From NCBI GenBank assembly GCA_018654575.1, contig JABILI010000011.1:1-51892 (forward strand): DNA of 51,892 nt. The letters run 5' to 3'. Positions within the stretch are counted from its first letter, which is position 1, and every line of letters starts with the position of its first letter. Position numbers and translations under genes: made by a program. This stretch comes from Porticoccaceae bacterium (lineage in GTDB: Bacteria; Pseudomonadota; Gammaproteobacteria; Pseudomonadales; Porticoccaceae). Shown here piece after piece: positions 1 to 51,892 of this stretch. The notes under the pieces are model-generated. The model made no database searches. It was not told the origin of the DNA and worked only from the letters and a program-made list of their open reading frames with translations.

Positions 1-2636
1 CTGGCGATACCTTCTTGAACAAAGGCTTCGCGTCCAGCGGCAGGGTCGGCCTGCTTAGCCACAAAGCCCCCTTTGGCACCTGTGGGCACAATAACCGCAT
101 TTTTAACCTGCTGGGCTTTGACTAGCCCAAGCACTTCTGTTCGATAGTCTTCAATCCTGTCTGACCAACGCAGTCCGCCCCTAGCGACTTTGCCTCCGCG
201 TAGATGAACGCCCTCAACTCGGGGAGAGTAGACGAATATCTCATAAACTGGACGTGGCTTGGGTGCCAAACTGATCTGCTGTGAGGCCAGTTTAACTGAT
301 ATGTAGGACTTAAACGTGCCGTCTTCGACAGTTTGGAAAAAGTTGGTTCGAAGAGTCGCTTGAACTAATTCAAGGTAGCCGCGAATAACATTATCTTCGC
401 TAATATTAGTAATGAGGTCTAACCCACCCAGTATCTTTAGCACTAAGCTTTCATCTCTTTCAAAATGCCCTTCTGAGGCATAGCGGGGATCGAAATAGCT
501 TTTGAACAGGGCAACTAAATTTCGTGTAATATCCAAATGCCTAGATAGGGTGTCAGCAATAAAATCTTGGCTGTAAGGGACGCTTAGCTGTTTCAAATAA
601 CGGGCATAAAGGCGCAGCATTGCCACCGCTCGCCAGTCAAGCCGAGCGCCAATAACCAAGCGGTTAAAGCTGTCATTTTCTGCATCGCCACGCCAGACTC
701 GCAGCAAGGCATCTTTAAAGCTCTTTTGCACCGCAGGGACGTCAACATCGACATCCAGCGAGAAATTCAATTCGAAATCTTGCATCCATATGACATCTTC
801 AGACTCTGGGCGAATAGAATAAGGGTGCTCCATGACCACTCTAAAACCGAGATTCTCTAACATAGGGATCATGTCTGACAGCTCTAAAGGTACGCATCTA
901 TGGAAAAGCGTTAGCCTAAGATGATTGTCGGCGCCCACTTGATCTTTCTGTAGATCAATAGCAACGTCATCCAAGCTTTCCAATGGGTCAAACAGTTCTA
1001 TATGTTTTAAGGCAAACTCTGGCTCATAAATCTCACGGTACGCGCCAGAAAATGCTCGCTGAAATCGTCGCGACAGAGTAGTTCCTTCGGCTGGACCAAA
1101 TTGTTTGAGTGCTTGTTCCTGAAACTCGTCACTCCAGTCACGGATGGTTTTCTCTACTAGGCCCTGCAAGGACTCCACATCTACTTCAAGATAATGTCTA
1201 TTTTGAATTTTATACACTAGATAAATTCTGACCAATACTGAATCAGGAACAAATTCGGTCGTAAATTCACTTTCTATTGCATCTAAGGCTATTCCGATTG
1301 CTAGCTGTATTTTCTCTCTAACATCAGTGCTGTATGACTCTCGTGGGAGATATACCAAGCAATTTACAAATTTATCGAAAGGGTCAGGGTGAACAAACAC
1401 TTTTACCACACGACGCTCATAAATCTGCCAAATGCCAATGGCCGCATCTGCTAGGATCTCCCGACTAATATGTAGTAGCTCTTCCCTGGGGTGGGAATCC
1501 AAAATCGTCAGTAACGCTTTACCATCATGACTAGTCGGACTAAATCCAGCTCGATCTAAAATCCAATTAACTTTTTCCCTGAGTATTGGGATTCTTCTTG
1601 GGCTGTAAGAATAGAATTGCGAGGTATAGAGACCTAGCAACCTCACCTCGCCTACAGGCTCACCTTGATCACTGAAACGTTTAATAACGACATAATCAGA
1701 GTATGCCTCACGATGTACTGGTGAGCGTTTGGACGACTTTGTCACCGTCAGAATCTGGTCATCTTCGTAGAGTGACTTAACGCCTTCACTCAATTGATCA
1801 ACAGATTCCTTACGCAGGTCACCCCCATACTTGCGCAAGAGGCCACAAGCGCTATCCGGAACTTCATTTAGATACACTTTTTTATCATCGACGCTAAGCT
1901 CAAATTCCGCATAGCCGGTAAAGACAAAATAGCCATTGTTGATCCACTCTAAAAATTCAATAGATTCGTCTAGCTGCTCAACCTTGGGTGCATTTTCTTT
2001 GAGGTCTTTGATTAATCTATCCGTGCGCAAGCGCATCAATTCAAAGTCATCTACCACTGCATCAACATCGTCCAACACCAATTGCAACTCTCGTTGCAGA
2101 ACCTCCAACTCTCGGTCGGTCAGCATATCTACTTCAATGGTGATAAAGGCCTCATAAGTTGCACCTTCAAGAAACGCAGGATGAATATCCTTTATAACCC
2201 CGTCAGTACCTCTCACTACCCAAGCCAAATTACTCTGCAGTGTATAAATATTTAACTCTCGCCTATTTAACGCCATCCGCAACGAGTCAACCAAAAAAGG
2301 CATGTCTCTTTGGTTAATATAAATTGTAGTGTGTTGACTTGACCAGTTGTCACTCTCTACATTGGGGTTAAATACTCTTACCTTGGCTTGGTGAGGGCTA
2401 AGAGACCGATCTAGATTATTGTCGAAAGACTGCTCACCAAAGCTATACAAACCACAAATATTCCAAAAAATATCTTCAGATGGTCTATTTAAATAATCTT
2501 GATCAGGATAAAAATAAATCGCGTTGGTTATAAAGTTTTGAAACAACGCACCGCGGGACTTATTTAATTTACTGCGAGCGAGTTCTGTCAAAGAATCGAT
2601 AAGCTGAGTTCGTCGATTATCTTGTTTCACATCCAT
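1..2636 (-). CDS. gdhB: NAD-specific glutamate dehydrogenase, large type, N-terminal part (truncated by window edge)
   Basis: The open frame runs leftwards from an ATG at 2636 (next in-frame ATG 2632 is out of frame) off the window edge, giving about 878 codons of a family usually near 1,600 residues. The N-terminal part contains VFNPNVESDNWSSQHT and MPFLVDSLRMAL, typical of the ACT-like N-terminal region of the large bacterial NAD-GDH. Close to the window edge the catalytic core begins: GGLRWSDRIEDYRTEVLGLV followed by KAQQVKNAVIVPTGAKGGF, with the lysines of the glutamate site. The enzyme converts glutamate and NAD to 2-oxoglutarate, ammonia and NADH in the cytoplasm. It is divergent from the MoxR operon. 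Identification is firm; the C-terminal half cannot be judged. Confidence 0.93.
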   Translation of the reverse strand, partial: MDVKQDNRRTQLIDSLTELARSKLNKSRGALFQNFITNAIYFYPDQDYLNRPSEDIFWNICGLYSFGEQSFDNNLDRSLSPHQAKVRVFNPNVESDNWSSQHTTIYINQRDMPFLVDSLRMALNRRELNIYTLQSNLAWVVRGTDGVIKDIHPAFLEGATYEAFITIEVDMLTDRELEVLQRELQLVLDDVDAVVDDFELMRLRTDRLIKDLKENAPKVEQLDESIEFLEWINNGYFVFTGYAEFELSVDDKKVYLNEVPDSACGLLRKYGGDLRKESVDQLSEGVKSLYEDDQILTVTKSSKRSPVHREAYSDYVVIKRFSDQGEPVGEVRLLGLYTSQFYSYSPRRIPILREKVNWILDRAGFSPTSHDGKALLTILDSHPREELLHISREILADAAIGIWQIYERRVVKVFVHPDPFDKFVNCLVYLPRESYSTDVREKIQLAIGIALDAIESEFTTEFVPDSVLVRIYLVYKIQNRHYLEVDVESLQGLVEKTIRDWSDEFQEQALKQFGPAEGTTLSRRFQRAFSGAYREIYEPEFALKHIELFDPLESLDDVAIDLQKDQVGADNHLRLTLFHRCVPLELSDMIPMLENLGFRVVMEHPYSIRPESEDVIWMQDFELNFSLDVDVDVPAVQKSFKDALLRVWRGDAENDSFNRLVIGARLDWRAVAMLRLYARYLKQLSVPYSQDFIADTLSRHLDITRNLVALFKSYFDPRYASEGHFERDESLVLKILGGLDLITNISEDNVIRGYLELVQATLRTNFFQTVEDGTFKSYISVKLASQQISLAPKPRPVYEIFVYSPRVEGVHLRGGKVARGGLRWSDRIEDYRTEVLGLVKAQQVKNAVIVPTGAKGGFVAKQADPAAGREAFVQEGIA

Positions 2637-2886
2637 GAGAAATTTATGCAACCTTTTTGGTTTTTAAAAGTCTTTAGCTTAGGCATCATTAAATACGTTA
2701 ATCTAAGGTAACAAAAAGCAATGTTGGTGTGTATTAATATTGTTGTTTTTTTGTCGCTTAAATGGCAGTTTTGTCGCCAGAATGTAAACAGTCGCTAAAT
2801 CACTTCATCAGCATTTGTTTGTTGCGGGTATTGCGATTAAAATCAACGCCCCCGGAAACGTCAGACCCACACAGTAGAGGTAAGTT
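2637..2886. promoter_or_regulatory. Divergent intergenic region with TTTTGTCGC direct repeats
   Basis: This 250-base AT-rich spacer separates the divergent glutamate dehydrogenase and MoxR starts and must hold both promoters. A 9-base direct repeat TTTTGTCGC lies at 2749-2757 and 2769-2777, 20 bases apart, or about two helical turns. No convincing -35/-10 pair can be named by eye. The MoxR ribosome site is AGAGG at about 2876-2880. Confidence 0.3.
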
Positions 2887-3840
2887 GTGCAACAAGATAT
2901 TGACCGACTCAAAGAATGGCTAGCAAGCAAGATTGTCGGCCAAGAACATCTAGTAGAAAGATTAATGATTGCTCTACTCGCCGATGGACATTTGCTGGTC
3001 GAAGGAGCGCCAGGATTGGCAAAGACCAAGGCCATTAAGACTCTGTCAGAGGGCATGAAAGCGGACTTTCATCGGGTTCAATTTACACCTGACCTTCTTC
3101 CCGCTGACATTACAGGGAGTGACATCTACCGCCCCCAGCAAGGTACTTTCGAATTTCAAGCTGGGCCACTGTTCCACAATCTAGTACTGGCAGATGAAAT
3201 CAACAGAGCCCCCGCCAAAGTCCAGTCAGCATTACTCGAAGCCATGGCAGAGCGTCAAATCTCGGTGGGTAAAAATACCTACCCTCTGCCCGAATTGTTT
3301 TTAGTCATGGCGACGCAAAATCCTATTGAGCAAGAAGGCACCTACCCTCTGCCCGAAGCTCAAATGGATCGTTTCTTAATGCATGTGCTAGTGGACTACC
3401 CTGCACCTGAAGCCGAAAGAGCAATCTTGGCTCTATCTCGGCAAGAAGCACTCAATGAGCCAACAACCAAAATTGAGCCACTAACTCAAAAGAGCCTTTT
3501 TAATGCGCGCAAACAGGTTAATAAAATTCACATGTCTGAGGCTGTAGAAGAGTATTTGGTGCAACTGATTCTTGCCACTCGCAACTCAAGAGCTTACAGC
3601 GGTGAGCTAGGTCAATGGCTAGATTACGGTGCCAGCCCGAGAGCGACCATTGCCCTAGATAAATGTAGTCGAGCCCTTGCTTGGATGGAAGGGCGTGACT
3701 TTGTTACGCCAGACGACATACGCGCTGTGGCTCATGATGTGCTTAGGCATCGACTGATTCTTAGCTTTGAAGCTGAAGCCGGTGGTATTAACGCCAATCA
3801 AGTTATCGACAAGCTGCTGGAGACTGTGCCCTCGGCATAA
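2887..3840 (+). CDS. moxR: MoxR-family AAA+ ATPase
   Basis: A 317-residue cytoplasmic AAA+ ATPase of the MoxR group, thought to act as a chaperone for VWA-domain partner proteins. Visible motifs: Walker A GAPGLAKT at residues 40-47, Walker B LVLADEI at about 99-105, sensor-1 ATQNP at 142-146 and DRF near 161. The start is a GTG preceded at good distance by AGAGG. It is the first gene of a six-gene operon with only 11 bases to the DUF58 gene, the classical MoxR-DUF58-Bat arrangement. Length and motif order are normal for the family. The client process cannot be read from the sequence. Confidence 0.93.
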   Translation: MQQDIDRLKEWLASKIVGQEHLVERLMIALLADGHLLVEGAPGLAKTKAIKTLSEGMKADFHRVQFTPDLLPADITGSDIYRPQQGTFEFQAGPLFHNLVLADEINRAPAKVQSALLEAMAERQISVGKNTYPLPELFLVMATQNPIEQEGTYPLPEAQMDRFLMHVLVDYPAPEAERAILALSRQEALNEPTTKIEPLTQKSLFNARKQVNKIHMSEAVEEYLVQLILATRNSRAYSGELGQWLDYGASPRATIALDKCSRALAWMEGRDFVTPDDIRAVAHDVLRHRLILSFEAEAGGINANQVIDKLLETVPSA

Positions 3841-3851
3841 CACCCAATCCT

Positions 3852-4814
3852 ATGAGCGAAAGCGATATCAACCGAGAACACCCCGCCATTGCCAGCTTAT
3901 CTGAGATGATTAGATTACGTTATGGTGCTAGAGAGCTAACTGGATTTCCTAAAATTCAAGCTCGTCAAATGCTGGCTGGTGGTCATAAATCTCGGTTTCG
4001 AGGTCGCGGCATGGACTTTGACCAAGTTCGCATTTACCAACCCGGCGATGATGTTCGCAGTATCGACTGGCGGGTTACGGCCCGCACAGAGGTACCACAC
4101 ACAAAGATATTCAGCGAGGAGAGAGAGCGGCCTATTCTGGTCATCAGCGACTTGCGGAGCCCTATGTTTTTTGGCAGCCAGCGGCTTAAGTCAATGATAG
4201 CCTGCGAAGTGTCGGCTGCGCTTGCTTGGGCTGGCCTAGCAGCCAATGATCGTGCCGGCGGCTTGATCTTTGGCAAACAAGAGCAGATGGATGTCAAACC
4301 CAGGCGCAGCCATCATGCTGTACTGCAGTTTATACACGGACTTCAAGAATACAGCGCAAAACTATTAGACATCCAACAACCCGGGGACCCCCAGCCTGAT
4401 CGATACAGTTTGGCGGAGATCCTTGAGGAAGCCCGACGGTTTGTACTCCCTGGTAGCACCATTTTCATCGTCAGTGACTTTCATGATCTTAATGACGATT
4501 GCGAACGTCATGTGTTTGAGCTAGCGAGGCATGGTAACCTCAACTTTTGTCACGTTTTTGACGATATAGAACAGCAGTTACCACCGCCCTCGCTTTATGC
4601 TGTGAGTGATGGGCAACGGCAGACACTGCTAGACACCAGTAACAAACAACTGCGTGATCGTTTTCAGCTAGCTTATGCTGAACGAGGATTGCGGTTGCGT
4701 AAAATGAGTGAAAAACTCTCTGCCGGTCTATTGCCTTTTAATACATCAGATAATGTCATGAGCGTATTGCATAGAGCGTATGGTAAGCGCCGCAGTCAAG
4801 CGCGTGGTAACTGA
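3852..4814 (+). CDS. DUF58 domain protein
   Basis: A 320-residue DUF58 protein. The family signature lies at residues about 50-78, including FDQVRIYQPGDDVRSIDWRV, which carries the conserved R-x-Y-x2-GDD-x-R-x-IDW core. The following part has a VWA-like fold pattern (PILVISDLRSPMFFG). These proteins are nearly always encoded beside MoxR and are thought to be its partners, but the biochemical role is unknown. No signal peptide or membrane span is evident. It is 11 bases after MoxR and 3 bases before the DUF4381 gene, so co-transcription is very likely. Confidence 0.9.
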   Translation: MSESDINREHPAIASLSEMIRLRYGARELTGFPKIQARQMLAGGHKSRFRGRGMDFDQVRIYQPGDDVRSIDWRVTARTEVPHTKIFSEERERPILVISDLRSPMFFGSQRLKSMIACEVSAALAWAGLAANDRAGGLIFGKQEQMDVKPRRSHHAVLQFIHGLQEYSAKLLDIQQPGDPQPDRYSLAEILEEARRFVLPGSTIFIVSDFHDLNDDCERHVFELARHGNLNFCHVFDDIEQQLPPPSLYAVSDGQRQTLLDTSNKQLRDRFQLAYAERGLRLRKMSEKLSAGLLPFNTSDNVMSVLHRAYGKRRSQARGN

Positions 4815-4817
4815 CGC

Positions 4818-5327
4818 ATGGAAAATGATCCTTTAGCACAGCTTCGCGATATTCACCTGCCCGAGCCCATCTCATGGTGGCCACTCGCTCCCGGCTGGTG
4901 GGCGCTTATTATTCTTTGCCTTGCTCTCTCTATCTGGCTTGTCAGTAGGGCTGTGCAACGGTGGCGTGCCAATCTATACCGTCGTCAGGCGCTGCAAAAG
5001 CTGACTTTACTAAATAACGAACTCAGCTTTACCAATGACCAAAAACTGGTCATGACTTTTGAAATACTAAAGCAGGCCGTCAATAGCGCCTACCCCAGCC
5101 AGTTCTTTAGTAGTCTTGAGCTCAATGCTTTTGTGGCATTTTTACAAAGTAGTTGTGACAAGCCCCTGTTTGCACTTCTCCCCGAAGATCTAGATATCCT
5201 ACTCTACGGAAAGCCCTCAGCGGGTAATAATAAAAATCTAATCATGGAAGATGTTTTTGGTAGTAGTCAACAATGGCTCAGACGCCATTACCCTGAGGAC
5301 AAACTTGAGGCACGGAGCCAATGTTAA
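4818..5327 (+). CDS. DUF4381 small membrane protein of the Bat operon
   Basis: A 169-residue protein with one membrane segment at about residues 25-45 (WALIILCLALSIWLVSRAV), preceded by the LPEPISWWPLAPGWW stretch typical of DUF4381. The remainder is a soluble helical domain. Members sit between DUF58 and the first VWA protein in proteobacterial MoxR/Bat operons, and this one does too: 3 bases after the DUF58 stop, and its 3' end overlaps the BatA start by 7 bases, which suggests translational coupling. Function unknown. Confidence 0.82.
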   Translation: MENDPLAQLRDIHLPEPISWWPLAPGWWALIILCLALSIWLVSRAVQRWRANLYRRQALQKLTLLNNELSFTNDQKLVMTFEILKQAVNSAYPSQFFSSLELNAFVAFLQSSCDKPLFALLPEDLDILLYGKPSAGNNKNLIMEDVFGSSQQWLRRHYPEDKLEARSQC

Positions 5328-6313
5328 GTTTAGTCTGGCCCTGGGCGCTTGCGCTAGCGCCTCTGCCTTTTGTTTATCGATGGTTGCGGAAACCTTCAGA
5401 GACGAAAATACAAGCCTTGCGCGCCCCCCTATTAGCCGCCGCTGCGGGTGATCAGGGATCCTTAAAAGCAACCACTTGGTACAATCGTGTACTGTTGTTT
5501 TTACTCGCCGTCTGCTGGCTATGTGTCCTGCTGGCCGTGGCTCAACCAGTGTATATTGGCGAACCAGTAGCGTTACCTGCCAATGGACGTGACATTCTTA
5601 TTGCCGTAGATATTTCTGGCAGTATGGAAAGAGATGATATGGTCATTGGTGGCCGGCAAGTCAATCGATTGGTTGCGGTGAAAGCGGTAGTTGGAGACTT
5701 TGTCGTTAAGCGTGCCGGAGATCGGCTAGGACTTATTCTATTTGGTGAAAAAGCCTACCTACAAACGCCGCTAACCTTTGACCGCGAGACCATGCAAACA
5801 CTGTTATTAGAAGCACAAATTGGTTTTGCTGGAAACGGAACCGCTATCGGTGATGCAATCGGCCTAGGAGTTAAACGATTACAAGATCGACCCAAAGATC
5901 ATCGAGTTCTCATTTTAATGACCGACGGCTCTAGTAACACCGGTGAACTCAACCCAACAGAGGCCGCTGATCTAGCACGTCGAGCACAAGTGAAAATCTA
6001 TACCATCGGCATAGGGGCAGAGCGTCAAGAATCTCGCGGTTTGTTCGGACGAAATGTCATTAATCCAAGCGCTGACTTGGACGAAAAAACACTAACTGAA
6101 ATTGCTGCTGCCACGGGTGGTCTTTATTTTAGAGCCAGAGACCCTAAAGAACTGACCGGAATCTATGAACAACTTAATCAGTTAGAGCCCATCGAGCAAG
6201 ACGCAGAAACTATTCGCCCCATAGCATCACTGTTCCATTGGCCCCTAGGGTTTAGTTTTGTCTTAAGCCTTGCCATTGCAGCGGCTCGTAGTCGAAGGGG
6301 GTCACTTGTTTGA
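5321..6313 (+). CDS. batA: BatA-like VWA domain membrane protein
   Basis: A 330-residue protein with N-terminal membrane segments (residues about 5-20 and 56-76), a VWA domain and a C-terminal membrane segment. The metal-ion-dependent adhesion site is intact: DISGS at residues 97-101 and a later MTDGSSNTG. This is the BatA layout, membrane-anchored with the VWA domain outside the cytoplasm. The start overlaps the DUF4381 stop and has GGAG just upstream. The 3' end overlaps the next VWA gene. Bat proteins were named for aerotolerance in Bacteroides; the role in Gammaproteobacteria is not settled. Confidence 0.9.
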   Translation: MLSLVWPWALALAPLPFVYRWLRKPSETKIQALRAPLLAAAAGDQGSLKATTWYNRVLLFLLAVCWLCVLLAVAQPVYIGEPVALPANGRDILIAVDISGSMERDDMVIGGRQVNRLVAVKAVVGDFVVKRAGDRLGLILFGEKAYLQTPLTFDRETMQTLLLEAQIGFAGNGTAIGDAIGLGVKRLQDRPKDHRVLILMTDGSSNTGELNPTEAADLARRAQVKIYTIGIGAERQESRGLFGRNVINPSADLDEKTLTEIAAATGGLYFRARDPKELTGIYEQLNQLEPIEQDAETIRPIASLFHWPLGFSFVLSLAIAAARSRRGSLV

Positions 6314-8156
6314 TCTAATACTAGATAGTGTTCTTTATGCATGGCAGGCCTTCCACTTCTTGCGTCCTTGGTGGTTTTTAGGTCTAATTCCCGTGGCGCT
6401 CATTATTGGTTTTTATAGCTGGCATAAGCATCATGCGGGCAACTGGACAACCATTATTAATCCTGACTTACTGCCTTTTTTGATGGAAGGCAAAGCACCA
6501 ACTGACGGCCTCAGCACTAAATCCTTAATCACCGCCTTAACGCTCGCTTGGATTATTTATCTGATTAGTCTTGCCGGACCCACGTGGCAACAACTACCCC
6601 AGCCTGTGCACAAGCAAGATAGCGCGTTAATAACTGTTTTTGATCTATCCCCATCGATGCTTGCTGCAGATCTTGCACCCAGCCGATTGGTGCGGGGCCG
6701 ATACAAGCTAATCGACATTTTAAACCGGCGTACTGAAGGTGTCAGTGGCCTTGTGGTCTATGGTGGCGACGCTCACACCGTTTCACCGCTCACAGAAGAT
6801 AGCAATACAATCGTCAGCTTGGTGCCCGTATTGCATCCTGGGTTGCTACCCCAGTATGGAAGTAACGTAGAGGATGCTATTCAACTCGCCGTCAATTTAG
6901 CAACCAGCGGTCGCTATCAACAGGCTGATATATTATTAATTACAGATGGCGTTGACCCTTCTGCCATTTCTGAAATTACATCCATCATTAATGATAAAGG
7001 CGAATACCGGCTATCGATTTTAGGTGTAGGAACGGAAAATGGTGCGCCTATCCCATTAGGCTCTGGCGGTTTTGTAAAAGACACTCGCAGTGGCAATGTA
7101 ATTATTCCAAAACTGAATATTAGTGATTTGCGTCGCCTTGCTAGCACCAACAATGGTAACTATCAAACTATTAGCAACGATGACCGTGATATTGATAATC
7201 TGCTGACGGCAATGGATTCATTGTTTAGCGATTCAACGCAACAAACTGACCGATCATTTGATCTCTGGGACGATCGCGGATACTTGCTAGCATTGCTTTT
7301 AATACCCATTTTACTGCTGACGTTTAGAAAAGGTGCTGTGGTTGTTTTTCTGATGGCGCCCCTACTATTTCCATCTAATTCAGTAGAGGCTCTTGAATGG
7401 CAAGACCTTTGGGCGACCGGCGACCAACAGGGCGCGGAAGCTTTTGAGTTAGGTGATGCTGAACAGGCAAAGTCTTTATTTACACACCCTCAGTGGCGTG
7501 GCAGCGCCGCCTTCAAGGCTTCTGATTACGAGGTAGCCACTCAAGAGTTCTTGACCGATGGGACAGCAAATGGCCACTATAATAGAGGCAATGCGCTAGC
7601 GAAGTCTGGTGATTTTGAGAGTGCTATAGAGGCCTACGATCGGGCCTTAGAGCTAGAGCCTGAATTGGAAGATGCAATTTTTAATCGCGATCTCTTAGAG
7701 AAACTCGAGCAAGAGCAGGAGGAGGAGCAGGAGGAACAGGAGGAACAGGAGGAACAGGAGCACAATCAAGAGTCCTCGGAACAACAGCAAGAGCAGGACT
7801 CTGAACAGTCTGATGAGAACGGTGACCCGAGTGACCAGCAACCCCCAGAGCAAGATCCTGAGCAACAAGATGAGTCAGCAGCACCTGAGGAGAAATCTGA
7901 GGAAGAATCTGACGAGGAGTCTGAGAGTAAAGAACAGCAAGAAAACGAAAAGAAGCAAAATGAATCAGAGCAGCAGGTCGAGGAACAAACGTCTGAGGCT
8001 GAAATGACCGAAGAGGAAAAGCAAAAGCAGCGAGAAATTGACGCCATGCTCCGTCGTATACCTGACGATCCCGGCGGTTTACTGCGAGCCAAGTTTCGCT
8101 ATGAATCGCAACAGAGAAAACAACAACGATCACCACCTGACCAAGAGCGCTGGTAA
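6306..8156 (+). CDS. BatB/BatC-type fusion: VWA domain, TPR and acidic Gln/Glu-rich tail
   Basis: About 616 residues from a TTG at 6306. That start is preferred over the TTG at 6270 because a run of G (6296-6301) sits at ribosome-site distance and the overlap with BatA is then only 8 bases. Order: membrane segments near residues 25-38 and 72-92, a VWA domain with DLSPS at 113-117 and ITDGVD, a double membrane span (LLALLLIPILLLTF, then VVFLMAPLLF), a TPR unit (GHYNRGNALAKSGDFESAIE), then a roughly 130-residue low-complexity tail rich in Glu and Gln. In Bacteroides BatB and BatC are separate; here both are one chain. The acidic tail is probably disordered and periplasmic. Confidence 0.85.
   Translation: MFDLILDSVLYAWQAFHFLRPWWFLGLIPVALIIGFYSWHKHHAGNWTTIINPDLLPFLMEGKAPTDGLSTKSLITALTLAWIIYLISLAGPTWQQLPQPVHKQDSALITVFDLSPSMLAADLAPSRLVRGRYKLIDILNRRTEGVSGLVVYGGDAHTVSPLTEDSNTIVSLVPVLHPGLLPQYGSNVEDAIQLAVNLATSGRYQQADILLITDGVDPSAISEITSIINDKGEYRLSILGVGTENGAPIPLGSGGFVKDTRSGNVIIPKLNISDLRRLASTNNGNYQTISNDDRDIDNLLTAMDSLFSDSTQQTDRSFDLWDDRGYLLALLLIPILLLTFRKGAVVVFLMAPLLFPSNSVEALEWQDLWATGDQQGAEAFELGDAEQAKSLFTHPQWRGSAAFKASDYEVATQEFLTDGTANGHYNRGNALAKSGDFESAIEAYDRALELEPELEDAIFNRDLLEKLEQEQEEEQEEQEEQEEQEHNQESSEQQQEQDSEQSDENGDPSDQQPPEQDPEQQDESAAPEEKSEEESDEESESKEQQENEKKQNESEQQVEEQTSEAEMTEEEKQKQREIDAMLRRIPDDPGGLLRAKFRYESQQRKQQRSPPDQERW
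7731..7757 (+). repeat. Tandem 9-bp repeat GAGGAACAG x3 in the BatB/C acidic tail
   Basis: Three exact copies of GAGGAACAG, encoding Glu-Glu-Gln, preceded by degenerate copies from about 7710. Because the unit is a multiple of three, copy-number change would alter tail length but not frame. Confidence 0.85.
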
Positions 8157-9884
8157 ATGAAGCTGAATTTAAGACGATTATTAATCCTATCAACTCTCTG
8201 TTTGTCCGCCATGACCGCTTCAGATAGTTATGCTGCACTTACTGCAAAGGTAGATCGAACTGTATTGGACAGTAATGAAACCCTACGTGCTGAACTGCGC
8301 TATGACGGCCAAGTATTTGCTGGCGAACCCGACTTTGAGCCTCTCAGCAAAGACTTTGAGGTGCTGTCTAATAGACGACAACAAAATTACTCCAACGTGA
8401 ATGGGAAGACAGAATCATACACGGCTTGGACCTTAGAACTCCGCCCCAAGAGAGCAGGAATACTGCTAATACCCTCACTAACGTTCAAGAAAGAGGTAAG
8501 CAATGCAGTAGAATTGCGGGTTCGCGCTGCTCCTACTAACTCTAGCGCCAACCCTGGGACTCAGCCGATTTACACCGAAACCACCGTTGACACTAATACC
8601 CCCTACGTTGGGCAACAGGTCATTTTAACGCATCGGCTGTACACCTCAGTCCAACTAAGGGACTTTTCTCTGTCAGAGCTGACTATCGATAAGGCCGAAT
8701 TGCACAGGCTGGGGGACACTCAGTATCAAAAGGTCATTAACGGTAGAAACTATCTCGTGTTAGAGGTCAAATATGCCATTTTCCCTCAGGCAAAAGGCAC
8801 ATTAATCATCCCCAGTTTACGTTTCGCTGCTTATGAGGTGAATAATCGCAGTCAATTTGGGGTGTTCAATAATCGTGGCAACCAAATTATTCGGGATACT
8901 GAATCAAAAGTCCTAGAGGTAAACGCTCGCCCCTCTCAGGCAAGTATCGATGGATGGATGCCAAGTACCTCGGTGACAATGGAGCAAAGGTGGAGTGGCG
9001 ACATTGACTCGGTTACGGTAGGTGAGCCGGTTACACGCACTATTACAATACGCGCTGAGGGGCTTAGTGCAGCTCAGATTACGCCTCTGCAAGAGCCTCA
9101 AGGAGATAATTATCGCGGTTACCCAGATCAACCTCAATTAGATGAAATAATCACCCCCAATGGATTGGCCGCAACACGCATCGAATCGTTGGCTTTAGTG
9201 CCTAACAAGCCTGGAGAGATCGTTTTACCTGCGGTCCAACTGGTATGGTGGGATACTAATAGCAATCAGCCGCGAATAGCGTCTCTATCCCCAATAACCT
9301 TGCAGGTTAGTCCGAGCTCAAATATCGATGCAACCGCAAATGGCAGTAATGTCATGCAGATGACCAACGATGCAATGACCACACTAGCTACCGATGCTTT
9401 AAAACCTAAAGTATCTTTCATGACGAACCTATCTTTGAGTATCAACGCCTTACTAATAACCTTGATTATCGTGCTCTTAATGCGCCGTAAACGTGAGTCT
9501 TCAGCTGCACGCTCACAACAGCCCTCGTTGTCGCTTGATTCTGCTCGGCTCAATCTTAAGCAACAACTGCGAGCTATTGAATCTGAGGCTAAGGATGAAA
9601 ATCTCATGGCGATGAGAGATGCTATTTTACGCTGGGGTAAAATTCTGTTTACTGAGAACCCGCCAAGTACCTTAAAAAGTCTCGGAGACCTCTTGGGCAA
9701 CCCCAGTATTAGCCAACTCTTCGCTCAACTGGACCAACAGCTCTATCAACACAATGGGGTTCCAGCTACAACGCTAGATGTGACCTTATTACTTGCAAGC
9801 CTCAAGAAAGAATCGAACTTTAGCCGGGGATCCGCGTCAAAAGACAACGCAGGAACAGCGTTACAATCTCTGTATCCCGATTAA
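8157..9884 (+). CDS. batD: BatD family protein
   Basis: A 575-residue exported protein that closes the MoxR/Bat operon. A signal peptide is clear (MKLNLRRLLILSTLCLSAMT, with a likely cut after SYA near residue 26). The body is beta-rich and BatD-like (LTAKVDRTVLDSNETL; repeated TETTVDTNTPYVGQQVILTH type strands). One membrane anchor lies at about residues 425-443 (INALLITLIIVLLMRRKR), leaving a cytoplasmic C-terminal helical domain. The ATG follows the preceding TAA with no gap. Related proteins are annotated as oxygen tolerance proteins; the function is not established. Confidence 0.87.
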   Translation: MKLNLRRLLILSTLCLSAMTASDSYAALTAKVDRTVLDSNETLRAELRYDGQVFAGEPDFEPLSKDFEVLSNRRQQNYSNVNGKTESYTAWTLELRPKRAGILLIPSLTFKKEVSNAVELRVRAAPTNSSANPGTQPIYTETTVDTNTPYVGQQVILTHRLYTSVQLRDFSLSELTIDKAELHRLGDTQYQKVINGRNYLVLEVKYAIFPQAKGTLIIPSLRFAAYEVNNRSQFGVFNNRGNQIIRDTESKVLEVNARPSQASIDGWMPSTSVTMEQRWSGDIDSVTVGEPVTRTITIRAEGLSAAQITPLQEPQGDNYRGYPDQPQLDEIITPNGLAATRIESLALVPNKPGEIVLPAVQLVWWDTNSNQPRIASLSPITLQVSPSSNIDATANGSNVMQMTNDAMTTLATDALKPKVSFMTNLSLSINALLITLIIVLLMRRKRESSAARSQQPSLSLDSARLNLKQQLRAIESEAKDENLMAMRDAILRWGKILFTENPPSTLKSLGDLLGNPSISQLFAQLDQQLYQHNGVPATTLDVTLLLASLKKESNFSRGSASKDNAGTALQSLYPD

Positions 9885-9919
9885 AGTAACATCAAGTCAC
9901 TCATTAATAGGACCGAAAA

Positions 9920-10198
9920 ATGAAGACCACCTCGACCGAGAATAATAAAGCGTATTGGAGGGCAAATATCAGCCTGCTGACTAAACTACTGACGATCTGG
10001 TTTATCGTCTCTTTTGGCTGTAGCATTATTCTGGCGGACTGGTTAGACCAATTTTCTCTCTTCGGCTTTAAGCTTGGTTTCTGGTTCGCGCAGCAAGGTG
10101 CTATTTATGTTTTTGTAGCCCTCATCTTCATTTACGCCTGGCGAATGAAAATTATTGATCGCCAATTTGGCGTTTCCGATGATGAGGACGAAGCATGA
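9920..10198 (+). CDS. DUF4212 small subunit of sodium:solute symporter
   Basis: A 92-residue protein with two membrane segments (about residues 23-43 and 54-76) and a short acidic C-terminus. It has the DUF4212 look: WRANISLLTKLLTIWFIVSF followed by GFKLGFWFAQQG. In many marine bacteria this small protein is encoded directly before a large sodium/solute symporter and is taken to be its accessory subunit. The last four bases (ATGA) are shared with the symporter start. The ribosome site AGGA lies 9 bases upstream of the ATG. Confidence 0.9.
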   Translation: MKTTSTENNKAYWRANISLLTKLLTIWFIVSFGCSIILADWLDQFSLFGFKLGFWFAQQGAIYVFVALIFIYAWRMKIIDRQFGVSDDEDEA

Positions 10199-11976
10199 GC
10201 ACACAAATGCTGACTTATCTGTTTGTTGGATTATCCTTTGCCCTTTATATTGGTATCGCTATTTGGTCTCGCGCTGGCTCTACCAAAGATTTTTATATTG
10301 CCGGCGGCGGTGTCCACCCCGTGGTCAATGGTATGGCTACCGCAGCTGACTGGATGAGCGCTGCATCATTCATCTCTATGGCAGGAATCATTTCTTTTAT
10401 TGGCAGAGATGGATCTGTCTACCTACTTGGCTGGACTGGTGGTTATGTTTTACTGGCCTTTCTATTAGCGCCCTATCTACGCAAATTTGGTCGCTTTACA
10501 GTCCCCGATTTTATTGGCGAGCGCTACTACTCCCAGGCTGCACGCATTGTTGCGGCGGTTTGTTTGATCTTCGTTTCCTTTACCTATGTTGCTGGTCAGA
10601 TGCGTGGCGTGGGCATTGTTTTTTCTCGGTTTCTTGAAGTAGACGTGAATACCGGTGTGATAATTGGTATGGCTGTTGTGTTTATGTATGCCGTACTTGG
10701 TGGCATGAAGGGTATTACCTACACTCAGGTAGCTCAGTATTGTGTTCTGATTTTTGCTTACATGGTGCCAGCAATCTTTATATCTATCATGATCACGGGC
10801 AACCCCATTCCCCAGCTAGGCTTTGGTGCTGAGGTTACTGATGGTTCAGGTCTATCAGTGTTACAAAAACTCGACGGGGTATTGTTAGACCTTGGCTTTG
10901 GTGCCTATACCGCCGGTACCAAATCAACCATTGATGTTTTTGCAATTACCGCAGCCCTAATGTTTGGTACGGCTGGACTTCCTCACGTCTTGGTGCGCTT
11001 TTTCACAGTGCCCAAGGTCTCTGATGCACGTTTGTCCGCAGGTTATGCTCTTGTATTTATTGCCATTTTATACACCACTGCTCCGGCAGTGGCCTCATTT
11101 GCACGTCTTAATTTAGTCGATACGGTTCACAATACCGCCTATGACGAAGCTCCAGAATGGTTTGGTAATTGGGAAAATACAGGGTTAATCGCCTGGCAAG
11201 ATAAAAATGATGACGGCATTATGCAATATGGCGCTGGTGCCGCATTATCACCTGCGAAACCGATATTCGATGTTGATGGCACTCTAGGTAGTCATGGCGA
11301 GCGACTATTAACTAATAAATCCACTGAGTCTGCCAACGAAGTCTATATCGATCGAGACATTATGGTGCTGGCCAACCCTGAGATTGCAGGCTTGCCCGGC
11401 TGGGTGATTGCTCTTGTTGCCGCTGGTGGCGTGGCCGCCGCCCTATCAACGGCTGCTGGACTGCTACTGGTTATTTCAAGCGCTATCTCTCATGACTTAC
11501 TTAAACAAACCTTCATCCCAAAAATCACTGAGAAACAGGAATTGCTCTATGCCCGCTTAGCGGCAGCCGTTGCGGTCTGTATCGCTGGGCTATTTGGCAT
11601 CTATCCTCCCGCCTTTGTCGCCCAAGTCGTAGCTTTTGCGTTTGGCCTTGCCGCTGCATCCCTATTCCCAGCGTTACTTTTGGGTATCTTCTCCAAACGC
11701 GCCAACAAAGAGGGTGCTATTTCGGGAATGCTAGCAGGCTTAGTATTTACCTTTGCTTACATAGCGTACTTCAAATTTGTTGCGCCAGAACTTAACAGTG
11801 CAGAGTATTGGTTATGGGGTATCTCTCCAGAAGGTATTGGCGCCATAGGCATGTTACTGAATTTTGCGATTGCCATGACAATCAGTCGCCTAACCGCTAA
11901 GCCCCCAGCGACTGTCCAAGCATTGGTGGATAATATTCGCATTCCTAGCGGCGCCAAAGCGGCAGAAAATCACTAA
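10195..11976 (+). CDS. Sodium:solute symporter, SSS family (VC_2705-like)
   Basis: A 593-residue, about 13-segment inner-membrane symporter. It shows SSS hallmarks such as FYIAGGGVHPVVNGMATAAD near the N-terminus, GAISGMLAGL late in the chain, and the GxMKGITYTQVAQY segment. Its pairing with a DUF4212 partner (4-base overlap) places it in the VC_2705 type, related to acetate/monocarboxylate carriers. An extra loop of about 80 residues (roughly 300-385) lies outside the membrane pattern and is typical of this subtype. The substrate cannot be told from sequence; a short organic acid is the usual guess. It ends just before a strong terminator. Confidence 0.88.
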   Translation: MSTQMLTYLFVGLSFALYIGIAIWSRAGSTKDFYIAGGGVHPVVNGMATAADWMSAASFISMAGIISFIGRDGSVYLLGWTGGYVLLAFLLAPYLRKFGRFTVPDFIGERYYSQAARIVAAVCLIFVSFTYVAGQMRGVGIVFSRFLEVDVNTGVIIGMAVVFMYAVLGGMKGITYTQVAQYCVLIFAYMVPAIFISIMITGNPIPQLGFGAEVTDGSGLSVLQKLDGVLLDLGFGAYTAGTKSTIDVFAITAALMFGTAGLPHVLVRFFTVPKVSDARLSAGYALVFIAILYTTAPAVASFARLNLVDTVHNTAYDEAPEWFGNWENTGLIAWQDKNDDGIMQYGAGAALSPAKPIFDVDGTLGSHGERLLTNKSTESANEVYIDRDIMVLANPEIAGLPGWVIALVAAGGVAAALSTAAGLLLVISSAISHDLLKQTFIPKITEKQELLYARLAAAVAVCIAGLFGIYPPAFVAQVVAFAFGLAAASLFPALLLGIFSKRANKEGAISGMLAGLVFTFAYIAYFKFVAPELNSAEYWLWGISPEGIGAIGMLLNFAIAMTISRLTAKPPATVQALVDNIRIPSGAKAAENH

Positions 11977-12003
11977 TCTTTAGGTCCGTCATAAGCATAA
12001 AAA

Positions 12004-12028
12004 GGAGGCTATGTAGCCTCCTTTTTTT
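12004..12028. terminator. Bidirectional rho-independent terminator
   Basis: GGAGGCTA (12004-12011) pairs with TAGCCTCC (12014-12021); seven T follow on the plus side and an A-run (11998-12003) serves the minus side. It lies between the convergent symporter and Rieske oxygenase genes and can end both transcripts. The central TG suggests that the inner base pairs open to form the loop. Confidence 0.92.
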
Positions 12029-12048
12029 ACTCTAATAAAAGTGGTTCG

Positions 12049-13140
12049 TTAAAATGTTAACCCATCATCAATATTTTGGCCTGCCTGCTCAGAGGTTTGC
12101 AATCCCTGCGTCAAGTGCATGCCATTAATTTCTTGCTGTATAGCCGGGACATCATCAGGAGATGCATAAAACTGCGAGTACCATTTACGGCCCGTTCTGA
12201 AGGGTCCATCCGTTTTTAACTGCATGATTTTGAGTGCAGGTCGTTTGTTCTGCCAAATATTAAAGTCCGCACTGAAGGCTTCTAACGCCCCAGCTTGCGC
12301 CTCTCTAGCCATGACGATATCAGCCTCGGTAGCAATCTCTGTAGAGCCCTTAACTAAACAGCCATGCCAACATTTCACTACACCATCCTTTACTGGCGTA
12401 TTAGCTATTAACTCGAAAATGACCATCCCAGCAAATTCTTGTTTAGACAACAGTATTCCAGGTCCGGTATACCAAGTGCTGGTGTTAAGGTAAGTTTCGT
12501 ATAGTTGCATCGGCCCACCTTGGCGTTGGATGCAAACATGGTCTCTAATTTCATTTTCAAAATACTCACTGGGTGCACCATGAGTTGGCCCCAGATGCTG
12601 GACATCGACAATATTATCGATTATCTCCTGTGGATGGATATTTAGTTCACCTAAATGATCAAGTTCCCACCTTACCCACTGGGGATCATCCCACTCTGGT
12701 AGTTTGGGCGCATCGTAATCTGGTTCTCGATCATCTGGATCATACCAAGCCATGACACAGCCCATGTTGTCGATAACTGGGTAAGATTTAATAGACGCAG
12801 ATTTTGGGCATGGCCCATTAGAATACGGTATATCATCAACATGCCCTTGGGCGTTATAACGCCAGCCATGGTAGGGGCAGCGGATTGAGTCTCCCTCGAT
12901 CTGCTGATTGTTCTTGACGATCATGGAACTTTTGCTATCAGTTAGATGGGTCCCCATGTGGCCGCAGTAGGCATCCAACAAGACTGGTTTGCCGCTAGCC
13001 CCACGAAACAGAGCTAAATCTTCACCAAAAAAACTTATCGCCAAAGGCTCAGTGGTTAACTCGCTGCTTTCGGCAACGACAAACCATCCTCTTGGGTAGG
13101 TATTGGGGCCCAATTTATAGTCTGCTGATTTCGCCATCAT
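12049..13140 (-). CDS. KshA-type Rieske non-heme iron oxygenase (copy 1)
   Basis: A 363-residue oxygenase component. The Rieske site is C59-x-H61 and C88-x2-H91; the catalytic iron site fits D-x3-D-x2-H-x4-H (DNIVDVQHLGPTHG). Overall order resembles KshA/Neverland-type single-component oxygenases: PRGWF near the start, Rieske domain, then a helix-grip domain ending in RKWYSQFYAS. The segment between the two Rieske half-motifs is 26 residues, about 9 longer than in KshA. The start ATG has GGGAGA at good distance. It faces a rubredoxin-reductase fusion across a 213-base control region. No ferredoxin or KshB-type reductase lies next to it. Substrate unknown; a steroid or other cyclic lipid is inferred. 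Confidence 0.85.
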   Translation of the reverse strand: MMAKSADYKLGPNTYPRGWFVVAESSELTTEPLAISFFGEDLALFRGASGKPVLLDAYCGHMGTHLTDSKSSMIVKNNQQIEGDSIRCPYHGWRYNAQGHVDDIPYSNGPCPKSASIKSYPVIDNMGCVMAWYDPDDREPDYDAPKLPEWDDPQWVRWELDHLGELNIHPQEIIDNIVDVQHLGPTHGAPSEYFENEIRDHVCIQRQGGPMQLYETYLNTSTWYTGPGILLSKQEFAGMVIFELIANTPVKDGVVKCWHGCLVKGSTEIATEADIVMAREAQAGALEAFSADFNIWQNKRPALKIMQLKTDGPFRTGRKWYSQFYASPDDVPAIQQEINGMHLTQGLQTSEQAGQNIDDGLTF

Positions 13141-13156
13141 CTATCTCCCACAATTT

Positions 13157-13183
13157 TTATAGTACTAGACGTTATAGTAATAG
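13157..13183. promoter_or_regulatory. Direct repeat TTATAGTAmTAG x2 upstream of Rieske copy 1
   Basis: TTATAGTACTAG (13157-13168) and TTATAGTAATAG (13172-13183) lie 15 bases apart, just upstream of the Rieske start at 13140. Their position fits an operator or a promoter with overlapping -10-like boxes for the minus-strand gene. Confidence 0.4.
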
Positions 13184-13269
13184 CACGAATTCTGGAATCG
13201 TCCATTTGGATGAAGAAGGGTTGGTAAATAGTGTTCAACCAAATGTCTCTTTATTCCAATAATCTTTAT

Positions 13270-13329
13270 GATAGCTTTACAAACTTAAGATAGCTTTAAC
13301 TTGACGCATTTATCTATGTAAAATGCGTC
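13270..13329. promoter_or_regulatory. Palindrome GACGCATTT-N9-AAATGCGTC and GATAGCTTTA direct repeats
   Basis: A perfect 9-base inverted repeat (13303-13311 and 13321-13329) lies 25-50 bases before the rubredoxin-reductase start. Immediately upstream is a 10-base direct repeat GATAGCTTTA at 13270-13279 and 13289-13298, 19 bases apart. Together they look like a regulator-binding control region for the divergent pair. Confidence 0.5.
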
Positions 13330-13353
13330 TTAATTTGGGTCAAAGGAACGAAC

Positions 13354-15090
13354 ATGAATACCTTTAATATTTGGGAGTGCATAATCTGCGGCTGGTTATA
13401 CGATGAGGCTCTTGGCTGCCCTGAGGATGGCATCGCTCCCGGTACGCGATGGGAAGATGTTCCTGAAGATTGGACCTGCCCAGTGTGTGGCGTTTCAAAA
13501 CAAGATTTTGAGATGGGTAAAACTGGCCCATCCCCGACTCCTATCTCTGCTGCTCCTGCTGCTCCTGCTGCTCCTGCTGCTGCTGCTTCTGCTGCTTCCG
13601 CCGCTCCGATCACTCCCTCCGATGATCAATCATCAACGATTATAAAAGAAGCACCAGAAGAGGCTCCAACCTTTACAAATTCAGGCGAACCATTCCAGAT
13701 TTGGGAATGTATTATCTGCGGCTGGGTCTATGACGAATCTAAAGGATGGCCGGATGATGATATTTTACCTGGTACCCGATGGGCAGATATTCCAGATGAT
13801 TGGACATGTCCGGACTGCGGCGTGGGTAAACAAGACTTTGATATGATAGTGGTCAGTGAGTCGAACACTGCACCGACCACTAGGAGCACACCAGAGTCGG
13901 TTGATTCGATAGATCACAGTCAAGCACCTATAGTGATCGTGGGCACAGGTCTCGCCGGTTATAACCTTGCCCGTGAGTATCGCAAACTAAACAGTAGTAC
14001 GCCGTTAGTTATGATCACTAGCGATGATGGACGCATGTACTACAAACCGGCGATATCCACTGGCTATCACAGACAACAGACCCCAGACCAACTAGCCAGT
14101 GCCAGCACTGAAGAGATGGCCCAGCAGCTGCAGGCCGATATTCAGGTGTTCACGACTATCGAGTCTATCGATATCAACAACCAAACAGTGCGCACCTCTA
14201 AGGGGCAGACCCACTATACTAAACTCATATTGGCCACGGGCGCTCGTTGTATCGAACTACCTATGACTGGCAGCGGCCTAGACTCTGTCTATTCAATCAA
14301 TAATCTGTTGGACTACGCTAGCTTTCGCAGCGCAATGGAAGGTAAAAGCCATGTGCTTATTATTGGTGCCGGGCTCATCGGGTCGGAGTATGCCAACGAT
14401 CTCATTCAAAGTAGTTATAAGGTAACCGTCGTTGACCCGCTACCCTCAGTACTGGGAACGCTAATGCCAAAGGCCGCCTCTGACTCGGTCAAAAATGCGT
14501 TAGAAACGGCAGGTGTTAACTTTCACTTTGACACGGTTGTTGAAAAAATCGATACACAGGCGACAGGCGTTAGAGCAACCCTTGCTAATGGCCAAGTCAT
14601 AGACGCGGATATTGTTCTTTCGGCTGTTGGCGTGAGGGCAGACCTTACATTGGCCAATTCTGCAGGGCTACAAACCAACCGGGGAATCATAACTGACAGG
14701 GCGTTACAAACTAGCGCCCAAAATGTCTATGCTCTAGGTGATTGCGCCGAAGTCGACAGCCATCTCTTATTTTATGTCGCACCACTAATTGAAGGGGCTA
14801 AAAAATTAGCCGCAACCCTTAATGGAGATGTGCAAGACGTCTACTACGGCACTATGCCTGTGGTTGTTAAAACAACGCTATTCCCAGTCACAGTATCGCC
14901 GCCACCTAAAACCGGCGGCCAGTGGCACATAGAGATTAATACTCCAACTGGCGTTAAAGCTCTCTTTAGAACAGCACAGGGGCAACTACTAGGTTATGCA
15001 CTTACCGGTGAGTGCACAAGGTTCAAAGAAGAGCTCAACGTGGTATTACAGCCGATAATGCATGGACGAGAGCTTCTACAGGGGGGGTGA
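13354..15090 (+). CDS. Double rubredoxin fused to NADH:rubredoxin reductase
   Basis: A 578-residue cytoplasmic electron-transfer protein built of three modules. Rubredoxin 1 spans residues about 5-53 (C9-x2-C12 and C42-x2-C45), an Ala/Pro linker follows, rubredoxin 2 spans about 115-163 (C119-x2-C122 and C152-x2-C155), then an FAD-dependent reductase from about 191. The reductase carries [13 protein letters not shown] (FAD), [15 protein letters not shown] (NAD) and [11 protein letters not shown], as in Pseudomonas RubB/AlkT. Both rubredoxins resemble the AlkG2 type, which passes electrons to oxygenases. AlkG (double rubredoxin) and AlkT are normally separate proteins. The start has AGGAA at proper distance. 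Its natural acceptor is unknown; the divergent Rieske oxygenase and the distant P450 are candidates. Confidence 0.93.
13549..13575 (+). repeat. Tandem 9-bp repeat GCTGCTCCT x3 in inter-rubredoxin linker
   Basis: Three exact GCTGCTCCT units (Ala-Ala-Pro), followed by Ala-rich degenerate codons to about 13608. It encodes the flexible linker after rubredoxin 1. The unit length keeps the frame, so slippage would only vary linker length. Confidence 0.85.
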
Positions 15091-15144
15091 AACTATTTAT
15101 CCAGCCGTTGCTGTTCCCCTGGATTACTCATACCAATGGTCTAT

Positions 15145-15897
15145 TTAGTCAGAAAATTTAGCGTCACGCTTTTCTATAAAAGCATCTCGCCCTTCTTGGG
15201 AGTCACCTTCGGTATATGCCTGTAGAGTAAAACCCTGCTCCCAGCGATACTTATCTTCAAGATTGCCATCTTCAATTCCGGTCAGGGCCTCCTTGGCTAG
15301 CTGAATCATCGGAGAGCTTTTTGACGCGATCTTGGCAGCAATTGCCATCACCGAGTCACGCAGGTCAGATAAATCGACCACCGATTCAAGAGCACCCAGT
15401 CGATAGGCTTCTTGTGCGTCGATAAAATCTCCCGTGAAATACATATGCCGTACTTTTTGTACCGGGAATAAACGCTGTAAGTGGGCGCCACCACCCATGG
15501 CACCGCGGTCTACCTCAGGCACACCAAAACTAGCACAGGCTGAGGCCACCACAATATCCGCAGCACCTGCAATACCGATTCCTCCGCCAAGAACAAAACC
15601 ATGCAAGGCCACAATTACAGGTTTAGGATTGCGGTGAATGGCCTCGAAGGTGTCGTAGTTACCCTTGTTGACAGCCACTATCTTGCTGCTGTCTGCGGCC
15701 AGCTCTTTAATATCGACACCGGCACAGAATCCTCGGCCTTCAGCCCTAATAACAATGACATTAACGTTGTTATCTACCCCCAACTCAACAATAACCTGAG
15801 CAATACTCGCCCACTCAAGGCTGTCAAACGCATTAACTGGCGGTTTGTTGAAAACTAACTCGGCGATGCCGTCTTTAATTATGGTTTCAAATGCCAC
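15145..15897 (-). CDS. EchA20-like enoyl-CoA hydratase/isomerase family protein
   Basis: A 250-residue crotonase-fold enzyme from a GTG at 15897 with GGAGAG upstream. Several stretches closely resemble the mycobacterial steroid ring-D hydrolase EchA20 as I recall it: VIRAEGRGFCAGVDIKEL, the GFVLGGGIG oxyanion segment, FGVPEVDRGAMGGGAHL with the acidic residue, and a late WEQGFTLQA. EchA20 hydrolytically opens the last steroid ring at the CoA-ester stage. The next gene downstream in the cluster is IpdC-like, which matches that pathway. The crotonase fold is certain; the EchA20 assignment is family resemblance and would need a phylogeny. It is transcribed leftwards behind the IpdC-like and racemase genes. 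Confidence 0.8.
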   Translation of the reverse strand: MAFETIIKDGIAELVFNKPPVNAFDSLEWASIAQVIVELGVDNNVNVIVIRAEGRGFCAGVDIKELAADSSKIVAVNKGNYDTFEAIHRNPKPVIVALHGFVLGGGIGIAGAADIVVASACASFGVPEVDRGAMGGGAHLQRLFPVQKVRHMYFTGDFIDAQEAYRLGALESVVDLSDLRDSVMAIAAKIASKSSPMIQLAKEALTGIEDGNLEDKYRWEQGFTLQAYTEGDSQEGRDAFIEKRDAKFSD

Positions 15898-15942
15898 AAT
15901 GAACTCTCCTGAATCTTTAGTTTGTAATGCATTGTTCTTGCC

Positions 15943-17013
15943 CTAGTCAAGCTCGAGGTTTTCAGAATTCACCTTCGCCAGCTTAGTAATAACCTCACCA
16001 GATTCTCTAATAATAGAACCCATTAAGTTTTCAACAGAAGGCAGATCATCAATAGCGCCGGCAATCTGGCCACTAGGCATAATGCCTTGGTCCGCATGAC
16101 CATCGACCATAGAATGCTGAATCATCATTGGCGCATTAGCCGCCATCATAGTTTGCCCCAAACTTAAATCACTTGACCCCTTCATCGCCCATGCTGAGCG
16201 CAGCATTGAAAACAACGACCCCCCGGTTAACTGACTAAACGCCAGACCATTTTTTATGGCGAGCAGTAGCATCCCAAAGGTTGACTTCCCCTCGAGTGTT
16301 TTCAAATATTGGTTTTGGATCATTCGCTGGGGTATTCCGTCGAGTTTAGTGCTGACAATGATCTGCTCGGTTGCTGTGCTTAGGTAATATTGTTTAGTGG
16401 TTAAGGGAACTGGGCTTTCCTGAGTCAAAAGAAAGCGTGTACCCATGGCGATACCCGCGGCTCCAAGAGCTAGCGCTGCCACCAAGCCTCGACCATCTTT
16501 AAAACCTCCAGCGGCCACGACTGGAACATCTAATGCCGCTACGACCTGAGGTAATAAAATGGTGCTAGCCACCTTTCCCGTATGACCGCCACCCTCACCA
16601 CCTTGAACCACCACGGCGTCAGCACCCAGCGCGACAGCCTTAACAGCATGTTTTAAAGCACCAACCGTTGGAATACACACAATGCCCGCCGCTTTCAGCT
16701 TTGCCACAGAAGCTGCATCGGGTGAGCGACTGTAGCTAACCGCTCTGACCTGATGACGAATACAAATATCAATAATTTCACCGGCACCCGGTGTGTACAT
16801 ATGGAAATTCACACCGAAGGGTTGGTCAGTTGCCGATTTTATCTGCAAAATACCCTGCTCAACTTCCTCTGGTGTCATTACTGCCCCAGCAAGAAATCCA
16901 AAGCCGCCCGCCTTGCAGGTGGCGCTGACAAGGCCAGCATCAGCCACCCAACCCATCGCGGTTTGGATAACGGGATAACGACAACCCAAAAGTTTCGTTA
17001 AATGGGTCTCCAT
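15943..17013 (-). CDS. IpdC-like flavin-dependent oxidoreductase (nitronate monooxygenase family)
   Basis: A 356-residue TIM-barrel FMN protein. ATG 17013 is chosen because GGAGG precedes it at normal distance; a TTG three bases earlier is too close. The pattern PVIQTAMGWVADAGLVSATC, FGVNFHMYTPGAGE, VVQGGEGGGHTG and GGFKDGRGLVAALALGAAG follows the nitronate monooxygenase/NPD family, and MMAANAPMM plus SGQIAGAIDDLPS near the C-terminus match mycobacterial IpdC as I recall it. IpdC oxidises a hydroxylated indane-derived CoA thioester late in steroid ring C/D breakdown. Placed between EchA20-like and racemase genes, a role in steroid catabolism is more likely than nitronate detoxification. Confidence 0.8.
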   Translation of the reverse strand: METHLTKLLGCRYPVIQTAMGWVADAGLVSATCKAGGFGFLAGAVMTPEEVEQGILQIKSATDQPFGVNFHMYTPGAGEIIDICIRHQVRAVSYSRSPDAASVAKLKAAGIVCIPTVGALKHAVKAVALGADAVVVQGGEGGGHTGKVASTILLPQVVAALDVPVVAAGGFKDGRGLVAALALGAAGIAMGTRFLLTQESPVPLTTKQYYLSTATEQIIVSTKLDGIPQRMIQNQYLKTLEGKSTFGMLLLAIKNGLAFSQLTGGSLFSMLRSAWAMKGSSDLSLGQTMMAANAPMMIQHSMVDGHADQGIMPSGQIAGAIDDLPSVENLMGSIIRESGEVITKLAKVNSENLELD

Positions 17014-17122
17014 CAAGCCTCCGAATCTAGTTGCAACGCTCTGCTCTTAAAGCAGCATCTTTGTCGCTAATATGCGGATCACTGGGCTTTCAATCATCGT
17101 CCAACAAGACTATAAGCCTCAA

Positions 17123-18277
17123 TTACGCAATTGCACCTGTCGCTAGCAAAGTATCAACTTCCTCTTGTTCATAACCAAGGCCTAACAGTATCGACTGACT
17201 ATTTGCACCCAACGCTACCGCTTCAGCACCTGCCTTCACAAGCGTGCGAGAAAAGCGAGGGACTGGAGCCGGTTGCCAGACATCACCATCATCGACAAAG
17301 GTTTCTCGAGCAACGTTATGCGGATGGTGCCGCGCCTCGGCCATCGACAAAACTGGTGCAAAGCACACGTCAGTGCCTTCAAATAGATCACACCACTGAT
17401 CTCGAGTCTTAGTTTTGATCAAAGTTTCTAGCTTGTCAGCCATCTGCGGCCAAGTTTGTGGCGCCCAGTGATTTTGAATCCACTCTTTGCTGTCAGCCTC
17501 ATTTAGCCCTAAGAGATCAACCAGTAACCTGAAAAACTGTGGTTCAATTGAACCCAGCGATATGTAGCCGCCGTCACTGGTTTCATAAACATCGTAAAAG
17601 AAAGCCCCAGAATCAAGCATGTTTTCGCCTCGCTTGTCTGACCCAATACCAGCCTGTAATTGAGAGTAAAAGAAACCCATCAGACTAACAGTACCATCGA
17701 CAATCGAACAATCAATAACCTGGCCCTTTCCTGAAGCCTGCGTCTCTAAAAGCGCGCAAACAACACCAAACGCTAACATCATGCCGCCACCGCCAAAATC
17801 GCCCACTAAATTAAGCGGAATGGTCGGTTTCTGACCTTTCTGCCCAATGGCATGCAACGCCCCCGTTAGGGCAATGTAGTTAATATCATGTCCGGCAGTT
17901 TGAGCTAGAGGTCCTGTTTGACCCCAGCCGGTCATGCGGCCGTAAACCAATTTTGGATTAATGTCCAAGCATTCATCGGGTCCTAAACCCAGCTTTTCCA
18001 TAACTCCAGGCCGGTAGCCTTCAATAAGCGCATCTGCGCTCTTGATGAGTTTTTTCGCACAGACAATCCCTTCTGCTGATTTCATATTGATGCAGATAGA
18101 GGATTTACCACGATTGTGAACGTCGTACTTAGGGTTGCGCCCAGCTGTCAACCATTGACCGCCTGGCCGTTCTACACGGATAACCTCAGCTCCCATATCA
18201 GCCAACATCATCCCTGCGTATGGCCCAGGTCCCAATCCAGCAAATTCGATAATAGTTTTACCTGACAAGGGGCCCAT
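17123..18277 (-). CDS. Alpha-methylacyl-CoA racemase (CoA transferase family III)
   Basis: A 384-residue enzyme from ATG 18277, which has AGAGGA at the right distance; an upstream TTG/ATG extension to 18379 lacks family similarity. It matches AMACR/MCR over its length: PLSGKTIIEFAGLGPGPYAG, MTGWGQTGPLAQTAGHDINY, LNLVGDFGGGG and LGSIEPQF. The catalytic residues of mycobacterial MCR (H126, D156, E241) fall at H130, D160 and E245, all shifted by exactly four. The enzyme epimerises the alpha-methyl carbon of branched acyl-CoA, as needed for steroid side-chain or pristane-type beta-oxidation. It is probably the first gene of a leftward operon with the IpdC-like and EchA20-like genes. Confidence 0.88.
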   Translation of the reverse strand: MGPLSGKTIIEFAGLGPGPYAGMMLADMGAEVIRVERPGGQWLTAGRNPKYDVHNRGKSSICINMKSAEGIVCAKKLIKSADALIEGYRPGVMEKLGLGPDECLDINPKLVYGRMTGWGQTGPLAQTAGHDINYIALTGALHAIGQKGQKPTIPLNLVGDFGGGGMMLAFGVVCALLETQASGKGQVIDCSIVDGTVSLMGFFYSQLQAGIGSDKRGENMLDSGAFFYDVYETSDGGYISLGSIEPQFFRLLVDLLGLNEADSKEWIQNHWAPQTWPQMADKLETLIKTKTRDQWCDLFEGTDVCFAPVLSMAEARHHPHNVARETFVDDGDVWQPAPVPRFSRTLVKAGAEAVALGANSQSILLGLGYEQEEVDTLLATGAIA

Positions 18278-18403
18278 CGCGTTTCCTCTTTTAGTATTTT
18301 TCTCTAGATTTTTTTGTTTAGATTTATGATTCGTTACAGTTTTGCAGAATACTACAGGATAATCTGGAACTAGTAACAAGATTCATTCAAGGTTAGCAAT
18401 AAT

Positions 18404-18427
18404 AAAACATTTACATTAAAATGTTTT
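18404..18427. promoter_or_regulatory. Inverted-repeat operator AAAACATT-N8-AATGTTTT (site 1)
   Basis: A perfect inverted repeat with arms 18404-18411 and 18420-18427 (matching extends one more base inward) in the divergent region between the racemase (-) and acyl-CoA ligase (+). The same arms and 8-base spacer recur at 20998-21021 and 50682-50705. It lies 65 bases before the ligase ATG and 127 before the racemase ATG, so it could control both. Confidence 0.75.
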
Positions 18428-18491
18428 TAGCAGTATTATTGAAGTACCTTCAGTTGATAAAACCACAAGTCTAGAATCCGGAAGAACCACT

Positions 18492-20216
18492 ATGTCAAAA
18501 TTCAGCGCGCCCATTGATCAAGCCATTAAAGCTGTCACTGCGCCTGGTTCTCCATTTGAAATAACCCAGTATCAGTCTCAGGGTGTTGACTACCGCATTT
18601 ACGCCAACGCCCCAAAAAACCTTATTGAACTTCTCGCTCCAGGGCGTGGTTTCACTGACCAAGAATTTATTATATACCAAGATCAACGCTGGACATTCAG
18701 CCACTTTCACCGTCAAACCGACCTTATTGCTGTCCAGCTAATCCGTCGATTTAAGATTCAAAAAGGCGATCGGATTGCCATTGCCATGCGTAATTATCCA
18801 GAGTGGATGGCCGCCTTTCTTGCCATAGTTTCAGTTGGCGCTGTTGCCGTGCCTCTCAACAGTTGGGGTGCAGGCAAAGAACTTCAGCAGAGCCTTGCAG
18901 AAGCCCGCTGTGGCCTAGTATTTTGCGACCAACAGCGTCTAAACATTATTCAACCACAAAATCACGGGCTAACATCGATTGTAGTGCGTCACGAAGGCGC
19001 CTTGCCTCAAGCCTGCCATAGCTACAATGATGTAATCAGTGACCAGAGTGTAGTGCAACTCTCAGCAAAAGATATCCGCGGAGTACTCTCAAGCATTGAG
19101 ATTGATACCCAAGACGAAGCAATGATAATGTTTACCTCGGGCACATCAGGAACACCAAAGGCCGCCTTATTTACGCACTTCAATTGCTGTCAGTCGATAA
19201 CCAACTTTGAGGCCGTAGGTGCTGCCGCCTATATGACCAACATCGACGCCTACACCAAACATCTTAATAGCGGCAGACCCTCCAAGGCTCTAATAACGGT
19301 ACCCTTATTTCATGTTAGTGGTTTATTTGCACAATTTCTACTAACACTGCGCGGTGGCAGGACCATGGTCTTGATGTACAAATGGGATCCGGCCGAAGCT
19401 TGCAACTTAATGACAGAAGAACAAATTACCATTTTTGTAGCTGCACCCTCTATGTTGCTAGATCTTGCTCGACACCCCAAATTTAGCTCTGTGGACACAA
19501 GCGTTATTAGCAATGTGAGTGGCGCAGGCGCAGCAACGCCCACAAAAGCAGCCCAGTTTCTCAAGGAAAGTTTTTCACAGTCGTTGCCAGGAACAGGCTG
19601 GGGAATGACCGAAACAGGTGCCGCGGGAACCTCATTCACCGGCTATTTTTATAACCTAAAACCCGGTTCTAGTGGGTTTTTAAACCCCATTGTGGATCTT
19701 CGTTTTTGTGATGAACGCGGGATAGAGCTAGAGGCTGGTGCTCCCGGAGAGATATGGATCAAAAGCCCCACCACCATTACCGGTTATACCAACAATCCAG
19801 ACGCTAATAAAAACGAATTTAAAGACGGTTGGTTTAAAACGGGTGACATCGGCTACTTAGATTCCGACAAATGTTTGTTCATCTGCGACCGCGCTAAAGA
19901 CATGGTAATCCGTGGCAGCGAGAATATCTTTCCGGTGGAAGTAGAAAACACAATCCAATCACTGCCCACTGTTATAGGTGCCTGTGGGTTTGCCATTCCC
20001 AGTGAGCGCTATGGCGAAGAATTAATGGTCGTGGTGCGGGTTGCCCGAGAGGATTTAGATCAAGTCGATGAGAAAATGATTCAAGATCACTGTCAAGAGA
20101 ACTTGGCAAAGTTCAAAGTGCCCAGCATTGTCATTGTTACCGATCAGGCGTTCCCGTTAAACGCAAGTAACAAGGTAGTAAAGAAGCAAGTTAAAGCGCT
20201 ATTTGGCCCAACCTAA
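18492..20216 (+). CDS. Acyl-CoA synthetase (AMP-forming ligase)
   Basis: A 574-residue adenylate-forming ligase that activates a carboxylic acid with ATP and CoA. Motifs in order: P-loop MFTSGTSGTPKAA, mid motif GTGWGMTETGAAGTSF, hinge region GWFKTGDIGYLD, GSENIFPVEVE, and the catalytic lysine motif NASNKVVKKQV near the C-terminus. All are intact and the length is normal for FadD-type enzymes. The first 90 residues are a longer than usual lead. It is preceded by operator site 1 and followed by a TetR gene, then paired acyl-CoA dehydrogenases. The context suggests it primes a side-chain or ring-fragment acid for beta-oxidation; it does not look especially like FadD3, so the substrate is open. 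Confidence 0.87.
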   Translation: MSKFSAPIDQAIKAVTAPGSPFEITQYQSQGVDYRIYANAPKNLIELLAPGRGFTDQEFIIYQDQRWTFSHFHRQTDLIAVQLIRRFKIQKGDRIAIAMRNYPEWMAAFLAIVSVGAVAVPLNSWGAGKELQQSLAEARCGLVFCDQQRLNIIQPQNHGLTSIVVRHEGALPQACHSYNDVISDQSVVQLSAKDIRGVLSSIEIDTQDEAMIMFTSGTSGTPKAALFTHFNCCQSITNFEAVGAAAYMTNIDAYTKHLNSGRPSKALITVPLFHVSGLFAQFLLTLRGGRTMVLMYKWDPAEACNLMTEEQITIFVAAPSMLLDLARHPKFSSVDTSVISNVSGAGAATPTKAAQFLKESFSQSLPGTGWGMTETGAAGTSFTGYFYNLKPGSSGFLNPIVDLRFCDERGIELEAGAPGEIWIKSPTTITGYTNNPDANKNEFKDGWFKTGDIGYLDSDKCLFICDRAKDMVIRGSENIFPVEVENTIQSLPTVIGACGFAIPSERYGEELMVVVRVAREDLDQVDEKMIQDHCQENLAKFKVPSIVIVTDQAFPLNASNKVVKKQVKALFGPT

Positions 20217-20319
20217 GCTCTAATCTGCGTATTTTACAGTCCGTCCCAGTACGGTAGCACGCTAAATTGTATAGAATGCCTAATTGTCGACATGCACCCA
20301 ACACTAAAAGTGAACAACT

Positions 20320-20937
20320 GTGACCGCTAAACGAACACAAGATAAAAATGGCCATCAAGCATTAAAGGCAAAAGCGACACGCGAAAAGATTCTTAACGCC
20401 GTTGTTATGCTAATTAATGAGTCTGGATACAGCTCTGCTAGTTCAACCGCTATCGCTAAAAAAGCGGGTATAACCTGGGGTGCGGTGCAGCACCATTTTG
20501 GTAACAAAGAAGAGATTTTGATCGCAGTAATGGAAATGTCTCGTGACTTTTACATTCAGTCACTGGATAAGACTGAGATGAGAAAAGGCACTTTGGAAGA
20601 ACGTGTTAGCCATTTTGTCGACAGCGTATGGGAGCACTACAAAAGCGACCTTTACTTTGCATTTTCAGAAATTGTCATGGCCACCCGAGGCGACAACAGC
20701 GACCTACCGCTGCGCCAAATTAGGGTTAACAATGGTCTAGACGAACATTTAAAAGGTATGGTTGAAATTTTTAATGGCTATAAAATCTCGCAGTCCCGTC
20801 TTAATGAAGCTCTTAGATTTACCCATCGTTTTTTGGGCGGATTTGCTATAGATCGTATTCTAGAGCCGAGCATGCCTTTTGAAGATATTCATATAGAGCG
20901 TATAAAACAACAACTTTTGGCTATTATTCACCACTAA
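20320..20937 (+). CDS. TetR-family transcriptional regulator (copy 1)
   Basis: A 205-residue repressor-type protein with a GTG start. The N-terminal helix-turn-helix is clear (residues about 22-66: LINESGYSSASSTAIAKKAG, then WGAVQHHFGNKEEIL). The C-terminal ligand domain is not assignable. It lies between the two genes that carry the identical AAAACATT-N8-AATGTTTT operators, so it is the leading candidate to bind them, with an acyl-CoA as likely inducer, in the way KstR2 controls steroid ring genes in actinobacteria. That link is inference; the palindrome differs from the KstR2 site. Confidence 0.85.
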   Translation: MTAKRTQDKNGHQALKAKATREKILNAVVMLINESGYSSASSTAIAKKAGITWGAVQHHFGNKEEILIAVMEMSRDFYIQSLDKTEMRKGTLEERVSHFVDSVWEHYKSDLYFAFSEIVMATRGDNSDLPLRQIRVNNGLDEHLKGMVEIFNGYKISQSRLNEALRFTHRFLGGFAIDRILEPSMPFEDIHIERIKQQLLAIIHH

Positions 20938-20996
20938 CAACATCACGCGCCACACCAATCAGGGTTCCATTACACCTAGCAATTAAACTAAATCGC

Positions 20997-21022
20997 AAAA
21001 ACATTGCAACTTAAATGTTTTT
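20997..21022. promoter_or_regulatory. Inverted-repeat operator AAAACATT-N8-AATGTTTT (site 2)
   Basis: Arms AAAAACATT (20997-21005) and AATGTTTTT (21014-21022) with an 8-base spacer, 54 bases before the first acyl-CoA dehydrogenase. Arms and spacing are the same as sites 1 and 3. A further half-site AAAAACATT lies at about 21049-21057 without a matching second arm. Confidence 0.75.
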
Positions 21023-21075
21023 AGGTGATAGTCGCCCTATGTGTATAGAAAAACATTATTGCTAGGAACAACATA

Positions 21076-22266
21076 ATGGAAACCATAGAAAAGTTCAGGC
21101 TAGACACTCGTGATTGGCTTATCGCCAACTGTCCTGAGTCACAGCGCCAACCGATCATCAAAGATCAACAGATATGGGGAGGGCGTCGCCGTAGTTTTTA
21201 CTGTGAAGATGCCAAGCTGTGGTTCGAGCGAATGAGAGACCGCGGTTGGACCGCTCCTTCTTGGCCAACCCAATACGGCGGCGGCGGTATGAGTTCAGAG
21301 CAGGCAAAAATACTTGACCAAGAAATGAAAGCCTTAGGTTGTCGCCCTGCCCTCTATGATATTGGCCTTTGGATGTTTGGACCGGCATTACTTGAGTACG
21401 GCACTGAAGAGCAGAAGCAAGAACATATACCAAAAATCGTGCGCGGCGAGATCCGCTGGGCCCAAGGGTACTCAGAGCCCTCAGCTGGTTCTGACCTGGC
21501 ATCACTTAAAACACGGGCCGAGGACAAAGGCGATCACTTTCTCGTCAACGGTACCAAAATGTGGACCACCCAGGGCGACAAGTCCGATTGGATCTTTTGC
21601 CTAGTCCGTACCGACAACGACGCTCCCAAACAACAAGGCATTAGTTTTTTGCTTATCGACATGGCAACAGAAGGCGTACTTGCAAGGCCCATGGAACTAA
21701 TCAACGGCGACCTCGAGTTTTGCCAGACCTTCTTTGACGACGTTAAAGTCCCCAAAAATAATCTTGTAGGTAAACTGAATGAAGGCTGGTCTGTAGCCAA
21801 AGCACTGCTTAAATACGAACGTAACATGATGAGTATCATGAGTTCTATTGTTGAAAAAGAAGAAGGCGACATTGTCGCCATCGCCAAGCACTACGTCGGT
21901 CTGGACAGCAGCGGTAAACTCGCTAACAACAGCCTACGCAGTCAGTTAACCGAGCACTTAATGCGCGCCCAAGGCGATGCCCTAAATGCCCTGCGCCTGT
22001 ACCAGCAACATAAAAGCGGCGTTGTTGATGGGGGGCTTGGGCTTACCTTGAAATATTTAAGCACCTCTGAACAACAACATAAAGACGAGCTATTGCTAGC
22101 CATTATGGGCAATCGCGGGTTGAGCTGGCACGACCCAATATTTTCTAAGAGTGAAAAAAAGACCGTTAAAAATTGGGCCTATAATAAAGCACACACTATT
22201 GCTGGCGGCACATCCGAAATTCAACTCAACATTATTGCCAAAAAGGCCCTCCAGTTACCCAGTTAA
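21076..22266 (+). CDS. Acyl-CoA dehydrogenase, pair member 1
   Basis: A 396-residue flavoprotein dehydrogenase that introduces an alpha,beta double bond into an acyl-CoA. Visible: the WAQGYSEPSAGSDLASL flavin/substrate motif, VNGTKMWTTQGDKSDW, FFDDVKVPKNNLVG and the C-terminal IAGGTSEIQLNI. It is followed after 38 bases by a second, different dehydrogenase. Such adjacent unequal pairs are typical of steroid-degrading alpha2beta2 enzymes such as FadE28-FadE29, where this type forms the larger partner. It carries operator site 2 in front. The family is certain; the heterotetramer is inferred from pairing. Confidence 0.87.
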   Translation: METIEKFRLDTRDWLIANCPESQRQPIIKDQQIWGGRRRSFYCEDAKLWFERMRDRGWTAPSWPTQYGGGGMSSEQAKILDQEMKALGCRPALYDIGLWMFGPALLEYGTEEQKQEHIPKIVRGEIRWAQGYSEPSAGSDLASLKTRAEDKGDHFLVNGTKMWTTQGDKSDWIFCLVRTDNDAPKQQGISFLLIDMATEGVLARPMELINGDLEFCQTFFDDVKVPKNNLVGKLNEGWSVAKALLKYERNMMSIMSSIVEKEEGDIVAIAKHYVGLDSSGKLANNSLRSQLTEHLMRAQGDALNALRLYQQHKSGVVDGGLGLTLKYLSTSEQQHKDELLLAIMGNRGLSWHDPIFSKSEKKTVKNWAYNKAHTIAGGTSEIQLNIIAKKALQLPS

Positions 22267-22304
22267 CCGGGGGGGTCCAATAGAATAGATATGAGAACAG
22301 TTTT

Positions 22305-23444
22305 ATGAGTATGGTTTTAAACGAAGAACAACGTCTGTTGCAAGACACCATCGATGACTTTCTAAGCAGCAATGCCCCCATCGAACAGCTGCGGCACCTT
22401 AGAGACAGCCACGATGAGAAAGGCTATTCAATCGACCTCTGGCAACAGCTAACGGATCTGGGTATTCCCTCGATTCTCATGCCCGAAGAGTTTGGCGGCT
22501 TTGGGTTTGGTTTTAAAGGTCTGGGCGCTGTCATGCAGCAAATGGGCCGCAACCTAACAGCCTCACCGCTATTTTCCACCGTGGTACTGGGGGCCTCGAC
22601 GATTGAGTTGGGCGGAACAGAATCGCAACAAAAAGCTTTACTGCCAAGTATCTCCGCAGGGCAACTCACCCTGGCCCTGGCTGTTGACGAGACACATCAC
22701 CATCAGCCCCTTAACAGCGCTACTAGCCTGCTAGACCAAGATGGCCAGTTAATCATTACCGGCAAAAAGGTCTTTGTCTTAGACGGCCACAGTGCCGATA
22801 AGCTAGTGGTTGTGGCACGCAGTTCTGGCAATACTGGCGATCCAGAAGGTCTGTCACTGGTATTAGTTGATAGCGACGCTGCGGGTGTTCAAATAGACAG
22901 AACAAAATACATGGACGGCCGCAATGCCGCGAATATCATTTTTAACAATGTGCTTGTAAGTCACGATCAAGTCATTGGCGATCTAGGCAAAGCTCGCACA
23001 ATACTGCAAAAAGTGTTAGACCGAGGCGTCATTGCCATGTCTGCAGAAATGTTGGGCGGCTGCCAAGAGGTATTTGACCGAACCCTGCAATACCTGTGTG
23101 ACCGAGAGCAATTTGGCGTAAAGATTGGTACTTTTCAGGCCCTACAGCACCGCGCGGCACTAATGTTTTGCCAGATTGAACGAAGTAAATCTGCAGTACT
23201 CAGCGCCCTAGCGAGCATTGATGAAAACAGCTCTGACAGCTCATTACAGGCCAGTTTAGCTAAAACGCTTATTAACGACTGTTACCAGCACGTGAGCAAC
23301 GAGGCGATACAAATGCACGGAGGCATGGGTATTACCGACGAACTAGATATAGGTCTATTTTTAAAGCGCGCTAGAGTCAGTATGCAAATTTTAGGCGACA
23401 GTGATTTTCACAAAAACCGCTATGCTGAGTTAAACGGCTACTAA
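22305..23444 (+). CDS. Acyl-CoA dehydrogenase, pair member 2
   Basis: A 379-residue acyl-CoA dehydrogenase fold protein. The N-terminal helical domain (NEEQRLLQDTIDDFLSSNAP), FGGFGFGFKGLGAV and the C-terminal CDREQFGVKIGTFQALQHRA and AIQMHGGMGITDELDIG segments are clear. The mid-region equivalent of the EPxAGSD motif is degenerate here (LALAVDETHHH), as expected for the partner subunit of a heteromeric enzyme. It lies 38 bases after partner 1 and 31 before an SDR, in one operon. A homotetramer acting alone is less likely given the missing motif. Confidence 0.83.
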   Translation: MSMVLNEEQRLLQDTIDDFLSSNAPIEQLRHLRDSHDEKGYSIDLWQQLTDLGIPSILMPEEFGGFGFGFKGLGAVMQQMGRNLTASPLFSTVVLGASTIELGGTESQQKALLPSISAGQLTLALAVDETHHHQPLNSATSLLDQDGQLIITGKKVFVLDGHSADKLVVVARSSGNTGDPEGLSLVLVDSDAAGVQIDRTKYMDGRNAANIIFNNVLVSHDQVIGDLGKARTILQKVLDRGVIAMSAEMLGGCQEVFDRTLQYLCDREQFGVKIGTFQALQHRAALMFCQIERSKSAVLSALASIDENSSDSSLQASLAKTLINDCYQHVSNEAIQMHGGMGITDELDIGLFLKRARVSMQILGDSDFHKNRYAELNGY

Positions 23445-23475
23445 ACGTTGTGCTAAAACCCCTGAAGGAGGTTTT

Positions 23476-24243
23476 ATGAAAGAACAAACTTTAAAGGGCA
23501 AGGTGGCATTAATTACTGGCGGAGGTCAAGGTATCGGTCAAGGTATTGCGTTAGCCATGGCAGAGCGCGGCGCAAACGTGGTAGTAGTCGGTCGCACCTA
23601 CTCAAAATGCGAAAACACCTGCAAAATGATCGAGCAACGCTTTTCTGGGAAAGCCATCCCTAAGGCAGCTGATGTAGCTATGCATAAAGATCTCAAACGG
23701 ATTACTCAAGAAACAGTAGAAGAGTTCAAAACGATTGATATCTTAGTTAACAATGCAGTTGCAACCTCAATCGGCCCGCTGATAGATCAAAATGATGAAA
23801 ATGTCATACAAGCATTTATGGTCGGCCCTATGGCAACACTTAGGCTTATGCAGCTCTGTTATCCCTATTTAAAGCAACAAGGCGGGTCAATTATTAACAT
23901 GGCCAGTACAGCATCAAAACGGTGGGATATGTCTAACTACGGGGTCTACGCCGCTGAAAAAGATGCCATTAGAGCCCTAACCCGCGCTGCGGCTAGCGAA
24001 TGGGGGCCAGACAATATCAGAGCCAATAATATCCTCCCTCATGCAAGCTCGGCGGCCCTACAAAAATGGATGACGCATCGTCCTGAGGAAGCTGCCGAAT
24101 TTACTAAAAGTATCCCACTCCAGCGCGTAGGTGATTGCGAAACAGACATAGGACAATTTGTTGCTGTTCTTTGCTCGCCAGAATCATCCTATATCAGCGG
24201 GCAAAGTATTGCTTTAGATGGTGGTCAAGCATACATGAACTGA
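23476..24243 (+). CDS. Short-chain dehydrogenase/reductase (SDR)
   Basis: A 255-residue classical SDR with a very good ribosome site (AAGGAGG). Cofactor motif TGGGQGIGQGIA near residue 15, NNAV at about 92, and active site Y-A-A-E-K in YGVYAAEKDAIRAL; it ends in SGQSIALDGGQAYMN. It oxidises or reduces a hydroxyl/keto group with NAD(P). The position after two acyl-CoA dehydrogenases suggests a hydroxyacyl-CoA or ring-hydroxyl dehydrogenase in the same pathway. NNAV instead of NNAG is a small departure from consensus. Confidence 0.85.
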   Translation: MKEQTLKGKVALITGGGQGIGQGIALAMAERGANVVVVGRTYSKCENTCKMIEQRFSGKAIPKAADVAMHKDLKRITQETVEEFKTIDILVNNAVATSIGPLIDQNDENVIQAFMVGPMATLRLMQLCYPYLKQQGGSIINMASTASKRWDMSNYGVYAAEKDAIRALTRAAASEWGPDNIRANNILPHASSAALQKWMTHRPEEAAEFTKSIPLQRVGDCETDIGQFVAVLCSPESSYISGQSIALDGGQAYMN

Positions 24244-24251
24244 GGTTTGTT

Positions 24252-25682
24252 ATGAGATATCCAGCCAAACAAACAACGCAATGGCTCAAGCTGGTGCTCG
24301 GCAGTTTAATCCTATTTTTTATAGCTGCGCTGATGCTCTTTAATCCTGCCAGCCTAATCACTAGCCAGCAAGCTAAAAATGACGCACTAATTGCCGGAAG
24401 TATGGCCTATCACGTAGGAGTATCTGCCTACCTTTACGGCTATCCTATAATCGAAATGACTAGTCAAATGCACAACGAAACGCATTTAGTAGAAGAGGAT
24501 CAAGCAGTTTATGCCCCAGTTAATAAACTCTATCGCCTCAGTCATCTCATCAATCCTCAGACCGCAGGTAATTTAAGAGCACCTAATAGTGACACCTTGT
24601 ATTTTCACGGCTGGTACGACATTACCCAAGAACCTCTAATTATTCACACTCCTGACACAAAAGGACGCTACTTTACCATTGCAATAACCAACCTCTATGC
24701 TGAAGTTGTACACATTGGCCGCAGGACAACAGGCACGAAAGAGCGTTTATTCGCCCTAGTATCGCCCACCTGGAGCGGGACCCTGCCTGACAATGTCACA
24801 CCAATAATCACAGAAACCTCCAAGGGTTGGTTGCTGGGGAGGATGCTAGTCACGGGGCCAGACGATTTCGCCCGAGCAAACAGCCTTATGGAGCAAATTT
24901 GGTTAAAACCCTTAGCCAAATTTAACGGCCAACAGGGCGATAAAACAGTTGGGAAAATAAAGGCTGACAAACATGATTTTAAAGGATCTCTTAGTTTTTT
25001 TGCCGAACTTAATCGCACACTAAAAACATTACCTCTCCGAGCTGGAGAGGCAGCCCTATTAGCTCAATTTGATGAAATTGGTGTAGGTCCCAATGTAACC
25101 TTTGATGCCGATCTTCTCACTCCGCCTCAACGCAAAGGTTTGGAGCATGCGATAAAAGACGCTGAGGATATTATCCAGGCATCAGTACAGCGCACCATAA
25201 AGTCCACAAATGGCTGGATGATCTCAAAAGATATTGGAGTTTACGGTTATCGCTATATGCATCGTGCCTCTGTGGTCAAAGGAGGTTATGGCAATCTACC
25301 CGAGGAAAGCCTCTACCCTGCTGCTGTGTTCGATGAAAATGGTAACCTACTGAATGGCAGCGATAGATTTCGAGTTCACTTTAATCCCGAACAATTGCCA
25401 CCGGTTGATGGTTTCTGGTCACTCAGCGCATACAAACTTGAGGATGCCCAATTCGAGCCCAACAGCATCGACCGCTACAGCATTGGCAATTTAACTAAGG
25501 GACTAACGTACAACGAATTGGGCGGCCTGACCCTTGATTTACAGCATGAAATGCCGGCAGACACTTCCACTAATTGGCTGCCGATACCTAAAGGTCACTT
25601 CATGCTGGTCATGCGCCTTTATGAGCCCAAGCAAAACGTCTTAGATAATCAATGGATACCGCCGAGTATCGAGCGCCTCTAG
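24252..25682 (+). CDS. DUF1254/DUF1214 protein with N-terminal membrane anchor
   Basis: A 476-residue protein from ATG 24252, where GAGG precedes the start; an earlier in-frame start would run deep into the SDR gene. One membrane segment spans residues about 14-32 (LVLGSLILFFIAALMLF). The remainder has the DUF1254 pattern (YLYGYPIIEMT; NTLYRLS-like LYRLSHLINPQTAG; NSDTLYFHGWYDI) and a C-terminal DUF1214 half (PPVDGFWSLSAY; RYSIGNLTKGL; NWLPIPKGHFMLVMRLYEPK). The family is widespread in environmental bacteria, and no activity is established. It is probably periplasmic. Its TAG stop lies in a CTAG shared with the stop of the opposite Rieske gene. Confidence 0.85.
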   Translation: MRYPAKQTTQWLKLVLGSLILFFIAALMLFNPASLITSQQAKNDALIAGSMAYHVGVSAYLYGYPIIEMTSQMHNETHLVEEDQAVYAPVNKLYRLSHLINPQTAGNLRAPNSDTLYFHGWYDITQEPLIIHTPDTKGRYFTIAITNLYAEVVHIGRRTTGTKERLFALVSPTWSGTLPDNVTPIITETSKGWLLGRMLVTGPDDFARANSLMEQIWLKPLAKFNGQQGDKTVGKIKADKHDFKGSLSFFAELNRTLKTLPLRAGEAALLAQFDEIGVGPNVTFDADLLTPPQRKGLEHAIKDAEDIIQASVQRTIKSTNGWMISKDIGVYGYRYMHRASVVKGGYGNLPEESLYPAAVFDENGNLLNGSDRFRVHFNPEQLPPVDGFWSLSAYKLEDAQFEPNSIDRYSIGNLTKGLTYNELGGLTLDLQHEMPADTSTNWLPIPKGHFMLVMRLYEPKQNVLDNQWIPPSIERL

Positions 25683-26695
25683 TCCTGAGCTGACGATGGC
25701 GGAATAAACTGACCATACCATTTGCGAAACTTGGCAAAGGGTCCATCACCATCACAGAGCAATGGTCTTTCATAATAGATTTTGCGGTTCCAAATGATAA
25801 TATCCTCCTCCATTTGAGAACAAATATTGGCAATAATCGCATCACCAATACCCCCTGAAACTGTTTTGCCATCCACCTTTTTCTGCATGAAAGCGTACAT
25901 TGCACGAGCATGTTCAGAATGAACAGGAGTTAAATTAGCCAACAAGATCGTATCGCAAATACCAGAGAATTTAATCACGGACAATCCAGGGCCTGTGCTG
26001 AAGTTCTCAATAAATCCTTCGATTACCCCTCTGGGTGTTTCATTACGCGTTTTTAGTAACCCATGGCGAGTAAATTCACCAAACTCTTGTTTCTGCACAT
26101 CAGGAATATCATCAGTCCCATGGACAAAATGAAAATGTGCAGCATCTACTGCATTCTCACCAATTTCCTGCATGTGCGTACTGATCTCCCAGGTAAAACT
26201 TTTGATTTCACCCCACTCGTCATTTTCTAATGTAGCTTCAGAGACAACAGGTGGCTCATAGGTGGGAGCAATATCATCAGGATGATACCAAACCAAAATA
26301 CACTGGTTTATCTCTCGTACCTCATAGGACCGAATCACCTTTTCGCCGCGCGCCACTCTCGGAGGAAGGTTTTTGGCATAGGGAATGTGTTTACACTGTC
26401 CTTCCCCATTAAACTGCCATCCGTGAAAAGGACACACAATATTCTCACCATCCACCGCAGCAGCCGAACCTGCGTGTTCACGAATACCATAGCCCAAGTG
26501 AGCTCCCATATGGGCGCAGTAGGCATCAATTACCTTAGCGGCACCTGATTCAGTGCGAAAAATCACTAAATCTCGGTCAAAGTAGGTTATCGGCTTTGCT
26601 TCGCCGATGGCAAGTTCACTCGAATAGAGCACCTGAAACCAACCAAATGGCATCGCCAGTGGCACTCGGGGTGAATGTCGATCAGTCGCAATCAT
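25679..26695 (-). CDS. KshA-type Rieske non-heme iron oxygenase (copy 2)
   Basis: About 338 residues from ATG 26695, preferred because GAGGAA lies 6 bases upstream; a TTG at 26716 would add seven residues. The Rieske half-motifs are C-x-H and C-x2-H (CAHMGAHLG and CPFHGWQF), separated by 25 residues, again longer than usual. The mononuclear iron site fits E-x3-D-x2-H-x4-H (ENAVDAAHFHFVH). The C-terminal RKWYGQFIPP matches copy 1. It is about one-third the window away from copy 1 and clearly diverged, so they likely act on different positions or substrates. It is transcribed away from an SDR gene that lies just upstream (44 bases), and the two may be co-transcribed. Confidence 0.85.
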   Translation of the reverse strand: MIATDRHSPRVPLAMPFGWFQVLYSSELAIGEAKPITYFDRDLVIFRTESGAAKVIDAYCAHMGAHLGYGIREHAGSAAAVDGENIVCPFHGWQFNGEGQCKHIPYAKNLPPRVARGEKVIRSYEVREINQCILVWYHPDDIAPTYEPPVVSEATLENDEWGEIKSFTWEISTHMQEIGENAVDAAHFHFVHGTDDIPDVQKQEFGEFTRHGLLKTRNETPRGVIEGFIENFSTGPGLSVIKFSGICDTILLANLTPVHSEHARAMYAFMQKKVDGKTVSGGIGDAIIANICSQMEEDIIIWNRKIYYERPLLCDGDGPFAKFRKWYGQFIPPSSAQD

Positions 26696-26739
26696 TCTAA
26701 ATTCCTCTATTTTCAAGTTGTGCTTAACGTCTACTGGGT

Positions 26740-27501
26740 TTATTTAACAGCGGCGCCACCATCAACAGATAATAACTGTCCAGTGATAAATGATGCTTTG
26801 TCTGAACAAAGAAACACCACCGCCTCAGCTACCTCAGAAGGTTCACCAATGCGACTCATCGCTGCTGAGCGCTCAAGTGCATCTGCAAGTTTTGGTTGTT
26901 CTTTAAAATATTTCTCGATTCCAGGTGTACGAATAACTCCTGGAGACACTGCATTAATGCGGATACCCTTTTTCCCATACTCCACTGCCGAACTCTTGGT
27001 CAGCACATTAACACCACTCTTGGCCGCTGCATAAGCCGTGTTATAGGGCTGTCCTCTCAATGAAGAATTAGAGGATATATTTACAATACTACCCCCCTTA
27101 CCTGAATCCAGCATAGCTCCAACTTCGTGTTTTAAACATAACCATGTATTGGTTAGACACATCTCTAGTGTGTCGTCGAATACGCTGCGTTCAAATTCAT
27201 GAATAGGTCCAGAACCACGACTGACAGCTGCGCTATTGCAGGCGATATCAAGTCTGCCAAAAATAGTAATAGCAGCATCAATCATCGCCTTTACTTGCTC
27301 TTCATTGCTAACATCCGCACAGACAAAGTGTGCCTCTCCCCCTGCTTCTTTGATTATATCAACCGTCTCTTGTCCAGTTTCGGCGTTAAAATCAGCTACG
27401 ATGACCTTTGCCCCTTCACGAGCAAAAGCTTCGCAAATAGCACGGCCAATACCTACACCACCACCGGTGACTAGTCCTACTTTGTTATCTAATAGATACA
27501 T
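26740..27501 (-). CDS. SDR family oxidoreductase
   Basis: A 253-residue classical SDR: TGGGVGIGRAIC for the cofactor, D-x-N-A-E after beta-2 (favours NAD), CNSAAVSRGSG in place of the usual NNAG, and active site Y-A-A-A-K in TAYAAAKSGVNVL. The C-terminus SFITGQLLSVDGGAAVK is standard. It lies 44 bases upstream of Rieske copy 2 in the same direction and is divergent from TetR copy 2, whose operator-like repeats sit in front of it. Likely a hydroxyl dehydrogenase acting on the Rieske product or substrate; that is inference. Confidence 0.85.
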   Translation of the reverse strand: MYLLDNKVGLVTGGGVGIGRAICEAFAREGAKVIVADFNAETGQETVDIIKEAGGEAHFVCADVSNEEQVKAMIDAAITIFGRLDIACNSAAVSRGSGPIHEFERSVFDDTLEMCLTNTWLCLKHEVGAMLDSGKGGSIVNISSNSSLRGQPYNTAYAAAKSGVNVLTKSSAVEYGKKGIRINAVSPGVIRTPGIEKYFKEQPKLADALERSAAMSRIGEPSEVAEAVVFLCSDKASFITGQLLSVDGGAAVK

Positions 27502-27553
27502 TTAAAGAATCTCTTATAACACCCAAAACTATGGGAAGCTTGTACTTTATTTA

Positions 27554-27585
27554 ACTATGGTATATTTTTGTACTATAGTATATTT
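27554..27585. promoter_or_regulatory. Direct repeat ACTATrGTATATTT x2 with TACTATAGTA palindrome
   Basis: ACTATGGTATATTT (27554-27567) and ACTATAGTATATTT (27572-27585) are 18 bases apart with one mismatch; the second copy overlaps a perfect palindrome TACTATAGTA (27571-27580). They lie between the divergent SDR and TetR copy 2, where an autoregulatory operator is expected. Confidence 0.5.
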
Positions 27586-27636
27586 ATTGAGAAAATTCTA
27601 ACAATTTGATTACTCAAACAGACGAGGAAATTTATT

Positions 27637-28260
27637 TTGGAAAACTTACAGTTAGTGGTAAAAGAAGGTATCCGCGAACGTAAGAAACGTATGACCCATG
27701 AACGTATCTGCGATGTGGCCTCTAGACTTTTTATAGAACAGGGTTATCCAAATACCACCATTGATGCCATCGCTGATCTCTCCGATATTTCCAAGCCTAC
27801 TTTTTTCAACTATTTCTCATCAAAACTCGCGGTCCTTCATGAGATTATCGACATTATGGATGAGCAATTCGTTAGCTATATTACTGATGAATTAGATAAC
27901 CAAGACAGCACCTTAGAGCGACTGCAACATGTGATGCGTCGATCAGCTTTATTTATTGAAGGCGCCCCTGAACTAACCCGATTGACATTAGTCGAAGGGA
28001 TTGGCGCCATTGGCGACATCCACAAGTCACAAGCTCGATTTAAGCGAATGCATGGCGCAATGGGCCAGCTCATTAAATTGGGGATCACCCAAGGTGATGT
28101 ACGAAAAGATTATCCCTTAGAACTTCTAATACAAACTGTCTTTGGCAGTTATCTATATGCCTTACTAACATGGCTCACCGCACAGGAACACAGCTTGGCA
28201 ATAAGCCTGGAGAATACTGCGGTTTTTCTTGCTGAGTCGATCAGCCCAAGAGCCTTATGA
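27637..28260 (+). CDS. TetR-family transcriptional regulator (copy 2)
   Basis: A 207-residue regulator, most likely from a TTG at 27637 with GAGGAAA upstream; the first in-frame ATG would be at 27691, inside the helix before the DNA-binding domain. The helix-turn-helix is clear: LFIEQGYPNTTIDAIADLSD, then ISKPTFFNYFSSK. The C-terminal domain is of the acyl/drug-sensing helical type without a recognisable ligand. It lies between an SDR/Rieske pair (-) and a P450/SDR/SDR series (+), so it probably controls both through the AT-rich repeats in front of it. Confidence 0.84.
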   Translation: MENLQLVVKEGIRERKKRMTHERICDVASRLFIEQGYPNTTIDAIADLSDISKPTFFNYFSSKLAVLHEIIDIMDEQFVSYITDELDNQDSTLERLQHVMRRSALFIEGAPELTRLTLVEGIGAIGDIHKSQARFKRMHGAMGQLIKLGITQGDVRKDYPLELLIQTVFGSYLYALLTWLTAQEHSLAISLENTAVFLAESISPRAL

Positions 28261-28303
28261 GGCGTCCTAAAGAGCGCAATACACAAAAGGAGCGACACTA
28301 CAA

Positions 28304-29677
28304 ATGATGACCATCACCAGTGATTTAGATTACAAAACACGACCCAATAACTACGAATTAAATCATATTCCTGGTACTAAAGGCCTTCCTCTGATCGGCA
28401 ATGCTCTGCCCTTTATCAAAGATATGCTCGCAGATTCCAGAGGTCGTGTGGAAAAGTTTGGCAAAGTCTCTCGTATCGTGATCGCGGATCAAACTGGATT
28501 GTTAGTGGTTGGTGCAGACAACTTTAAAACCATTATGATCGACCGAGATAATAACTTCTCCAATGAAATGGCCTATGCACAACAACTAGGAGCCTTTTAT
28601 CGCGGCGGACTCTTGCTTCTTGATTTTGATGAACATCGAATGCAACGCAGGATCATGCAACAAGCATTTAAATTTAGCACCATGAAACATTACATGGAAC
28701 CGCTCAATGAGCGTTTTAGGGATTCCCTAATTAACTGGCCCAAGGATACAGAGCTGAAGTTTTATTTTGAAATAAAGAAAGTTCTCCTAGATATTGGCAG
28801 CAAAATATTTTTGGGCGAGAAAGAATTCACCCAAGAGTCAGAGATGGTTAACCAAGCATTTTCAGATGTCAGCGGTGGATTGGGCTCTGTATTAAGATTT
28901 AACCTTATTGGCACCAAATTTCATCGAGGGCTTCAAGGCAAATCTGCCTTGGCTGACTATGTGGCACGTAAAATTCCGCACCGCCGAGCTGGCGATGGCG
29001 AAGATGTACTGAGCCACATGTGTCGAGAACGAACTGAAAAAGGCGAGTTTTTTAGTGACAAAGAGATTATTCAGCACACTACATTTTTGCTCTTTGCCGC
29101 TCACGATACAACCACCAGCGTGCTCAGTCATATGGTCATGTACGTAGGCTCACGACCTGAGTATCAGAATCGTCTGCGCCAGGAGTGTTTGGCACTTGGA
29201 ACTGATGAGCTTAGCTATGAAGATCTTGATAAATTACCTGAATTTGAACATTGCTTCGAGGAGGTTCTGAGGCTGCATCCTCCAGTACCAATGAGTATGC
29301 GGCGAACTATTAGAGAAACTATACTCGGTGGCCACGCAATCCCCCCTGATACCCTATTGTTCATGCCAACTTGCTACAACCAACGTGACCCCGAATACTG
29401 GGCTGATCCCGATGTATTTGATCCTAGCAGATTCAGTGAGCCCAGAAATGAGCAGAAAAATCATAGCTTCTGCTACCACCCTTTTGGTGGTGGTGCTCAT
29501 AAATGTATCGGCATGCACTTTGCATTAATGCTATCCAAATGTTTCATTTTTCATTTATTACGCAATTTTGAAGTCAGCACGCCGCCTGACTATGCCCCCG
29601 TTTTGGATTGGGTACCCATTCCCAAACCATCTGATGGCGTACCTATTCGCCTAAAAGCTATTAACAGCTCAACATAA
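28304..29677 (+). CDS. Cytochrome P450
   Basis: A 457-residue soluble bacterial P450 monooxygenase. Landmarks: proline-rich start IPGTKGLPLIGNALPF at 22-37, oxygen-activation helix AAHDTT at 265-270, E320-x2-R323 (EEVLR), and heme loop FGGGAHKCIG with cysteine ligand C401. The heme loop and N-terminus resemble the CYP136/CYP120/CYP51-like groups more than the cholesterol C26-hydroxylases CYP125/142. No ferredoxin or ferredoxin reductase gene flanks it; SDR genes follow at 26 and 38 bases. The likely role is hydroxylation of a hydrophobic cyclic substrate. The subfamily call is from memory and uncertain. Confidence 0.9.
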   Translation: MMTITSDLDYKTRPNNYELNHIPGTKGLPLIGNALPFIKDMLADSRGRVEKFGKVSRIVIADQTGLLVVGADNFKTIMIDRDNNFSNEMAYAQQLGAFYRGGLLLLDFDEHRMQRRIMQQAFKFSTMKHYMEPLNERFRDSLINWPKDTELKFYFEIKKVLLDIGSKIFLGEKEFTQESEMVNQAFSDVSGGLGSVLRFNLIGTKFHRGLQGKSALADYVARKIPHRRAGDGEDVLSHMCRERTEKGEFFSDKEIIQHTTFLLFAAHDTTTSVLSHMVMYVGSRPEYQNRLRQECLALGTDELSYEDLDKLPEFEHCFEEVLRLHPPVPMSMRRTIRETILGGHAIPPDTLLFMPTCYNQRDPEYWADPDVFDPSRFSEPRNEQKNHSFCYHPFGGGAHKCIGMHFALMLSKCFIFHLLRNFEVSTPPDYAPVLDWVPIPKPSDGVPIRLKAINSST

Positions 29678-29703
29678 CCTCACAATAAGGAGAGATCTAA
29701 GAC

Positions 29704-30504
29704 ATGATTTTAGATGCATTTAGATTGGACAAAAAAATTGCCATTGTGACCGGTGCGGGCAAAGGCATTGGTAAAGATATAGCGATCAGCTTTGGAGAAA
29801 TGGGCGCATCAGTCGTCTGCGTCGCCAGAAGTATTGAGGATATCGAAGACACCGCTGAGCAAATCCGATCATTTGGAAGCAGCGCATTAGCGGTAGTCTG
29901 TGACGTCACCAAAGAAGAACAGCTAAAGAACTTAGTTGATCAAGTGTTAAAGGAATTCAAAGGCATTGATATTCTTATTAACAATGCCGGCGCTCCAGGT
30001 CGCGGATGGGGACCCATTGAAGAGGTCGACATGTCTCGTTTTGAGCATACTCTGCGAATAAATCTTACATCCGCCTACACATTAACTCACTTGTGCACTC
30101 CAGCACTACGAGACAGTGGCGGTACCATCGTCAATGTCTCATCAGCTCTAAGCTGGATGGTCGACAAGAACTTCTCTTCCTATGCCGCGGCTAAAGCAGG
30201 CATGAATCAAATGACTAAGGTTATGTCCTATGAGCTTTCCCCCGGTGTTCGAGTTAATGCTGTCGCACCAGGTGCTATTGAAACCCCGAGCATGGAATAC
30301 ATTACCAGTAACCCAAAACGTAAAGCTGAAGCTGAGCGCTGGATTCCTCTTCAACGGTTGGGCCAACCAAGGGATATTGCCCTTGGAGTACTTTATTTAG
30401 CCTCTCCTGCCAGCGGCTTTGTTAGTGGAAAAATACTAGAAATAGACGGTGGTATGCAAGCCATACCCGGAACCGCAATCCAAGAAATAATCGCCAAAAG
30501 GTAA
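29704..30504 (+). CDS. SDR family oxidoreductase
   Basis: A 266-residue classical SDR: TGAGKGIGKDIAISFG cofactor loop, INNAGAPGRGWG, catalytic Ser in NVSSALSW and Y-A-A-A-K in SSYAAAKAGMNQM. The C-terminus is slightly extended past the usual DGG end. It is 26 bases after the P450 with its own GGAG site, and 38 bases before another SDR, so P450 and both SDRs form one transcription unit. The natural reading is oxidation of the hydroxyl group put in by the P450, but the substrate is unproven. Confidence 0.85.
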   Translation: MILDAFRLDKKIAIVTGAGKGIGKDIAISFGEMGASVVCVARSIEDIEDTAEQIRSFGSSALAVVCDVTKEEQLKNLVDQVLKEFKGIDILINNAGAPGRGWGPIEEVDMSRFEHTLRINLTSAYTLTHLCTPALRDSGGTIVNVSSALSWMVDKNFSSYAAAKAGMNQMTKVMSYELSPGVRVNAVAPGAIETPSMEYITSNPKRKAEAERWIPLQRLGQPRDIALGVLYLASPASGFVSGKILEIDGGMQAIPGTAIQEIIAKR

Positions 30505-30542
30505 TAAAAAGGTAGTAAAAAGAGCAAAGGAGCTTAGCAGGT

Positions 30543-31304
30543 ATGAATCGTTTTACAGACAAGGTGGTAATCGTCACCGGCGCCGCATCAGGTATCGGCA
30601 AGGCATCTGCACAAAGAATCGCCTCAGAGGGCGGAGTCGTCGCCTGCATGGATATCCAAGAGGATGCCCTATCTGATGCCGTGAATGGCATAAATAACAA
30701 CCCAGATACCAGTGGTGCAGCATTTAGCTACGTCTGCGACATTGGTGACCCAAAATCCACAAAAAAGGTAGTGGCCGCAGTTATCAAGGATCACAAAAAT
30801 CTCAATGCACTCTGTAATATTGCTGGTATTTTGAAGCTCCAAAACACCCTAGAAGTGTCCCTAGAAGATTGGAATCGCATATTAGCCGTCAACCTAACGG
30901 GGACATTTTTTATGTGCCAAACCGCACTGCCCCATTTAATTAAAACTAAGGGTAGCATTGTCAACATGACCTCTACCGCTGCACTAGGAAGCCACCCCTG
31001 GACAGCTGCCTATGCCGCCTCAAAAGGTGGGCTTCTATCGGTCACTAAAACGATTTCGATTGAGTTTGGCAAACAGGGTATCAACGCTAATTCTCTCAGT
31101 CCCGCTTCAGTGGAGACACCCATGAGTAACAATGCCAAGTTACCCGAGGGCGCGGACTACGATCTACTGAAAAAGATACTGCCATTTGATGGTATTGTGC
31201 GTCCCGCTTCTGATGTGGCGAGCCTGGTGGCCTTTTTAGCTTCCGATGATGCCGTTCATATCAACGGTATTGACGTGAGAATTGATGGTGGAATGATGAC
31301 CTAG
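30543..31304 (+). CDS. SDR family oxidoreductase
   Basis: A 253-residue classical SDR: TGAASGIGKASAQRI, acidic MDIQED after beta-2 (NAD preference likely), CNIAGILK in the NNAG position, MTSTAALGSHPW and Y-A-A-S-K in AAYAASKGGLLSV. It ends in INGIDVRIDGGMMT. Last gene of the P450-SDR-SDR unit; it converges with the crotonase gene only 18 bases downstream, and no terminator hairpin is visible between them. Similar in pattern to 3-oxoacyl/hydroxysteroid dehydrogenases; not assignable further. Confidence 0.85.
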   Translation: MNRFTDKVVIVTGAASGIGKASAQRIASEGGVVACMDIQEDALSDAVNGINNNPDTSGAAFSYVCDIGDPKSTKKVVAAVIKDHKNLNALCNIAGILKLQNTLEVSLEDWNRILAVNLTGTFFMCQTALPHLIKTKGSIVNMTSTAALGSHPWTAAYAASKGGLLSVTKTISIEFGKQGINANSLSPASVETPMSNNAKLPEGADYDLLKKILPFDGIVRPASDVASLVAFLASDDAVHINGIDVRIDGGMMT

Positions 31305-31322
31305 CAGAACAACGAAACCTTG

Positions 31323-32120
31323 TTATTTAGCTTGCCATTGAGGTTTTCTTTTCTCCATAAACGCGGTGAGGCCCTCTTTGATGTCACGGCTTTGTAACAT
31401 AACCTCTAATCGGTCAAATTGCCCATCTTTTTGGGCCTGCTGCAATTCATCAAGATTAGAGGTATTCAACCCCTCCATTACCGCTTGTTTGGTCGCTTGA
31501 ATAGCAAGGGGTGCACACTGAATAATCTTCTCAGCAATACCAACAGCTGTACTCATTAATTCATTTTTAGGCACCACCTTATTCACAAAACCTAAACGAT
31601 GGCCTTCTTGAGCGGTTACCGGGTCGGCGGTTAATAGAATCCCCATCGCCGGCTTTAAACCAATTTGACGCGCCAATCGATGCATACCACCAGCCACTGC
31701 TGCCGCTCCAATCTTAGGTTCTGGCAATCCAAATACAGCCTCTTTAGCGGCAACGATAATATCCGCCGCTAAGGCCACCTCAAAGCCGCCACCCAGAGCC
31801 AAGCCATTAACAGCGGCAATAATGGGCTTATAGCAACCTGTACGCGACGTTAAACCGCCATAGCCACTATCTGGCAAGACATAATCATCCGCCACTTCTG
31901 CGTTAGCCATCATGCTAATATCACCGCCAACGCTAAACGCTTTATTGCCACTGCCAGTAACAATGGCAACCCATAAGCTATCATCAGCATCAAATGCATC
32001 AAGAGCCGCAGCCATTTCAAAGGATGTTGCTGGGCTTAATGCGTTTAAGACCTCGGGCCTATTTATCGTAATAGTGCAGATATGACCTTTATGTTCGACT
32101 TGTATCAATTCATAGTTCAT
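31323..32120 (-). CDS. Enoyl-CoA hydratase/isomerase (crotonase family)
   Basis: A 265-residue crotonase. The N-terminal VEHKGHICTITINRPEVLNA, oxyanion hole loops FSVGGDISMM and GLALGGGFEVALAADI, and the acidic residue in FGLPEPKIGAA are all present, as in ordinary enoyl-CoA hydratases. It hydrates a trans-2-enoyl-CoA or acts on a related thioester. Last of a leftward three-gene unit, sulfatase-nitroreductase-crotonase, with gaps of 34 and 26 bases. Unlike the crotonase at 15145, it does not resemble EchA20. Confidence 0.86.
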   Translation of the reverse strand: MNYELIQVEHKGHICTITINRPEVLNALSPATSFEMAAALDAFDADDSLWVAIVTGSGNKAFSVGGDISMMANAEVADDYVLPDSGYGGLTSRTGCYKPIIAAVNGLALGGGFEVALAADIIVAAKEAVFGLPEPKIGAAAVAGGMHRLARQIGLKPAMGILLTADPVTAQEGHRLGFVNKVVPKNELMSTAVGIAEKIIQCAPLAIQATKQAVMEGLNTSNLDELQQAQKDGQFDRLEVMLQSRDIKEGLTAFMEKRKPQWQAK

Positions 32121-32146
32121 TGCGAATCCGGCTATTATTAATCGGG

Positions 32147-32827
32147 CTAAAATCCATGGAGCTGTGTAAATTCAGTGACATCCACACGTGGCTGATTAAG
32201 TTGATTCACAGGGGCATCAGGGTCAGCATACCCTAAAGCCATGCCCAGCATTACCATCTCGTTAGACGCTAAACCCAGCACATCTCGCACTATGCCCGCC
32301 CACATACTCCATGAGGCCTGAGGGCAGGTCGCCAGTCCTTTTTCATCGGCAACTAACATCACGCTTTGTACATAAAGACCTAAATCAATCATCTGAGATT
32401 CGCAGAAACTGCGATCAAGGGTGAATATAAGGCCTACCGGTGCATCGAAAAAGCTAAGGTTTCTTGCACCTTGCTGCATGCGGCCCATTTTGTTATCACG
32501 TTTAATTTCAAGGGCGCGGTACATAACCTCTCCACAGTCAGCACGACGTGAACGCCATGGTTCAGCTAGGCCCGAAGGATAAATAGGAATATCTGGATCG
32601 ACCCCTGTAGGGTTATTCATAGCCTGGGCAATGGTTTTTTGAAACAGCGTGTTTTTCACTTCGCCGCTTAATGCGTGTACTCTCCAGGGCTGCAGATTAC
32701 CACCAGAGGGAGATTTCCCAGCAGTCTCAAGAATATCCATCACTAATTCAGGTTGGACATCTTGCTGAATATATTCACGGATAGATTGCCGTCTGGCTAA
32801 GCTCTCAGAAACAGATATTTTTGTCAT
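32147..32827 (-). CDS. Nitroreductase family flavoprotein
   Basis: A 226-residue FMN-dependent oxidoreductase: RRQSIREYIQQDVQPELV at the start with the S-x-R-x-Y-x motif, SPSGGNLQPWRVHAL for FMN binding, and GLATCPQASWSMWAG followed by MVMLGMALGYADPDAPVN. It reduces nitro groups or activated double bonds, or removes hydride from ring systems. The GAGG site lies just before the ATG. Between a sulfatase and a crotonase gene, a role in reducing an enone or quinone-like intermediate is more plausible than nitro detoxification, but nothing in the sequence decides this. Confidence 0.85.
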   Translation of the reverse strand: MTKISVSESLARRQSIREYIQQDVQPELVMDILETAGKSPSGGNLQPWRVHALSGEVKNTLFQKTIAQAMNNPTGVDPDIPIYPSGLAEPWRSRRADCGEVMYRALEIKRDNKMGRMQQGARNLSFFDAPVGLIFTLDRSFCESQMIDLGLYVQSVMLVADEKGLATCPQASWSMWAGIVRDVLGLASNEMVMLGMALGYADPDAPVNQLNQPRVDVTEFTQLHGF

Positions 32828-32861
32828 ACTGCACCTCAGTATTATTCATTTTCACTTAATA

Positions 32862-34448
32862 TTAATCTTTTCCTAGCTCGCGTTGGGTATTTATGGATTG
32901 CTGGCGCAATTTTTCTCTGGTCTCCTCATCCACCAGCACACCTCGATCACCAATTTGGTCGATCAACTGTTCAGAAAAGGGAAGCTCATTGGTCCACTCT
33001 GATTGCAACGTCTGTTCTGATTGGACGGCTCTTGCCCAGTCTACTGGCGGCAACCATCCAGGATGAGGCACCAAAGTGCCCCTTGTTCCCGCAAGCGGGT
33101 GCAAGGCACGACGCTGACGTATTAACTCCGCCAGCCGTGCTACCTCACTTATATTAATAGCTGCTAAATTATGGGTTTCATTGGGGTCTTTTGTAATGTC
33201 AAACAAAAAGCTCGTCAAATTCGCATTGGTTTGCCCTTCTCGTACTATTTGTACCAATTTCATTGAGCCATCTATCACCGCAGTCCAAATTAGTCCTGGA
33301 ACGGGAATCTCTGATACAAAAAATAATGGCGCTTTTCGCTTAACTGAGCTTCCGCTATTCAATGCAGGCCACATATCTTGACCATCAATAGGGTTCGGTA
33401 GCGTCGCCTGAATACCTGTTGCAGAGACAATAGTAGGAAATAAATCAAGGTACGACATTGTTTGATCTAAAACAGTCCCAGCAGCCAAGTGGTTTGGCCA
33501 GCGCACAACCGCCGGCACTCGAATACCCCCTTCAAAAGTTTGACCTTTCTGCCCTCTTAAAGGTTTGTTGTTGCCGCCGAAATAATTCGATCCACCGTTA
33601 TCACTCATAAAGACCACGATAGTATTGTCGGCAAGACCCTCGCTCTCAATAGTACCGAGAATACTCCCTATCGCCATATCCATTTCATCGACCATAGCTG
33701 CATAAACCCGCTGATAGCCCTGTCTTGAAAGGTGCTTATACTTTTCAATAGTCTTGGCAGGCGCCTGCATAGGACTGTGAGGTGCTGTAAAAGGTACATA
33801 TAAAAAGAACGGTTTGCCTTTGTCTCGCGCTTCAATAAACGCCGTGGCTTGACTAGCCTCAATATGAGTTAAATACTCACCATCACGGCTTACACTCACA
33901 CCATTGCGTTGCAAATCATGTCCATTTTCCCTGCGGTGATTATAAAAATCAGTGTTGGTGTGCAAATGACCAAAGAAATAGTCGAATCCTTGGGAATTTG
34001 GTACTTGCTGTTGCTGACTATGACCTAAATGCCATTTACCAATAATTCCAGTTTGGTAGCCCGCATCCTGGAGGACCTCAGATAAAAGATACTCATCTTT
34101 GCCTAAACCAGCGTTATACCAGGGGTGTATCTGATCGTAGGCTATACCTAAACGTACAGGATCTCTGGCAGTCAATAATCCAGCTCGCGTTGGTGAACAT
34201 ATAGGGGCTGCATAAAAGCGCTCTAGGGCCACTCCTTGCGCCACTAAACCATCTATGGCTGGGGTCTGAATCGGGCTGCCGTGATAACCCACATCGGCCC
34301 ACCCCAAATCATCAGCCACCATTAGAACAACATTAGGTCTATCATTAGCTGCAACAAAGGCACTGACCAATAAACCAAGCGTCAATGACCAGGCTCTGGA
34401 CAACTTTATCAATCTCATTTTCTTCGTTATGTTGCGCTCAGATTGCAT
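32862..34448 (-). CDS. Sulfatase (arylsulfatase-type, S1 family)
   Basis: A 528-residue secreted alkaline-phosphatase-superfamily sulfatase. The modified-cysteine signature C-x-P-x-R is intact as C84-S-P-T-R88 in APICSPTRAG, so formylglycine conversion by a separate anaerobic-type or FGE enzyme is needed; none is encoded in the window. Metal ligands VADDLGWADVG at the start and FMSDNGGSNYFGG later are present, as is IIGKWHLG. A signal peptide (LSRAWSLTLGLLVSAFVAA) follows a short charged lead, so the protein is periplasmic or extracellular. ATG 34448 has GGAG upstream; ATG 34418 is an alternative. The substrate may be a sulfated sterol, bile alcohol or polysaccharide. Confidence 0.9.
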   Translation of the reverse strand: MQSERNITKKMRLIKLSRAWSLTLGLLVSAFVAANDRPNVVLMVADDLGWADVGYHGSPIQTPAIDGLVAQGVALERFYAAPICSPTRAGLLTARDPVRLGIAYDQIHPWYNAGLGKDEYLLSEVLQDAGYQTGIIGKWHLGHSQQQQVPNSQGFDYFFGHLHTNTDFYNHRRENGHDLQRNGVSVSRDGEYLTHIEASQATAFIEARDKGKPFFLYVPFTAPHSPMQAPAKTIEKYKHLSRQGYQRVYAAMVDEMDMAIGSILGTIESEGLADNTIVVFMSDNGGSNYFGGNNKPLRGQKGQTFEGGIRVPAVVRWPNHLAAGTVLDQTMSYLDLFPTIVSATGIQATLPNPIDGQDMWPALNSGSSVKRKAPLFFVSEIPVPGLIWTAVIDGSMKLVQIVREGQTNANLTSFLFDITKDPNETHNLAAINISEVARLAELIRQRRALHPLAGTRGTLVPHPGWLPPVDWARAVQSEQTLQSEWTNELPFSEQLIDQIGDRGVLVDEETREKLRQQSINTQRELGKD

Positions 34449-34700
34449 AGTATCGCTCCAAATGAACTCTCACGGGCTAGGTATACTAGGTACTGTAGTA
34501 TTTTGTGCACAGCGCAGAATCATCCAACTTGGTTGCGATATTCGTTCAATAAGTGATACTTGGATAGAGTGAATGATAGATTTGGCCAACCAAAATGACT
34601 CATCAAGCACTATTTTAAGATTAATAAATATCGTAATTTTGGGCCTATTGACTATAACTAATATATGCAACGACAAGACTAAGCAACGAGGAATTAAATC
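34449..34700. promoter_or_regulatory. Divergent promoter region with ATACTA-N7-TAGTAT
   Basis: A 252-base spacer between sulfatase (-) and the 3-alpha-HSD-like gene (+). An inverted repeat ATACTA (34483-34488) and TAGTAT (34496-34501) lies 35-53 bases before the sulfatase ATG. It shares the TACTA/TAGTA core with the repeats at 27554-27585 and 13157-13183. The rest is AT-rich with no other clear element. Confidence 0.35.
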
Positions 34701-35462
34701 ATGGGAATCTATGCCTTAACTGGCGGTGCTACCGGTATTGGCGCAGCAATCAAGTCACTTTTAATTACCAGGGGCCACCGAGTTATTGTCGTCGATTTAA
34801 AAGATGCTGATATTACTGCGGATTTGTCCACTACCATAGGCCGCACTGCAGCTGTTGACGGTATAAAAGGTTTGGCACCTGAGGGGCTAGATGGTCTGGT
34901 TACATGTGCTGGTGTCGGCTCTCATATTCCCAATCATCGCCTTATTGCCAGTGTTAATTACTTTGGTACGGTAAAGGTAACAGAACAGCTAGCGGATTTA
35001 GTCGCGGTTAAGAATGGTGCCATCGTATTACTTTCCTCTAACTCTGCACCCATGTCCACCAGCAATGACTACGTAGATCTACTGTTGTCCGGCGATGAAG
35101 ACGCAGCGCTTGATGCAAGTGAAAAAATCACAGGTCATGAAGCCTATAGTGGCTCCAAGCAAGCCATCGCGCGATGGATGCGTCGCAAGGCTCCCGCGTT
35201 TGCCAGGCAAGGTATAACGATTAACGCCCTTGCCCCTGGGTATACCGAAACCCCAATGACTAAGGTTGTATCAGAAGACCCGAAGTACGGAGACTCTATT
35301 AAGCGCTTTAAAGAGAGCATCCCAGTGGGCCGTGCAGGTAAACCAGAAGATATCGCCGATTTTGTAGATTTTTTATTGGGCCCTAAATCTCGGTTTATTT
35401 GCGGGTCCGTACTATTTATCGACGGCGGCCACGATGCCATGCTGCGGGCCGACCAATTTTAA
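34701..35462 (+). CDS. 3-alpha-hydroxysteroid dehydrogenase/carbonyl reductase-like SDR
   Basis: A 253-residue SDR that matches the shape of Comamonas 3-alpha-HSD (HsdA): LTGGATGIGAAIKSLL, VVDLKDADITADLST, ASVNYFGTVKVTE, a large insertion around residues 110-145 before the active site Y-S-G-S-K, DPKYGDSI, and the end GGHDAMLRADQF. The HsdA family usually has the same insertion and a matching C-terminus. It oxidises 3-alpha-hydroxysteroids to 3-ketosteroids, the entry step for bile-acid-like substrates. A strong GAGGAA site precedes the ATG. It sits between the sulfatase (-) and the TonB receptor (-). The assignment is from recalled similarity and looks good. Confidence 0.82.
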   Translation: MGIYALTGGATGIGAAIKSLLITRGHRVIVVDLKDADITADLSTTIGRTAAVDGIKGLAPEGLDGLVTCAGVGSHIPNHRLIASVNYFGTVKVTEQLADLVAVKNGAIVLLSSNSAPMSTSNDYVDLLLSGDEDAALDASEKITGHEAYSGSKQAIARWMRRKAPAFARQGITINALAPGYTETPMTKVVSEDPKYGDSIKRFKESIPVGRAGKPEDIADFVDFLLGPKSRFICGSVLFIDGGHDAMLRADQF

Positions 35463-35503
35463 ACTTCATTAAATAATCCCAAGATAAAAATATCACAAAA
35501 AAA

Positions 35504-35529
35504 GGGCTGCAAATTGCAGCCCTTTTTTT
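35504..35529. terminator. Bidirectional rho-independent terminator
   Basis: GGGCTGC (35504-35510) pairs with GCAGCCC (35516-35522) around AAATT; seven T follow (35523-35529) and A-runs precede it. It lies between the convergent HSD and TonB receptor genes, 40 bases after the first stop and just after the second, serving both. Confidence 0.93.
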
Positions 35530-35541
35530 GTGTTACCGACT

Positions 35542-38235
35542 TTATAGTTCTAAGATGAAATCTACACCCCAAACTTCTGGCTCACCATACTGAGCCACGC
35601 TAGTACCCAGTGAGTCACCATAGTTGAACGAGAAGTTTCTATGGTCATCATCAAAGATGTTACGACCCCAGAATGCAATTGTCAGGCTACTGCCAGTCAA
35701 CTGCTTAGTCCACGCTAGACGAGTGTTTACAATTATGCGCTCATCATTCATTAACTGCTCAAATACAACAGGCGCATCGCCACCTGGGACTGCATCAGTG
35801 TTGTAGACAGCTGAGTTTAAGGCGATTGGAGACCTCTCATCCTGCCAGTTACCATTTAGAGTCCAATGTAGGGTGCTGTCAGCTTTTCTCATAAGCGTCC
35901 AGTCGACATTAAAGTTCAATGAACTATCAGGGGAACTGCGCTTAGCCAGATGAGCCGTTTCCATCACTACGCTGCCATTAGCTGCATCAGTAATAAGAGC
36001 GGGGAAGTTTTCAAAATCACCATTATTAATAGTGTAGGCCAATGAAACCAGCATATCATCAGTCGCGCTGAACATTAGGCTAGTTTCAAGACCATCTCGC
36101 TTAGTTGATCCTGAGTTAGTGATTGAACTAGATACTGTTCCATTATCGTTGGCTAACAACTGAGAAACCTGCAGGTTGTCATACTCATACTTAAAAAGAG
36201 TAGCATTTAAGCGAGCTCGGCCATCCATAAAATCAGATTTAAAGCCAATTTCCATACTAGTGATTTCTTCCTCATCAAAGCCGTCGGCAGTATCATTAGC
36301 TGCATCATAATGAGAACCATTGAAACCACCACTACGATAACCCGTTGCGTAGCTTGCATATAAGTTAGTATCATCACTAACGAAGTACTGCACGCTAACT
36401 TTTCCTGAGAGGTTGTCAAAGTCTTTACTAAAGCTCTTACCATAAACTCCCGCCTTCTCTGGTTGGTTCATAGCATTGGCGTTATCGACATAATAAGCGC
36501 CTGGAGCTTGACCACAGAAAAAGCCAAAGAAACAAGCTGGGCTTGCTGATGAGCGGTGGAGATACGTAATATCCTTCTCTTCCTCGGTATAACGCAATCC
36601 GGCGGTGTACGCCCAAGCGCTATCATCTGCTCTGTAGGTCATCTGACCATAGAGAGAGGTTGCTTCCGTTGCGATGTCATAAGAAGTCGTTCCTGTAAAG
36701 GCAATTGGGAATACTGAAGTTTGGTTATTTCGAGATTCCGAATCCTCATCGTAATAGTAGAAACCAAGGACATAGTCTAGATTATCCCCTGAACCCACCA
36801 TTTGGAACTCTTGACTAAATTGCTCGTGCTCAATCGTTGCGTAGTTACTAAACAGCGGTGCACTGCCATTATTATTAATTGCGTCAATCAAAGACTGTGC
36901 AATCATGAACTCATAAGAGGCTGGTACATAAGGGCCACCCACCGAATCAAACATTAATCCGCCGATTGTCAGCAGAACAAGGTCAGGAACTACACCTGTG
37001 GAAATACCATTAGCTCCCATGGTGACGGTATTGTCCATTCCGTCGAGATCTCCCTCATTGAGGTTACTAACCTCACGGATACCCGTGATTGACTTAAATT
37101 CAACATCACCTTTATCCCACGTTAAGGTCAAGGAATGTGCGTCGACATCATTGGCTGAGCGTTGATCCGAATCGTTTGACCCTGTGCTAGGGCGCGATCC
37201 ATCCTGAGACAATACGCCATTAGCAAAGGCTGCGTAGTCCGAAATCCACTGGCTCAACTGTGCAATATGAGTTGCGCCACCAGCCGCCTGGGCGGCACTG
37301 ATGGGAGAGTATGGAGGGCCATATGCAAGATATGGAAGGCCACCTTGAGTTGCAAGTAAGGAGTTGAGACGGTCTGTACTTGAAATAGTCACATTGTTTG
37401 GATACCCAGCTGCATTTTTAAGTCCGCCTCCTAGGGGATTAAAGCCGACTACGTTTAGCGCCTGAGCAGTTTCATCTAACTCATTGTGAGCATAAGAGTA
37501 ACTTGCATTGAAATTTTCTGTCAGATCCCAGTCCATCATAAAACGATGACCAGACCGGTTAACATTCTCTAAATCTTCACCACCTTCGCGAGTATTTTCA
37601 TACAATCCATCACGAGTGCGGTCATAAGCAGACACTGCAATTGAAAGGCTGTCAGATAAAGGTAGGTCTAACCGAGCGTTCATACCTTCATGATTATAAT
37701 CACCACCAGAAACCTTAACTTTTAAACCAAACTCATCAGAGGGCTTTTTGGTGATCATGTTAACTGCACCACCGGTGGAGTTACGACCATATAATGTGCC
37801 CTGAGGGCCCATTAGCACCTCAATACGCTCTAGGTCCATTGCATCGACGCCATTACCAGCGGATTTGCCAAGGAATATTCCGTCGACATAAATTGCATTG
37901 GCTGGATCAGTCGAAACACTGTTCGCATTACCAGAACCGACGCCACGTAAATTAATACTTACATTACCCCGCGATGAAGGAGCTTCGAAACCACTCATAC
38001 CTGGTGTAGCTGTGAACAAATCAAGAATATTTGCAACGCCGCGGGCTTCAATATCGTCCGCCCGAAGAGCCGTCATCGATATCGGCGTATCTTGCATACT
38101 TTCTGCTTTTTTCTGCGCCGTTACTATAATTTCGTCCATAGTGAATTCAGCTGTTGTTGCAATTGTTGCATTGCCTGCAAGGACAGCACCTAACAAAACG
38201 TTTTTATAAAATATGGCTTTACTAGAGTTTGACAT
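35542..38235 (-). CDS. TonB-dependent outer-membrane receptor
   Basis: About 897 residues from ATG 38235; GAGGAG abuts the ATG at 38241, so the second ATG has the better spacing. A signal peptide (YKNVLLGAVLAGNATIATTA) is followed by the TonB box MDEIIVTAQK, the plug domain (DTPISMTALRADDIEARGV; YVDGIFLGKSAGNGVDAMDL; GTLYGRNSTGGAVNMITKKP) and a long beta-barrel. These receptors import bulky scarce substrates using TonB energy. Its neighbours, a sulfatase, 3-alpha-HSD and Rieske/P450 genes, suggest a lipid or steroid ligand rather than a siderophore. An AraC gene lies upstream with a 447-base control region between. Confidence 0.93.
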   Translation of the reverse strand: MSNSSKAIFYKNVLLGAVLAGNATIATTAEFTMDEIIVTAQKKAESMQDTPISMTALRADDIEARGVANILDLFTATPGMSGFEAPSSRGNVSINLRGVGSGNANSVSTDPANAIYVDGIFLGKSAGNGVDAMDLERIEVLMGPQGTLYGRNSTGGAVNMITKKPSDEFGLKVKVSGGDYNHEGMNARLDLPLSDSLSIAVSAYDRTRDGLYENTREGGEDLENVNRSGHRFMMDWDLTENFNASYSYAHNELDETAQALNVVGFNPLGGGLKNAAGYPNNVTISSTDRLNSLLATQGGLPYLAYGPPYSPISAAQAAGGATHIAQLSQWISDYAAFANGVLSQDGSRPSTGSNDSDQRSANDVDAHSLTLTWDKGDVEFKSITGIREVSNLNEGDLDGMDNTVTMGANGISTGVVPDLVLLTIGGLMFDSVGGPYVPASYEFMIAQSLIDAINNNGSAPLFSNYATIEHEQFSQEFQMVGSGDNLDYVLGFYYYDEDSESRNNQTSVFPIAFTGTTSYDIATEATSLYGQMTYRADDSAWAYTAGLRYTEEEKDITYLHRSSASPACFFGFFCGQAPGAYYVDNANAMNQPEKAGVYGKSFSKDFDNLSGKVSVQYFVSDDTNLYASYATGYRSGGFNGSHYDAANDTADGFDEEEITSMEIGFKSDFMDGRARLNATLFKYEYDNLQVSQLLANDNGTVSSSITNSGSTKRDGLETSLMFSATDDMLVSLAYTINNGDFENFPALITDAANGSVVMETAHLAKRSSPDSSLNFNVDWTLMRKADSTLHWTLNGNWQDERSPIALNSAVYNTDAVPGGDAPVVFEQLMNDERIIVNTRLAWTKQLTGSSLTIAFWGRNIFDDDHRNFSFNYGDSLGTSVAQYGEPEVWGVDFILEL

Positions 38236-38292
38236 GTTCATCTCCTCATCCTAGTTTGATCCTAATGTAATAGATTAATAATTATTATTAAC

Positions 38293-38326
38293 AACTGCAG
38301 AATCCCTTTTAAGGAACTCTGCTGTT
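38293..38326. promoter_or_regulatory. Interrupted 34-bp palindrome upstream of TonB receptor
   Basis: AAC-t-GCAGA-atc-CCTT-TT-AAGG-aac-TCTGC-t-GTT is symmetrical about its centre apart from the lower-case positions. It lies 58-91 bases before the receptor ATG, where an operator or a transcript-leader hairpin would act. There is no T-run, so it is not a simple terminator. Confidence 0.5.
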
Positions 38327-38681
38327 TAGTCACTCAGTCGCACTTATTGCGTCAAACAACTCGCTATGAGCTGTGTCTCCAACATTTTGCAATCAACACT
38401 GTAGAAGACAGTTTTGACGAAAAACATGGTAGATTCGTTTGACGTTGATCCAACTATAAGCAAGCTAGCTAAGGGTCTTACAGATCAAAATCATTCAACT
38501 TTTTGTACTTAAACCGCCACAAGATTGTCTTTTGAGTACATTTTTCTTAGCACACCCGCCAAGCCTTTGAATTGCCTCAATATTATTAAGGTTCACTAAA
38601 ATGGGCTTCGCTACTCTAAAATCGCTAATTTAGTCTCTATGGACTATGCATGTACTTGAAGCTATCAGGGGCTAGGAGGGG
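38327..38681. other. Long non-coding control region between TonB receptor and AraC gene
   Basis: No gene was found here. The 7-base motif TTTGACG occurs at 38413-38419 and 38438-38444, and inverted as CGTCAAA at 38350-38356; these are possible AraC-type sites. The rest shows no structure that I can name. Confidence 0.35.
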
Positions 38682-39755
38682 CTATAAACTGGATTTTTCG
38701 CGGTACATCTTTGGTGTCATTCCCGTCCAATTTCGAAAAGAACGCACAAATGAGCTAGGCTCGGTATAACCCAGTAGGTAGGATAAATCATTTATTTTGA
38801 TCTTAGAATTACTCAGATGTTCCACAGCAGAGGCACAACGCAGTTCGTCCTTGAGAATTTGATAGCTAGTTTTTTCGGCCAATAGCCGCCGACGTAGACT
38901 TGATTCAGACATGTGTAGCTTTGCAGCAATTTCTGAAAAAGTCGGCATCCCTTGCTCAAAATCTAGTCCTACCAATGACTTAATTGCCGCGCTAGTGCTT
39001 GCAGGCTTCTTTTCGGAGAGTATCAATTCATACACTGTGTTCTTAAGAAACTCCTCTAAAGACTCAGCCGTTTGAACCAATCTGAAATCTAGAAACTCCT
39101 CGGCAAATACTAACTGATTAATCTCAGCATCAAATTTCACGGAGCAATCTATCAATTTTTCTACTGAGATAGTGTAGGCTTCACCAACTTCTGGTGCAGA
39201 GATTTGGAGTAAATGGGCTTCTATTGTGCGTCCAATCAGCCAACCACAGAGCGCATGCCAAACAAGGAGCCCGGAAGCTTTTATAATGGTGTCGTAAGAA
39301 TCATAACGATCCCAATCAGCCGGAATAAAAACCTTATCTACATTGAGAGGATCAATATGATACTTGAGATGGCAAAAACCTTGATTCTGATGAACTGAGA
39401 TTTTGTATCCACTGATAGGATACAGCAAAGCGTCAAACCTTTGAGCTCTATTCAAAGCCTCACCAAGGGTCTTGCAACCAATCAGGCAGCGGCACAACAT
39501 CTCAAATATTTCGCTACCAACCCCAGCTGCCCAAGGAAGCTGGCGGCGCAGGGTTTGCATGGCCAGTACAGATTGTTTAAACAGCTTGGAATAGTCGTAG
39601 GCAGATAGAATACTCTCATCTGGAGCCTGTTGAATGGCCTCTACGCTTAACCCTGCACTCTTCGCTATCACCTGAACGTCTAGGCCTATGCGCTGGAGGT
39701 AATCCACTAAGCGCTTAAATTTAATAGCGGCAATACCTATATACCGTGAGCTCAT
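38682..39755 (-). CDS. AraC-family transcriptional regulator
   Basis: A 357-residue regulator. The C-terminal double helix-turn-helix is clear (AAKLHMSESSLRRRLLAEKT; LSYLLGYTEPSSFVRSFRNW; then TGMTPKMYR). The N-terminal 220 residues match the arabinose-binding-like domain found in OruR/ArgR-type AraC members (Arabinose_bd). It is transcribed towards the TonB receptor and divergent from the membrane protein-OYE unit, and so may control either or both. The ligand is unknown. Confidence 0.88.
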   Translation of the reverse strand: MSSRYIGIAAIKFKRLVDYLQRIGLDVQVIAKSAGLSVEAIQQAPDESILSAYDYSKLFKQSVLAMQTLRRQLPWAAGVGSEIFEMLCRCLIGCKTLGEALNRAQRFDALLYPISGYKISVHQNQGFCHLKYHIDPLNVDKVFIPADWDRYDSYDTIIKASGLLVWHALCGWLIGRTIEAHLLQISAPEVGEAYTISVEKLIDCSVKFDAEINQLVFAEEFLDFRLVQTAESLEEFLKNTVYELILSEKKPASTSAAIKSLVGLDFEQGMPTFSEIAAKLHMSESSLRRRLLAEKTSYQILKDELRCASAVEHLSNSKIKINDLSYLLGYTEPSSFVRSFRNWTGMTPKMYREKSSL

Positions 39756-39841
39756 TCCCTACCCATTAAATAGTTTTAAAAACACCCTTTGGCGACGAAC
39801 TTAAATGCTAACAACTTCGAATTCTAGCGCCATGTCATTTG

Positions 39842-40387
39842 ATGTATAGACGTATAAAAATGAATACATCTTCATTATGTATGAGAATCTCTGCTATGGC
39901 ACAAGAAATAACAAATTATTTGAAACGTGAATGTAGTGTAAATGGACTAACAAATGCCTTCTTTAATGGTTTGATCTGTTGGCTGCTGATTAAAAATAAT
40001 GGGACTATCACCTGGTGGGGACAGCACAACTTCGGATACGATATTATCGCGACTGGATTCATCCTTCCATTCATAGTGACCCTCATAGTCATACCCATTC
40101 AGCGCCGGAAAATGGCTAAAAGCAAAACGCCAGAATTTCACTTCGACCGATCCATAAGTGCTCACGCTTTTCTCTGCCGGTTCCCCAAATCATTGGCGGG
40201 CAAAGCTTTTTACTTCGGTTTAATCGGTATGGCAGTTATTGGAGGGTTAAGCCTATTACTGCTCGCACTTATTGGCGTGCAAGACTTTACCTCACTTGAA
40301 TACTCTATTTTTAAAGGTCTCTGGGCTGGTCTTTTATCTGCCGTTTTGGTCGCGCCTATGATTTTACTCGCGCTTGATCAAAACTAA
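39842..40387 (+). CDS. Uncharacterised four-helix membrane protein
   Basis: I do not recognise this gene. It encodes about 181 residues from ATG 39842; ATGs at 39860 and 39896 are alternatives and none has a good ribosome site. About four membrane segments are visible: AFFNGLICWLLI, ATGFILPFIVTLIVIPI, FYFGLIGMAVIGGLSLLLLA and WAGLLSAVLVAPMILLAL, with a basic cytoplasmic loop (RRKMAKSK) between the second and third. It ends 14 bases before the FadH-type reductase and is probably co-transcribed with it. The AraC gene is divergent from it. No function is proposed. Confidence 0.7.
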   Translation: MYRRIKMNTSSLCMRISAMAQEITNYLKRECSVNGLTNAFFNGLICWLLIKNNGTITWWGQHNFGYDIIATGFILPFIVTLIVIPIQRRKMAKSKTPEFHFDRSISAHAFLCRFPKSLAGKAFYFGLIGMAVIGGLSLLLLALIGVQDFTSLEYSIFKGLWAGLLSAVLVAPMILLALDQN

Positions 40388-40401
40388 GAGCCGGCTGATA
40401 T

Positions 40402-42525
40402 ATGAAATATCAGAAACTCCTCTCAAGCGGCTCAATTGGTGGCCTAACACTCAAAAACCGTATAGTGCTTGCAGCTATGGGCTCAAACTACGCAGGTGCC
40501 GACGGACATGCCACTGAAAAACTACAGGCATATTACGAAGAGCGTGCCAAAGGCGGTGTTGGTTTAATTATTCTAGAGACATCAGCTGTTAGTTGGCCGG
40601 CCGGGGCATCAATGCCTTACATGCTGGGGTTTTCTAAAGATGAATTCATTCCCGACCTGCAATCACTGACCAATCGAGTCCACAAGCATGGCGCCAAAAT
40701 TGCTGCCCAGCTAAATCACAGCGGCAAAGTCGCACAAGAAGATACGATTGCCGGTCGTTTGATTCCGGTGCCCTCAATACCTGACAAGCAACGTAGTGAT
40801 CTCATGCCTTTGCTGTCATCCGCAGAGCTTTCCACCTTTATCAAAGGTGCTGGCCCCGATGGAAAAGGTCCTCGTTATGAGGTGCTCTCCACAACTCTGA
40901 TTAAAGTCGAAGTACAACATTTTGCAGCCGCTGCAAAACGAGCTAAACAAGCAGGTTTTGACGCGGTGGAAATTCATGCCGGCCACGGCTATTTAATTTC
41001 CAGCTTTTTATCTCCAGCTGTCAATAAACGTACTGATGACTATGGTGGTAGCACCGAAAATCGCTCACGCCTGTTGGTAGAAATAATTCAGGCCGTGCGC
41101 GCAGAGGTCGGCCAGCATTTCCCTATCTTGGTTCGCCTAGATGCCAAAGAATATCGTATTGATAACGGCATTGTTCTAGACGATTTCTTGATTACCGCGA
41201 AACTTGCCGAACAAGCCGGGGCCGATGCTCTAGATATAAGTGCCTATGGTAATAGCAGTAAGAGTATTGCGTTCACCGAGGCTCCTCTTGTTCACGAACC
41301 CGGGGGCTTCATTCCCTTTGCCCGTCTCGCAAAAAAAGCTGTATCTATTCCAATTATTGCAGTGGGTAGAATAGAGTTACAACAGGGCGAAAATGGCCTT
41401 GCCGCTGGCGATTTTGACTTTGTTGCTATGGGCAGAAAACTTTTGGCCGATCCGGACTTACCCAATAAGGTCGATGCCGGCACTACAGGTCTAATAAGGC
41501 CCTGTATCTACTGCTATATTTGCGTCAGTCAGATATTTATCAACCAACCAATGAAATGCGCAGTCAACGCGAGTCTAGGTAATGAATATTTAGACAAAAA
41601 TATCATCTACTCTACAGCGCTGCAAAAGAAAACCTTGGTTATTGGCTCTGGCCCCAGTGGTATGGAAGCCGCGCGACTACTTGCCCTGCGTGGGCATCGG
41701 GTCAGCATTTGGGAAAAAGATAAGGATTTAGGTGGCACGGTAAGAGTAGCAGCCCTAGCCTACGAACCCAATTGGCGTTTGATTAGCTACCTTAAAAACA
41801 GCCTAGATGATCTTGGCGTAGACATCATCCTAAACAAAAAAGCCACTGCCGAGCAGATAGCCGCAGAGGCGCCAGATCAAGTAATTATTGCGACAGGTGC
41901 AATACGGACTGCTCCAGACATCAAAGGTAACGAGTTGCGTCATGTGTTCGATGGCGAGCAACTGCGGGGATTATTGTTTGGCTCCGATGCCCAAGTTATT
42001 AAAAAGCTCTCACTGTTCGAGCAAGTAATGCTGACATGCGGACGCTGGAGTCAGTTACTCCGTCATATAGGTGCCCTGCGGCTACTAAGTAGGCTGTGGT
42101 TGCCTATGGCCAAAAAAATTACAATTATTGGCGGTGATCTAGTGGGCCTGGAATTAGCAGAATTTCTTGTTGCCCGCGGGCGCAAAGTACAGGTGCTCGA
42201 GCCCTCACCAACTCTGGGGATCAATCTAAGTATTGTGCGCCGAAGCCAACTAATTCATCAGCTAAAAGAGCATGGCGCTGAACTGTTTACCCGGTGCGAA
42301 ATCAGCGAGATCACCCAATCAGGTGTTCAGTATCAAATGGATGGGAAAGCCCACATCAGTGCCTGTGGGCAGGTGATTATCGCCATGGGTGCCGAGGAAA
42401 ATCTCTCCCTTTACGAACAAATTGGGGCTTTGGGACTACCGGTTAAAGTTATTGGCGACTGCGCTGAAGTCGGTTATATTCATGGTGCAATACAGACTGC
42501 TCGAGAAGCCGTGATGTCCCTGTAA
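40402..42525 (+). CDS. Old Yellow Enzyme/2,4-dienoyl-CoA reductase (FadH/BaiH-like)
   Basis: A 707-residue iron-sulfur flavoprotein. The N-terminal FMN TIM barrel has AAQLNHSGK and EIHAGHGYLISSFLSPAVNK; the 4Fe-4S cysteines are C368-x2-C371-x2-C374-x11-C386; the C-terminal half holds FAD/NAD(P) loops (LVIGSGPSGMEAARLLALRG and IIGGDLVGLELAEFL). This is the layout of dienoyl-CoA reductase FadH and the bile-acid enzymes BaiCD/BaiH. The cysteine cluster is one residue tighter between the second and third Cys than in E. coli FadH. It reduces conjugated enones or dienoyl-CoA. It follows a small membrane protein in one unit; a decayed paralogue tail lies at 48038. Confidence 0.87.
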   Translation: MKYQKLLSSGSIGGLTLKNRIVLAAMGSNYAGADGHATEKLQAYYEERAKGGVGLIILETSAVSWPAGASMPYMLGFSKDEFIPDLQSLTNRVHKHGAKIAAQLNHSGKVAQEDTIAGRLIPVPSIPDKQRSDLMPLLSSAELSTFIKGAGPDGKGPRYEVLSTTLIKVEVQHFAAAAKRAKQAGFDAVEIHAGHGYLISSFLSPAVNKRTDDYGGSTENRSRLLVEIIQAVRAEVGQHFPILVRLDAKEYRIDNGIVLDDFLITAKLAEQAGADALDISAYGNSSKSIAFTEAPLVHEPGGFIPFARLAKKAVSIPIIAVGRIELQQGENGLAAGDFDFVAMGRKLLADPDLPNKVDAGTTGLIRPCIYCYICVSQIFINQPMKCAVNASLGNEYLDKNIIYSTALQKKTLVIGSGPSGMEAARLLALRGHRVSIWEKDKDLGGTVRVAALAYEPNWRLISYLKNSLDDLGVDIILNKKATAEQIAAEAPDQVIIATGAIRTAPDIKGNELRHVFDGEQLRGLLFGSDAQVIKKLSLFEQVMLTCGRWSQLLRHIGALRLLSRLWLPMAKKITIIGGDLVGLELAEFLVARGRKVQVLEPSPTLGINLSIVRRSQLIHQLKEHGAELFTRCEISEITQSGVQYQMDGKAHISACGQVIIAMGAEENLSLYEQIGALGLPVKVIGDCAEVGYIHGAIQTAREAVMSL

Positions 42526-42568
42526 CCACCATTAAGATTGTCTAATCAAGTAATGGCTGAGAGGTACC

Positions 42569-44662
42569 GTGTCTATGTCTATAAATACCACCACTGATCC
42601 AGTATCGTTTAGCACAGTCCGAACTAAGTTGGTGCTGCTGGCCAGCTTTATGCTTATCAACGTCGACATAACTGCTGAAGATGGGGTCCTAACACCACTG
42701 CAGGATGGTATTCCCTACAGTGAAGAACGCATCAAGTGCTCCAATTTTGAACCCACCAGACAGTCTCTATTTGGCGATCTCCATGTGCATACTAAATATT
42801 CTTTTGACTCCTATCTGTCAGGCCAGCGCAACAACCCAGATCAAGCCTACCGATATGCCAAGGGCGAATCAATCACTCTACCTGATGCTAATAACGAACC
42901 CACAGTGACGGCGAAAATTGGTCGCCCTCTAGACTTTACATCGATTACTGACCACGCCGAATTTCTCGGCCAAATCAATGTCTGTACCGAAAATTCCTGG
43001 TCCGCCGGCTACTGGTGGCCGCATTGCACAATGACCAGAGCATCTAATCTCTGGGTGCAGCTTTTATCAGCGTCTTGGTGGACTAATCTAGGGGGACAGG
43101 GGACTGATAAAACAGAGCGCTCCTTTGCCTGCACTCTCGGAGACTGTGATCAAGGTCAACTAGATTTCTGGCAGGATATTCAGTTGCAGGCAGAGCGCCA
43201 TTACGACCGCTCCAGTAACTGTAAATTTACAACTTTTGTGGGCTACGAATACACGGATGCTCCAGACCAGAAAAACATGCATCGTAATGTTATTTTTCGC
43301 AATGCCAATGTGACTAAGCTGCCCGTATCTGTTTATGAGACAGGCCGTGGTAATTTCCCCGAACTCTGGAGAAGACTTCGTGAGGAGTGTATAGACCAGG
43401 ACCAGGGCTGTGATGTTATGGCTATTCCACACAACCCCAACCTATCTGCCGGCCTGATGTTTCGAGACCCAGAAACTGATGAAGAGCGTGACAATCGTCT
43501 ATTTTTCGAACCTGTTGTCGAACTGATTCAACACAAAGGAGCATCGGAATGCCGATTTGACCACCTCCGTGGTCTAGGTGTTGGTACTGAGGACGAGCTC
43601 TGTGATTTCGAACAAGTGCTCTCAGACAACTTACATATGCTTAGCTCGGTCAATGGGGTAGTCCGCAGCGATCGCGCAGAAGAGGTTGCAATCGAATCCT
43701 TTGGGCGACGCAATATGATGCGCAATGTGCTTAAAGATGGCTTACTAATAGAACAACAAACTGGCACTAATCCATTTACCATGGGCTTTATTGGCAGCAC
43801 GGACACTCACAGTGCCACACCAGGCGGCGCGGAAGAAGAAAACTACGTAGGGCATTTAGGACGGCGCGACTCTGAATACCGCAATGTGCAGGATCATTTC
43901 TTTTCAAACCCTGGAGGCCATGTTGTAGTCTGGGCAGAAGAAAATTCTCGGGATGCTATTTTTAATGCCATCAGACGAAAAGAAACCTACGCAACCAGTG
44001 GCACCAGGCCTATTCTCCGTTTCTTTGGTGGCGCTAATCTGGACCCTGGACTCTGCGACTCCCCCACCATGATCGAGGACGCTTATGCCCAAGGCGTACC
44101 CATGGGCGGAGAGCTCAGCTCTACTCACGGCCAACCGAAATTTTTGGTCAGTGTTCAGAAAGACCCCGGGACAGCTCAGCATCCAGGCACCGACCTACAG
44201 CGCGTACAGATCATTAAGGGCTGGGTTGACAGTAAAGGTACAACCCATGAAAAAGTCTATGATGTGGCTGGAGATCCCGATAATGGCGCTGGGGTCAATC
44301 CTCTGAGTTGCAAGCCCCAGGGCCTTGGTCACAGTCAACTTTGTACCGTCTGGCAAGACCCACAATTTGATGTGCGACAAAATGCCTTTTACTACGCCCG
44401 GGCAGCGGAAAACCCCACTTGTCGCTGGAGCACGCATCAATGTCAGGCAGCTGGCGTCAATCCATTCGATAAAAGCTGCCCTGCTCAGGCGTCTGCGGCC
44501 AATGAGCGTAGTATTGCGCTCGGTGCCACTGGGGATGTATATAGTAAATGCTGCCTAGACCCAGCAACCCAACCTTTTCACTCGCCCACTATTCAGGAGA
44601 GAGCCTGGTCTTCTCCGATCTGGTACAAACCAAGCCCTCTCACTCTTGGAGATGCACAGTAA
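42569..44662 (+). CDS. DUF3604 protein (PHP-like metallohydrolase fold, exported)
   Basis: A 697-residue protein from a GTG at 42569 with AGAGG upstream; ATG 42575 is an alternative. A signal-like segment (VRTKLVLLASFMLINVDITA) precedes a PHP-like site: GDLHVHTKYSFD with H72 and H74, then SITDHAEFLG, and later GSTDTHSATPGG and YATSGTRPILRFF. These are the landmarks of DUF3604. Such proteins are common in marine Gammaproteobacteria near GMC oxidoreductases, and the reaction is unknown. The stop overlaps the GMC start by one base (TAATG). Twelve or more cysteines suggest disulfides in the periplasm. Confidence 0.88.
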   Translation: MSMSINTTTDPVSFSTVRTKLVLLASFMLINVDITAEDGVLTPLQDGIPYSEERIKCSNFEPTRQSLFGDLHVHTKYSFDSYLSGQRNNPDQAYRYAKGESITLPDANNEPTVTAKIGRPLDFTSITDHAEFLGQINVCTENSWSAGYWWPHCTMTRASNLWVQLLSASWWTNLGGQGTDKTERSFACTLGDCDQGQLDFWQDIQLQAERHYDRSSNCKFTTFVGYEYTDAPDQKNMHRNVIFRNANVTKLPVSVYETGRGNFPELWRRLREECIDQDQGCDVMAIPHNPNLSAGLMFRDPETDEERDNRLFFEPVVELIQHKGASECRFDHLRGLGVGTEDELCDFEQVLSDNLHMLSSVNGVVRSDRAEEVAIESFGRRNMMRNVLKDGLLIEQQTGTNPFTMGFIGSTDTHSATPGGAEEENYVGHLGRRDSEYRNVQDHFFSNPGGHVVVWAEENSRDAIFNAIRRKETYATSGTRPILRFFGGANLDPGLCDSPTMIEDAYAQGVPMGGELSSTHGQPKFLVSVQKDPGTAQHPGTDLQRVQIIKGWVDSKGTTHEKVYDVAGDPDNGAGVNPLSCKPQGLGHSQLCTVWQDPQFDVRQNAFYYARAAENPTCRWSTHQCQAAGVNPFDKSCPAQASAANERSIALGATGDVYSKCCLDPATQPFHSPTIQERAWSSPIWYKPSPLTLGDAQ

Positions 44663-46281
44663 TGCAGCAATATGACTACATAGTTATAGGTGCAGGCTCT
44701 GCTGGCTGCGTGGTGGCAGAACGTCTTTCTCAGGACCCCAACACGTCCGTGTTATTACTCGAAGTCGGAGGCAAAAATAACAGTGCGCTGCTGAGCATAC
44801 CTCTGGCTGCCGCTGCAATACTCAACAACCCGGCATTTAGCTGGTGCTATAACACCGAGCCAGAGCCCTACTTGAATAATCGCTCTATTAATTGGCCTCG
44901 AGGTAAAGTACTGGGCGGCTCAAGCTCTATAAATGGCATGATTTATATCCGCGGCCAGCGCCAAGATTACGATGGTTGGGCGGCGCAGGGAAACCAGGGC
45001 TGGAGCTTCGATGAGTTGTTACCCTATTTTATTCGCAATGAAAAAAATAGTCGGGGCGCCAGTAGTCATCACGGCGATAACGGACCTCAGTGGGTGGGTG
45101 AAATAGCCCATGAATTCGAAATGTCGGATCGGTTTATCGTTGCCGCAGAGGCAGCGGGAATTCCTGTCAATAACGACTTTAATGGACCCCAACAAGAAGG
45201 TGTTGGCTATTTTCAAGCCATGATCAAAGACGGGAGACGCCAGAGTTCTGCCACCGACTTCCTCCACCTGTGTAAGAAACGTAAAAACTTTACTATGATA
45301 ACCAAGGCCATGACCAACCAAATTCTCATCGAAAATGGTGTCGCTATTGGGGTTAGTTATAGTCGGGGCAAACAAACGCTTATAGCCAGATGTAGCAAAG
45401 AGGTTCTGTTGACTGCCGGAGCCATAAATTCTCCGCAACTGTTAGAGCTTTCCGGAATAGGTGATCGCGACCGATTACAGGCACTGGGTGTTGAACTCCA
45501 CCACCATTTACCCGGGGTAGGTGAAAATTTGCAAGATCATCTAACTAGTAATGTTTGCCAGAGCATGACGAAAGGCAAGACCTTCTACGATGAAATGCGA
45601 CCCCTATCATTTATCAAAAATATTGTCCGCTACTTCGGTAGCCGTAGTGGTTTGCTAGCGTTACCAGCCGCCCAGGTTGGCGTATTTATGAAGACCTCCG
45701 ATAACCTTCCAACTCCCAACGCGCAGATTCACTTTGCCGCTGCCGCTGGCACTTACAATAATAAAGGCGATATGGTGCCAACTCCGGGCGTCACCGCCTC
45801 TGTGTGTCTGCTACGCCCTACCAGCCGAGGATCTGTGCACTGCCAAACAACAAACCCTTTGGATCATCCGGAAATTCGAGCGAATTATTTGCAAACAGAA
45901 GAGGATGTTGCCGATATGCTCTCGGCCCTCAAGAAGACTCGGCAGATATTTGCTACTCCGCTGCTCGATGAATTTGGCTGTACTGAAGAAACCCCCGGAG
46001 CTCACTTACAGTCAGATGAACAATTAATCGAATACCTCAGACAGTACTCCGTCTCGGTTTATCATCCAGTGGGTACCTGTAAAATGGGTGCTGATCCTAT
46101 GGCTGTTGTGGATGATCGTCTGCGCGTACACGGCATAGCTAATCTGCGGGTAAGTGACGCCTCCATTATGCCCAATTTAATCTCCGGCAATACCCACAGC
46201 TGCTGCGTGGTGATTGGTGATAAATGTGCCGATATGGTAATCCAGGACCAACTCCTAAAGAAACGGCAGGAAGTGTCATGA
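44662..46281 (+). CDS. GMC-family alcohol oxidoreductase
   Basis: A 539-residue FAD enzyme from ATG 44662; longer upstream readings overlap the previous gene without similarity. The FAD loop is GAGSAGCVVAERLS near residue 10; GKVLGGSSSINGMIYIRG and GAINSPQLLELSGIG are standard GMC signatures. C-terminal catalytic region: YHPVGTCKMG and SGNTHSCC, giving a His-His pair rather than the His-Asn of the second GMC in this window. It oxidises an alcohol to an aldehyde or ketone, with quinone or oxygen as acceptor. It is coupled to DUF3604 (TAATG) and to the aldehyde dehydrogenase (ATGA), which would take its product. Confidence 0.9.
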   Translation: MQQYDYIVIGAGSAGCVVAERLSQDPNTSVLLLEVGGKNNSALLSIPLAAAAILNNPAFSWCYNTEPEPYLNNRSINWPRGKVLGGSSSINGMIYIRGQRQDYDGWAAQGNQGWSFDELLPYFIRNEKNSRGASSHHGDNGPQWVGEIAHEFEMSDRFIVAAEAAGIPVNNDFNGPQQEGVGYFQAMIKDGRRQSSATDFLHLCKKRKNFTMITKAMTNQILIENGVAIGVSYSRGKQTLIARCSKEVLLTAGAINSPQLLELSGIGDRDRLQALGVELHHHLPGVGENLQDHLTSNVCQSMTKGKTFYDEMRPLSFIKNIVRYFGSRSGLLALPAAQVGVFMKTSDNLPTPNAQIHFAAAAGTYNNKGDMVPTPGVTASVCLLRPTSRGSVHCQTTNPLDHPEIRANYLQTEEDVADMLSALKKTRQIFATPLLDEFGCTEETPGAHLQSDEQLIEYLRQYSVSVYHPVGTCKMGADPMAVVDDRLRVHGIANLRVSDASIMPNLISGNTHSCCVVIGDKCADMVIQDQLLKKRQEVS

Positions 46282-47702
46282 CGAATAAGCAACTCACGCG
46301 TATTCTTGAACAGCAACGACAGGCATTTTTGGGGGAGGCCCATGTTAGTCTTTCCACCCGTTTAAATCGCCTTGATCGCTGTATTGCCCTGTTGATCGAC
46401 AATCAGGACGCCATCTGCACGGCCGTGAACTTAGATTTTGGTGGTCGTAGCCATATAGTCACACAGATGTCTGACCTTTTAACCTCAGTCAATGAATTAA
46501 AACACGTCAAGAAGAACCTTAAGAAATGGATGCGGGCCGAAAAGCGAAAAGCCCCCTTCCCAATGAATTTAATCGGTGGGCGTTCGCTTATTCACTATCA
46601 GCCCAAAGGTGTGGTCGGTATTATGAGCCCATGGAATGTGCCCATTAATGTGATATTCAGCCCCCTGGCAGATGCTTTAGGCGCAGGTAACCGAGCCATG
46701 ATCAAGCCATCGGAATATACCCCCGCTACGGCCAACCTGATGACTAAGTTATTTAACCTCTATTTTGACCTTACTGAAGTGGCAGTATGCAATGGGGATG
46801 CCGCGCTAGGCGCAGCCTTTAGTGCCCTACCCCTAGACCATCTAGTGTTTACCGGGTCCACCGAGGTAGGCAAGCTAGTGATGCGAGCTGCGGCCAAAAA
46901 CCTCACCCCAGTAACCCTGGAACTCGGGGGGAAATCTCCGGTGATTATCTCCAATTCAGCAGATCTTCAAGATGCCGTCGAAAAACTGGTGGCTGGCAAG
47001 ACCATGAATGCAGGACAGATATGTATCAGTGCCGATTACTGCTATGTGCCCGAGTCACAACTGGCTGAGTTTATTGAACTGACTACCGCCACTTACCAGC
47101 AGTATTTCCCTGGTTGTGTAGACAACCCAGACTACGTCTCAATAATTAATCAGCGGCATTTCGAGAGGCTCAAAAATTATCTCAGCGACGCCGAATATCA
47201 TAACGCTAATGTTATTAACCTGGGCAACGCCACAGAGGATTGGCAAACATCTGACAGCCAAAAAATACCTCTGCATCTAGTGATTAATCCAACCGACGAT
47301 ATGCTAGTGATGCAGGAAGAGATATTTGGACCTGTGCTGTGCGTACTCACCTACACAGATATTACCCAGTGTATTGACGCTATTAATAGGCGCCCAAGGC
47401 CTCTGGCTCTGTACTATTTTGGGAAAGACCGTGCCGAACAGCAGTTCGTGATAGAACAGACTACCTCAGGTAATATCACCATCAATGATATAGCCGTTCA
47501 CTTTGCCTGCGACGACATTCCCTTTGGCGGCATAGGGGACAGTGGCATGGGGTCCCTCCACGGTCATGCCGGGTTTAAAACCTTTAGTCATAGTAAAGGG
47601 GTGTTTAAACAGGGAGGAATCAATCTCGCTAAGGCCGCAGGAACCTTGCCACCGTTTAGCGGCAAGGCGAAAAAAATGATTGCTGGCTTACTGAAAAAAT
47701 AA
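46278..47702 (+). CDS. Aldehyde dehydrogenase (coniferyl aldehyde dehydrogenase-like)
   Basis: A 474-residue ALDH from ATG 46278, overlapping the GMC stop by four bases, with AGGA upstream. Catalytic residues are E215 (LELGGKSPVI) and C249 (NAGQICISADYCYVP); GSTEVGKLVMRAAA binds NAD. The size and class-3-like layout match coniferyl aldehyde dehydrogenases, which in practice oxidise many aliphatic and aromatic aldehydes. The unit DUF3604-GMC-ALDH suggests alcohol to aldehyde to acid. It is the last intact gene before a region of decay. Confidence 0.9.
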   Translation: MTNKQLTRILEQQRQAFLGEAHVSLSTRLNRLDRCIALLIDNQDAICTAVNLDFGGRSHIVTQMSDLLTSVNELKHVKKNLKKWMRAEKRKAPFPMNLIGGRSLIHYQPKGVVGIMSPWNVPINVIFSPLADALGAGNRAMIKPSEYTPATANLMTKLFNLYFDLTEVAVCNGDAALGAAFSALPLDHLVFTGSTEVGKLVMRAAAKNLTPVTLELGGKSPVIISNSADLQDAVEKLVAGKTMNAGQICISADYCYVPESQLAEFIELTTATYQQYFPGCVDNPDYVSIINQRHFERLKNYLSDAEYHNANVINLGNATEDWQTSDSQKIPLHLVINPTDDMLVMQEEIFGPVLCVLTYTDITQCIDAINRRPRPLALYYFGKDRAEQQFVIEQTTSGNITINDIAVHFACDDIPFGGIGDSGMGSLHGHAGFKTFSHSKGVFKQGGINLAKAAGTLPPFSGKAKKMIAGLLKK

Positions 47703-47739
47703 CGCCTTAACCAGGCTTGCTGATCCTGAGCTGCCAGAT

Positions 47740-47885
47740 ATAAAAACGTCGACAGCTAGCTTTAAGGTGGCACCAGAGACGTAGGTTAATAGATAGCGAC
47801 GGGCTTCAGCTATATCCGTCGACTGCACCATACTCTTAAGCGGCAGTATGTCCGACACTTTTGAAAAGCCCTCAGGAGGGCCATC
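47740..47885 (-). pseudogene. Decayed C-terminal fragment of an SDR gene
   Basis: Read on the minus strand, this encodes GPPEGFSKVSDILPLKSMVQ, then TDIAEARRYL, TYVSGATL, clearly matching the intact SDR at 48239 (GGPEGFAKVANMLPLKRMAE, DIADACLYLS, YVSGATLEVDGG). Four residues are missing and the DGG end is lost. There is no start; the upstream frame meets a stop near 47930. It is a relic of a second SDR copy. Confidence 0.8.
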
Positions 47886-48037
47886 ACCAACCGTTTCATC
47901 TATCGACGAAAGCCAAAATTGTACAGGTTACTTGGCTGGCGGAATTTTGTATGTCATACGCAATATAAACTCACGTAAAAAATACGGCAAGAAATGATAT
48001 ATTTTAGTTACTAGGCACTCACTCAGCGAGCCAATAA
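47886..48037. other. Non-coding scar between two gene relics
   Basis: I see no gene, repeat or hairpin in this stretch. It probably derives from the interior of the decayed genes on each side, but no similarity can be read. Confidence 0.3.
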
Positions 48038-48259
48038 GATAGCGTTTATTATGAGGCTCTAGATGAAAATTATTTTAGCCCAGCAGAACAGGTGATTATT
48101 GCGCTAGGGGACAAGGCCAACCGATCATTGTTCAACAGAATACAAACCACAGGCATTCCCGTTGTGCAGATCGGCGACTGTCGAGACGTAGGCTATATTC
48201 ATGGAGCTATTGCTGACGCGCGAGCTGCAGTAATAAAACTAAACCAAGGTATCAGCTAA
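48038..48259 (+). pseudogene. Decayed C-terminal tail of a second FadH/OYE-type gene
   Basis: The plus frame reads AEQVIIALGDKANRSLFNRI, then TGIPVVQIGDCRDVGYIHGA, IADARAAVIKL and a TAA at 48257. This parallels the end of the intact reductase at 40402 (QVIIAMGAEENLSLYEQIG, VIGDCAEVGYIHGAIQTARE). An in-frame stop at 48035 precedes it and there is no start or ribosome site. The final 21 bases overlap the 3' end of the SDR on the other strand. Confidence 0.82.
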
Positions 48260-49006
48260 ATGGAGAAATACTGGGACTTCGCCGCCGCCGTCAACCTCTA
48301 GAGTCGCGCCAGAAACATAGGCGGCCTGTTGTGAGGAGAGATAAAGGCAGGCATCGGCAATATCTGATGGCTCAGCCATACGCTTGAGCGGCAGCATGTT
48401 GGCCACTTTCGCAAAGCCCTCAGGACCTCCGTAATGGGCAACGCCCGCATCGTGATGTACTAAGCCAACAATAATGGCGTTAACTCTTACCGTGGGCCCC
48501 CACTCCTGCGCCAATGATTTGGTAGCACTTAGCAACCCAGCTTTGGCCGCTCCATAAGCAACAGTCCCTGGTGAGGGTCTCGCGCCACTAACGCTGGCAA
48601 TATTAATGATATTGGCGCAACTATTGTCTATAGACATAACCTGATAGGCCATTTGCGAAAGTATCAGGGGAGCCACCAAATTTAATTGAATGATCTTATC
48701 AGTAATGCTTGGGCTTGCAGTAGCAGACTCTATGGGTGGGCTGCCACCCGCATTATTAACCAGAATATCCAGACGCTGGGTTTGTGCCATGCATTGATCT
48801 ATGACCTGTTGGGCCTGACTTGGATCACGAATATCTGCTTGCACAAAGATGGCACTTTGCCCATCAATCGCAACCGGCTGTGAAGGCTGTCGACGACCGC
48901 AAATAATGACATTGGCGCCAGCTCTTAAATAAGCCTCAGAAATTGCACGCCCTATATGGCCTGCACCCCCGGTGACGATTACCGATTTTCCCTTATAGTC
49001 ACTCAT
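48239..49006 (-). CDS. SDR family oxidoreductase
   Basis: 255 residues from ATG 49006, preferred to an earlier start at 49084 that adds a cysteine-rich, non-family lead. Cofactor loop TGGAGHIGRAISEA, NNAGGSPP, catalytic region IASVSGARPSPGT and Y-G-A-A-K (VAYGAAKAGLLSA). After the usual VDGGGEVPVF it carries a short extra tail that overlaps the OYE relic. A substrate is not readable. It is divergent from the MaoC gene, with a long hairpin between them. Confidence 0.85.
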   Translation of the reverse strand: MSDYKGKSVIVTGGAGHIGRAISEAYLRAGANVIICGRRQPSQPVAIDGQSAIFVQADIRDPSQAQQVIDQCMAQTQRLDILVNNAGGSPPIESATASPSITDKIIQLNLVAPLILSQMAYQVMSIDNSCANIINIASVSGARPSPGTVAYGAAKAGLLSATKSLAQEWGPTVRVNAIIVGLVHHDAGVAHYGGPEGFAKVANMLPLKRMAEPSDIADACLYLSSQQAAYVSGATLEVDGGGEVPVFLHLADTLV

Positions 49007-49110
49007 ATTGAACGTCTCAATCAATGCACTATTATCTAGACCCTGAGCCCAGCGCACAGGATGGCTTGAATAATAGCATTGCAACTCTCCAAACCATTAC
49101 TGCATACGGA

Positions 49111-49157
49111 CTAGCTTAGAGATAAACTGAACCCTAAGGGCTTTATCTCTAGGCTAG
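49111..49157. promoter_or_regulatory. Long imperfect hairpin between divergent SDR and MaoC genes
   Basis: CTAGCTTAGAGATAAA (49111-49126) pairs with TTTATCTCTAGGCTAG (49142-49157): 16 pairs with one G-T. The 15-base loop itself contains CCC-TAA-GGG. No T-run follows. Its position 65 bases before MaoC and 105 before the SDR suits a shared operator or a small mobile-repeat relic. Confidence 0.55.
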
Positions 49158-49221
49158 TAATGATAGCATTTACCTTTAAGTAAAATAAGCCAACCCACAT
49201 TTTAACGCAGAAGGGATACCC

Positions 49222-49680
49222 ATGAGTGCCACAGTGTTTAACCATCCAAGAGACTTACTAGAGGCTACAGGGACCCTTTTGGGACCTACAGACTATATTA
49301 CGATAGATCAGCAACGAATCAACCTGTTTGCCGAAGCGACTGGAGACCACCAATGGATCCATGTAGACCCGGAACGGGCCGCAAAGAGTGATTTTGGCGC
49401 CACCATTGCTCACGGTTATCTAACCCTGTCGCTGGCAAGCTTTTTCCTTCCTCAGATGATGCAAATCGACAATGTCACTATGGGTATTAACTATGGCACC
49501 AACAATGTGCGTTTCCCCTCCGTCGTAAGGGTTAATTCAAGGCTTAGGGGACGGGGGGAGATCATTCAGGTCGACGAAGCTAAGGGCGGCATTCGCTCAG
49601 TTGTTCGTATCACCATTGAACTAGAGGGCAGTGATCGTCCGGCCTGTGTATTGGAGACGATCAGTCTTTCTTACAGTTAA
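49222..49680 (+). CDS. MaoC-like dehydratase (single hot-dog domain)
   Basis: A 152-residue hot-dog protein with the hydratase-2 motif FAEATGDHQWIHVDPERA, containing the catalytic Asp and His, followed by IAHGYLTLSL. It hydrates enoyl-CoA with R specificity or dehydrates the reverse way. The ribosome site AGAAGGGA is well placed. It is a single gene, convergent with the amidohydrolase-like gene 32 bases downstream. Length and motifs are typical of the small MaoC group, including Mycobacterium NodN-like members. Confidence 0.87.
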   Translation: MSATVFNHPRDLLEATGTLLGPTDYITIDQQRINLFAEATGDHQWIHVDPERAAKSDFGATIAHGYLTLSLASFFLPQMMQIDNVTMGINYGTNNVRFPSVVRVNSRLRGRGEIIQVDEAKGGIRSVVRITIELEGSDRPACVLETISLSYS

Positions 49681-49712
49681 TTTACTTGGCAGCGTTTAGT
49701 TTTAACCTCTAA

Positions 49713-50582
49713 TTATAATTTAAACACACGCTTCGCGTTTTCACGCAGAAACTTGGGCCATACCTCGCCTCTAAAGGGCACATTAACCATGTCTGAAAAA
49801 ATACGCTCAAGAGACAAGCCCATAGGGAAATAACCGGCATACATTATTTTGTCTGCGCCTCGAGTATTGGCAAATTTCACGATATTCTCGGGGTAGTGCT
49901 TAGGTGCGAAAGCACTGGTCATATAATACAGATTAGGATACTTCAACATTAGTTTCCAGGCTAGTTCAGTCCATGGCTCGCCGCCATGACGCATCACCAC
50001 TTTAAGCTCTGGGAAAAACCAGCATATCTCGTCTAGGTGTTCTACTTTTTGAGGCTCCATAGGAATACGCGGGCCCGGCACCCCGACACAGGGACAAAAG
50101 GGAATATCTAGGTCGACACAGGTCACAAAAATCGGGTACCAACGCTTGTCGCTGAGAGACACCTGAGGGCAGAGGCCCGAAGGAAAGGCAGTTACCGCTT
50201 TAATATCGTACTTCTCTTTAAGGCGGCGGATTTTGCGCACCTCTTCCATTCCATTGTTAGGGTTGCAGTCATAACAACCAAAGAAACGATCTGGATGTTT
50301 TAGCACCGCTTCGTTTTGAGACTCATACTTGTCTTCGTCAACGCCCACCATCGCTTGGGCAATACCAAATTCGTCCATTTTTTCAATGGTGTAGGCCAGA
50401 TAGTCGTCTTGCAGGCCCGTATTAGGAATATCCTTGAACATATACTGAGCAGGCATCTTGAACATCTGCCGACTCTCTTCATCCATTAATAATGGCTTTA
50501 TGAAGTCGTAATAGTCAGAGGTTTCTTGATTCGGTACCGCCAACATTAAGTCGATGATTCCAATATTCTCAGGCATAGCCAT
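49713..50582 (-). CDS. Amidohydrolase-fold protein lacking the usual metal ligands
   Basis: About 289 residues from ATG 50582 (ATG 50576 also possible; a TTG at 50648 would add an unlikely lead). The overall pattern is amidohydrolase-2: TIEKMDEFGIAQAMVGVDED, FGCYDCNPNNG, VMRHGGEPWTELAWKLM, and ADKIMYAGYFPMGLSLERIF. But the N-terminal H-x-H is replaced by IIDLMLAVP, and the late GSD-P aspartate position reads AGYFP. I recall a mycobacterial subfamily with the same start, so this looks like a natural variant and not a broken gene. The function is unknown. It is preceded by operator site 3, shared with the acyl-CoA ligase and dehydrogenase genes. Confidence 0.83.
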   Translation of the reverse strand: MAMPENIGIIDLMLAVPNQETSDYYDFIKPLLMDEESRQMFKMPAQYMFKDIPNTGLQDDYLAYTIEKMDEFGIAQAMVGVDEDKYESQNEAVLKHPDRFFGCYDCNPNNGMEEVRKIRRLKEKYDIKAVTAFPSGLCPQVSLSDKRWYPIFVTCVDLDIPFCPCVGVPGPRIPMEPQKVEHLDEICWFFPELKVVMRHGGEPWTELAWKLMLKYPNLYYMTSAFAPKHYPENIVKFANTRGADKIMYAGYFPMGLSLERIFSDMVNVPFRGEVWPKFLRENAKRVFKL

Positions 50583-50681
50583 AGCTTTAAATTTCCCGTG
50601 TTGATGGCATCTATAGATACCAAACCAATGTAGTTTACCACTGCACAATAGTTGTAGTGTCAGCGGCTATTAATTCAATTA

Positions 50682-50705
50682 AAAACATTTGTATAGCAAT
50701 GTTTT
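50682..50705. promoter_or_regulatory. Inverted-repeat operator AAAACATT-N8-AATGTTTT (site 3)
   Basis: Arms 50682-50689 and 50698-50705 with an 8-base spacer, 100 bases before the amidohydrolase-like ATG and 45 bases after the GMC stop (both on the minus strand). Arms and spacing are identical to sites 1 and 2, about 30 kb away. Confidence 0.75.
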
Positions 50706-50749
50706 ATTATACCTCAAAAAATGCCGATCCAAACCCTTTTATTAGAGAT

Positions 50750-51892
50750 CTATTTTATTCCCAAAATTAGGTCTGCGCCCTTTTCTGCAATCATAATAGT
50801 CGCTGCATTGGTATTGCCGGAAATAAGTGTTGGCATTATAGATGCATCCACCACCCTAAGATTTGACACTCCATGCACGCGGAGTCTGTCATCAACTACG
50901 GCCTGTTCATCATTGCCCATTTTGCAAGTGCCCACAGGGTGAAAAGCTGTGGTGCCATGCTTTTTAATATAAGCCAAAATATCTTCATCGCTTTCCACCG
51001 CGACACCTGGTCGCAATTCTTGGCCTATAACGGTAGCCAATGGCGCACTCGCGAATATATCTCGTAGCCTTTTAACCCCAGCAATCAGTGCTATACGATC
51101 ATTTCCAGTGGCCAAATAATTAGCATCAATAAGCGGTGGCTCAGCACAGTCATTACTTGTTATTTTTACGCTTCCTCGACTTTCAGGTCGCGTCAAATAA
51201 GCAATACTAGTCACCCCTGGCAAGTCATCAAGCGTGGAGTTATTGTCTATATCTCGATCACCACTAATCCGAGTGAAATGCATCTGTAAATCTGGACGAT
51301 CCAGGCTTGGATTTGAACAAAAGAAACCCCCTACCTCTGCCGCCGGAAAATTTAAAATACCCTCCCCTTTGGTAAGATAAAGATAAAGGTTATAGACTAA
51401 ACGATGAGGCTTAAGTTCTGCATTCAGACCCAAGGGCGCCCTAATATGATTCGCAACAACAGCCCCTACATGATCCTGCAGATTTTCACCCACGCCAGGC
51501 AAGTCAACCACTGCAGTTATGCCATGGCGATCCAACAAAGCCTTATTACCAATGCCAGACAACTGCAGTAACTGGGGAGAATTAATCGCTCCAGCAGAGA
51601 CAATAACCTCACGTCGAGCCAAGATATTAGACGCCTTGCCTTTACATACAACCTCAACCCCCACCGCGGCCTTACCCTCAAATAACACGCGATTAACTAG
51701 GCTATGTTTCATAATTGTGAGGTTATTACGCGACCGAATAGGCCTTAAAAAAGCACCGGCAGTGCTGTGGCGGCGCCCTTTTTTAACAGTAACGTCGAAG
51801 TAAGCCGCACCTTTTTGATTACCACGATTTAAATCGTCTACCGTTGCTATGCCTTGATCTACACAGGCTTTTAAATACATATCGCAGATTGC
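50750..51892 (-). CDS. GMC-family alcohol oxidoreductase, C-terminal part (truncated by window edge)
   Basis: The frame is open to the window edge, giving about 380 residues of a protein usually near 540; the FAD-binding N-terminus lies outside. Visible: KGAAYFDVTVKKGRRHSTAG, VSAGAINSPQLLQLSGIG, LPGVGENLQDHVG, and the catalytic end FHPVGTCKMG, then DASIMPTLISGNTNAATIMI (His-Asn pair). It is clearly different from the GMC at 44662. Its product gene neighbour is the amidohydrolase-like gene, 168 bases downstream in the same direction, with operator site 3 in between. Confidence 0.9.
   Translation of the reverse strand, partial: AICDMYLKACVDQGIATVDDLNRGNQKGAAYFDVTVKKGRRHSTAGAFLRPIRSRNNLTIMKHSLVNRVLFEGKAAVGVEVVCKGKASNILARREVIVSAGAINSPQLLQLSGIGNKALLDRHGITAVVDLPGVGENLQDHVGAVVANHIRAPLGLNAELKPHRLVYNLYLYLTKGEGILNFPAAEVGGFFCSNPSLDRPDLQMHFTRISGDRDIDNNSTLDDLPGVTSIAYLTRPESRGSVKITSNDCAEPPLIDANYLATGNDRIALIAGVKRLRDIFASAPLATVIGQELRPGVAVESDEDILAYIKKHGTTAFHPVGTCKMGNDEQAVVDDRLRVHGVSNLRVVDASIMPTLISGNTNAATIMIAEKGADLILGIK

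Follow-up and report, generated by a model that had tools for sequence, protein, structure and literature searches.

A recurrent 24-base inverted repeat as the probable docking site of a TetR repressor of steroid-degradation genes in a relative of marine SAR92 bacteria

The window, i.e. the whole analysed stretch of 51,892 nucleotides from a Porticoccaceae bacterium, carries three copies of one inverted repeat among genes of acyl-CoA and steroid metabolism. The features are listed below, together with a fourth site on another contig (C29) of the same assembly; the repeats are given as putative operators.

12049..13140, minus strand: KshA-like 3-ketosteroid 9alpha-hydroxylase oxygenase (PF19298, 186 bits), a context gene without operator
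15145..15897, minus strand: enoyl-CoA hydratase family, EchA20-like (equivalog NF005925, 360.4 bits, cut-off 260)
15943..17016, minus strand: FMN NMO/FabK-like protein (PF03060; FabK structures), probably IpdC-like
17123..18379, minus strand: CoA-transferase family III (PF02515)
18404..18427: putative operator 1, perfect match, within the promoter region from which the CoA-transferase III/NMO/EchA20-like genes (minus) and the ligase-tetR genes (plus) diverge
18492..20216, plus strand: acyl-CoA ligase (top-scoring family NF052580, CasG steroid-24-oyl-CoA synthetase, 342.9 of 750 bits, below cut-off)
20320..20937, plus strand: TetR1, TetR-family regulator and proposed operator binder (PF00440, motif co-occurrence, helix TWGAVQHHFG, fold model)
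20998..21021: putative operator 2, perfect match, after tetR and ahead of the acyl-CoA dehydrogenase operon
21076..22266, plus strand: acyl-CoA dehydrogenase a, PimC-like (TIGR03204, 244 bits, below cut-off)
22305..23444, plus strand: acyl-CoA dehydrogenase b, PimD/IpdE2-like (TIGR03203 and NF050027, both below cut-off)
23476..24243, plus strand: SDR oxidoreductase following the dehydrogenase pair (PF13561)
27637: TetR2, second TetR of the window, proposed alternative binder
49713..50648, minus strand: amidohydrolase-2 family gene under putative operator 3 (PF04909)
50682..50705: putative operator 3, perfect match, upstream of the amidohydrolase-2 gene (minus) and after a GMC oxidoreductase gene
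C29:3165: fourth site, one mismatch, followed after 43 bases by a 3-ketosteroid delta1-dehydrogenase gene (kstD)

Profile matches confirmed the earlier calls of the ligase, TetR, acyl-CoA dehydrogenase and amidohydrolase-2 genes. The supposed divergent racemase does follow operator 1, but its product is a CoA-transferase family III protein; its true start lies probably about 100 nt inside the ORF, orthologs in two relatives (G003 and G027) being 385 aa long. NF005925 is the family that we take to be EchA20. TetR1 scores 43.6 bits against PF00440, the N-terminal TetR helix-turn-helix (cut-off 24), and its model (pLDDT 86.3) has the all-helical TetR fold and matches TetR structures. For the kstD product on C29, the best solved relative is 3-oxosteroid 1-dehydrogenase (E=6e-153). 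Also present in the genome are hsaA/C/D-like genes and one for a FadD3-family ligase. Since this ligase, on contig C12, passes the FadD3-family cut-off (NF005801, 700 of 657 bits) and the window ligase scores 231, FadD3 identity of the latter was rejected. IpdC is described as FabK-like in PMC5380842.

A pattern scan places the perfect repeat AAAACATT-N8-AATGTTTT at 18404, 20998 and 50682, as the earlier note had it, and no further perfect copy exists elsewhere in the 2.42 Mb assembly. Allowing up to three mismatches, the window holds four matches (three perfect, one with three mismatches) against 0.56 +/- 0.74 expected, and none of 100 shuffled windows reached four. Irrespective of sequence, the window contains four perfect inverted repeats of the 8-8-8 type, and three of them have the arm AAAACATT in common. 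One might still regard the repeats as products of chance or as a structural or terminator element: the palindrome is A+T-rich, and at up to two mismatches the genome holds five matches (three perfect, C29:3165 with one mismatch, C33:7782 with two), exactly as many as a reversed control pattern, which has none without mismatch. A single two-mismatch match thus carries no meaning, and C33:7782, located inside an ORF, was taken as background. The one-mismatch scan adds a single site, the one before the steroid gene kstD. Terminator-like structures are absent from the three window sites, so a terminator or hairpin element was discarded. Arms of the motif are conserved while its flanks diverge.

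The distribution of the motif was then examined in 390 genomes of the order. The perfect motif occurs 16 times, in 12 genomes, the reversed control once; it is thus neither common nor random, an objection that the earlier note had raised against itself. One perfect site (G064) overlaps an ORF end, has no relatives of 46 reference proteins nearby and was taken as background. TetR1 homologs are encoded in 21 of the 390 genomes, including 10 of the 12 with a perfect site. The corresponding table (both, site only, homolog only, neither) reads 10/2/11/367, with Fisher p=1.1e-12 when related species are counted separately. Eleven of the 21 homolog genomes lack a perfect site. Restricting the homologs to those with helix WGAVQHHFG sharpens the table to 10/2/2/376 (p=2.2e-16, related species again counted separately): among the 12 genomes with this helix, ten have a perfect site, one has a one-mismatch site nearby, and one (G198) has no site at up to two mismatches. 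In the TetR tree, perfect-site rows cluster, with four changes against a shuffled mean of 9.6 (0 of 500 shuffles as low), and fall into more than one clade. Because perfect sites track TetR1 homologs and the control occurs once in 390 genomes, the motif is not accidental. This co-occurrence already contradicts a chance or structural nature of the repeats, which is hardly credible; chance origin is ruled out by the shuffles, the 390-genome counts and the shared arm.

The repeats could alternatively be operators of another regulator, such as TetR2 or an unlinked factor, with TetR1 a mere neighbour. TetR2 does correlate with the perfect site (7/5/3/375, p=3.6e-10, 390 genomes, related species counted separately), because it belongs to the same steroid island, and strain LSUCC0057 retains sites, none of them beside its TetR1. 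However, none of the three genomes with TetR2 and without TetR1 (G149, G150, G366) has a perfect site, whereas three of five TetR1-helix genomes without TetR2 do. G042, G129 and G317 combine sites and TetR1, with no TetR2 at E up to 1e-20. Moreover, in many lineages the sites flank TetR1 or sit in its own promoter region. TetR2 matches the motif distribution less well than TetR1 and was rejected as operator binder; we consider a regulator other than TetR1 very unlikely. The earlier assignment of the TetR at 20320 as regulator is supported.

Sites in relatives agree with TetR1 as the binder. Forty loci with closer TetR1 homologs (672,066 bases) contain 20 perfect, 11 one-mismatch and 22 two-mismatch sites, the reversed control giving none in any class; the remaining 40, which span 600,723 bases and whose titles mostly name Myxococcota/Deltaproteobacteria, contain no site. 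The operator 1 block is conserved in G027, G003 and locus L150, with arms kept and flanks diverged, and the operator 2 24-mer is identical in all three. G003 and G027 each have a perfect counterpart of operator 3 in the corresponding position, differing in the spacer. Absence of the pattern from orthologous promoters, named beforehand as refuting, was not the rule: most relatives examined keep the site, and the divergent ligase/IpdC-EchA20 promoter retains it at 45-53% TetR identity. An exception is LSUCC0057 (TetR 47%), which has no site at up to four mismatches within 10 kb of tetR, orthologous promoter included, its sites being situated elsewhere. In Halieaceae-type loci and in Litorivivens, one- and two-mismatch sites adjoin tetR; Halieaceae-type loci further show a perfect site before a luciferase-like gene and two-mismatch sites before kstD. 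Genes downstream of sites in relatives include those of the IpdC/EchA20-like, acyl-CoA dehydrogenase, kstD, luciferase-like and CYP51 types, and the set of predicted targets varies between families. The proposed link of the distant amidohydrolase-like gene to the CoA pathway is supported, except that the gene is hardly distant: G003 and G027 carry it on one 19-kb stretch together with the kstD operon, and that operon has a site of its own.

Taken together, the repeats are most probably operators bound by a TetR1 dimer and form, with the C29 kstD site, a small steroid-catabolism regulon; each repeat would very probably be a docking site of a repressor of steroid-degradation genes. Without steroid, TetR1 would occupy the promoters and repress rather than activate. 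Operator 1 overlaps the -35 box of a 10/12 sigma70-like pair TTTACA-18-TATTAT, itself a weak call (2 found against 0.7 +/- 1.1 in shuffles). Such occupancy would block both divergent operons (ligase-tetR on one side, CoA-transferase/IpdC-like/EchA20-like on the other) as well as the acyl-CoA dehydrogenase operon, all with predicted limits, and also kstD and the amidohydrolase gene; tetR would be autoregulated via the ligase-tetR unit. TetR1 may then be freed from DNA by a steroid catabolite, the likeliest candidate being a CoA thioester that a pathway ligase produces. An acyl-CoA-responsive regulator is plausible, and the predicted acyl-CoA TetR regulon stands as regards its link to TetR1, though the recurrent EchA20-like, IpdC-like, kstD and CYP51 targets point to steroid rather than generic acyl-CoA. 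A generic FadR/PsrA-like regulator that responds to ordinary long-chain acyl-CoA and includes steroid genes incidentally is unlikely. By sequence and by fold, Bacillus FadR ranks among the top matches of TetR1, it binds an acyl-CoA (stearoyl-CoA complex 3whc), and several targets are acyl-CoA enzymes; against this stand the recurrent steroid targets and the 50.1 bits that TetR1 reaches against FadR model NF053878 (cut-off 200). Fold is uninformative on the ligand, since KstR2, EthR, FadR and others lie within ~1 Z of each other.

The regulator is best read as a steroid-catabolism TetR repressor that would act like KstR2, in Gammaproteobacteria and with another operator. KstR2 of Mycobacterium/Rhodococcus, a different phylum, represses the C/D-ring (HIP) regulon in response to HIP-CoA, and its operator motif, AnCAAGnnCTTGnT, differs from the putative TetR1 operator. 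Unlike KstR2, TetR1 would control kstD and leave out the fadD3-family and ipdA-like genes: among C/D-ring genes, sites occur at the IpdC-like and EchA20-like ones. Even with three mismatches allowed, no site lies on contig C12, which carries the hsa-like, fadD3-family and ipdA-like genes, so the regulon is partial. KstR is likewise a TetR-family protein with kstD among its targets; its operator, TnnAACnnGTTnnA, is different, and TetR1 scores 29.5 bits against the KstR equivalog NF033703 (cut-off 280). EdcR of Caenibius tardaugens is also a proteobacterial TetR repressor of steroid (estradiol) genes, and its putative operator, a 23-base palindrome, covers the promoter; this operator, TnnCnnTACnAnTnGTAnnGnnA, has no core in common with the TetR1 site matrix by eye, its gene set differs, and its ligands are estradiol and estrone. 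Table 1 of PMC5380842 leaves the kstR2 row blank for both Comamonas testosteroni CNB-2 and Steroidobacter denitrificans.

Whether one TetR and a nearly invariant 24-base putative operator serve as a general sterol/steroid-catabolism switch in several families of this order, and beyond them in Solimonas/Nevskia-type bacteria and a few alphaproteobacteria, is evenly balanced. The pair would be fixed and target modules exchanged (IpdC/EchA20/acyl-CoA dehydrogenase in SAR92/Porticoccaceae; kstD, luciferase-like monooxygenase and CYP51 in Halieaceae), making it a gammaproteobacterial counterpart of KstR/KstR2. PMC5790920 describes Halieaceae and Spongiibacteraceae as steroid degraders. No such regulon is described by title or abstract start among the open-access matches listed, and those listed for one arm sequence include none on the subject. 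The regulatory mechanism itself is conventional. A recurrent site-repressor pair makes steroid regulation in related bacteria testable, directly so in strains that have it, among them Litorivivens lipolytica CECT 8654 and Parahaliea aestuarii S2-26. The 24-base site may also tag steroid genes of unknown function, e.g. the amidohydrolase.

A refined pattern with three mismatches gave 10 sites in the genome against 11 for the control, so weak sites are not callable from it. Among them, C29:5622 precedes a FAD-binding gene; the same gene in G027 has a perfect upstream site.

The inverted repeat claimed in the earlier note, two eight-base arms around an eight-base spacer, was borne out exactly by a pattern search of the window. 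Perfect 8-8-8 inverted repeats, whatever their sequence, number four in the window, and arm AAAACATT occurs in three of them. No further full copy had been claimed, and the assembly as a whole, with 103 contigs, 2,419,146 bases and a completeness of 97.55, indeed holds three perfect copies. Using up to two mismatches, two imperfect copies were detected: a two-mismatch one on contig C33 and, as the only addition from the proposed one-mismatch scan, a site on contig C29 before a steroid (kstD-like) gene. The reversed pattern, taken as control, has no perfect match in the same genome and five at up to two mismatches, so that two-mismatch sites are regarded as noise unless otherwise supported. Sites are located as follows:

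18404-18427, operator 1, between the ligase-tetR genes and genes for CoA-transferase III, an NMO/FabK-like (putatively IpdC-like) protein and an EchA20-like protein
20320..20937 (+), TetR1, the proposed binder
20998-21021, operator 2, ending 54 bases before an acyl-CoA dehydrogenase gene pair, followed by an SDR gene
50682-50705, operator 3, upstream of an amidohydrolase-2 gene
C29:3165-3188, fourth site, ending 43 bases before the kstD-like gene

Genes around these sites point to steroid catabolism. The EchA20-like protein passed NCBIfam NF005925 (360, cut-off 260), a family which we take to be EchA20. The kstD-like protein has 3-oxosteroid 1-dehydrogenase as its closest solved relative (7p18, E=6e-153), and its top NCBIfam models are 3-ketosteroid dehydrogenases, under their cut-offs (550 vs 789). 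The NMO/FabK-like protein is probably IpdC-like, judging from its FabK-type relatives and from the description of IpdC as FabK-like in PMC5380842. A KshA-like gene is also present in the window. Contig C12 carries HsaC-, HsaA- and HsaD-like genes, all under family cut-offs, a FadD3-family ligase over its cut-off and a PF01144 gene that we take, from its place, as ipdA-like; no site was found on this contig at up to three mismatches. By gene content, the source bacterium is a predicted steroid degrader. The window further contains a MoxR-DUF58-VWA-BatD operon (2887-9884; Bat-type), without relation to the operators.

The earlier note had considered that the motif might be common and random. A perfect site was found in 12 of 390 genomes of the order (own included) and a TetR1 homolog (E up to 1e-20) in 21; both occur together in 10 (p=1.1e-12). 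The TetR1 helix WGAVQHHFG was read in homologs of these 21 genomes and, among the weaker homologs of the other 369, in those of G147 and G064. It is present in 12 of the 21 genomes, 10 of them with a perfect site (p=2.2e-16); since related species were counted separately, both p-values overstate independence. Of the remaining two helix genomes, one (G198) has no site at up to two mismatches; in the other, G174, a site with one mismatch lies at a distance of 3.5 kb from tetR. Different helices are seen in G051 and in further homologs that lack a perfect site. Two genomes have a perfect site without TetR1: in G064 the site overlaps an ORF end, and in G147 (660 contigs; top TetR 3.6e-16) it is identical with that of G042. 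When presence of a perfect site is mapped on a TetR tree with 28 rows, it requires 4 changes versus 9.6 in shuffles (0/500 as low); it is clustered but does not form one clade, and several long branches meet.

The window's second regulator, TetR2 (27637), might also be considered as the binder. It occurs in 10 of the 390 genomes, seven of which have perfect sites. Such sites are however absent from all three genomes with TetR2 and no TetR1, and present in three of five with the TetR1 helix and no TetR2. TetR2 is found together with the steroid island, yet its fit to the operator is poorer than that of TetR1. Its gene lies in a second module (25679-32120) with KshA-like, SDR and P450 genes.

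Conservation in orthologous promoters was seen in most of the relatives compared. TetR1 identity is 90% in G003 (SAR92 clade NIOZ-UU62) and 92% in G027 (Porticoccaceae UWMA-0313), which have three and four perfect sites, respectively, and each a one-mismatch site before kstD. In both, kstD, a GMC gene, operator 3 and the amidohydrolase gene lie inside one 19-kb stretch, so contig C29 probably adjoins the right end of the window. Four genomes with TetR at 45-47% (G001, G021, G023, G193) have one perfect site in the divergent ligase/IpdC-EchA20 promoter, with tetR between ligase and dehydrogenase pair; loci L152, L153 and L168 share this layout. Conservation did not extend to LSUCC0057 (G169; TetR1 at 47%), where the layout is present but its ligase/IpdC-EchA20 promoter has no site at up to four mismatches; a ligase gene 39 kb off is preceded by a perfect site, and an acyl-CoA dehydrogenase pair by a one-mismatch site. 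In Halieaceae-type loci, a luciferase-like monooxygenase gene (PF00296) is preceded by a perfect site, which separates it from kstD. The kstD-preceding sites of these loci carry two mismatches, which slightly lowers our confidence, still high, that the repeats are operators of a TetR repressor of steroid catabolism.

On contig C29, a thiolase frame between SDR and kstD (2985-3149) ends after 54 residues; its G003 counterpart is a 400-aa thiolase. A three-mismatch, half-intact site (C29:5622-5645) precedes a FAD-binding gene whose G027 ortholog has a perfect upstream site, which suggests operator turnover.

The wider search covered 80 of 175 confirmed relatives, divided by homology rank and record title after the list had been seen. 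Among the 40 closer-homolog loci (L148-L186, L223; 672,066 bases), at least 13 of which are genomes also in the set of 390, 25 have a site at up to one mismatch. The sites in these loci comprise 20 perfect ones, 11 with one mismatch and 22 with two, against 0, 0 and 0 for the control. The other 40 (600,723 bases), mostly titled Myxococcota/Deltaproteobacteria, contain no sites. A matrix was built from 67 distinct sites (23 perfect, 19 one-mismatch, 25 two-mismatch, part of the last being chance) of the window and 60 chosen loci, leaving out others such as L085, L115, L120 and L135-L139. Its consensus is AAAACATT[T/g]-N6-[A/c]AATGTTTT, with T 70% and G 22% at position 9 of the perfect set; since sites were gathered with the eight-base arms as query, free evidence is limited to positions 9-16.

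Operator 1 overlaps the -35 element of a promoter-like pair, TTTACA-18-TATTAT (10/12 matched), which lends weak support, as two pairs were found there versus 0.7 +/- 1.1 in shuffles. The sole pair found at operator 2 is on the opposite strand, and none was found at operator 3.

Most TetR proteins act as repressors and are released by a small molecule. Since a ligase gene adjoins tetR, a CoA thioester would be a plausible inducer releasing TetR1, and we lean slightly towards it; HIP-CoA is described as releasing KstR2 (PMC6678751, PMC8700777). Otherwise the inducer would be free steroid or a steroid acid, and because target modules vary between families, the ligand is not readable from the targets. 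As to known regulators, TetR1 is neither KstR (29.5 vs curated cut-off 280 bits) nor FadR (50 vs 200 bits), and the putative operator described for EdcR differs from that of the window. In Table 1 of PMC5380842, the kstR2 row is blank for both proteobacteria.

Elsewhere, sites separate tetR from a P450 gene; in L171 and L182 the site in front of this gene is perfect. The L182 P450 is CYP51 by closest solved relatives (E=2e-123) and matches ten more ORFs at 56-85% in nine loci and L119 (same genome as L183); the window's P450 matches it at 25% only. In Halieaceae-type loci L170, L171, L172, L176, L178, L181, L182 and L183, a CYP51-type sterol 14alpha-demethylase gene adjoins the TetR homolog or a site, unexpected inside a steroid-catabolic regulon. 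One MAG (L185/G042) with kstD-like gene, TetR1 homolog and site is titled Klebsiella pneumoniae; the genome search assigns it to the same order as the window, and the title looks wrong.
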